A stretch of 64,000 nt of DNA from Atriophallophorus winterbourni (lineage: Eukaryota; Platyhelminthes; Trematoda; Plagiorchiida; Microphallidae), in contig JACCGJ010019686.1 in assembly GCA_013407085.1 (NCBI GenBank), forward strand, positions 1 to 64,000. The letters are read 5' to 3'. Position numbers and translations under genes: made by a program. Each line of letters starts with the position of its first letter. Position 1 is the first letter of the stretch. The notes below the pieces were generated by a model. The model searched no databases. It was given only the letters and a program-made list of their open reading frames with translations, and was not told the origin of the DNA. Below, in pieces: positions 1-64,000 of the stretch.

Positions 1-545
1 GATCGCATATACCGGTGAGCTTCTAAGCTTGTAATTGGTCTCGAAAATATGCCATTCTCCAGGCGACTCAGACGACTGGAAATGAGGACATTTGCACAAA
101 GGAGAATGCGAGGTGATCTCATCCTCGCATAGAAAATACTCACTACTGTTTCCCACCTTCTGGATATATTATTTCACCTTCGAACTTCCAGCAACAGCCG
201 TGGCCATGGTTGCAGGTTTGAAATACCACATTCCAAACGCAACTGCCGCAGATATTTTCATTCGGTACGTGTGTGCTTTGCTTGGAATTCCCTACCTTCC
301 GATTTGGTAAGCTTAAACAGTTTATCTATATTCAAATCAAAACTTGACGATTATATGAGAGCTAATCCGAATTTTGCCCCAAACTATTATTAAGCTATCA
401 TCGTCCCATTGATTTTGATTTTATTTATACTCATATATATACATTTGTACCTATAATTCCACCCTATGGTTATTGCAAAGTTAATTGCTTTATCAACTAT
501 AAATCTTGAATCTTGAATTTCGAATCTTGAGCAGAGATCGTGGTT
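1..545 (+). mobile_element. CR1-like retrotransposon, 3' end fragment
   Basis: Truncated 3' end of the CR1-like family seen more completely at 16540-18985 and 52326-56445. Bases 60-310 match the C-terminal RT tail of the copy at 18551-18811 (residues such as RRMRGDLI and CALFGIPYLPIW), but the frame is broken. The 3' UTR ends at about 501-530 in copies of the heptamer AATCTTG, the same terminal repeat as at 56411-56444. The 5' side runs off the window edge. Confidence 0.8.
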
Positions 546-646
546 TAGCGCGATTGACGTAATCACATCGGCTTCAATTTCAGTGGTGGATTATACAAGC
601 AGTATTGTACGCTTCATTATTATATTTTGTTATCATTATCCCTCCA

Positions 647-1010
647 TGGTTCCAAGGTTATCACAGCCGAAGCAATTCTGGAGATAAACTCCCAATTTTG
701 TAATGCTCTAATTGCGCGCGTCTTATATAACATCTGACAGCTCCTGACCTGCACGCTTGGTCCTGCGTGATCCGGCAGAACTGCTTCTACTGACAGACGA
801 AGGGGCGATGTCGGCTGACTGGCGCCTCAAAACCAGCTGGCTTCGGGCAGGTGGAGCTCTCAAGTCCATAAAAACGGTCAACCCAGGAGAAGAAAAACCT
901 TTATTTCAAGCCCGAACTGCCTTGTGGCTACATCCAATCATGGAAAAAGCTTCAGGAGTCAACCTTGATGGAAAATCTAGAGCCGGAATCCCGTTAGGCA
1001 GTCCGAAGTT
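647..1010 (+). repeat. RTE 5'-UTR-derived fragment
   Basis: This stretch begins near the motif AAGGTTATCACAGCC and is recognisably the same sequence as the 5' leader of the RTE-like element on the minus strand (60330-60760) and as 50554-51010 and 56975-57225. Shared landmarks are the CTGCTTCTACTGACAG and GACTGGCGCCTCAAAA blocks. No coding capacity is retained; the 104-codon open frame across it is not a gene. Confidence 0.75.
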
Positions 1011-1079
1011 GCAGTTGACATCGTCCTGCCAATTCTTGCAACGGCATCGCTGTCCAAACACATTAGCCTAGCTATTCAT

Positions 1080-1440
1080 TTGGTGTCACAGTGAGGGTGC
1101 ACATGCTGCATGGGCAACACGTAGTTCTCCATATTGAACTGCCCTGGCGTACATCTAACCGTACCGATGGAGAGGACACTCGATTACGTTTTTATGGATA
1201 ATAGCACGGGAATCAGCAAATGACGGTTAAAAGCCCTGGCAATACTGTCGTAAAGCTGAGCGCCTATGGATACTTCTAACGGTGAGAAATTTTTTTAAGT
1301 GTCATTAAAAGGCTACCACCTGCCTCATCCGATGCAGTCCATAGTTGATAAGGTGCCGTCTCGCCACAGTCTGTTATTCTAATTTGATTCCTGGGATTAG
1401 GAATCAACCGAGAAGCAGACTGTATTTGTTCACACCAGCG
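1080..1440. other. No recognisable feature
   Basis: Low-complexity-free sequence between the RTE leader fragment and the family X element. No coding pattern or repeat was recognised on either strand. Confidence 0.4.
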
Positions 1441-1473
1441 AAACGAATTACTAATCAACAAACGTCAGCTCCG

Positions 1474-4130
1474 AAACGGGGAACTTGGAACGTCCGGTCC
1501 ATGGTCCCAGGATTTCATGAAGACGTCTCGAATATCAGAGGCGCAAGACAATCAGCTGTGATTAACAATGAGCTAAGAAGCTGAATATCATACACTGGTA
1601 TGCTAACAGAAAGATATTAAATATTTTTAAAAAGAAAGAGTTTATGAAGAGTCCGGACTGCATGGAGTTGGAGCCTACTAAAAGCAGCAGAACCGAGCAG
1701 CAGCGTGAGCGAACGGATTTTGACTCTTAATATGAAGTTCATTGGTTCCATTACGTTGGCTAACTTTTAGGCACCGATGCTCACTGCGACGATTGCTGAA
1801 AAAGACCATTTGTATCATAACCTCATAACAGTCCTTAAACAGATGCAAGAGTTGGTGCAGATTACGAGTCTTGACAAAATTGTCTCGGAAGGTTTGGATT
1901 AGGTAAAACCAATGAAAATGGACAAAGCCTTTTAGAACTGTGCACACAGTTCAGTTTTTGTGTCAGTAACACTTTCTTTCAAACAGCACAAGAGCATCAA
2001 GTCTCTTGGAAACATCTTCGCTCTGAGCATTGGCATCAGCTTGATCTTATTATTGTTGGGCGCACGAATATAGAAAGCGTACTCTTCACCAGATCATATC
2101 AATTCGCAGACTGCGATACTGACCGTTCACTGATTTGTGCAAAACTGAAGTTTCCCCATACGAGATTTCACCGCGACAAATTGTCTGCTAAACCAAGGAT
2201 AGACTTCGCTTCCGTAGGCGAATCTAATCTAACTGAGAGACTTGCTAAAGCTTTTACATCTGAGTTCAACAAGAGGAACCCACTCGCATCGGCTTCAGAA
2301 AACTGGGACTCGCTGAAAAGCTGTATATTCCGAGTCCCACTTTCCACTTTCGTTCCAAATAAAGCTCGAACGAGCAACTGGTTTGAGGCAAAAGCTTCTG
2401 AGATGATTGCTGTGTTGGATGAGAAACAGTCAGCATTCTTGAGGTTCAAAGATATGCCAACAGATGAAAACATATGATTTCTAAGAGCGGCTAGAAATAA
2501 TGTCCAACACACTGCAAGGCGATGTGCAAATGACTATTGGACTGAAATTAGCCCCAGTATTCAAAAAGCTGCGGATACTGGAAATCTTCACGGTATGTAT
2601 GATGGGATCAAGAAAGTCATTGGTCCAAACCATTAAGTCTGTATCTGGTAATCCGATTATCGACAAAACTCAGTAGATGGAAAAATGGGTACATCACTTC
2701 TCGTCTCTCTACTCTTGGCAAAGTACGGTTTCATCGCATACACTTGATAATGTCGAGCGGGTGCCAACCATTGAACCTCGAGATACTCCCCCTACTATTG
2801 ATGATCTTAATAAGGCGATCGAACGCTTATCGAATGGGAAGGCTCCTGTTGACGACGGAATTCCACATGAGCTCATCAAATACTGTAGAACAGCTTTATT
2901 ACAGCCTCTCCACCATTTGGTTATTCAGTGCAGACAGGTAGAGGTTGTCCAACATAAGTTGCAAGACATGAAAATCGTTACGCTATTTCCGAAAAAGGGT
3001 GATACAGACGAATGCAACAATCACAGAGCTATCTCCCTTCTGATTGTTGTAGGAAAATTGTTTGCTAAAGTCTTACAGATCCGCCTAAAAGAGTTAGCTG
3101 ATAGTTTTTACTCCTAATCTCAATGATGCTTTCTCCACGGAAGATCAACCGTTGACATGAACTTCTCCCTAATACGACTTCAAAAAAGTGTCGCGAACAG
3201 CGTATGCCATTACAAACTGTTTTATTGATTTAACGAAAGCAAATCGACTACGTCATCAGGGAGAGTCTTTTTAACGCTTGATCTGATAGGCTACCCCAAA
3301 AGACTGCTCAAACTCATTATGTCGTTCAAATTTGGCATGAATGGCTCAGTCGATTTTAACGGATGCAGTTCAGAAGCCTTTGAAATTTGCCGAGGCGTCA
3401 ATCATGGATAATTTCCGGCTTTCACGCTGCTCGGCATTTTCTTTGCTCTGCTTCTTGGACACACATGATGAACCAGAACAGAAGGCAATTACCTACGCAC
3501 GCGAAGTGATGGCAAAAACCAACATACAGGATGTGGTAATTCGTGATCTGCTGTTTGCGGACGATGCAGCCATTAGTGCTCACTCGCAGTAACACATCCA
3601 GTCGCCAATAGACTGTTCTTCTTCGACATGCAAAGCTTTTGTGATAACGATCAGCATGACCAAGACCAAAGTCCGTGGTCAAGGGATTGCATATCCGACC
3701 TTGAACTAGTACATCATTTCACATATCTTGGTTCGACCATCGCGGATAACCTCTCGCTATACATGGGAATTGATAAGCGCATTGTCAGAGCAGCTGTCCT
3801 TTTTTCCCGATTGAACTCTCGTGTTTGGAGTAACTGCAAGCTGACTGTAAAGACAAAGATGATGGTATACATCGCGTGCGTTCTAAATTCTTTACTGTAC
3901 GGCAGTGAAATCTGCACCATCCACGCAAGACACGAACGGAATTTGAATTCTTTCCATCTATGAAGCATAAGTTGCATCTTGAACACATTGTGGATGGACA
4001 AAGTGACTAATGCTGAAGTGCTTTCAAAAGCTGGTCCACAGAGCATGTTCACCCTACTACGAGAGCTCCACCTACGGTCGCTTGGGCACGAAACTGGTCG
4101 TTTGGCGTGTGCGATAGAACTGCATTCAAA
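1474..4130 (+). mobile_element. Family X non-LTR retrotransposon, degenerate long copy
   Basis: Decayed endonuclease-reverse transcriptase element, the longest copy of a family repeated at 19925, 37215 and 62641. In order: an AP-endonuclease start (GTWNVRSMVPGF near 1480), a later endonuclease block (HQLDLIIVGRTN near 2035), a linker (2181-2477), RT motif 2 (FPKKGDTDECNNHRAISLL near 2985), the catalytic FADD block (LLFADDAAISAHSQ near 3550), and the C-terminal thumb (RLNSRVWSNCKLTVK near 3805, SKAGPQSMFTLLRELHLRSLG near 4025). Stops and frameshifts divide it throughout, and the region between motif 2 and the FADD block (3115-3540) is heavily scrambled. Clade is probably RTE or RTE-X by the C-terminal architecture; this is inferred. 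Not functional. Confidence 0.8.
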
Positions 4131-4189
4131 TGAATATTCCCGATGTTTTCTATATGGTTGTATTACAAAAATTTTTCATTTATTCTGAC

Positions 4190-5150
4190 ATGATTCACAC
4201 ACTTAAATAACCATCTGCAATAGAATCGAATAATTTGAATTATTATTACATCTCTTCTGAATTTATTTGACATTCTTTTATTATTCACATCATAATAAAG
4301 CTGACATATTTCATTACAATGGTAATATGTAGAACTTGGAAAGAATCTATTAGTTGCTTTTCAAACGCAAACCACGAACGGTTTCAATGGAGATATGTGT
4401 GGCCAGGCATATAGCGCAGCAATGTATGAACCATTTCTAAAGAGCACCTGCTCTATTATGTGCATCAACGTCTGTTCCATTGTTGATAGTCTTGTAAGAC
4501 GTTGCACGACATATTGAGTCGCATTGAGGAAAATTAATTTACAGACCATTAGATATGGGTCAAAGTTCAAAGAGCTTAGATGGAAAATTTCACAATTGTG
4601 AAACATGGGAGACCCAAAAATGGTTTATCCATTTAATAACGTGTTACTCGAAACAGTGGAAATTAGCTCTGAACGGAACATACCTTACGTAATCGATTTT
4701 TACTTAATTGGTAGATTAAAGTTACCGATAGCTTGGTCATAAATTGGGAATCGGTGTTTGAAAGAAACAGAGATGTTTCTGGGTTATTGCTGATAATTGT
4801 ATTCTCCGAGACTACGGATCTTTTTTAAAAGTTTGAAGTAAAGTTTTTAATTATAGAATTTGAATAAAAATGCAAATATTTTATTAATTTTTTTTCTTAC
4901 AACTCATTTAGGTCTCGCGTTTTGACGCAGTTCAATATACAAGCCAGTTAATGTTATTACGTTTCACTGATAGATAAACCTTAATGTGATATGGTATTGA
5001 CTTTTATCGATTTCTGTATCACGATTTTATTCCCGGAAAAATTGCTCGGGATCCGATGCAAAAATTCACTCTCTGCCATAAAACTAAAAAGAAACAGGTA
5101 TTCGAGCGTCAGCAGATTCCTCTTAATTGTACACTGCTGCTCTTTTCGTG
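4190..5150. other. No recognisable feature
   Basis: AT-rich sequence with homopolymer runs. No convincing exon, repeat or RNA gene seen. Confidence 0.4.
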
Positions 5151-5159
5151 ACGTTTGAT

Positions 5160-5545
5160 AACATTCGATGAAGGTAGCGAACGTGGGTTTAGTTGATGTT
5201 GGCTCCCTTCTGTCGATGTCGAACATGAATGTACATCACATGGTATTATTATTCACAGCGTATCAAATGACTAGGCAGTCAGATTTTGGAGAAACAATCT
5301 CTGCCGCAGAGCTCACGACAATAGACAGTTATCGGCCTCCCGGCTTCATTTTCATGCTATCAGTGTGGCCTACGTTCAGTAGCCAAGAGTAGTATATGCT
5401 CACCACTACCTTGCAGATAACCCTTTACACAGTATCCCCGAAAGTTATTGGTTCAAAGCAAGTTTACTCGAAATCAGAGAGCCAATGTATAGGATATTCA
5501 TTATTCATTTGCAAACGTCTTTGTACCGTGATCGTTGCAGGCCCA
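5160..5545 (-). mobile_element. Family X retrotransposon, 3' end fragment
   Basis: Reverse-strand match to the extreme 3' end of family X: the complement of the terminal block around TCGACATCGACC near 5210, followed by decayed C-terminal coding. The same layout is at 30957-31345. The sequence at 5490-5545 matches the 'GCAAACGTCTTTGTACC' stretch inside the other copies. Heavily mutated. Confidence 0.65.
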
Positions 5546-5735
5546 AAAGGTTTCCACTACTATTTAAACTCATTATAGAGTAAATCTTTTAGAATATGAT
5601 CATTGTCTATTCTGTACACATGACTCAGACAGTGTATGCGGTGCCGTAGGATAATCATTCTCTCATGACCGGCATCAGAAACATGAAAATCTGTGGTTGG
5701 GTTGTAGATTGAGCTAGCAATTATTATCACTATCA

Positions 5736-5752
5736 AATATATATATATATAT
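5736..5752. repeat. AT dinucleotide microsatellite
   Basis: Short uninterrupted run of alternating A and T. Confidence 0.8.
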
Positions 5753-5841
5753 CAATATCAAAGTTATTTCAACCTAAGCAATAAACCACTTTTATCAACA
5801 TAAATATAAATCGATAGATTATTAACACAAATGAATTGAAT

Positions 5842-6120
5842 CTGGTGTGTAAGTGCGGGGGATGTGAGCAACACGTAACTTTGGTCATCCATAAGTGCCT
5901 CGATTGCTTCACCACGAATCACTATGTGATTCTGTGAACATCGTGGTTCTTTGTACGAACCCTCTGTAACAGTGACATTCAAGTCTAACCTTGTTTACCA
6001 TTTATCCACGGTCTCAAAGCTCACTGAACCTATTATTATTGTATCCACCTGATGACGGCAAACAGCCAGAAACCGGTAATGGAGTGTAATTTCGGGGTGT
6101 GTGAGCAACACATCACTTTG
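5842..6120 (+). mobile_element. Hammerhead short repeat (class A), one full unit plus part of a second
   Basis: The unit starts at 5842 just after a ribozyme cleavage position and returns at 6079: GTGAGCAACAC occurs at 5864 and again at 6101, a period of 237 bp. A hammerhead core separates the two (6045-6082). This head-to-tail partial dimer is the organisation expected if a circular or multimeric RNA was reverse transcribed. No open reading frame of note. Related class A copies are at 22060, 31650 and 51965. Confidence 0.75.
6045..6082 (+). ncRNA. Type I hammerhead ribozyme core, class A
   Basis: CTGATGA is at 6049-6055 and GAAA at 6069-6072, both intact. Stem II is GGC/GCC (6057-6059 with 6065-6067) closing an AAACA loop, with a C-A mismatch at its base. 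Stem III is two base pairs (AC with GT) around a CG loop at 6072-6077, and the cleavage base is A6078. Stem I pairs CCAC (6045-6048) with ATGG (6079-6082) at three of four positions. The invariant core bases are all present, making this one of the two best candidates in the window for residual activity. Confidence 0.7.
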
Positions 6121-7240
6121 AATTGAATGTAGTTCGGATAGTTACGGGTTGTTGCACTCGTATGAATCTGAGATAACCCAGGACAGAATGTGTCCGACAG
6201 GAGGATACTGTTTCATGTAACAAGAAGCGTTAGAGAAATGATAGATAAAATCGAAGAATATCAGAAGCTGGAGAAACCAACCTATTCAATCACAGAAAAA
6301 GTCATATTTACAAGTGACCTTGCAGGTTACGAATTAACAAATCCGCGGGTTGAATCCGAAATCATTGCAATAGGATGCGAGAAAAGTTGTATAGAGTGAA
6401 TTTAATTAACCAATTTCAGTTTCAGGACTTCAACGAGTTGATAAAATGACGAAGCTGTATATAAAATAGCCCGAAGGGAAATTCTTGTTTTATTACATCA
6501 CGAGGATACTAAACAAGACTTGGAGTTCGTATCACCATATATTTGTACGCGACTGTGCAAGAGAGCTCACTGAACAGAATTGAGTGAACAATAACTGTGA
6601 TTATAATATATGACAGTCGCACACACGAATCAACAATTTGATACACATGCAATGGGGATCTGATGGACACACTACTAAATGATCTCAGACCAAGATGCGA
6701 AGCTGGATAATGTAGGCGCGTTTCCATTCAGGTTGCGTAATATGTTATGAAAGAATTTCACTTATACTTTAAGCAACAGATCGCAAACTTGTATTTATTT
6801 GAATGACAGTAGTTAAACATTGCTACCCATGCCACTGTGTAACTGATATATCCCATCTGAGCTAAATGAATCTTTACAAATAAACATTGGGTGTATTCTT
6901 TGTAGACTGATTTCAATAAGATAGGTTTTTCATTCCCTTTTGATTATACAAAAATTCCAAATCACAGTATCATTGGATGCCCTAAAAGGAAACATTATAT
7001 AATATTAATTTCGTTTACGTGGCATAATTATTTGGAAACACTTCACACTGCACGGTAACGACGTTTAAATATATCCATTTTAGATTTTCAGATTACCATA
7101 TATCGCATGCAAGAGATCCTAGCCATTTGTGACAACACTTTCACAGCTTTAATGATTGACCAACATAGAAAACTCACATTTCCCCTTCTTGCCAAATAGA
7201 TAAAATTGCACCTGTCAAAAACTGAAATGATAACATTCAA
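6121..7240. other. No recognisable feature
   Basis: A 70-codon open frame at 6190-6399 has no recognised relative and no clear splice context; otherwise nothing supported. Confidence 0.35.
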
Positions 7241-7396
7241 GTGCTCCCATGAGGACGTGTGAACTCGAGTTAAGAGCAGCTGTGAAAAAACAATTCGTTC
7301 AAACCAAGAGCTACTACAATGAAAAACCCACGTGGATGCATCTTTGTAAGCAAGCGTTGGTTTCGGCCAAGATGGAGGCTAAACTGTTTTAATAAA
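7241..7396 (+). CDS. Candidate terminal exon or small ORF, unidentified
   Basis: A 47-codon frame starts at an ATG at 7249 and ends at a TAA at 7390-7392. The stop overlaps a polyadenylation hexamer AATAAA at 7391-7396. The composition (ELELRAAVKKQF, YYNEKPTWMHLC, AKMEAKLF) looks like real protein rather than random translation. An acceptor-like AG lies just upstream (ATTCAAG ending near 7240), so it could be the last exon of a plus-strand gene with earlier exons outside what I can recognise. No family was identified. It could also be a chance frame or pseudogene. Confidence 0.3.
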
Positions 7397-8020
7397 TTCG
7401 AGAGTTCGGCAATCTTAACAGAAAAACACTATATTTAGTCAAGTGAACTGAGAAAGTTGTATGCTTAAAAAGTTTCAATTTTTATAACCTCCGATGTTTA
7501 AGTGGCAAAATTCAGTTTGTTGGTCGATTTTTAAGTAAAAATCATTTCTATAAAATGAAAATTAAATCCAGGAAAATAAAATATCAACAAACTGATGTAA
7601 CTATGCCGGTCATTCCACTATTCCAATATGCTTCAAAAATGAACAACATGCATTATAACAGCATGAATGCAGTTTTGGTGTGTGCCGTAGTTATTGCCAT
7701 ATTATTTTATAATTTTATGGTTTTAGTCGCATAAACGTATGTGAAGTACTTATGCGATTTAGAATGTATCAATTAAAACGAATAACCAATTGCAATTTCA
7801 ACTGCTTATACTCACTCCGTTGGCTAGCATTCCGCGAATTCAGTGTCAATTCGGATTGAATACCACAACTACAAACTTTGAGGTTGAGAACAAAGTTAAT
7901 GTTGGCTTTATTTGGTGGATTTCGACCAGGGATATACATTGCAAGCATATAAATATATCGTGGTCTATGCCGTTTTAAATGAATACACAGTTAATGTATC
8001 GTTTAAAGCTTTTATAATAA
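7397..8020. other. No recognisable feature
   Basis: AT-rich sequence, nothing recognised. Confidence 0.35.
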
Positions 8021-8021
8021 T

Positions 8022-8600
8022 AAGGTGCAGTACGCGGTCGATAACTGGCGATGGTGCCTCTGGAAGAGACGTGATTTGAGCTTGGGTATTAAAGGAAGGA
8101 TATACTCCACCTCGGTAAGTACAGTATTGCTATACGGGAGTGAATGTTGGACAGTTCGCTCAGAAGATGTTAGGAGGCTTGAGGTTTTCGACCAACGTTG
8201 TCTGCCAAGGATTGCTCACGTACGGTGGCGACAACACGTTTGCCAATCTGAGGTCAAGCCCCGCATCTTAGGAAGCAACGGCACTAGCCTTCAAACAGCC
8301 ATTAACCGACGTCGTCTCCAGTGGTTGGTGCGCGTCCTGCGCATGAAACCTGAATGGTTACCACGCCGAGTGCTTTATGCGACAGCTGGTACAGACTGCA
8401 GAAAAGTGGGTGGTGGTCAGCCACTAACATGGAAGAGTGGCTTGAAAAGCTCACTTCTGTTTTAGCCAGGGTTGGACGAGCGAGCTTGCCTGGATGGGGT
8501 GCAAGAGAAGGTGAGAATGTATGACTCGACACATTGGAAACGATGGCAATAAACAGGCATCAATGACAAGAGTGCATCAACTCTATTATCCGGTGACATT
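8022..8600 (+). mobile_element. Family Y non-LTR retrotransposon, C-terminal RT fragment
   Basis: A 146-residue frame (8025-8465) carries the post-RT thumb signature of flatworm endonuclease-RT elements: LWKRRDLSLGIKGRIYST, LLYGSECWTVRSEDVRRL, then RRLQWLVRVLRMKPEWLPRR. After a frameshift at about 8460 the frame continues with VGRASLPGWGAREGENV and DTLETMAINRHQ to about 8560. The family is distinct in sequence from family X and from the RTE element at 57235. 5'-truncated and inactive. Confidence 0.8.
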
Positions 8601-10275
8601 TTCCTATCGTTCCAAATTATATCTATAAAAAATTTCAAAAATCGAGGTGTGTAAATGGACAAAAAACAACTATCAATTGTTCTCTCTTCACTGTTTCTTT
8701 TCTCACTGTTTCTACCTAATTTTTGCCCTTACTCGCTTTGTACATTTCATTGTTTCTGTTGAACCGCACTATATTTGTATCAGATTGTGCGAATTAGCAC
8801 TTTAAAGTCAGCTTCAAAAAGCATGTTATGTGCATTAACTGAGTCCAGAGATTTTATATATCTTCTAGAGATTTATCTGCAAAAAGTTTGACTTCCTGAT
8901 TTTAAATTTTTCGTAAGCGATTTAAATGAAATTAAACAGTTTTTCTTAAATAGACAAAATAATATTTTTTGGTGACATATCTCCAGTGAAAATAATATTA
9001 CCAGTAAAGCAGCTTTGAAACCAGATATTTATTTTTCTGTGTCCATCCCCGATACATGACAATATTTCTTGAATGTACAGCAATTCGCGTCTGTTTGTCT
9101 TGCGTAGATGATAAGCGTTTCACTGTAATGAGGAAACGAATTTATAACACACAATTATAACATTATTTTATCTTCAATATCGGTTAGCGTTATCCTAAGA
9201 CACATTATTTCGAGCAGGGCGAGAGGAATTTAGCGTCTAGAGAAAGATTGAACGATAATAGAAGTAAAGTGTGTGCTAACAGCTCCAGCTGTAGGTAAAC
9301 GTCATAATATAAGCAACATTTATATTAGGTAACTTAATATAGAGCACTTCTTTGTGATTAGTAATGATATGATGCTATTTGTCCCATTCGTCTTTAGTTT
9401 CATGCGGATGTTTGGGGTAAATATAATCACAATCTGACCAATTCAAAGAAAACATTTTAATCAATAGGCTATTTTATTTGCAACAATAGTCTCATCACAA
9501 TCCAAAAATCAGGTTCATTTTTTTGAGAAATGACTAAGCATTTACTTGTGCATAAACAAGAATGATCGAATCACGGTAATCTGGGTAATCCTATTCAAAA
9601 GAACCGTTCGAATTTCCGTTTATTCTTGGCTTTCACAGAGTTCTTTTATGTAATGCACGCTAGGTCTAGTTTGCATGAATGCATTCAATTTGGTCCGTGA
9701 AAATCTGAGATTTCCGTGTGTGATTCTGTGTTTTCATCAATGAAACACGCATATTGATGAATACAGCGATAATTCCGCGAAAATCTACTAACAATATGCT
9801 TTGATTTTAATTCATTTCGTTAGTAAATGCTTTATTGCAACAAGAATTTGTGTTATCTGTTGAATTTAAAAATGGCTGTTTTATTGATGGAATACTACAA
9901 AAGATGATCTTGCATCAAACATACGAAGTTCATCATTCCAGATTTTTTTAAAACGGTAGCCTGCGAAACTGTTACACATTGAAATGCGGAGTGGGCGAAA
10001 ATTGCATCTCGTCTCAAAACAAATGCCTTGTCATCATAAGCAGATTGATAAGAGAGCTTAGAGTAATTTGAGATACGGTTATGATCTGCAACGATCTGGC
10101 CTCTGATCGAAACGTGTGGGCTGGCGTGAATAGAAACATCAATGCAACAGCGGAGCCAGCCGAGCAAAATTGAAAATAAAGTGAGGTTGATGGGCAAGAA
10201 ATATGTATGTACCGCCGAAGTTCACTGCATTCTGACTAACCTTTTATAAAACCTGGATAACACATATGCTGTCAG
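8600..10275. other. No recognisable feature
   Basis: Long AT-rich non-coding stretch. Open frames present are short and without protein-like composition. Confidence 0.35.
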
Positions 10276-10280
10276 CTTTA

Positions 10281-10375
10281 ATTGGGCAAGGAGCAATTGG
10301 GCAAGAAGCAATTGGGCAAGGAGCAATTGTCAAGGAGCAACTGTCGGGGAGCAATTGTCAAGGAGCAACTGTCGG
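10281..10375 (+). repeat. Minisatellite with 15-bp then 14-bp units
   Basis: Three 15-bp units of ATTGGGCAAGGAGCA (10281-10325) are followed by 14-bp variants that alternate ATTGTCAAGGAGCA (10326-10339, 10354-10367) with ACTGTCGGGGAGCA (10340-10353, and a partial at 10368-10375). The last part therefore has a 28-bp higher-order period. Confidence 0.9.
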
Positions 10376-10389
10376 TACCCCCTTTAATT

Positions 10390-11150
10390 CCAAGCCAGAC
10401 AATATATGCACATCAAAAATTACCCGATTGAATGGTGTGTAACTTAACAACCAGTAAACGCTGTGATGAAGTTGGACAACCTAAGAGCGTAAATACTGCA
10501 AACACTTGGCGAAATCCTCTATAAAACCAACTGATTTTCCACCAAGGAAAAGTTATCCATACAGATTGAGGCGCAGACGAAGACGAAAAGCAGACTGATC
10601 AGGAAGGCGAATCTCGCGTCAAAAATGTTACAGCTCATCACGTAATTGGAAGCACTTCGAAATGAAACCATATCTGTATTTTCGATATCAATGTTAGGGT
10701 AATCCTTTTTCGGGATCCGTGAAATGTAATTTAACAAACAACATTACACAGAAGTAACAGAAGTTTATTAACGCAAGATCGAAATGCATACTCAGCATAA
10801 GAAGGCCCAAACATTTAGTAACAACACATAAAAAATAACCTAACAGAAGAAGAATAAAAAATAAAAACTGGCTTCAGAATTTTCCAACTGCATTAGCGTT
10901 TGGATTACTAAGACAGAATCGTACCGCTCCCGACAACAGATAAAACGTAGTGAGACAATCCCTAGACTGAAAAACGATGAAAAATAATATTCAGATCCGA
11001 AGAGACTCGCAGATGTGCATTAAAATCGAGCCGACGTGAGAATAAAAACTGTGTTATGTCTGTGCTGCACTACTGTTGGCTCCGCCGTGTGGTCAGAGAA
11101 AACACGACCGTTACTCAACTCGTCTATTCACCGAATGCAAAGAGTACCAC
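10390..11150. other. No recognisable feature
   Basis: No supported gene or repeat. The part near 11020-11150 may be the remains of the LTR of the adjacent Gypsy fragment. Confidence 0.35.
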
Positions 11151-11159
11151 AAGCGGGCA

Positions 11160-11994
11160 AATTTGTGAATATCACAGTGAGTAAAAATCACAATTTGAAC
11201 TCACCATCGATCTTGATTGGTCGATTAATCGATAGTTCGTCCACTGTTTATACAACAGAGGGTGCCCTCCTAACACCTCCCCGTTTAAGCTTGGTTGTCG
11301 TATGACTTCAGTTTTGGATTCACTTGCAGGCGGGTTACTGGAACACGTCTTCGATCGGTCCGTCTTCTTTGTCTGCATTCCGGTGAATTAATTCGAGGGG
11401 ATCTTCTCCCACTGGCTTTATTTGTTCTGGGCTTTTGAGGTTGAATTCACTCAGTAGGATTTTCAATGGAGTTTCCTGCATACTTGGAGAATTCCATGTT
11501 GAACTCGATGCCCTTGGTCGGTTTGCATGTTTCTTTTCCAATCATTATCTCGTAACAAACGTGGCCCACGATCTTGTTAACGATCCCTGGGGTCCATTTG
11601 ATCTTATCACCACGGTAATCCTTGGCGAGAACATTTTGTCCGACCATAAATTTTTGGGGTTCTGCACCATTATTTCTATTGTATTGGGCTTCCATTTCAA
11701 GATTTTTATCGATATGCTCTACCGTTTTTGGTCGCATGATAGTGAAGATGGTTCTCGACGTTTGCCTTAGCATGACTTCCGCAGGTCATATGGCTCCAGG
11801 TACGTTAGGATTAGGTGTGATTCGGTAGAACATCAAAAATTCTGCAGAACGTCTTCCGTATCCCCTTCCCCCGCTGCTTTGCGCATTGCTTGCTTGAAAG
11901 TGTCTACGAACCTCTCCACTTGTCCGTTTGATTGTGGGTGATATGGCGGTGTGCGGATGTGCTTCATTCCGAACCGATAGAAATAACTGAAAAC
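11160..11994 (-). mobile_element. Gypsy LTR retrotransposon relic, integrase to LTR edge
   Basis: Minus-strand integrase end. The core region around the third acidic residue reads YHPQSNGQVERFVDTFK near 11900-11955, followed after a frameshift by NPNVPGA, and then a C-terminal chromo-like/GPY-F block (FMVGQNVLAKDY, WTPGIVNKIVGHVCYEIM at about 11530-11640). A run AAACGGGGAGG (11276-11290 on the minus strand) looks like a polypurine tract, and TGTTAG at 11275 downward would begin the LTR. Clade differs from the CsRn1-type element at 39240. Broken by frameshifts and truncated at its 5' side. Confidence 0.75.
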
Positions 11995-12144
11995 CGACGC
12001 GTCCACCGTTTAAAGGACGATGGGTTTAACACCATTAAACATGTGTTTGGACACATGTGATTAAACAAGTTGGTCGTGCCAGCCTTATCCAACAGTGGCA
12101 TACAAGCGCTCCTTGTCGACGCGTCCACCGTTTGAAGGACGATG
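11995..12144 (+). mobile_element. Hammerhead short-repeat fragment flanked by a 28-bp direct repeat
   Basis: A 94-bp piece of the class B unit (12023-12116, including GTTGGTCGTGCC and ATCCAACAGTGGCATACAAG) lies between two copies of a 28-bp sequence beginning CGACGCGTCCACCG (11995-12022 and 12117-12144) that differ at one base. The direct repeats look like a target-site duplication created on insertion. The inserted fragment has no hammerhead core of its own. Confidence 0.7.
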
Positions 12145-12202
12145 TACAACACTTGAATTAACCGTCAAATTTAATTATTATAATAGAATGTTTGTCGAAA
12201 TC

Positions 12203-12465
12203 GCGTAGTATGTCGTGGTGTGTGTGTGTGTGCTGAAAATGCATGCGAATGAGCATTTTATGCATGAGCATGGGTTTAACATCACCAACACGAGTTTGGA
12301 CATACGTGATTGAACAAGTTAGATGTGCCAACCTTATCCAGCAGTGGCTCACAAGTGCATCTTGTTTGCCATTCTTCCACTGTTCCAAGAAAGCGGATCA
12401 TGATCGCACTGCCCCTACCTAATAACTGCAGACACCAAGAAACTGGTCATGGGCATATTGTGTAG
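12203..12465 (+). mobile_element. Hammerhead short repeat (class B), full unit
   Basis: Unit runs from GTC/GTGG at 12214/12215 to the next cleavage position at 12448/12449, 234 bp. It contains the class B landmarks: a TG-rich start, a pol III B-box-like GGTTTAAC stretch in place of the usual GGTTCAAACCC, GTGCCAACCTTATCC, and GGATCATGATC before the core. Confidence 0.75.
12415..12452 (+). ncRNA. Hammerhead ribozyme core, decayed (class B)
   Basis: Geometry is kept: stem I strand CTAC at 12415-12418, GAAA at 12439-12442, stem III AC-TG-GT and C17 at 12448. The first core box reads CTAATAA (12419-12425) in place of CTGATGA, so two invariant G residues are changed to A. Stem II is also degraded. 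Predicted inactive. Confidence 0.55.
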
Positions 12466-12469
12466 TAGG

Positions 12470-13829
12470 CTGTTTTCAACTCGCGATTATTGAGATAGTT
12501 CTGGAACAGTTTACTGTGTTAATTTAATGTTCGCAACATTTATATAAACGCAAATAAAGATGTGTGGATTCATAAAACAAAATTAGGAAAACTTCGTAGA
12601 ATGGTTGGGACTTATGATTTAAAAAATTATTTTAACCAAGTAAACAGGGAATCAATATATTTTATTAAAGCTTAAAGGACTGAGGTTAAAACGATGAACA
12701 CAAATTTTCCTGTCATTTAATGAACTAGGTCATGCAACCATCCTTTGATTTAGCAATTTTAGGTTCCAACACTTTCGCCGCTCTTACATGCCGATTATCG
12801 TTTTAAATAATATACACTAATAATAATATACACATGTCTACCCGTCAAAACTATTTGCGACGGAAATATTTCATTAGAACTTGATGGAAACAATTAGTTA
12901 TTTATGTCACTGACAACTGAGCAGTGCCACATTCTTTGAACAATTAACATAATCGATCAGGATGCTCTACAGTGGACGAACTGGACTCGAGTTTCGCTCT
13001 TATTGGAGATCTCTGTAGTGCATATCCTCTACCTCCGGTGGGATTTGAACTACTACCATCACAATCAGTAATACTTTATACTTTATCTTCCGTGAAGAAC
13101 AGAAAATGAGATCAGATCGGTGTTTGACGACGACAGATGTTGATGGCGCCTTCTCAACTGGCCGGGCTCATGACGGTACTCAAACGTCAGGAGAAAGATT
13201 TCAGAATGCTAAATAGAGATCGGTCAAACGGTGAACCGAACCCCAGGCTCTAATGCGTAGAACAACAGTGGTGATGGTCGAAGGCTTTATTCCGACCAGA
13301 GGCAGATGATATGCATTGCTGATAAGCTCAAATAGCTGCGAAACCCAAACCTGATTCTCCCATGTTCGAATGTTGTGAATATTTTGAAGGACATTGTACT
13401 TATAAGTAGTCATAGATATTTAATTTATCACAATGCATTTTCATGCATGGGTTCTAAGTGATTACAATCACTACGCACACAGCCTGACGATCCGCTAGTA
13501 GTATTATCGTTTTCTTCAAATTTCATTTTATTCATTTTCTGTTTAATGAAGATTTGTCTACCTAGGTATTAAGTAATGTAAAATTGGCGCAGCATCTCAT
13601 ATACGAATTGAAGTAGATACTGGATTCCTTCGGTTATACGGCACCACAAATCCGTAGTTTTGAATATGATATACAGCTTTGAAAATCGAAAATAGACATG
13701 TAATGATTAGTGATTTGGAGGGCTCTACAGAGGGAAAGGCACTTTGTTGAAATTTCGAGATTTTTTACTAGCCAATACGTAGAATCAGAATACATGTTTC
13801 AAAATCCAATTATTTCTGGTGAAAATAAA
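12470..13829. other. No recognisable gene; minor repeat similarity
   Basis: Bases 13710-13800 resemble 26540-26640 (shared ACGTAGAATCAGAAT and neighbouring bases), so this is probably a low-copy unclassified repeat. Otherwise nothing recognised. Confidence 0.4.
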
Positions 13830-13831
13830 TA

Positions 13832-14688
13832 CAGTGGAACCCGGCTACAACGAATCTCTGGGGAAAAAGTAAAATGTTCGTTGAAAGCGGAATTAGATGT
13901 AAGTAAAACGCATTGTCAGACATGTGATTATGCCGCCGTTTTTCTGTACACATTTAAACAATAAAGAAGTGAAGAATGTCTTACCTTTGCGTGTTTCTGC
14001 ATGCGTGTAATCCATTTGATGAATAGATGATGCCACAGCACACAGTTCACAACATTAAATGCAAGTTCATGTTAATGATAGTAAATTTATTCTAAAACGA
14101 AGTAGTAAAAACATCTTGAACACACACTGACAGTCCAATCTCACGCTTCCATGAAGTAGCTGGCGATGCTCTTTTGTTTCAATTTTGACTTCGCCACCCC
14201 CTCGATATCTCTCTCTCTCCACAATATCAAGTTCTCTTCCGACGTCTCTTTATTCAATCCTAAAAATCTCCTGCAGAGATCAAGAGCACTCCTGGCATCT
14301 TTCACAGACGGAGCTACCAGTTACTGAGAATTCACGTGATTTTCTTGTGCGTGCGTGCGAGTCAGTTAGCACACCGTAGGCTAGGCTGCCTGTGTTTCGA
14401 CAAGCTGTGTGTTAGTTCTATTCTTAGCCCACTGCAGGCCACTCTTGACGGAGCGTTGTGGGTTAAAGGCAAGACAAAACGAGTTTGTTGTATGTATGAA
14501 CTTTATTTAACAAACATAGCTGTCGGGAACGTGTACAGTGTTCGTAAAAGGCGAGATTCGTAACGGACAGATCCTTGTACGAATGTTTTAAATAGGCAAA
14601 CAAAGAAGGAATTTATTTGTGAAATCATGGTGTTTTCGTTCAACCCAAGAATTCGTTGGAAACGAGTTCGTGTAGGTGGGTTCCACTG
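13832..14688. mobile_element. pogo/Tigger-like non-autonomous DNA transposon (MITE)
   Basis: Inverted termini begin with CAGTGGAACCC on both ends (13832-13842, and complement at 14678-14688), with further matching TACA and CGAA blocks inside. The element is flanked by TA on both sides (13830-13831 and 14689-14690), the duplication typical of the Tc1/mariner-pogo superfamily, and the CAGTGGAACC-type end resembles pogo/Tigger termini. The 857-bp interior has no recognisable transposase, so it is non-autonomous. Confidence 0.75.
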
Positions 14689-14867
14689 TATGCGCACGTA
14701 TTAAACAATTGAAATTGGAGAAAGACATAAGAAAACCTGATAAATAATAATCCGGATGGATATTTATTGAACTCATTTGGCTCTTGGATAGTAGGTGGGT
14801 ATGGAGGTAACTAAAATGCATTATCATAGGGTTCTGTGCCCCTGACCGGAAATAACTGTGCTCTTTT

Positions 14868-14979
14868 AGTTAAACAATCATTATATTGCGTGAAACGATT
14901 TTAAGTTAACTACCAATGTTCCAAGTTAAACAATCATTATATTGCGTGAAACGATTTTGAGATAACTACCAATGTTCCA
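14868..14979. repeat. Tandem duplication, 2 x 56 bp
   Basis: Two adjacent 56-bp copies (14868-14923, 14924-14979) beginning AGTTAAACAATCATTATATT differ at about two positions. Recent local duplication. Confidence 0.9.
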
Positions 14980-15600
14980 AGGCTCATTGAAACTGATTTT
15001 AATTTTTCCAAATCATGAGACTAAAGTGACAAAAAATGATTATGAAATTTTAGCTCCGCAAAAGTTAGCCAAAATTGCAACGGTCATTAATCTTGATCGA
15101 TCATTCAATCTTGAGTAGTTGAAAATTATCACACTATAAACTCCGTAGTAATTTTTATAATCCATAAAAAACAGTGGTTTTCAAGCATATTTCTGTCAAC
15201 TACGTTTCCAATGTTTCAACTATCTTCCACTAATGGAGGCAAAGTTTTTAAAGTTTAATTACGGTGGATATGTCCAAGATAACTCACAACAACTTGAAGG
15301 AAAGAAGAATATTATTATCTCTTGTCTTAACTTACAAAATTCTGAAAAGTAATTGAGAGCAGCTAATATTAATTAATTTCCCATATCAACCTTTGGGTAC
15401 CTTTTCGCGCCATGAAATGTCACTGACTTAGCGCGAAGCTTTGCAGTTGCTGCAAGTTCACAGTGTTTTCCGTTGCAGCATTTCATTTTCCGTGGATTAT
15501 CGATGCCGACAGATGAAAAGAAGTTTTGCTGATGATGTCATCTAGCCTGATGACGAAACGTCCACGAACAACTACGCAAGCTCGGCGAACACAAGGTGAG
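14980..15600. other. No recognisable feature
   Basis: AT-rich non-coding sequence. The motif CCTGATGACGAAAC at 15547 was examined as a ribozyme core and rejected. Confidence 0.35.
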
Positions 15601-15607
15601 CACATTA

Positions 15608-15838
15608 ACTTCAGGTTCAGTGAGACCTGAAGCAGTGGTATAATGGTAAAAACATACACACCCCAAGACCAGATTTCTGTTGTTTGCACTCATCAGGTAG
15701 GAACAGCAGGATCAGGATCCGCATGCGCTGGAAACAGTGAAATGATAGTACACAAATTGCGCTTGTATGCCACTGTGGGATAAGGTTGGTACGACAAACC
15801 AGTTCAATCACATGAGCCCACCTTCTTATAGATAAGGT
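15608..15838 (-). mobile_element. Hammerhead short repeat, class B joined to a class A piece
   Basis: On the minus strand a class B core and unit (15655-15838, with GCATGCGGATCCTGATCC and the GGTTGGTACGAC block) continues at 15608-15650 into sequence matching class A (complement contains GGTTCAGTGAG, as at 22170-22185). The junction suggests a chimera between the two classes. Confidence 0.65.
15663..15700 (-). ncRNA. Type I hammerhead ribozyme core (class B)
   Basis: On the minus strand CTGATGA is the complement of 15690-15696, followed by GTGC, loop AAACA, ACA and GAAA (15674-15677). CTGATGA and GAAA are intact and base 10.1 is the consensus G. One base is missing from the 3' strand of stem II, and stem III has one extra loop base, so folding is weakened. 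Confidence 0.6.
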
Positions 15839-15844
15839 TTGAAC

Positions 15845-15990
15845 CCATATTCCGGTTGTGGGATTTGTATGTGATGAAAATAATGCATATGAGCTCTCTG
15901 TTGTTGATCATGGGTTCAAACCCTATCTACATACGTGTAGGCTCGTGTGATTGAACAGGTTAGTCGCACCAAACTTGTCCAACAGTGGCA
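15845..15990 (+). mobile_element. Hammerhead short-repeat fragment (class B)
   Basis: Plus-strand partial unit starting at the post-cleavage end (CCGGTTGTGGGATT) and running through GGGTTCAAACCC (a pol III B-box-like motif near 15910) to CCAACAGTGGC. It sits head to head with the minus-strand copy at 15608-15838. No complete core. Confidence 0.65.
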
Positions 15991-16539
15991 TAAACAGGCC
16001 ACTTTTTAAAATGTATTCGAATTTAAAGCAGACATTAGGTCAGGATTAATTTTACAACTTGAGAAACCAGTTCAAATCTTTTAACTTTTTGCTTCATACA
16101 AACGAATTTGTTGTTAGCAACGAACAGATGGATTTGGGTTATTTCATAGTTTATGTACTTACAAATGTGACACGTAATCATACGTTAAAGTATACATTGT
16201 ATAATTATGTTAGATTGAAAGTGCATTCAAAAATTGGGCACCCGAAGACGAATGACTTTTTGGCGGGAAATGGCATGGCATTCAATAATAGACTCACAAA
16301 TTTGATTGGACTCCATCACCGAAATCTAAATTGAGAACCAAATGAGTGTAGTTGTTAGTGATATTTGTAAAAATGGTTCCTATCAAAGGGCTCCGTCTCA
16401 TCGACCGAAGTAAATATTTGCGAACCCGAGATAACGGTGGTTTTGAGTGCAGATTTTAAGCTTACTATTTCTGCGTTCAAACAATAAATTAATTAATGCT
16501 TTGCGCTATGTAACAACGCGGTATAATAATCAATTAATG
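15991..16539. other. No recognisable feature
   Basis: No gene or repeat recognised; a 91-codon frame at 16059-16334 has no family resemblance. Confidence 0.35.
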
Positions 16540-18985
16540 ATAATGAAGGATTTCAACTTTGCCCAGCTCTATAGCCGAGATGATCATCCATCAGAGACAC
16601 TTGAATATGAACTTTGAGCCGTCTTGGATTACGCTCCTCTTTATAACCACGTTTTTGGATTTACTCGACGGTTCAGACCAGCCGTCTACCATGGAACTAA
16701 TACTTACATCAGATTCCACAGCTCTCGAGAATATCGTTTATAAACCGCCAATCCGACGCAGCGATCACGTTGTCCTAGAATTCGAGTACGTTTTGTAGCG
16801 CTGACGGAACAAAATGCGTCGGAAGGTTGAACTACCGTGCTCTGTGCGCCGAGTTGCAAAGCACTGGTTTCCCACGACTGCATTACTCCGATCCGGATAA
16901 TCATTGGCTCTCTCCCTTAAAGCACCTGAAATCTATATTAGAGGAACTTTCAATGTTCGTTTTAATGAAAACTTCTCAAAGCAATAAATTAATACTACGA
17001 AGCAGGACTACAAAGTGGATGAAACAAATGGCAATAGCATGGGAGTTTCACAAGCCTATTAACACAGCTGATTCTTGGGCACAATTTACACGACCGCGAA
17101 ACAAAGTTATCAGCTTAATTTGAGATGATAAACAAGCGTTCCAATCGCAATTGATTTCTCATATGCACCAGAATCCGAAGCTCTTGTATAGACTTGTAAA
17201 GATAGAACGAATAGTAAACCAGGAGTATTTGCACTAAAAACTTCGTCCGGCTTCACTGAATACATTAAACAGACCGCTGACCTGTTAGCAGAATTTATGC
17301 CGGAATTTTTGCACCGAAATCCACGGAGCCAGATTAGGAACCAAATCATTCGATTTTACCTTCCGACATTGAGTGAAGTATTGATTACTCCGATTGTGGT
17401 AGCGCAGCACTTACGAAAGTTGAAAGTAAAGAAATTGCCAGGACCAGACGAGGTAAGTCAAAAGCTGCTCAACACCTGCCGTGCGCAGCTATCTGAACCT
17501 CTATCCTGCATGTTTAATGATTTCCTTCAAGCTGGTGTGGCGCTAAATGATTGTAAACGGGTGAAAAACACCCATTTACAAAGGTGATTTCCGTTATGAG
17601 GTTAAAAATTAGAGGCCAGTGACATTGCTGTCTTCGGTATCAAAGGTTTTGTGCGAATAATAACCGTGGTAATAGTGCGACATCTGGAAATGAACGAAAT
17701 TTTGACAGTTGCCAAACATGAATTTTACCGAAATCGCTCTCGTCTAACATATTTTCTGACAAGCTTAGACGATTGGACGAGGGTTGTAGATGCGGGGGCT
17801 GTATTCATGCGTGCTACCTGGACATTTCTAACGCATTCAGCAAAGTTTATCATAATTTACTCTTGAACAAGCTTAAGAAACAGGGTATTGTTTTAAGACT
17901 TTTTAAATTGATACGTGATTACCTCAGCAACAGACACATCAGAGTTCGTGTGGACGGCCTATTATCGAAGAAACTCAATTTCACTAGCGGTGTTCCACAA
18001 GGATCAGTTCTTGGATCAATACTGTTCCTAATCTATATGATCGACTTGCCAATACCAAATGATAGTAAGATGGTTCGGTTTGCTGACGATATAAAAGCAT
18101 TGAGGCGAATCAGCAAAGCTGATGATTGTATTTTGCTACAAAACGATTTGAATGCTTTGTACAACTGGAAATCCGATAATAAACTTCCATAGAATAAGCA
18201 AAATTCTAAGATCCTGCAGATCGGTCGTGAGCTCGACTTTTCCTATCCATTCAAGCTCGGCGACAAAATCCTGGAGTACACATTGGAAGAAAAGGACCTG
18301 GGTGTCTGGATTTGCGGTAGTTTTAAAAATGTTCTACAATGCGAAGCCGATTACATAAGCGAGTCTTGGCTGCTCGGCATGTTAAGGCGGACGTTTTCCC
18401 CCAGGGTGTTTTCCTCTCGTGGTGAACACATATATACATCCGGTTCTAGACTACGCCGTACAAGCCTGGACACAACGGCTCCGAAAAGGCATCTTACTTC
18501 TGGATGGCATATATTAGAGAGATTCTAAGCTTGCCATTGGACTCTAAAATATGCCATTCGCAGAGCTACTCAGACGACTGGAGCTGAGGATAATTGCACA
18601 AAGGAGAATGCGAGGTGATCTCATCCTCGCATACAAAATACTCAATACTGTTCCCAACTCCCTGGACATATTATTCCACCTTCGAACTTCCAGAAACAGC
18701 CGTGGTCACGGTTGCAAGTTGGAAATACCACACTCCAAACGTAACTGCCGCAGGTATTTTATTCGGTGCATATGTGCTTTGTTTGGAATTCCCTATCTGC
18801 CGATTTGGTAAGCTCAAACAGTTTATCTATATTCAAATCGAAACTTGATGATTATATGAGAGCTAATCCGAATTTTGCCCTCAAATATCGATTTTGATTT
18901 TATTTATACATTTGTACCTATAGTTCGACTCTATGGTTATTGCAAAATTATTTGCTTTTAACCATAAATCTTGAAATTTGAAGTT
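16540..18985 (+). mobile_element. CR1-like retrotransposon, degenerate copy
   Basis: Same family as 52326-56445, truncated in the endonuclease. Endonuclease end (STMELILTSDSTALENIVY, RRSDHVVLEFEY near 16700-16790), RT linker, motif around LKVKKLPGPDEVSQKLL (17425), motif A region (CYLDISNAFSKVYHNLLLNK near 17815), motif B (TSGVPQGSVLGSILFLIY near 17985), catalytic FADD (VRFADDIKAL near 18075), then C-terminal tail at 18551-18811. The 3' UTR ends with the ATAAATCTTGAA tail near 18962. Many stops and frameshifts. It lies immediately 3' of DNAAF11 in the opposite orientation. Confidence 0.8.
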
Positions 18986-19143
18986 CAGTAGGTGAGAGCA
19001 CAAATAACCGGAAGTATTGTTCAGACATTTAATAGGAATACGAATACAATTTAGAAGCTTGAAATTACAATAAAATGTATCGTACGTGGCTGTCAAACAC
19101 AAAGTTGAAGAAGTGATTATACAGCAAAATTCTAACATCATGA

Positions 19144-35646
<16,503 letters not shown>

Positions 35647-35974
35647 GGGTCAAAATGTTTCCGATGTTCAAAGATTGTTTGTATTGATTTTCTGCTATCT
35701 TCAGGGTGTATGTTTTAAACGCATGTAAGAAATACACTAAACAGCTAAAATTAAAACTAAACTTTGATTACCACAGGAGTAGTATTTTCGAAAATATTCC
35801 ATTGTAAATGGGATTATAATGAAGCATTTGAACAAAGACAGTCAAAACTGATTCGGAAGAATAATCGAGGCCTCCTTGTCGGTTTGAAACTTTTGTTTCC
35901 ACCATTAGTTACATTTGAGCGCGTTCACATAACGTTTTTATTTTCCATTACATTTCATTGAGAAACACAAATAG
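35647..35974. promoter_or_regulatory. Upstream region of DNAAF11
   Basis: Sequence directly 5' of the DNAAF11 start. It should hold the 5' UTR and promoter; I see no clear TATA box or known element and assign it by position only. Confidence 0.3.
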
Positions 35975-36325
35975 TTGGTAAACAAGTCGCGCTTGTGTGC
36001 CACGGTTGGGTAAGGTTGGTACGACCAACCTGTTAAATCACATGAGCCCCACTCATGTAGACTGGGTTTGAACCCATGACCATGATTATAAAAGCTCATT
36101 TGCATTCATCTCCATCACACAAACATACACCACGACCAGTTTCGTGCTGTTAGCATTCATCATGTAGGGACAGTAGGATCAGGATCCGCATGCGATTGAA
36201 ACTTTTGAGAGAATGGTAAACAAGTTGCGCTTGTATGCCACTGATAGGTAAGGTTGATACGACGAGCCCGTTCAATCACGTGTGTGTGATGGAGATGCAC
36301 GCAAATGAACAATTAGTTGGTCTTT
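35975..36325 (-). mobile_element. Hammerhead short repeat (class B), more than one unit
   Basis: Minus-strand copy upstream of DNAAF11: unit part 35975-36134 (GGTTGGTACGACC, TGGGTTTGAACCC with a B-box-like complement) and the next unit from the core at 36130 onward (CAGGATCCGCATGCG, GTTGCGCTTGTATGCCACTG). After about 36275 it switches to a plus-oriented scrap. Confidence 0.7.
36130..36167 (-). ncRNA. Hammerhead ribozyme core (class B), one core substitution
   Basis: Minus strand: ATGATGA (C3 changed to A), stem II TGC/GCA with loop TAACA, GAAA, stem III AC-TG-GT, cleavage base C36134 complement, stem I CTAC/GTGG with four pairs including one wobble. C3 pairs with G8 in the catalytic core, so probably inactive. 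Confidence 0.6.
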
Positions 36326-36334
36326 ATTTATGAA

Positions 36335-37200
36335 GGAGTATTTGGCTTTGGGTTAATTCTAACAAATACCGCATTCGAGGCAGTAATAACTAAAAACCTA
36401 TTGCGACTCTGCTGACATGATTTCCGCATTTTCAACTCGTCGAGTTTTATAGTTCAGCTTTTAGGATTTTGACCATTGGAAGATCATAATATGAAGATAA
36501 ACCCTAGTGTTTTGCATCTTTTCCCTTAAATCAAGTAGGTTTTTATTAACTACAAGAAGTACGTCATCTACTGATAAGTTCCAAATGGTTATATGCGTTA
36601 TAGTGAATGCTGTCTAACAGTTCATCTTATCTATTGCTTCGTTATTTAAGTTAATCTCCAGTGATTATTTGATTATTTAAATGTTTCCAGTCAATTTAAT
36701 ATTCAATCTGTTGCATTAACAATGTCACTGAAATATTCGAAGTACTGCTGGCTTCAACCGGTGTATCTAATAATCTAATTTAATTAAATAACTGCGGATA
36801 AACTGTGGTTGAAACGTAGATCTATTAGTCGGAAAGGAGAGCATTTTTCATAAAAATCTTAGTTAGATAACAATGCAAGAGGCCACCAAGCTGACTGTGA
36901 ATCTGAAATTGAGGGCGTATAGCATGTGCTTACTAAATGTATCATTGCATTGAAACATGAGTCATTCACAGGCGACCCCGATTAAAACTGCTTTTATTTG
37001 AGGAGCAACCTACGCAACGTAATGTTATCCTATCCTGAGTGATCATGTGGAGTTTAAACAATGTATTTTCAATTCAAATCTACGTCCACGCAATGACTGA
37101 ACGTTTAAGTACATCTATGAGAGTCGCATCACACGTTTAAAACCCTCCAGATTAACATGTCAGAGAACACAACTTATTTCGTACTTTACTCCCAATAATA
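36335..37200. other. No recognisable feature
   Basis: AT-rich sequence, nothing supported on either strand. Confidence 0.35.
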
Positions 37201-37214
37201 CTATTCAGTTGATG

Positions 37215-37700
37215 TACAACAGAGCATGTTCACCTTATTACGTCAGCGCCGCCTGCGGTGGCTTGGTCATGTCTATAGAATGGAAAATGGTCGTATTCCG
37301 AAAGATCTACTCTACGGTGAGTTGCTATTAGGAAGTCGACCATTGGGCAGACCGCACTTGCGGTACAAAGACGTTTGCAAAAGAGATATGAAAGCTATTG
37401 ACATTGACCCCGCAAGCTGGGAAGAACTTGCTCTTGACCGCTTACTTTGGAGGCATTGTGTAAAGCGTCGTCTGCAAGCCGGGGAGGAGCAAATACAGCT
37501 CTTGGCTGCTGAACGCAGATCACGCTGCCGGCGTGCAACTGATGCAATACAACAGAGTTCGGACTATCGTTGCAAGCGCTGCGGGAGAGATTGTTACTCC
37601 CGAATCAGACTGTTTAGTCATTCACAAAGCTGCAAAACATGAAATTCATGCGATGTGATGTACATCCATGGTCGACATCGACCGACGGAGGCCAACACTA
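37215..37700 (+). mobile_element. Family X retrotransposon, 3' end with open C-terminal frame
   Basis: 5'-truncated copy beginning in SMFTLLRQRRLRWLGHVYRM. The frame 37226-37642 is open to the natural stop: PKDLLYGELLLGSRPLGRPH, WEELALDRLLWRHCVKRRLQ, then a C-terminal zinc finger YRCKRCGRDCYSRIRLFSH ending SQSCKT. This gives the best view of the family's end: C-x2-C and a distal H-x4-C. The 3' UTR ends CATGGTCGACATCGACCG. Confidence 0.85.
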
Positions 37701-39239
37701 CAGTACAACAGAATGTTACGACATTTTGAACTACATATTGCCTTACTCATCAACACATTTAATGATAAAATGATCCAATGAAGGACTCCTGTCTGATGTA
37801 CGGGATTTTCATAACGAATTTATGGTAAAACGTTTCAAAGCTGCTTGAATTTTTTTTCCGGAGTCGGCTACGACTACCAAATAGCACTCCACAGCATATC
37901 ACTTTTTGTTCGGATATTAGAATTTACTATTATGTGTAGAGGTTTGCAACTTAAAAGTCGATATCAAAGCAGGAAGCTTTTCGAATTTTTATTAAAACAA
38001 ATTCTGACATATTTTTTCAGTCCAGGATCCTAATAAAATCCAGCAAGGAAGCAACACGAGTACAAACCCGAAAGCAGAACGATAAAAAGTTGAGTGGTAA
38101 AACTATATTCAAATAAGAAGAAAATCTGATTTCTATAAAATCTAGGTGGTAGACTATAGCAACATTACTAGCTTCCCACTATACTATACTATAAGCACAT
38201 ACGAAATAGGGCATCCCAATATCACGGAAATTTGGTTTCAGACATTCGAGTAAGATATGCCAAAGTTTGTACCGAGAACGTTTGAGACATCAACTACTGC
38301 GTAGACTACATTAAGTTTTGCGCACCATTCCTTGTAAACAATAATGAGGTGAGATATGGATTATCAAAGATTTGTAAAAGCTAGTTTAGTAGATATCAAG
38401 TATTTGGTTACAGGTAAAACCTCTTCAAGCCGATTTTAATTTATGAATTCTCGATATTTATCAATTATTAATTTGAGGATAACGAGTCGGTAACTACTAA
38501 AAATACTGAGTTCACCCAAATTATACATTTGTTTATAACGGCAAGCATACAGTCCTTTGGCAACCTACAGAAGTTCAAGGATATGAGAAAAATTTGAGAT
38601 GCCCTCACATACATCGGGTGAACCATCCGAAATGACGAAACACCGATGACATTGTGCCAGTATTGCATCATCATTGAAAAACGTAATATCTCACATTTCA
38701 GTGTTAATCGCGTCGAGCAGTGAAGTATAGAACATCTCTTCCTAATAAACCATGTCGAGCTAAGCGGTGATATTCGAGGCTTTACAAACTTCGTCATCCC
38801 AAGTCAAGCTCTTAAGCGAGTTAACTCTTGTATAAGTTGTGGTTCCTTGTTTCATTTATGAGGAAAACCCTTTTTCACTGAAAAGAATACATTATTTGAA
38901 AAAAATTTCAATTCATGTACAATTTTTACTGATAAGCCTGTTCGCTTAAAAATTACTCGTGCAACCGGGGGACGCCGATATCACTGCTTTATTTCTTGCG
39001 TATAATTAAAGATAATATATCGAATCGTGGTTGACTATTTTGTAGTGAAAATTCCAACGATCATTTAGCCTGCCTTTTCGCGCGATTTGTGACAAAAAGC
39101 ACAAAAAGTTGGTATTTAATGAAAGTGAACATGTGAGTGTGGACGTGATAGAACTCTTAGTATCAAACTACAAGTAGATTTTCACGACGTTCTTTTGTTC
39201 TTCATGTGATAGCCCAAAATTTTGATTCAAAATAATGAT
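37701..39239. other. No recognised gene; possible decayed coding at 38460-38800
   Basis: A minus-strand stretch at 38468-38797 gives protein-like segments across several stops in a second frame (ITFFNDDAILAQCHRC, VISDGSPDVCEGISNF). No family could be named. The rest is unremarkable. Confidence 0.3.
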
Positions 39240-39512
39240 TGTTCTTATGGTGTTTTCATTATTGTATATTTTATTGCAATAACCCTGCATATTTCATTAT
39301 TGTTTGTTTCAATGATACATGTAAATATGTACACAATTTTGAATATACGATTCACGCCGCGCTCGTGTTCTGCTTCGGGACAAGTATATCGCGTGTGACT
39401 GCCTGGGATTTGTATGCTGTTATTCGTTGCGAACTGTGTTCCGGTTTATTGCGTTCAATAACCAGAGACGTATTTCGTTAGTGGTGAAATCTCCGTTAGA
39501 TCAACCGCTACA
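39240..39512 (+). repeat. 5' LTR of Gypsy element
   Basis: Starts TGTTCTTATGG and ends CGCTACA; about 95% identical to 43559-43833. Start is set by where similarity to the 3' LTR begins and by the TG...CA rule. Confidence 0.85.
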
Positions 39513-39515
39513 AAT

Positions 39516-39530
39516 TGGTGAGCCCCGAAC
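39516..39530 (+). promoter_or_regulatory. Primer binding site, tRNA-Trp-like
   Basis: TGGTGAGCCCCGAAC lies three bases after the 5' LTR. It resembles the tRNA-Trp-type site (TGGTGACCCCGAC) used by the CsRn1 group, with an extra G. Confidence 0.65.
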
Positions 39531-39613
39531 ATTTTTCTTTTTGAAATTTTCGTTCGTACCATATACTCCCAGTTATTTTGATTTTGCTGTCATATCTAAT
39601 TTTGATTTACTAA

Positions 39614-40249
39614 ATGGATCTTAAATCAGCATTTTCTGATACGCCATCTGAGGTTATTTCTACAGACGTTATGTCAAACTTTAGTCTTCCCTCTTTTGGT
39701 ATGAACGACCCTCGCCTCTGGTTCGCACAGATCGAAGCACTTTTCGAGTCTTACCGCGTAAAAACTCAACGATCCCAGTATAATCGTGTAGTTGGTATGT
39801 TGCCATCGTCCGTCGCAAAGGAGGTAGCTGATTTAATTTACAACCGCCCTGCTGATAATCCGTACGATGCACTTAAACATGCCAATATCTCACGTACTTC
39901 ATCTACTGACGAGCAAAACCTACGGAAACGTTTGTCCGGTTTAGAAATGGGTTATCACACTCCCTCGCAACACCTGCGACACATGCTTCAATTACCAGGA
40001 GACAAGCCTGTTGATGACAAGATCATTCGTGAATTATGGCAGCAGAGTCTCACAGACGACGTCCGCAAAGTCCTAGCCATTATGGACAAGCACACCAGTC
40101 TCCAGCACTTGGCACGCATTGCAGACGAAGTTCACGATATCTCGCACAGCGTTACCTTGTCTCACGTCAGACACACCACTGACACGCATAAAAGCATTCC
40201 TGTCCAGAATGATTTTGAAGAGTTAAAATCGATGTTCAATTCCTTGTGA
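39614..40249 (+). CDS. Gag of CsRn1-type Gypsy element
   Basis: 211-codon frame from a true ATG. The conserved start of this Gag group is clear (FSLPSFGMNDPRLWFAQIEA), followed by the capsid-like helix region (KRLSGLEMGYHTPSQHLRHM, IIRELWQQSLTDDVRKVLAI) and SLQHLARIADEVHDI. It ends at a TGA at 40247-40249; pol follows in another frame, overlapping by a few bases. I see no Cys/His cluster at its end or in the following 50 codons, although related elements usually carry a CHCC knuckle there. Confidence 0.85.
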   Translation: MDLKSAFSDTPSEVISTDVMSNFSLPSFGMNDPRLWFAQIEALFESYRVKTQRSQYNRVVGMLPSSVAKEVADLIYNRPADNPYDALKHANISRTSSTDEQNLRKRLSGLEMGYHTPSQHLRHMLQLPGDKPVDDKIIRELWQQSLTDDVRKVLAIMDKHTSLQHLARIADEVHDISHSVTLSHVRHTTDTHKSIPVQNDFEELKSMFNSL

Positions 40250-43200
40250 TTGCAAGTAACTCACGAAATCATCATCCTCGTCAGCCCAAGAAACGATCTA
40301 CTAGTCGTTCTAACGGACCGCGAAGCCAGACATTAGACGCAGCAGCTCTGTCTGGCACCCTTCAAAACCGACTTTTCTACGTTAACGACCGGGCCACTGA
40401 AATGCGATTCCTCATCGACACTGGTGCTGAGATTAGCGTTATCCCACCATCCACTAAGGAACGCAAGAGCCCTTCGTCAATGACGTTGCAGGCGGCAAAC
40501 GGCACGAAAATTTCCACTTTCGGTCAAAGATCACTTTCTGTCGAATTGGGTCTACGACGCGACTTTCGATGGATTTTCACGCTGGCTGATGTCAAAGTAC
40601 CGATACTGGGAGCAGATTTCCTCTCACATTTTGATCTGTCAGTCAATATAGCTTAACGAAAGCTTATTGATAATTTGACAAAGATTAACTCCTTTGGTAA
40701 TTCCTGCGATTCCCCTATTCAAACCATTCGTGTACTCACTCCTGACATCCCATCTGCGTTCAGTGACTTACTGAAAGAATTTTCGGAAGTTTTCAAACCC
40801 TGTACACAAGCTGCGGTCGTTAAACATAACGTTAAACACCACATTGTGACCCGTGGTCCTCCAGTGTTTAGCAAGCCCCGTCGTTTGGCTCCAAACAAGT
40901 TCGATGTAGCGAAACGTGAGTTTGAACATATGCTCAAACTGGGAATTATCCGGCCATCCAAATCGCCCTGGGCAAGCCCCCTTCACATGGTGGAGAAAAA
41001 TAAATCTGATGCTTGGCGACCATGTGGTGATTACCGTTCCCTTAACAGAGTTACTGTTCCCGATCGTTACCCCATTCCCCATATTCATGACTTTGCACTT
41101 TCATTACACGGAAAGACAGTGTTTTCTAAACTAGATTTGGTGCCTGCTTATCACCAGATACCTGTCGCCGACGAAGATATCCCTAAAACAGCTATTACCA
41201 CACCCTTTGGTCTTTTCGAATTTTTAAAAATGCCCTTCGGTTTACGCAATGCTGCTCAAACCTTCCAGAGATTCATGGACCAAGTTTTCCAGGGATTATC
41301 TTTTGTGCATGTCTACATTGATGACGTCCTGATCGCCAGTTCTTCTCAACAGGAACATGCAGAACATCTGCATGCTGTTTTTCAGCGACTTTCACAATTT
41401 GGCGTTGTGGTTAACCCAGATAAATGCCTTTTTGCTGTCGCTTCCCTCGAAATCTTGGGACATCATGTCGATCAAAACGGAATTTGCCCTGTGCTTGATA
41501 AAATTTCGTCCATCAATGATTATCCATGTCCCACCTCGCTTCGACAGTTACGTCGATTCCTCGGGTTAGTTAACTATTACAGAAGATTTATTCCAAACTG
41601 TGCTAACATCGCTCAACCGATGACTGATTTGTTACGCGGAACGGAACGACAATTTAAAATGACTGCAGATGCTGCTGAATCGTTTCAGAGATTAAAATCT
41701 GCACTAAAAGAAGCATCTACGTTATCCTACATGTCCAGGAATCCCAACGCTTCACTTTCACTTGCCACCGATGCATCACAAGCAGCAGTCGGCGCTGTCC
41801 TGCAGCAAAGTATTGACGGTGTTACTAAACCGCTTGCATTCTTTTCTCGTCGTCTACAACCCACCCAAACCCGCTATAGTACATTTGGTCGCGAATTGTT
41901 AGCTATATATTATGCTGTTCGTCATTTTAGACATTTGCTTGAAGGTCGCGATTTCATTGTTTGGACCGACCACAAACCTCTCACTTTTGCTTTGTCCGCC
42001 ACAGCTGATAGATATTCACCACGTGAGATACGTCACCTTGACTATATTTCTCAATTTACGAGTGACATTCGCTATCTATCTGCTTCGTCGAACACAGTTG
42101 CGATGCATTTTCTCGCATGCAACTCACAGCACTCAGTCGATCGAACTTTGATCTCACGCAGCTAGCAGAGGCTCAGCAACATGACAGTGACATGCAGCAC
42201 TACCAATCTTCGTCATCCCTCCGAGTCCAACGTATTCCCATTCCCAACTCCAGTTTGACTGTTTTGTGTGATTTTTCCAACGAACATTCCCGTCCTTTAG
42301 TACCGAAATTACTTAGGAAATCCATTTTTGAACATTCCCTTTCTCATTCCGGCATTCATGCTACTCGTAAGTTGATCACTGATCGATTTGTTTGGCCGAA
42401 CATGCATGCAGATATTCAAAATTGGACAAAAGCCTGTCTCCAGTGCCAACGCAGTAAAGTTCAACGCCATACTCTTAGTGCTCCAGGATCTTTTCCTCCA
42501 CCAAGCCAACGTTTTCAGCACGTTCATCTCGACATTGTCGGTCCTCTGGCTATCTCTAATGGTTTCACCCACATTTAACTTGTGTTGACCGTTTCAGCCG
42601 CTGGCCTATAGCCATTCCCATTACCGGTATTATAGCTGAGACCGTAGCGAAAAACTTTCTACAATACTGGATAAGTAATTACGGTGTTCCATCTACTATT
42701 ACTACTGATCGTGGATCACAGTTCCAATCTACCCTTTTTCGTGAGTTGACTATACTCCTCGGCTCTAACCACATCAAAATCACAGCCTATCATCCTTGCG
42801 CGAACGGACTTGTTGAACGGTTTCATCGACAGCTGGAAGCAACATTGATTTCACATGGTAATACCGAAAACGGGGCAGAGAACCTGCCAGTGATACTTCT
42901 TGGCATACGTGCTACCGTCAAAGAAGATCTCGGATGTTCTGCAGCAGAGTTAGTTTACGGCACACCACTCCGTCTCCCAGGTGAATTGATCGCATCCCCT
43001 GACGTTGCAGCTGACATTACTATTCCCCACTATGTCAATCGCATACGCTCCTTCATGCGTCAATTACGTGCCACCCCCACTCGTCCATACACCCGTAACG
43101 TTTACGTACCAAGTGATTTGCATTCATGCTCTTTTGTTTTTGTTCGAACTGATCATACGCGCAAACCCCTGCAAGCCCCATACACCGGTCCCTTCAAAGT

Positions 43201-43423
43201 CGTTAGCCGCTGTGACAAATACTTCGTCATCGAACGAAATGGTTCTCGAGATACTGTTGCAATTAATCGATTGAAAGCAGCTTTTATTGAACCAGTCTGC
43301 GATGAAACACCACCTCCAGACGTTCATACCCAAAGTGGTACCCCGGATGTTGACCTTTTCCTATCAACCCCACCCAATTCTCAGTCGACCCAACCAACCC
43401 AACCATGTAAACTCTCTCTTTAA
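40246..43423 (+). pseudogene. Pol of CsRn1-type Gypsy element (PR-RT-RH-IN), frameshifted
   Basis: Protease: FLIDTGAEISVIPP (40411-40452). A TAA at 40654 separates it from RT/RNase H (40675-42165): RT motifs [37 protein letters not shown] and YIDD ([13 protein letters not shown] near 41315); RNase H residues in LATDAS, GRELLA and TDHKPL. A one-base loss near 42105 shifts the frame into the integrase zinc region (SHSGIHATRKL, ACLQCQRSK) and core D (HLDIVGPL). A second shift near 42580 leads to [10 protein letters not shown] and NGLVERFHR, so the three acidic residues remain. All catalytic motifs are readable but no single frame spans them. Confidence 0.9.
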
Positions 43424-43558
43424 TCATCTGACTCACCCTCTCCAATTCACAAAACTCGATCAGGCCGGAGAGTCAGGTGGCCTGCAAACTTTGCAGACTA
43501 CGCTGATTAACTATACTTTCGTTTCGAGCGTTTCACTCTCTTCTAACGTTCTGAAGAG

Positions 43559-43833
43559 TGAGTATTATGGTGTTTTTGATTATTGTATATTTTATTACAA
43601 TAACCCTACATATTTCATTATTGTTTTGTTTTAATGATACATGTAAATATGTACACAATTTGAATATACGATTCACGCCGCGCTCGTATTCTGCTTTGGC
43701 ACAAGTATATCGCGTGTGACTGCCTGGGATCTGTATGCTGTTATTCGTTGCGAACTGTGTTCCGGTTTATTGCGTTCAATAACCAGAGACGTACTTTGTT
43801 AGTGGTGAAATCTCCGTTGGATCAACCGCTACA
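43559..43833 (+). repeat. 3' LTR of Gypsy element
   Basis: Starts TGAGTATTATGG and ends CGCTACA. Pairs with 39240-39512. No strong polypurine tract is visible just before it; only a short GAAGAG. Confidence 0.85.
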
Positions 43834-43839
43834 CTCTAA

Positions 43840-44740
43840 CCAAAGACGGACGGTGTAAGAATCAAATTTAATATCAAGTTGTTCTAGACTTATCCTCGTG
43901 GAGTTGTTAACATTTTGCATCAAGTTGAGTTTGGACATTGTACACAGATCTTCTCCACATAAAAGTTTCACTTTTCAAAATCAAAACCAACAGGTTTATA
44001 TAAGGCATTTCAAGATCTTCCAGAATGATAGTCACCAAACCGCAATGCTATTCGAATTGAGAACATTATGCAGCATGCTTCTTATCAGGCGTCCAGATAA
44101 AAACTCCATGGTTTTGTAGACCAACAGCTAGAATTTAAATTCCACTAGACGATTTCGGCAGTTACGGCAGCAAATTTATATATTTGCTGCACATCAACGG
44201 CTATGTGATCTTCATGATACAGTTCAACATTACCTGAAAATCTAGAAGGCACAGTCACACTTATAATGCGTATATTTTAGAAATTATATATTTCTTTATT
44301 TATTACCGAAAAATCATCTTAATTTAAAATGCGAGTTGTTAGATTGGCCAAGAAATTTCAAGTTCTCTTCGAGATTTGTCAATATCGACGGTGTTTAGAC
44401 AGAATCTACCTACTTTTAAGAAAAAAATCGGAGAATTTTTAAACGAAACAAACAAACTGAAGGGAATCTTATAGAACATCTAATGAACACGAAAGACATA
44501 AATAAAATGTGAACGTTTAAGTAACGAGAATTTTTATAATTCAATCACAGAATTTGTATGAGAGTGAAAAATACGTGAATAAGCTTGGTGGGGTTAACAC
44601 AAACAGTTCATAATGTTTCTTTATAATATACAACAAATTACTTATTTGTGGAAAATTAAAACAAACAGAATGAGAATACCGAAAAGAATAAATAATTTCA
44701 AAAGGTGTAAAATTTAATTAGTTATAAAATTCGAAATTAT
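43840..44740. other. No recognisable feature
   Basis: AT-rich sequence between the Gypsy element and the candidate exon; nothing recognised. Confidence 0.35.
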
Positions 44741-44744
44741 TGCA

Positions 44745-44931
44745 GCTGAAAAGTATGCCTCATTGTTCACTGAAACTTTGTGCACGTTATTCAATTCATG
44801 ATTGCATCTGGAAGTGGTCCCAGTTCCAGATTTCCTTCGACGGTATGCGGTTGAGCACCCGGCACTTCGATATCGAGTGTACAGTTCGTACTTTTCACAC
44901 GTTCTTGTTTCCGAATATCTGGAAAGTAAAG
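44745..44931 (+). pseudogene. Candidate host exon with internal stop, unidentified
   Basis: Between an acceptor-like ATTATTGCAG (ending 44745) and a donor-like GAAA/GTAAAG (44930) one frame reads AEKYASLFTETLCTLFNS, a TGA, then LHLEVVPVPDFLRRYAVEHP and ALRYRVYSSYFSHVLVSEYL. The composition is strongly protein-like. The stop suggests a pseudogene or misjudged boundary. No family was recognised. The CR1-like element at 44937 begins directly after it. Confidence 0.35.
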
Positions 44932-44936
44932 TAGGG

Positions 44937-46063
44937 TTTCTCTTCACCAGCACGGTGAGAGGTCAGCTATTCAGGAAACAAGGCAATAATATGCGTAAAC
45001 AATGTGTGGTGTCTGAAATCACTAGCCTAGTCGAGGTAAAGTGAAACACAGTCATATACTGCGTGTGGGCTAATTTGCTGTCGGGTTGTCCAGGCCTAGA
45101 CAGATATGATAAAAATGTAAAAATACGTTTTTTTGTTTTTCTAAAGTTTTTTTATTAGACAATATGCCGAATTATGATAGACCATTTAACGTCTAATTCC
45201 CTTTTAAGGCTCAACACATTTGATAGGCTTACTTTACAATCTGGGAGCTTGTTCCAGAAGTTGACCACACGTTTGCTGAAAAAGTGCTCACGTGCCATCA
45301 ACCTGGGCCTACTCTTAAGAAGTTTCATGGAATTACACCTTGTAGCTGCTTTAGGGGCAAGATGAAGGATTTCAGTAGTATTATCGCCCGTAAGACCCTT
45401 AGGGATTTTGAAGGCTTCTATTAGGTCACCTCGCAGCCGCCGTCACTTTAGTGAGAACAAACCGAGGTCCTTGAGTCTAGCCTCATAAGTTTTACCTGCC
45501 TGACCCTCAACCTTCCTAGACGCAAGACGCTGGACCCTTTCGAGACATGCTATATCCTCTTTTAAGTACGGTGCCCAGGATTGAACGCAGTACTCCAAGT
45601 GAGGCCGCACGACTACTTTGTATAAGGGAATGAAGATCGGAGGTTTTCGGCAAGATAACGCTGAGCGAAGTCTGGATAATTCTCTGCGAGCCTTGTTTGC
45701 AGCTTTGGCACATTGAGTAGCCCATATAAAAATGCCTGTTATAGTAATGCCAAGATCCTTCACTTTCTGAGCCGCCGCAATTGTGATAGTTCCTTCACCA
45801 ACTTCTAGTTGGGTTGTCGCTAAATCAGTCGACAGAAGACAGCTCTTCCCCAGGTTTAGTGGCAAGTCCCAGGTCTTTGTCCACTCGATTACTTTTTCTA
45901 AATCAGAGATAAGCGTATCTCTACTGTCGGTTCCCAGAATCTTACCATCATCAGCAAACAGGAAGCAGCGTGAACTCAAACACGCTGCCAGGTCGTTTAC
46001 AAAAATAAGAAAAGGTAATGGACCAAGCACCGAGCCTTTAGGGAAAAGTGACCATGTCACCAT
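44937..46063 (-). mobile_element. CR1-like retrotransposon, RT C-terminal half (head-to-head partner 1)
   Basis: Minus-strand frame 45443-46063 starts at motif B (KGSVLGPLPFLIFVNDLAAC) and includes FADDGKILGT, LEKVIEWTKTWDLPLNLGKS and YKVVVRPHLEYCVQSWAPYL. Decayed coding continues to about 45180 and the 3' end lies at 44937, where the complement of GGTGAAGAGAAACCC matches the 3' end of the plus-strand partner at 48205-48222. 5'-truncated at the junction with that partner. Confidence 0.85.
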
Positions 46064-48222
46064 AATATTCCAGGCAATTCTCTGTTTTCATAAGCTACCG
46101 GTCAAATACAGGCGTAATCTAAATCGAGTTGACTGGAATGCTGTACGGCTTTCCGCTTTACGATGTGACTGGTTCTCTGAAACCAATGATATCAAAAGTA
46201 AATGGTCGGTTATTAAGCGCAATATTTTAAGTCTTCAAGACCTTTACTGAACTTTTCGACCTATACGGCTAAAGAACAAGCCACCTTGGTGGACTCCTGC
46301 GGTGCGACGCAACATTATTAGGCGTGACAGACACTGGCGGAGATACACAGCCTTGCCAACCTATAGAAATTGGTCGTGCTATAAGGCTTCGAGGAACAAC
46401 CCAGTAAAGCTACAAGGAAGCTTAAGCGATGCTACGAAACTTACCTGGCGAAGTCTGCTAAATAGTACCCTAAGAAGTAGTTATGTTCAGTCTAAGGGTA
46501 AGACAAAGGAGCACATAGGTACCCTAATATTAGACAATGGCCAGAAAGCCAATTCTGACCCTGAAAAGGCAGCAGCTTTGCTGGATTATTTTCGAAGCGT
46601 ACATAGAATGGATGGCGGGGATGCGATTCACTCAGTCCCAACTCTTAATACGGAAATGGGTGCCTCACTAAGCGAAGTAGTTTTTTGTACGGATGATGTC
46701 GCACGTGTCCTAAAGAATCTAGACGGAAATAAATCCGCCGGACCTGACGATGTGCATCCTAAAATTGTAAAGGAAATATCTACGGTACTAGCAGGGCCTC
46801 TATGTGAGTTATATAACGAATCGTTCTGCAAAGGCATCCTACCAGATGACTGGAAGAAAGCCATTGTCGTACCCATTCAAAAGGGAGGTTGCGCAAACAT
46901 AGTTAAGAATTTCCGACCGGTAAGCTTGACTAGTGTTTTATGTAAAACCTTGGAGAGACTTATCAGGGATCGATTGTGCAACCACCTCGTGCACAATTCA
47001 TCATTAGGCACGGTTCAACATGGATTTCTTAAAGTAGGGTAGTGTCTCTCAAATCTTCACGACTGGATAAACAGTTTTCTTCGAGATACATCCTTCCAGG
47101 TCCGTGTAGGCGATACTACCTCTGAATTCGCAACAGTTACCAGTGGGGTCCCACAAGGTTCAGTATTAGGCCCAATACTCTTTCTGATCTTCATCGATGA
47201 TCTGGCATCGCAGTTGTCATGTCCCTGTTACATGTTTGCTGATGATGTCAAATTCACCGGATCCAGTGATCACGGTGATTTGTTGAGAGATATTGAAAAG
47301 GTCATTAAATGGTCGCAGGATTGGGATCTTCCTCTGAACTATAGTAAATGTCATCTGTTGTCTGCAGCAGTCGACAGAATTACAGTAACTGCGAATAACG
47401 GTAGGATCGACTTTCAATCTATTCAGAGGATTAAGGATTTGGGTATAGTCGTAACAGCGGACTTCAAATGGGCTGCGCAGTGTGCCACCGCTGCACAACG
47501 AGCTAGAGGAGAACTCTTTAGGCTTAAATCCGTTCTGACATGTAGAACGCCGGAAGTGTTTATCCCTTTATATACGGCGATTGTCAGGCCGCATTTAGAA
47601 TACTGCGTGCAAGCCTGGAGTCCCTTCTTTCAAAAGGACATATTACTATTAGAAAGAGTACAACGACTGGCTACCAAAATGGTTGAAGGTATGTTTGGGA
47701 AACCCTACGAAGAACGTCTAATTTCTTTAGGTCTCTTCTCCCTTCGGCGTCGGCGTCTACGGGGTGACCTCATAGAAACTTTCAAAATCCTGAAAGGCTT
47801 AGGCGACGAGGGCTGTCAAATCCTGTTCTCTCGAGCGATCAACCCCTCAACTAGAGGACATACATTGAAGCTCGCGAAAAACCACAGCCGTCTGAATCTT
47901 AGGCAACACTTTTTCAGTGAAAGAGTGGTAAGCTTCTGGAACAAGCTGCCTGAGAAACTAATAGCTTGCACATCAATAGGTGCATTCAAAAGGGGTTTAG
48001 ATGCCTTGTGGCTTGGGCTTTTCCCAGACTTTTTCCCGTGAATATGCCTGTTGTCTGTTGTCAGAATTGTCCATTTTTGTTCATTTTGAAATTATATGGT
48101 CTTGACCACAATTTAAAAAAATCCTGTTATATAATGCCTCGTTTTAAATGTCATGTTTTAAATGTACGCACCAATTTTCCATAGCTAACCTCTCACCGGC
48201 TTGGTGAAGAGAAACCCTTTCC
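46064..48222 (+). mobile_element. CR1-like retrotransposon, RT region with internal deletion (head-to-head partner 2)
   Basis: Linker and RT start at 46090-47042 (SAGPDDVHPKIVKEISTVLA, GILPDDWKKAIVVPIQKGGC, NFRPVSLTSVLCKTLERLI), then a stop and a jump from CLSNL directly to DWINSFLRDTSFQVRVGD at 47043-47110. The jump removes catalytic motif A (the FD...AFD block). Motif B (TSGVPQGSVLGPILFLIF) and FADDVKFTG follow, with an intact C-terminal frame 47214-48041 (LEYCVQAWSPFFQKDILLLE, RRRRLRGDLIETFKILKGL, HFFSERVVSFWNKLPEKLI). 3' end at about 48222. Inactive. Confidence 0.88.
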
Positions 48223-48239
48223 GTTTTTCTCAGTCGCAG

Positions 48240-48596
48240 CTACAAATTCTGGGACCAAAGGACGGCTTGGAAAACACCGGACGTACCTTCGCATACGACG
48301 AGGATACCAGAAAAAAATGAACCAACTTTGGCAGTGGTGGGCGCTCCTTTGAAGCTTTTCACAGACGGAAATTCTGGACGCTCGATTGGCTTATCCCTTG
48401 GCAGCGCGATCGTCGAGGATATCCAAATCACAATAAGAAAAAACGCTTTGGCAGTGGTGGTAGCTTCTATGCAGCTTTCCACCGAAAGAAATTCTGGACG
48501 CTCGATTGGCTCGTTAGCCACATACTGTCCAGTGCAAACCGAATTGAACTGAACTGAAAATAAAACGGTAATTATACAAATGTTAAGGTCGAACAT
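48240..48596 (-). CDS. Unidentified ORF with hydrophobic N-terminus and two PIERPEF repeats
   Basis: 118-codon minus-strand frame from a true ATG at 48596. The start (MFDLNICIITVLFSVQFN) could be a signal peptide. Two copies of PIERPEF(L/P)SV followed by a TTAK block are spaced exactly 40 codons apart, and a second hydrophobic run (FFLIVIWISSTIAL) lies between them. No family recognised. Could be a small secreted or membrane protein, or an accident of a duplicated repeat. Confidence 0.3.
   Translation of the reverse strand: MFDLNICIITVLFSVQFNSVCTGQYVANEPIERPEFLSVESCIEATTTAKAFFLIVIWISSTIALPRDKPIERPEFPSVKSFKGAPTTAKVGSFFSGILVVCEGTSGVFQAVLWSQNL
48326..48511. repeat. Direct repeat, 66-bp units with 120-bp period
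   Basis: Copies at 48326-48391 and 48446-48511 share CTTTGGCAGTGGTGG at one end and TTCTGGACGCTCGATTGGCT at the other; about nine differences lie in the middle. The period is a multiple of three, so both fall in the same frame. Confidence 0.85.
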
Positions 48597-48599
48597 AAA

Positions 48600-49185
48600 T
48601 ACATTTCTCCTGTTGTTAACAACCGTAAAAATAGTTGGATAACATTTGTACAGATGGTAGCTTGTTTAAAATATGAAGTTGATAGAATATTGGGAAATTA
48701 AATGATAAAAGTTCGTATTTTTAACGAATACAACAGTAATTGTTTGAATTGGGTTAATTACAGTTTGGGTAGGTCAGAATCGCAATGTTTATTCATGTAT
48801 GTTGTTCCAAATGCAACTTCAAACGCAGATAAGCGTATAGGGAGTTCACTTCATCGGGTCACGGAGATATGAGTGGTATCGCCATTTCAAGAATTGTGAG
48901 AGTGTATTTTGTTGAATTTCAACAATTCTGAAAATTAAATTCTCAAGAAAAATTACTACTATTACAATTGCTATTAGAATTATTAAGTATAAATGGCGAC
49001 GGGAATGGTTCAATAAATTGTGGGGTTGACTTAGTTCTGGACTATTTTTACAGAAAACATTCTAGACTGTCTTTGCTTCGTTAGAAGGCTTTATTTGAAC
49101 ATTAAATGTGCTTATTTACTGTTATTTGTGTTATCTTTCTTTCCAAAAATCAGTGGATTATGATATTGCGTCAGTCTCTCGGCAA
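48600..49185. other. No recognisable feature
   Basis: No gene or repeat recognised; may include the lost 5' part of the Gypsy relic that follows. Confidence 0.35.
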
Positions 49186-49189
49186 GGAA

Positions 49190-51960
49190 GGCCAAATACA
49201 CTTCGACGCGATGGATCTGCTAAAGAATTAGAAACTTTTTGATGCGTTAACTGGCTTTGTATCCCTATGGGGTATTCACCGGAAAGTTACCGTCTCACCT
49301 TATCAATGTCTTAAGTTGATGCAAATACCTGAAAAAAACCTTAATAAGTTTATTTCACGCATTCATCAAGCAATATCCGAATGAAGGTATAGAGAAATCA
49401 GACAGGAAATGATAGAAAAAGTGATGAAGATTCAATATCTCCTATCTGGAGTGGCCGACCATCAAACAAGAAAAAACTGCTCGCTAAAAATGAGTCTGAG
49501 TTAACTTGTTAGTAGGCTTGTGCGATTTTGCGACAAAAGGAACATCTGAAGCAACAATTGGACTCGACAAGGATCTCTCAACAAGGATGCACAAAATTTC
49601 ACAAATTAGCTGCTTGTTCATCAGTAAAAAGCAACGTTCTGACCTGCGTTTTTCAGTTTTATAGTTGTAGTGAAAAACATGAAAGCGCCAGGGTATGTCG
49701 ACATCAGAAGACAAAGTGCAATAATTGCGGTAAAATAAGCTATTTGCACGCTCTTTTGTTGGTAACCGGTAAACGTCTTTGCTTTAAGAACGGATTTCAA
49801 TGAGTCTACTTTGCAATCGAATCACGTTACGTCGACTACTTCAGAGCCAATTAAATTAGTCTCATATATGCTATCTGTTAAAATGACCCGTGCTCTAATT
49901 TTATTGAAAGTTCAAACAGAATCGCCACCAACTCTCATAGAACGAAAATTGATAGACCTAAATTGGTTGATTCCACCAAGTACAAATATTTCCCAAAGTT
50001 ACACGGGGAAACATTGATATGCTTGTGAAGTGCCAGGTAACCGTTGAATACAATAGTACTACATCAAAGTTACCGGTTTACTCAGAGCAAGCCGCCCCAT
50101 CGAACATACTCGACCGTGATTGGTTACAACACTTCAGTCTCATAATCTCCAGAGTGCATTCAGTAGCCATTTATACTTTCTCTTCGACGCTTCAGCGTTA
50201 AAAGAACGTCTTTGATGATCCAAAACTTGGAATGTTACCAAATTTCAAAACCAAAATCAACCTGCGAGATCACATCATCCTAAATGGTTCATACCACGAA
50301 TTTATTTGTTTACCTTACAGCCTAAAGTATTGGAGGAATTAAAACGTTTGCCGGACAATTGATGCATCAATTTGGCAGCTCCAACCTTACCTATGCACAG
50401 GTCTAATGACAACGTACGAATATGTGGTGACCTCAACCTAACTCTGAACAGATTAGCATTTGCTGATCAATACCCGTTACCGAAAATATAAAATTCGTAC
50501 GAAATCTTGGCTTGGGGCAAAATTAACGAAAATGGACTTCAGTCATACCTACTTCCAAAGGTTGTCACAGCCGGGGGTGGCAGTGGGGATGAGCTCCCAC
50601 TGTCTATAAAATGCTCCCATAAGGCGTGCGTCTCGAACAGCCTCTGACAACCAAAGCTCAGCTCCTGGCCTGCACGTGGCGGAACTGCTCCTATTGACAG
50701 GAGAAAGGGCGGAGGCGGGTGACTGGCGCCTCAAAACCAGTTTGCTCCGGGCAGATGGAGCTCGTTAGCCTGAGAGGGCAGTCTATCTAAGGGAAGGAAA
50801 ACCCTGATTTCAAACCTCCGCTGCCTTGGGGCATACCCGATTGCGGGAAAGGCTTCGGGAGTGAACCCTGAGAAGCATCCCTGCTGCCTTGCGGGAAGAA
50901 TTTTGAGTCAAAGGCTCCGGGTGGGGTCCCGTAAGCTAACCCCCTTCTTCGGCCTTGGCAACCGGGTAGTATGTCGCCTACAACAAGAACCATGGATTCT
51001 ACTTCAACCACAACTTGCTGTCAAAATTACGTTGTAAACAGACAGACAACAAAAAATCGCCCCTTGTTTTCTTTTTTTCTTTCATCATGTACCTTCTTCA
51101 TGGTATACTTGTTGGCACATCGTCTGTAAAGACTTGTGTGATAATAATAATAATAATAACTCTCAAATCGAATTAAATAAATGTTTCCAGAAGCTTACCA
51201 CCATTGCAACATGTATGGGTTCGATCAGCTATACAATCTTGCTGTTTGGCATCAGCTCAGTCCCTGGGATATTTCAACGCGTGATCGATAACTTGTTTAG
51301 AGATATACCAAAAATGTGCTTAAATGAACTATATCCCGATTATCGGAAGGACGTACGACGAACACTTGGAAACGCTTTATCGCGTACTTTAGCGAGTCGT
51401 AAAGGGAGGGGTATGTTTGAAGATATGTAAGTGCAAAATAATGATTAATTCTGTTGAATACTTTAGTTTTAAACTCGATCGAACCGGGTTACACCCATTA
51501 TCAGTCCGAATGAAAGCCATCCTAGAGACGCCTGCATCACGAAACGAAACCTAACTACGATCTTTCATAGTCATGCTGTCCCATTAGCGAAGGTTTCGGC
51601 AAACCATTTTAATATTCTATCTCCCTTACAGAAATTGTTAAAGAAGGTTGTAAAGAGAGCAGCAAATATTTTAAAATGCTAAACGCCTTTGGCTCCCTCG
51701 GGGATCTTGTTTCATTTCGATTCCGAGAAACCTCTGCTATAGAGTGTGACGATCCGCCTAACGACGTTGGTTTGATGATGTGGCATAGATATGATCATAC
51801 GGAATTTCGTCCGATTGCATTTACGATATGTACACTAAATTCTCCAGAGAAAAGTTACTCACAATTAGACAACGAGGCTCTTACCGTAATAATCGGATAG
51901 AAGCGTTTTCATCAATATTTATGCGCAAATGTTTTTCACATATTGACTGATCATAGAACC
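49190..51960 (+). mobile_element. Gypsy LTR retrotransposon relic (gag to RNase H), split by an insertion
   Basis: Different clade from the 39240 element. Gag with CCHC-type knuckles (CSEKHESARVCRHQ, KCNNCGKISYLHA near 49665-49755), protease end (SNILDRDWLQHFSL near 50098), and RT up to KMDFSHTYFQ at 50530-50553. After a 605-bp insertion RT resumes (LTTIATCMGSISYTILLFGI, SSVPGIFQRVIDNLFRDI at 51200-51310), then a decayed catalytic region and RNase H (AFTICTLNSPEKSYSQLDNE, HILTDHR to 51955). Many stops. Its 3' side is cut by a hammerhead short repeat. Confidence 0.85.
50554..51159 (+). mobile_element. RTE-leader-derived insertion with (TAA)n tail
   Basis: Starts AAGGTTGTCACAGCCGGGGG like the RTE-like element's 5' end and keeps its leader (GGCGGAACTGCTCCTATTGA, GACTGGCGCCTCAAAACCAG). 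It then continues into non-coding sequence unlike the RTE coding region and ends in TAA repeats (51141-51159). Inserted in the RT of the Gypsy relic. Best described as a short non-autonomous relative that borrows the RTE 5' end. Confidence 0.8.
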
Positions 51961-51964
51961 GCTA

Positions 51965-52185
51965 TGCGTTTAGCGGTGGATAAATGGTAAACTAGATTAT
52001 ATTTGAATGCCACTGTTGCATAGGGTTCGTACAACGAACCACGATGTTCAAACATAGATTCACATGGTGATTTGTGGTCGTGCACTCGCGGCGCTTATGG
52101 ATGACCAAAGTAATGTGTTGCTCACATCCCCCGAAATTACACTCCACTACCGGTTTCTGGCTGTTTGCCGACATCAGATGAAGAC
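51965..52185 (-). mobile_element. Hammerhead short repeat (class A)
   Basis: Minus-strand class A copy carrying GGGTTCGTACAACGAACCAC, GATGACCAAAGTAATGTGTT and the core at 52144-52181. It joins the Gypsy relic on one side and a CR1-like fragment on the other. Confidence 0.75.
52144..52181 (-). ncRNA. Hammerhead ribozyme core (class A), one core substitution
   Basis: Minus strand: CTGATGT (A9 changed to T), stem II GGC/GCC with loop AAACA, GAAA, stem III AC-CG-GT, cleavage base A, stem I TCAT/GTGG by two Watson-Crick and two wobble pairs. Likely weak or inactive. Confidence 0.6.
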
Positions 52186-52325
52186 AAAGATTTGGTGCAG
52201 CATTCGTAGTCCAGAAGACTGTCTGTTATTACAAAAGGATCTTGATATGCTTCACAGCTGGTCGTTAAAGAACAAACTGCCGTTTAATTTCGACAAGTGC
52301 AGGATCATGTATGTTGGGAATCGAG
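52186..52325 (+). mobile_element. CR1-like RT fragment
   Basis: Encodes SPEDCLLLQKDLDMLHSWSL and KNKLPFNFDKCRIMYVGN, the segment just downstream of the FADD box. It precedes the next element's ORF1, so it belongs to a separate insertion. Confidence 0.75.
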
Positions 52326-52329
52326 AATC

Positions 52330-53436
52330 ATGTGAGTACGCAAGTGATCACTGATGTAAACCATCATATCAATACATCGTTTTCGGGACCACCATTGAAG
52401 GAATCTAAGACTAAGGCTATTCGTGTGCCAAAAAAGCAAAAAAGCAGGGTTATTCCCGTTTTGGAATCAGCTAAAACGACCACAGAAGTAGGAAATTCTT
52501 ATAGAGATATGCTGTTACGGTCGACCTCAGCTGTACACCCCAAAACTGCTGTACCCGACTCACAAGGTCAAGCCACAAAGGTTTTTAATTCTAAAACGCC
52601 TGACTTTCCGATACGAAAAAAGAACACCCCATACAGGCTGAACGTTATATGTACGAATGTCAGCGAGTCCCAAGAAAGCCTGTTTGATAGCAAACCGAAA
52701 CATGATGTCGATAAATGGTCTGAACTTTGTCACCTAATGAAAATTGAACATGTAAACGCAGAAAAGGTGACTCGTCTAACCCGCCATTCATCTTCACCTC
52801 ATATTGGTCAAACCTCGCTTGCTCAAGGTAACACTAAAATGCGAGGCTGATATCGAGAACGTATTGCTGAATGCATACCTACTCAAGTCAGATTCCGACT
52901 CCAACGGCCGCATATATCCCGATGTACCATGGTGGGAAAGGAAGGGCAGCTTGAACGACAGGGAACAAACGGTATCGCGAAGTATAGTTCTACTTGGTGT
53001 ACCAGAAAATACGTCTAAAGCATCGAATCAGGAAACGGTAGAGCACGACGTCAAACAATGGCGCTACATTGCGTGTTCTCTCGATATTTCTAATGCCGTT
53101 GTTGTGGACACTTTTCGAGGTCCTTTTTCGCCAAAATACAAGGGGGATGGACCGAAACCTCTGAAGATTACGTTCTTGACCAGCGCTATGGCTGAAATAG
53201 TAAGGTCGGAATGGACAAAAAAGAAACAAACACTACCCAAGGATGTTAGACTTAGCCCACCCAAACCAATGAGTGAGACACACTCGCGGCTGGGGGCGGC
53301 AGACGTTAGCGTTCCCACCGAAACGGAAGCAACCAATACATCAAAAAACGTAGTGGGTCCGGCTCAAACCGAGTCGGACCGAGTACATCATGGTCCGGCT
53401 CTCAGGGGGTCGGACATACAAACATCATCCGCATAG
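52330..53436 (+). pseudogene. CR1-like ORF1 (RNA-binding Gag-like protein), frameshifted
   Basis: Two overlapping frames (52311-52850, 52804-53436) joined by a shift near 52805. Two related segments recur: NVICTNVSESQESLFDSKPK...VDKWSEL and IVLLGVPENTSKASNQETVE...VKQWRYI, each followed by a strand containing LKVTLKC or LKITFLT. This looks like a tandem RRM-type repeat as in CR1/L1 ORF1 proteins. The C-terminal part is polar and low in complexity. Confidence 0.7.
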
Positions 53437-53489
53437 GCTCGCTACACACGAAAACCGCTGTTAAATGCCTATACACAAACGCACAGTGC

Positions 53490-56221
53490 TTGCGGAACCA
53501 AATCTCCGAATTATCCCACTTTAACTCTCAGTTCTCTGCTGACATCATTGCTGTTACCGAAACATGGTTTTACGATCAGGTGAACGATTGCGAGCTGGCA
53601 CTTCCCAACATGATCCTACTTCGACGAGACCGTTCAAGTTCAGGTGGTGGAGTTGCTTTGTATTATAACGAGCGTCTTCAATGCACAGCTGTACCTGACA
53701 CAACGTTTGAGCTAGAGGACACCATGTGGTGTAGCCTTCGCTTGGAAACTGGAGAGAACTGTATACTTGGTGTGATCTACCGCTCGCCCAACTCTTCCGA
53801 TGCCCACAATGAAACGTTGTTGCAAATGATGCGCAACGCTGGAAATCTTAGAGGATGCCAACTGTTAATAATGGGGGATTTTAACCTCCCACATCTCTAT
53901 ACCAAAAGTGTCCATACTCAGCAATCCCTTGAGTACAAATTCCGTGAGATTATCACTTTCACTCCCCTATACAACCATGTCCATTCATTCACTCGACAAA
54001 GGGGCCTCAATAAATCGTCAATTCTAGATCTGGTTTAAACCTCCGAAGCAACAGCAGTGGAGTCAGTGCAGTATCATAGTCCTTTGGGGCTAAGTGACCA
54101 TCTTGTGTTGTCCTTCGAATTCGTGTGCAACGCCCGAAGGGCGTCGGGCGACGTTAAGTTCATCAGGAGAGTCGATTACTTCGGCCTTCGCGTTGCCATT
54201 ACGATTATGGAGGAAAAACATCTCGATCTTACGAATGCAGATACTCATTGTTCTAGTCTGTTAAGTTATATCGGTACAAAACTAGACGACAATTCTACCT
54301 GTGTTCCCAAAAGGAAATCAAGAACATTTGCTTCAAACTTCGAAGTCGCACTCGGAAGTGGATAGCCATGCGAAATTCCGCATGGGCTGCACACAAAATA
54401 ATACGAACAGACGCATCCTGGGAACACTTTCGTAGTTTTCGTAACAAGGTGACGTCCCTAATTCGAGAAGACAAGCAATATCACCATTGGAAGCTGATCG
54501 ACCAGATGGAACGACATCCTAAGTTGCTGTACACCTTCATAAACGCCGCGACCAAGGTTAAGCCAGGTGTATTTCCTATCCAGACAGAGAACGGACTGAC
54601 TGATAATGTCAAGGATACAGCTGATGCCCTAATATCATTTTATGCGCAAGTATTTTGTCCAAAGAACGTGTCAACGCTGACGTCTTTGACGCACCCACTA
54701 CAAGTCGAATGCCTTAGCAACATCGAGGTAAATCCTACGGTTGTGCGAAAACATCTACGCCGGCTGAACGTTCGCAAATCACCAGGAGAGGATGGAATAA
54801 CACCCGCTGTTCTGAAGTCATGCGAGCTGGAGCTTTGTGGCCCACTAAGTGGTCTATTCAAGCACTCATTGAATACGGGAACCGTACCAACTCAATGGAA
54901 AACCGGTGTTATCATACCAATCTACAAAGGGGACAGTCGTTTTGATCCGGCGAATTACCGCCCCGTGACGCTTTCTTCAGCGGTTTCTAAACTTTTGGAA
55001 CGCCTGGTGTGTGAACGACTTGTTGAACATCTCGAGAACCATCAGTTAATAACTTTCACACAACACGGATTTAGGAAAACATATTCATGCCTGTCTAACT
55101 TGCTCACTACTCTAAATGATTGGACGCAAGCACTAGACCAAGGGGGTTCCGTCCATGCCGGTTACTTAGATATATCTAAAGCATTCGACAGAGTGAATCA
55201 CTCCTTACTTCTTCAAAAACTGCAGAATGTTGGCGTCATCGGAAACCTACTAACATGGTTCACGAGTTACCTGTCTGGACGCAAAGTAAAAGTCAGAATA
55301 GATGGTGAAACTTCTAGAACAATTGAAGCCACGAGCGGAGTCCCTCAGGGTTCGGTTCTCCGTCCAATACTGTTCCTCATATTTATAAACGATCTACCGA
55401 ACTTACTAGCATGTAAGCTGGTTTTATTCGCAGATGATGTAAAAATCTGGACTGTCATGTTCTGCAAGGAGATTTGAATAAGTTGCACCAGTGGTCAATC
55501 CAAAACGAACTGCCATTTAATTCTCGTAATTGCAAAATGGTGCAAGTCGGAAAACCCTTTCCCTTTACCTACAAACTTGGCAGCCACCCGCTTGAATGGA
55601 GTAAATCACAAAAAGATCTCGGAATCTTGGTGTCTGGCACTTTGAAGAACAGCCTACAGTGCGACGCCGTCTACAAGCGTGCGTGCAGCTTGCTAGGTTT
55701 ACTGAAACGCATTTTCGGACGTTTCCCACCACACTCACTCGCGAAACTACTAAACACTTACATACATCCTGTCGTTGACTACGCTGTACAAGCTTGGATG
55801 CCATGGATGGAAAAAAAACATCTCGCTCCTCGAACGAATTTATCACAAGGCAACCAAAATTGTTACCGGATTGAATAATTTACCCTTTGAGCAGCGACGG
55901 ACCAGACTTGGACTGTGCACCCTCGAGCGCAGGCGTATCCTACACGACCTCACTCTGACATATCGAATCATCTATGCGAAATCCCCCCCTCTCAAACACC
56001 TCTTCAAGTTTGGTTCGGTTGTCCCCACACGCAGCCACCCTTTGACCCTTCAAATCCCACACTCACGATTGAACTGTCGTCGTCACTTCTTCGCTGTTCG
56101 TGTATGCTTCTTGTGGAATAGCTTGCCGATAGATATTGTTACCTCGGCGAACGAGCACATCTTTAAACAAAGGTTACGAAACCTTATGTTGAGAACTACT
56201 GCGTTGGCCCCTACCTATTGA
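53490..56221 (+). pseudogene. CR1-like ORF2 (endonuclease-reverse transcriptase), broken
   Basis: Endonuclease 53490-54365: DIIAVTETWF, GGVALYYNERL, LGVIYRSPNSS, LLIMGDFNLPH, and SDHLVLSFEF after a TAA at 54036. A frameshift near 54330 leads into RT 54368-55477: SPGEDGITPAVLKSCELELC, YLDISKAFDRVNHSLLLQKL (motif A), TSGVPQGSVLRPILF (motif B), LVLFADDVKIW (motif C). A small deletion with frameshift after motif C (55450-55475) removes the SPED segment that the 52186 fragment keeps. The C-terminal domain continues in two further frames to 56221 (KDLGILVSGTLKNSLQCDAV, HFFAVRVCFLWNSLP). Confidence 0.9.
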
Positions 56222-56445
56222 TGTCTATATTTTTTTAACGCACGGAACTACCGTCCATCCAAAGATTCTTTTCCCTCAGTCTGTGTTGCCATCGAGGATT
56301 ATTTTTGCTCCAACTATGAAGAACATGGATATGATCATACAAGTAACGATTTTTTTTTCATAATTTTTTATACGTATATCCTATGGTATTGTACAGCAAT
56401 TTGCTTTTTTAACCATAAATCTTGAATCTTGAATCTTGAATCTTA

Positions 56446-56974
56446 ATTGTCACATGTGTGACGTTTACCCGATTTTCTCCAGGATATAGCCAGATGTGAA
56501 TTTTGTATGTTTGAAGCCGCGTGGCTTCCGATTGACAGTGTTAATGTGATATTCACATTTAAGTTAAGTTAATTATTTGGCCTGTCTGGACTCCCTATTT
56601 TGTACCCCCAACAAATTGTACACATTCATTTTTGATGTTTTTCAATATTTCACTAGAAAATGTCTTCATTTTTTTACACACTTCTCATTTATCCTTTAAT
56701 CTTTCCCGCCATTTGTTGGCGCACATTTTACTTGATTGCAACTAAGCCATATTTTCTGCCTGTTGTGGTCGTACAGCCGAGCTTATCTCCTTGTTAGTTC
56801 TTCAAATCAGATACAGTGTAAGCTAACACCGAATACATCTGACGGGCATTGTTGTTCCAGATTGTTTGGAGAGTTCGTTGAATATGTTTTGTCACTACTC
56901 ATCCAGTAGGTACGACGGTTGCCATGGCTAGTTCGGTTTTAGGGAAAAGATCCTTTTTTTCAAAAAGGCTCAAA
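56446..56974. other. No recognisable feature
   Basis: AT-rich spacer between the CR1-like element and the RTE leader fragment. Confidence 0.4.
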
Positions 56975-57225
56975 TGGCAAATGTCTCTTTTTGCCTCTGA
57001 CTACCGATTCCATTTCCTTATCTGCACGCGTGGTCCTGTGTAACCCGGCGAAACTGCTTCTACTGACAGGAGAAAGGGCGATGGCGGCTGACTGGCGCCT
57101 AAAATGCAGCAAGCTACGGGTCGGTGCAGCTCAAAAGTCCATGAAGTCGGTGCTCCTAGTGGAAGGAAAACCCTTATGTAAAAACTCTTGTGGCTAAATC
57201 CCATCATCGAAAAGGCTTCAGAAGG
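56975..57225 (+). repeat. RTE 5'-leader-derived fragment
   Basis: Carries CTGCTTCTACTGACAGGAGA and GACTGGCGCC in the same order as the leader at 60396-60728 (complement). It lies just beyond the 3' end of the RTE-like element and in the opposite orientation to it. Confidence 0.7.
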
Positions 57226-57234
57226 ATAGTATTG

Positions 57235-60200
57235 TTTAGAATATTTGTAGCTCGGGTCGTGGTTGTTTGTTTAGGAGTTAATCCCTTGAGTTCCTGGAGG
57301 AACATAGGGCCTCGGCAACTTGTCTCCACTTTGGTCTGTCCATAGCAGCCAGTTTGATGTCGTTCCAGTTAAGTCCACACTTGCGGATCTCCTCTTCACA
57401 CGAGCGCTTCCAAGATAGCCTTGGGCGTCCGACCCGTCTCTTCCCGATTGGGTTCCATACCAGAGCATGACGCGTGATGTCATCATAAGGTTTCCGCAAG
57501 GTGTGCCCAACCCATCTCCACTTTCTTCTACTGATCTGCTGGGCGATCGGGTCCTCAGCAGCAATCTGCCACAGGTCTTGATTCCTTATCTTTTCTGGCC
57601 ATTTTACCCCAATAATTCGACGAAGGCAATTATTGTGGAATGATTGCAAGCGGCCAGAAGACTTTGCTGTCACTCGCCAGGTTTCCGATCCATAGAGTAG
57701 CACGGATTTGACGTTGCTTCTGAATATACGGAGTTTCGTGCGTTTTGATAGAACCTTCGACTCCCAAATGGGTTTCAAAGCTATGAACGCGTATCTTGCT
57801 TTGCCGATTCTGGCGACTATGTCTTCGTCCGTGCCACCACTTATTGAAACAATGCTGCCGAGGTAGACGAATTGCGTGACGTCTTTGACTGCTTTACCAT
57901 TGATGGTGATTGATGGGTGCTCATCAGTTAGCACACGGAGGACTTCTGTTTTTTCGGTATTCACGCGTAGTCCTGCATATGAAGCAAAGTGTGCTAGTCT
58001 ATCGGTCTTTCTCTGAAGACGTTGGGGGTCACGTGATATCAAGCAGACATCATCAGCGTATTCCAGATCCTCCAAATGCTCGGATTCCTTCCAATCGATA
58101 CCATTCCTCTCACCTTTTACTGTCTGTTTCATTATCCAGTCTATTACCAACAGAAAAATCATTGGGGACAACAGGCATCCCTGGCGAACGCCAGTCTCAA
58201 CTGCCAAATGGATCGGTCAGTCTTCCGTTGTGAATTACCTGACAGGAGGCACCTTCATACAGCTGCTTTATGAGGTCCATGTACAGCGGTGGGACCCCAT
58301 AGTGTGGCAAAAGCTTCCATATGAATTCGCGGTCCACACTGTCGAAGGCTTTCTCAAAATCTATGAAGTTGAGGCAAAGAGGCGATTGCCATTCAATGCT
58401 TTGTTCAATTATTATGCGGAGGGTCGCAATTTGGTCGATGCCAGACTTTTGTTTTCTGAAGCCTGATTGCTCTGGCCGTAACACTTGGTCGATAGCGTCG
58501 CGCAAACGCATAAGGATGATGCGTGTAAGTACTTTACTAGGGACTGAGAGCAGCATGATACCTCGCCAGTTTTTGCATAGCCTCAGATCCCCTTTCTTAG
58601 GAAGTTTGACCAAATGACCTCTCTTCCAATCATTTGGGACCCGTCTTTCTGACCAGATTTTCTGCAGCAGAGGAAGTAACATATCAGCCGAGGTGTCCAA
58701 ATCAGCCTTCAGAGCTTCTGGTGGGATCCCATCTGGGCCTGGTGCTTTGCCATTCTTTAGCGATTTTAAGGCAAAAGGATTTCATTTCGACCGGGGGGGT
58801 CGGTGCTTACGTCTAGCAAATTTGCTGCAGGTGGGATGTCAGTGACTGAAGTAGGTGCTGGTCGATTTAGGAGTTCCTTGAAGTGCTCCATCCATCGCTT
58901 TCTTTGCACCGATTCCTGACTGATAAGGTTACCTTCACCGTCCTTTATTATTTTGCCGTAAGGTATTTTCCTTCCTGATAAGGTTCTGGTAATGTTGTAG
59001 ACGGTGTTCAGGTCTCTCTTTTCTGCTGCATTTTCCGCCTCCGTTGCCAGCATTTCATAGAACCGCCTCTTGTCACTTCTGGCACTTCGTTTCACGTCTT
59101 TATTTAGGAAGCCGTATTGTTTGATCAGTTGGTTTTTCTGCTTGGTGTCCTTACACCGGAGGATCTGTTGTTTCAGCTGCCTTCTCGAGTTGATCAGTGT
59201 CCAAGTCTCACTCGAGATCCACTCTTTGTCTTTCTTTACCCGTCTGCCAATTACGTGCTTACAAGTGTCTTGCCAACAGTCTTTCAGAGCGGTCCAGTGT
59301 TCATTTATTGGGAGCTCAGGGGTTAAGTTGTTGAGCAATTCGAATCTGTTTTTCAGTGAGATTGAGAAAATCTCTCTTGTACGCTCTTCCCTTAGTTTCT
59401 GCGTGTGGTACTTTACACTAGGCCGACTGCCGGTTTCGCAGAAAGCTCTCAACTTGATTTTAATTTTGGCCATTAGAAGGTAGTGGTCTGAAGCAACATC
59501 CGCACCTCGCATTACGCGTGTATCAAGGAGACTATGTCTCCATTTTCGTGAAATCGATAGGTGATCGATTTGATTGTCAGTAACACCATCAGGTGATGTC
59601 CAGGTGGCCTTGTGGATGTTTCGGTGTTGAAAGATGCTGCCTCCGATGACCAGATCGTTGAGCGCGCAAAAATCTGCGAAAAGTTCACCGTTCTCATTCA
59701 TTTCACCTAGGGCATGCGTGCCCATCACAGATTCTCTCCCTGTGTTGTCTGGACCCAATTTCGCGTTCATGTCACCCATCAAAATCTTGATATCTCGCTT
59801 GGGTGTCTTGTCTAGGACAGACTGCAGACGCACGTAGAATTCTTCTTTCGACTCAAGGCTAGCATTGTTTGTGGGCGCATAACATTGAATTACCGTCACA
59901 TTTCTCCCCTTGGAGTTGAATCTGGCTGTGATTATCCGTGAGTCAACGGGTTCCCATCCAATGAGAGCGCCTGCAGCTATTGGGGATAACATAATGGCGA
60001 CGCCTTCCGAATGACTATGGTTCTCATCTTCATGACCTGAGTAAATAATCCGTTCCCCGGATGTCAAAATCAACATGCCAGATCCATTCCATCTACTTTC
60101 ACATATTCCCAGCAGTTGTATACCATACTTTTGCATTTCTTTCGCGACCTGTGCAGCCTTCCCGGTCTCATACATCGTACGGACGTTCCATGTGGCAATC

Positions 60201-60760
60201 TTTGTTGTTGCTTTCATCGACAGAAGATTCATCTGCTGACTGGCTTCCGGTGGGCTTTCACCAGTCTGCTTCATTTTTACCTCAGATGAGGTTTCTTCTC
60301 GATTCAAGCATGGAGATCTTACTTTGGTATGACATGTTGCTTTGGTTTCAGTAGCGGTTTGAGGTTTTTACAGAGTGGGGTTGCTGACCCCGCGTCTAAC
60401 CCTCCTCCTTTTGCAGACGGGCTTGGGACCGTCCTCGGCGGAGTATTGTGATTGTGTAATCCGCAGGAAGCGGAGGTTTGGAGTCAGGGTTTCCATCCCC
60501 TAGATGGACTGCCCTCCCAGGCTGACGAGCTCCATCTACCCGAAGCGAACTGGTTTTGAGGCGCCAGTCACCCGCCTTCGCCCCTTCTCCTGTCAGTAGA
60601 AGCAGTTCCGCCACGAGCAGGCCAGGAGTTGGGCTTCGGTTGTCAGAGGCTATTTGAGACGCACGCCGTATGGGAGCATTTTGTAGGTAGCGGGAGCTTA
60701 TCCCCACCACCACCCCCGGCTGTGACAACCTTGGGAACCGGTCGTGGTCGTTGTTCTTCC
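57235..60760 (-). mobile_element. RTE-like (SR2-type) non-LTR retrotransposon, nearly full length
   Basis: 5' leader 60330-60760 (complement begins AAGGTTGTCACAGCCGGGGG) and one long endonuclease-RT ORF (57278-60307) with two frameshifts. The 3' end lies near 57235 with a short UTR. The leader is the source of, or shares ancestry with, the fragments at 647, 27903, 50554 and 56975. Confidence 0.9.
57278..60307 (-). pseudogene. RTE-like endonuclease-reverse transcriptase, two frameshifts
   Basis: Frame 1 (58766-60307): complete AP endonuclease with TKIATWNVRTMYETGKAAQV, LGICESRWNGSG, VIQCYAPTNN, ILMGDMNAKLGPDN, NQIDHLSIS and GADVASDHYLL, then the linker. A shift at a C/G run near 58790 leads to frame 2 (58197-58700): KKGDLRLCKNWRGIMLLSVP and FIDFEKAFDSVDREFIWKLL (motif A). 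A second shift near 58205 leads to frame 3 (57278-58207): TGVRQGCLLSPMIFLLVIDW (motif B), LEYADDVCLISRD (motif C), SVLLYGSETW, RRKWRWVGHTLRKP, to the end. All catalytic residues are visible, so it was disabled recently by the two shifts. Confidence 0.92.
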
Positions 60761-60769
60761 AGCTTGTTG

Positions 60770-62640
60770 AGTTTGCATCGGACGTTTAGTTGCCAAACTA
60801 GGCAACATCTTTAGCGATTATTGGCAAATTGACTGCTCGAAGTAACACTCTCGTGCTGCTTTGTTATTAGCTTGGAACAAGATGTGGCAGTAATGCTAGT
60901 CCAGTTCGTGATTTTTGTTGTCGAAGTGCGTTGATATGAGCGACTTGGTGTCGTGACGTCTTACGGCTGATTGATGCTCATGGATTCGAGTTTCAGTTTT
61001 CGGCCTGTTTGTTCGATGTAGTGTTTGGCATAGTGCGTGCACTGTATTTTGTACGTTTGCGTTTTCATCTCTGGGTATCGTATCTTTCACTTTTGTTACC
61101 ACGTTACGTAGGGTTACTGTTGGTTTGTGGGCGATGAAAATACCGTGAGGTCGTAGGAGTCTTGATGTCATTTCCGAGAAGTCTTTGACGTATGGTAACG
61201 CCGCCCGTTGAATAACATCAGCCTGGTCTCGCCTAGGGCGTGTTGTTAGGCATCTAAGTATAAAATGTTTTTCGAGTAAGAGTTCTTCTGAAATAGCTTG
61301 TATAGATATTGTTCTTCCTCTTTTTGCAGTGTGAGCATGCAGCATTGTGTTTTAGCGCGTTGAAACAACGTCCGAACGCAGCGTTTCTTGTCTATTGTTG
61401 TTTGGTTACTTTTGAAGTTCAAGATTTGGTCGGTGTGGCTCGGCATTCTATAGACATTGGTTCGTAGTTCGCCGTTACTCAGTCTGGTGACTTGCACGTC
61501 TAAGAATGGTAATTGACCGCTTGTTTTTTTCCATGGTAAACTGTATACCATTAAATACACAGTTGTGTGATCGTGAAGTTTCCTCAAGTCTTTATCGTTT
61601 AATAATCACGAATGTATCGTTCACGTAGCGTACCCATAGGGTGGGTTGTATCAATGGTAGGGAGATCTGCTCCAGCCTCTGCATTATGATTCCAGCGATT
61701 AGTCCTGAGATTGGTGAGCCTATTTGGTTGCCTCTTATTTGTAGGTGAGCTTGTCCGTTGAAGGTGAATTGTGTTGTAAGGCATAAGTCGAGCAATTCTT
61801 AAAGGTCTTCTTCGTTAAGTCTTTCTCCATCAGCCATCATTCGTTTGTTCAAATGTTTTGCGACAATTTGCCTCGCTAGGGTGGTGTCGACCGAGGTACA
61901 GAGTGCGACAAAATCGAATGAGACCATAATTTCGTCATGTTGGATCTTGGTTCCTTTTATCTTCTGTAGTAATTCTTCGGCTCATTGAATTGAGTGTTCG
62001 AACCCATATGTAAGTTATATTCGTCTTCTTCTCAATTCTTTGGATAGCTTGTATGATGGTGCTCCTGGGCAAAGTGGTATATCTTCTTTGTGGATCATCG
62101 GAAGTCCGTAAAACCTGGGTGTCGTAGAGCCTTCCGGTTTCATACGAAAGTATTCTTCCTCTATGAGGCGCCCCAATGTCTTTATTTTTTGCCGAGTATT
62201 TATAATTTTTCGTTCTAGTTTTTCTGTTGTAGCTGATGCAATTTTCCGATAAGTCAGATTCTCTCGGAGAAGTGGTACTGCTTTCGCAATATATTCCGTT
62301 CTGTTCATTACGACTGTCATTTGACCATTGTCTGCTGGTAGAATTACAATTTGTTTGTCTTGCTCTATTTTATTCAGGTCGTGACGTTCTTCTTTGTTCA
62401 AAGTGTTCGATATGATGTTGTTTGCTTTCATCATGGGTACGATTTTATGTAGGCATAAATGCTTGGTTTCCGGTGTTAGGCCAGCCCGTTTTATCGTTGA
62501 TTCCAAATATGCTAGGAACTTGATTAGGTATGCGTTCTTGCAGTTAATGTTTAGGCCGCGCATCAGTACTTTTTTTCGGTGTCTGTGAGCGGTCCATCTG
62601 AAATTTTCATTATCCAGAATGCTCAAGCACGTTATTTCGT
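60770..62640 (-). mobile_element. Penelope-like element (RT plus GIY-YIG), truncated
   Basis: Minus-strand pieces in order: RT N-terminal part 62015-62626 (IVILPADNGQMTVVMNRTEY, TTPRFYGLPMIHKEDIPL), decayed middle (61800-62010), RT core 61592-61795 (LQIRGNQIGSPISGLIAGII, WVRYVNDTFVIIKR), connector 61246-61587 (LPFLDVQVTRLSNGELRTNV) and C-terminal 60896-61345 (TRIHEHQSAVRRHDTKSLIS). Upstream of that, in another frame, is the GIY-YIG core HYAKHYIEQTGRKL. No complete terminal repeat was seen; the 5' side abuts a family X copy. Confidence 0.88.
60896..62626 (-). pseudogene. Penelope-like RT/GIY-YIG ORF, mutated active sites
   Basis: The catalytic box usually YVDD in this group reads YVND (codon at about 61622), losing one metal-binding aspartate. 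The GIY-YIG segment reads YIEQTGR where YIG(Q/E)TGR is usual, and a one-base loss near 61000 separates it from the conserved RIHEHQSAV tail. Further stops lie between 61800 and 62010. Confidence 0.8.
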
Positions 62641-63870
62641 TTCACTATGGCATAAGAGGCTCAGTCCATTTTAACGGTTTCAGAACTAAAGCATTTGAAA
62701 TTTGCCAAGGCGTCACATAGAGGTGTTTTGTTGGTCCCACGCTGAACAGCATTTTCTTTGATCTGCTTCTAGAGCAAGATTTTAGGACGAGGACAGAAGG
62801 CATTTCTATACGCAAGCGAAGTGATGGTAAGTTTTTCAACCTGAACCGGTTGAGAGCACAAAGCAATGCACGGAATGTGCTAATCCGTGAACTGCTGTTT
62901 GCTGACGATGCATCCTTTGTTGCTCACTTCCAAGAGAACCTACAGTCGCTGATGGACTGTTTTTCGTCAGCATGCGAAGACTTTGGGCTAACAATCATCA
63001 TGCGCAAGACCAAAGTCCTTGGTCAAGGGACTGTATCGCCTCCCATCATCACTGGTGGAAACTGTCAGCTTGAACCAGTACATCGTTTCTCATATCTTGG
63101 TTCAACCATTGCTGATAACCTCTCGCTAGACACGGAGATTAATAAGCGGATTGGCAGAGCAGCTGTCATTTTGTCTCGATTGAACTCTAGCGTTTGGGGT
63201 TACCGCAAGCTGACTGTAAAGATATGGATATTGTTAAACAGCGCGTGCGTACTAAATGCTTTACTGTACGGCAGTGAAATGTGGACCATCCACGCAAGAC
63301 AATAACGAAAGATAAATGCTTTCCATCTACGAAGCATACGTCGTAACTTCAAAATATCGTGGATGGATAGAGTGACTAACGCTGAAGTGCCTTCAGATGC
63401 GGATCTACGGTGCATGTTCACCCTGTTACGTCATGTCTATAGAATAGAAATGGTCGTATTCCGAAACATTCAGTCCATGGTGAGTTGCAATTAGGAAGTC
63501 GGCCATGCGGCAGACCGCGCTTGCGGTACAAAGACGTTTGTAAAAGAGATATGGAAGCACTTGTCATTGACCCCGCGAGTTGGTAATAACTTGCTATTGC
63601 CCGCTCACTTTGGAGGCATTGTGTAAAGCGTCGTCTGCAAGCTGTTGATAAGCAGATACAGCTCTTGGCTGCTGAACGCAGATCACGCCGCCGGCGTATA
63701 ACCGACGCCCTACAGCAGAGTTCTAACTATCATTGCAAGTGCAGCGAGAGTGATTGTTCCTCCCGAATCGGACGGTTTAGTCATTGCAAAAGCTGTCAAA
63801 CATCAACATTCATGCCACTGTGATGTACATTCATTGTAGAAATCGACCGATGTAGGCCAACAACAACACA
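62641..63870 (+). mobile_element. Family X retrotransposon, RT C-terminal half
   Basis: Starts just after motif A. A 151-codon frame (62850-63305) has LLFADDASFVAHFQENLQSL, IADNLSLDTEINKRIGRAAV, ILSRLNSSVWGYRKLTVKI and NALLYGSEMWTIHARQ. The C-terminal part to 63800 is decayed (YKDVCKRDMEAL, LWRHCVKRRLQA, zinc-finger tail). The 3' terminus is at about 63840 with an ACAACAACA tail. Confidence 0.85.
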
Positions 63871-64000
63871 TCAGTATCAAGTCCTTTGAAATCATCCTGA
63901 CGTTTATCACAACGGTTCACATTGTAAGCACAAGACTCTAATTTCGCAATTAGTTGAACTCATCAGTAGTGTATATCCTGTCTGGGGTCCGATTCAAACC
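63871..64000. other. No recognisable feature
   Basis: Short end of window; nothing recognised. Confidence 0.4.

Follow-up and report, generated by a model that had tools for sequence, protein, structure and literature searches.

Minimal type I hammerhead ribozymes are scattered by the thousands in the non-coding DNA of animal genomes. Excerpts of two papers call their role a mystery and name Penelope-like elements (PLEs) as merely likely candidates to mobilise retrozymes (PMC7761336; PMC7229834). A helper relationship between PLEs and hammerhead retroelements has been proposed earlier and is little documented. Metazoan non-LTR retrozymes, in the sections available of Cervera and de la Pena 2020 (PMC7229834), are non-coding repeats of 150–450 bp with one type I hammerhead each, which occur in thousands of tandem and dispersed copies with duplications longer than 4 bp. 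The minimal hammerheads of PLEs have a very short stem III and are reported to cleave as dimers (Cervera and de la Pena 2014; Lunse et al. 2017). Excerpts on PLEs give pseudo-LTRs (pLTRs) of 181–218 bp, a 31-bp tail, an inverted pLTR, and 8–10-bp duplications (PMC3846280), and describe reverse transcription that starts internally, with both target strands cleaved and extended (PMC11167929). The schistosome Sm-alpha SINE, as excerpted, also carries a hammerhead in a short retroposon (Ferbeyre et al. 1998; PMC8490949).

Like metazoan retrozymes, the short element described here appears to be non-coding, and it shares with them the unit size, the type I hammerhead in each unit, the thousands of tandem and dispersed copies, and the duplications; however, its hammerhead is minimal and lacks a stable stem III in the monomer, and its insertions bear a two-sided fingerprint of the PLE type. 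The very short stem III, the tail, and the inverted copies are shared with PLEs. By contrast with the PLEs of the same genome, the element is a short unit without a reverse transcriptase frame, and its hammerhead has a different sequence. Whereas the excerpts of PMC7761336 describe dispersed motifs, the motifs here are assigned to one particular short element, whose ends and duplications have been mapped.

Hammerhead elements in the window

The window is the whole stretch of 64,000 nucleotides of Atriophallophorus winterbourni DNA that was analysed. Its eight hammerhead sites represent eroded copies of a short mobile element that is highly abundant and carries a small RNA-cutting ribozyme. All eight lie at the positions and on the strands given by the first-pass annotation, and they rank 1 to 8 in a scan of the window, run with filters off, with covariance model R1, which was built from 20 genomic copies, all of them outside the window. 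Their E-values are 1.6e-19 to 9e-8, and the ninth-ranked match has 0.05; because R1 derives from the same sequence family, these scores show that the sites belong to it and do not by themselves demonstrate ribozyme function. The features of the window are:

5842–6120 (+), complete element of subfamily I: a single unit, 237 bp from cleavage site to cleavage site, and a tail of about 42 nt, with the 10-bp duplication TGAATTGAAT at its flanks
6037–6092 (+), subfamily I hammerhead, R1 71.5 bits: both CTGATGA and GAAAC preserved; stems I and II contain C-A mismatches
12020–12453 (+), subfamily II element of about 1.8 units
12407–12462 (+), subfamily II hammerhead, R1 33.6 bits (E 9.3e-8): decayed core CTAATAA
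15661–15992, subfamily II head-to-head pair, 15661–15810 (-) and 15871–15992 (+): PLE-type tail nearby at 15529–15592
15653–15708 (-), subfamily II hammerhead, R1 48.0 bits: CTGATGA intact, stem II damaged
22120–22245 (-), 5'-truncated subfamily I element: hammerhead 22120–22175, R1 72.5 bits
26062–26334 (-), subfamily II element: hammerhead 26082–26137, R1 50.5 bits
26829–27161, subfamily II head-to-head insertion, 26829–26875 (-) joined to 26874–27154 (+): 10-bp duplication AGAAAGAAGT at 26815–26824 and 27162–27171
27075–27130 (+), subfamily II hammerhead with CTGATCA, R1 60.7 bits
31624–31762 (-), subfamily I fragment without a hammerhead, additional to the eight sites
35976–36308, subfamily II element, 35976–36283 (-) with a short inverted piece 36280–36308 (+): hammerhead 36120–36175 (-), R1 59.6 bits
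51976–52187 (-), subfamily I element: hammerhead 52134–52189 with CTGATGT, R1 62.7 bits

Of the motif plan ascribed to all eight sites, AC-NN-GT is kept at six and the exact CTGATGA at three (6049, 15696, and 22165); CTGATGA and GAAAC are both preserved at 6049 only. Most hammerhead copies in the window are decayed. An Rfam search detects no hammerhead in the window, whether the limit is the gathering score or E ≤ 10; however, three subfamily II copies outside it score above the 34 bits that RF00163 requires (37.2 for C4684, 37.2 for C15279, and 35.9 for C1298). These copies were read as loci L025, L026, and L028. A relaxed hammerhead pattern detects 48 sites, all classes pooled, in 254,663 bases (20 loci and the window), against 0–1 in five order-1 resamples.

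Abundance and organization of the repeat

The 537-Mb genome contains 14,784 and 11,199 near-intact hammerhead cores, with conserved positions within 3 mismatches, of two related subfamilies; reversed-pattern controls of both counts give 0. The repeat unit measures 232–241 bp (237 bp at 5842–6078, 232 bp in L026, and 241 bp in L024), which bears out the annotated dispersed, retroposed short repeat of about 235 bp with type I hammerheads and a minimal stem III. Units also occur in tandem: inserts reach up to 2.6 units, one array on contig C129 has about 28, and among 100 listed places exact pairs lie 241 apart on C74, C258, and C381. Open frames that start at the ATG of the hammerhead span at most 79 codons; in subfamily I, the ATG within CUGAUGA opens a frame of 12–59 codons through the tail. 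The unit is too small for a frame encoding reverse transcriptase and GIY-YIG endonuclease.

Fold of the ribozyme

Across 28 sequences, 82.7% of cells are paired in the hammerhead structure; the figure is 77.1% when shuffled and 31–52% when slid. Double changes between pair types are seen in stem II (U-A/G-C, 15:11) and in stem I (C-G/U-A, 13:6); pairs with a double change and further pair types are both no higher in these sequences than in shuffles. Stem III reads AC-NN-GU, and its arm ACCGGU is self-complementary. As far as base pairing was modelled, full pairing is predicted only between two copies, and a stable helix III, as in most invertebrate retrozymes, is absent. The single-copy hammerhead is the predicted minimum in none of six sequences, and the monomer folds of six sites are no better than shuffles. 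The double hammerhead is the predicted minimum-energy complex for two of four cofolded sequences and not for the other two. The genome has three hammerhead carriers, an Sm-alpha-like SINE, the PLEs, and the short element, whose stem III arms (ACUCGAGU, ACGU, and ACCGGU, respectively) can all pair with a second copy, consistent with ribozymes working as pairs.

Insertion ends and duplications

Ends were mapped in two samples of inserts, one with 52 kept of 66 and one with 19 kept of 21, the loci of the second being picked solely by exact core. The 3' ends cluster about 40 nt beyond the cleavage site, with about half falling outside this main cluster, and the 5' ends are scattered. In the first sample, unit positions 25–47 hold 16/36 outward 3' ends of subfamily I and 15/27 of subfamily II, compared with 2/37 and 2/28 5' ends (Fisher 1.1e-4 each); in the second, positions 30–47 hold 12/24 3' ends and 1/24 5' ends (Fisher 7e-4). 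The 5' ends show no excess over chance within 5 nt of the cleavage site: 4/37, 1/28, and 0/24 fall there, with 1.6, 1.2, and 1.0 expected.

Target duplications of at least 10 bp flank 6 of the 52 inserts, against 2/2652 mismatched pairs, and 7 of the 19, against 1/342, leaving 46/52 and 12/19 inserts without one; at a length of at least 8 bp the counts are 8/52 against 47/2652 and 9/19 against 8/342. Head-to-head inserts ('<>' or '<<>') number 12/52 and 5/19, and tail-to-tail inserts 1 and 0. The first-pass annotation mentioned neither the Penelope-type tail nor the head-to-head copies, nor the lack of an excess of insertion starts at the cleavage site.

Penelope-like elements of the genome

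A PLE remnant in the window has 2211 candidate matches in the genome, of which 150 were scored; many lie in frames of 700–947 codons, and some are in tandem, spaced near 2530 bp. Neighbouring PLEs have reverse transcriptase. We take these elements to be Penelope from characteristic traits, domain matches, and architecture; the name was assigned by no tool. Traits expected of a PLE include a tail of 30–45 nt past the hammerhead, head-to-head inverted terminal repeats, and target duplications of about 8–14 bp, and the short elements show all three; however, the PLE frame with reverse transcriptase and GIY-YIG endonuclease has no counterpart in the short element. The two share no long common sequence, and they are alike in tail offset and AC-rich ends. 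PLE tails, read where copies diverge, end 42–47 nt beyond the cleavage site.

A PLE-type hammerhead is present at 13 of 17 PLE 3' regions, and its forms, CTGATGATG...GAAACGTC and CTGAAGATG...GAAACGTC, are unlike that of the short element, also in the PLE of contig C3511. No PLE with the short unit as its own pLTR was found among 12 upstream and 17 downstream end regions (25 contigs, of the 150 matches). The short unit occurs in 4 of these 29 regions (L056 and L065, both on C3511; L058; and L076); from its density, about 5 would be expected. L058 and two places on C6967 represent a single duplicated locus, and the PLE there carries a hammerhead of its own that differs from the short element's. 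On C3511, two subfamily I pieces flank the PLE, one on each side. Their 3' ends, at unit positions 32 and 150, face outward, and one of the pieces begins about 10 nt beyond the PLE tail. The whole has an 8-bp flanking repeat, a weak sign given that 8-mers occur in 47/2652 mismatched pairs, and is perhaps one chimeric insert.

Proposed mobilization of the short elements

The tail, the head-to-head copies, and the duplications suggest that the short elements are non-autonomous retroelements mobilised by the PLE machinery, a reading that we hold at a probability of roughly two in three, with the PLE protein as the presumed helper. Because the copied RNA continues through the cleavage site, either tandem RNA that was left uncleaved or RNA re-ligated into circles must have served as the template; hammerhead cleavage and RNA circles are both putative. 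In the proposed mechanism, a single-copy hammerhead would hardly be able to form stem III, and two copies, whether on the same tandem transcript or on separate RNAs, could form a double hammerhead. Copying by the PLE enzyme would start preferentially about 40 nt downstream of the cleavage site, more rarely near unit position 141–160, and would extend a variable distance upstream. Both target strands would often be extended, bringing two copies together head to head, and insertion would leave duplications of about 10 bp. The more specific proposal is evenly poised: that the family consists of SINE-like partners of PLEs, with about 26,000 near-intact ribozyme copies, which borrow the PLE enzyme through the start about 40 nt past a self-complementary, dimer-only hammerhead.

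It is doubtful, though conceivable, that the elements are instead metazoan retrozymes that insert from self-cleaved monomeric or circular RNA, with every unit cut, monomers circularised, and circles copied to multimers. Metazoan retrozymes are expressed as linear and circular RNA. The annotated likeness to retrozymes is sound as regards short, retroposed elements of about 235 bp, and a type I hammerhead in tandem repeats of 150–450 bp, along with duplications of more than 4 bp, is what the excerpts report of metazoan retrozymes (PMC7229834); the multi-unit inserts and the long C129 array also agree with it. However, insertion from cleaved monomers is at odds with the chance-level number of 5' ends near the cleavage site, and the retrozymes described as efficient in invertebrates have, in the available part of PMC7761336, the stable helix III that the short elements lack. 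Circles are compatible with the data and required by nothing.

In a second, rather unlikely alternative, the short elements are solo pLTRs of an autonomous Penelope family with this hammerhead in its pLTR, the parent being now lost, rare, unassembled, or outside those read; they would be relics or hitch-hikers of it and not a short-element family in their own right. Solo pLTRs are on record in the excerpts of PMC3846280. The tail offset, head-to-head copies, and duplications common to both kinds of element, the frame through the subfamily I tail, and the PLE flanked by subfamily I pieces on C3511 fit this origin. Against it, the 13 PLE 3' regions with a hammerhead, C3511 among them, have the other, PLE type, and the abundance of near-intact cores together with the 28-unit array suggests that the short unit propagates itself.

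The family is most improbably a relative of the schistosome Sm-alpha, a SINE that would depend on RNA polymerase III for transcription and on a LINE for its copying, despite its similar size and a hammerhead inside a short retroposon. The genome does contain a B-box hammerhead SINE, one decayed copy of which lies in the window at 63966 (-); however, it differs in sequence from the eight-site family, which lacks both its canonical hammerhead and its B box. A B box with at most 1 mismatch lies up to 60 nt upstream in 12/21 copies of that SINE and within 240 nt upstream in 0/96 matches of the eight-site family; the annotated link to Sm-alpha finds no support. Head-to-head inserts and a tail beyond the ribozyme are, to our knowledge, not SINE traits and are not in keeping with such an origin. 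Chance hammerhead-like words in an unrelated repeat, without ribozyme meaning, are the least credible reading: the damaged cores, the lack of Rfam matches in the window, and the six shuffle-like monomer folds would suit it, but copies elsewhere pass the Rfam cut-off, stems I and II carry double changes between the two subfamilies, and about 26,000 cores retain the conserved positions.

Implications for dispersed hammerheads

The scattered motifs resolve here into one defined element whose insertion ends show a tail of the PLE type, copies joined head to head, and duplications of about 10 bp. The PLE helper hypothesis can thereby be put to a direct test with a single purified protein and a short RNA. 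If true, the reading of the short elements as SINE-like partners would be sequence-level evidence for the proposed link between hammerhead retroelements and PLEs in animals, and it could account for many of the minimal hammerheads scattered through animal genomes.

Hammerhead sites of the window

The family to which the eight hammerhead sites of the window belong is, at odds of about two in three, a retrozyme-like short element with a predicted dimer hammerhead, mobilised by the machinery of Penelope-like elements (PLEs). The motifs of the eight sites are visible by direct inspection of the window. Copies of the family from outside the window, 20 in all, served to make a covariance model. It returns the same eight sites as its top matches in the window, with E-values from 1.6e-19 to 9.3e-8, and the next match has an E-value of 0.05. 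The observation made in the first-pass annotation is confirmed. A search of the window with Rfam gives no hammerhead at gathering scores or at E ≤ 10. The cores of the sites are worn, with the exact CTGATGA present in three of the eight and AC-NN-GT in six.

Elements of the window, with strand
6049+, 22165-, 52177- and the fragment 31624-31762: short elements of subfamily I
12419+, 15696-, 26125-, 27087+, 36163-: short elements of subfamily II
63966 (-) and 13319 (+): worn copies of an Sm-alpha-like SINE, additional to the eight sites; its pol III B box and canonical hammerhead are known from copies elsewhere
27898-27952 (+): Twister-P1 ribozyme match, 45.6 bits, below the cut-off of 67
60396-60449 (-): Twister-P1 ribozyme match, 33.7 bits against a cut-off of 67
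39338-43833 (+): likely LTR retrotransposon, by eye, with polyprotein-like frames enclosed by 175-bp direct repeats that are 96% identical
58766-60367 (-): non-LTR reverse-transcriptase-type frame
60896-62641 (-): PLE remnant

The best named relatives of the non-LTR frame are from Lingula, Trichobilharzia and Heterobilharzia, with 46–62% identity. The Twister-P1 match at 60396-60449 lies just upstream of this retrotransposon-type frame; an upstream placement of Twister-P1 is mentioned for RTE elements in PMC7761336. A retroelement fragment at about 62705-63868 stands between the PLE remnant and the hammerhead SINE copy at 63966.

The first-pass annotation interpreted the sites as retrozyme-like or Sm-alpha-like elements. 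This is partly right: the retrozyme-like short element is retained, and membership in Sm-alpha, the hammerhead SINE of schistosomes, is rejected on the count of B boxes. The family heading the Rfam list is an Sm-alpha-like SINE with a canonical hammerhead; 12 of 21 copies have a B box no more than 60 nt upstream, and the sequence common to the copies continues for about 75 nt beyond the cleavage site. By contrast, a B box is found in 0 of 96 short-family matches in the fetched loci, some places among them having been fetched twice.

Copy number and organization of the units

The genome searched is a 537-Mb draft of 15,840 contigs, among which the window is contig C12105; the named relatives of its non-LTR frame and of a PLE frame on contig C6967 make a trematode likely. 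The Rfam hammerhead model RF00163 lists 32 matches in it, 27 above the cut-off. Its top-scoring matches belong to a hammerhead family distinct from the short one, and three of the 20 above-cut-off places fetched (contigs C4684, C15279 and C1298, 35.9–37.2 bits) are copies of subfamily II. With up to three mismatches allowed, the 34-nt core of subfamily I occurs at 14,784 sites and the 35-nt core of subfamily II at 11,199, and reversed-pattern controls give 0 for both; the counts are somewhat high as numbers of independent copies: with five differences between the two patterns, a few sites may have been counted under both, and the assembly contains duplicates (three pairs with common flanks among 20 fetched places). 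Short elements make up 3.9% of the 190,663 bases of 20 loci (33 inserts), which were picked for Rfam hammerhead matches and are thus not random, and 3.7% of the bases of the window (10 inserts).

The subfamilies are about 70% alike across roughly half of the unit. Unit lengths are 237 bp (window 5842-6078), 241 bp (locus L024) and 232 bp (locus L026), and an exact spacing of 241 bp occurs in three pairs among 100 listed exact subfamily I cores. A satellite-like array at C129:5678-12264, in which a 233-bp unit of subfamily II is repeated about 28 times, is a possible source locus.

Insertion fingerprint of the short elements

The ends of the inserts were mapped in two samples as unit positions. 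The first sample contained 66 inserts in 274,898 bases, of which 52 were kept after the removal of eight that were duplicates or had flank words in common with a neighbouring insert and six cut at a locus edge. Outward 3' ends fall at positions 25–47 in 16/36 cases for subfamily I and 15/27 for subfamily II, as compared with 2/37 and 2/28 of the 5' ends (Fisher 1.1e-4 each). Of the 52 inserts, 6 lie between exact repeats of at least 10 bp; among mismatched pairs of flanks, the figure is 2 of 2652. For the second sample, 20 exact subfamily I cores were taken from across the first part of a list of 100; they yielded 21 inserts, 19 of them kept. Here, 12/24 of the 3' ends and 1/24 of the 5' ends fall at positions 30–47, and flanking repeats of at least 10 bp occur at 7/19 inserts versus 1/342. 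A minor class of 3' ends at about 141–160 was read from both samples. Copies arranged head to head, with both 3' ends outward, account for 12/52 and 5/19 inserts, and the opposite order for 1 and 0. In the window, perfect 10-bp duplications flank both 5842-6120 and the head-to-head copies at 26829-27161.

The element at 5842 hinted that 5' ends at the cleavage site could mark cleaved-RNA templates. The samples do not support this: such ends show no clear enrichment, with 4/37, 1/28 and 0/24 against 1.6, 1.2 and 1.0 expected.

Penelope-like elements of the same genome

With the window remnant 60896-62641 as query, 150 matches were scored among 2211 candidates; a large share of the matches lie in long open frames, and some stand in tandem about 2530 bp apart. 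We take these matches to be PLEs, partly because of general traits of the family and partly because of the RVT_1 domain in the frame on contig C6967, the domains of its relative P0122, and the architecture. In Pfam, the C6967 frame matches RVT_1 above the cut-off (32.8 versus 29.6 bits), and P0122, 57% identical to that frame, has RVT_1 and a C-terminal GIY-YIG, both just below their cut-offs. In NCBIfam, the reverse transcriptase matches are all weak and stay under the cut-off; the broken window remnant has no useful match in Pfam or the PDB, and no PDB chain matches the C6967 frame. The best named relatives of this frame are in Spirometra, Dicrocoelium, Clonorchis, Opisthorchis and Schistosoma, at 46–57%. 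Tandem arrays of PLEs with long open frames, spaced about 2520–2530 bp, are present on C2474, C13126, C10286, C7240 and C11715, which suggests recent activity.

A PLE-type hammerhead is present in 13 of 17 fetched PLE 3' regions (12 by a stricter pattern). The common tail, the sequence 3' of the cleavage site, stops where the copies diverge, 42–47 nt past that site as read by eye and 45–52 nt by the window method of the script. In published PLEs (PMC3846280), the pseudo-LTRs (pLTRs) are 181–218 bp long and occur inverted head to head, the tail measures 31 bp, and the duplications 8–10 bp. According to PMC11167929, the Anolis PLE protein begins copying inside its RNA, both target strands are cleaved and extended, hammerhead cleavage is dispensable in vitro, and C3 and G8 precede the start codon. 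The insertion fingerprint is common to the short elements and PLEs, but the short elements have no comparable frame. The short elements work in the manner of PLE inserts, which does not by itself make them PLEs.

Structure of the hammerhead

In 28 aligned hammerheads, the pairs of stems I (6), II (4) and III (2) form in 82.7% of cells, compared with 77.1% after shuffling and 31–52% when slid. Double changes are concentrated at one pair of stem I and one of stem II; they represent few independent events, because they mostly mirror the split into two subfamilies, and neither the number of double-change pairs nor that of pair types exceeds shuffles in this set. Stem III lacks a proper hairpin, because its loop would hold two bases. 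None of 6 sequences has the single-copy hammerhead as its minimum fold; folding of the monomer, no better than in shuffles, was rejected as a test for a ribozyme. The stem III arm of the short family, ACCGGU, is self-complementary. When two copies are cofolded, a double hammerhead with a six-pair stem III is the minimum-energy complex for two of four sequences, one of the four being a composite of the exact pattern with flanks of subfamily II. Self-complementary stem III arms are also present in the PLE hammerheads (GAAACGUC) and the Sm-alpha-like hammerheads (GAAACUCGAGUC) of this genome. PLE hammerheads reportedly act as dimers.

Short elements beside Penelope-like elements

PLEs have been proposed as helpers of retrozymes (PMC7229834, PMC7761336); the parts of these papers covered contain no evidence from tails or inverted copies behind the proposal. 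Among literature titles and abstract openings, mostly of papers outside subscription, no short non-autonomous hammerhead elements with a PLE tail and inverted copies were found.

Of 29 PLE end regions, together 29,079 bases, 4 contain pieces of the short unit, which is close to the five that the density of the short family predicts. On C6967 and C13380, a unit on the 5' side of a frame of 661 codons suggested an autonomous PLE with the short unit as its pLTR. This reading fell, as the three places are one locus, 97.8–99.7% identical, including the sequence preceding the unit. The PLE has its own, different hammerhead at the 3' end. The locus is a single place that was duplicated, with a short-element insertion close by.

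On C4692 (locus L076), an antisense unit piece directly follows a PLE tail. A similar junction is located in the window at 15529-15638, where an antisense subfamily I-like piece comes no more than about 10 nt after a PLE-type hammerhead with its tail (+). At C3511:14151-17030, two subfamily I pieces with their 3' ends outward, at unit positions 32 and 150, enclose a PLE whose frame has 756 codons; one piece starts about 10 nt past the PLE tail, the other is on the opposite side of the PLE, and an 8-bp repeat flanks the whole arrangement. The C3511 and C4692 junctions are tighter than chance would often give. The arrangement on C3511 may be a chimeric insert, a pLTR, or the result of nearby insertions. 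As a single, weak case, it may represent one chimeric insertion, made when copying switched from the RNA of a short element to that of a PLE. If it is chimeric, it would tie the short element and the PLE to one enzyme.
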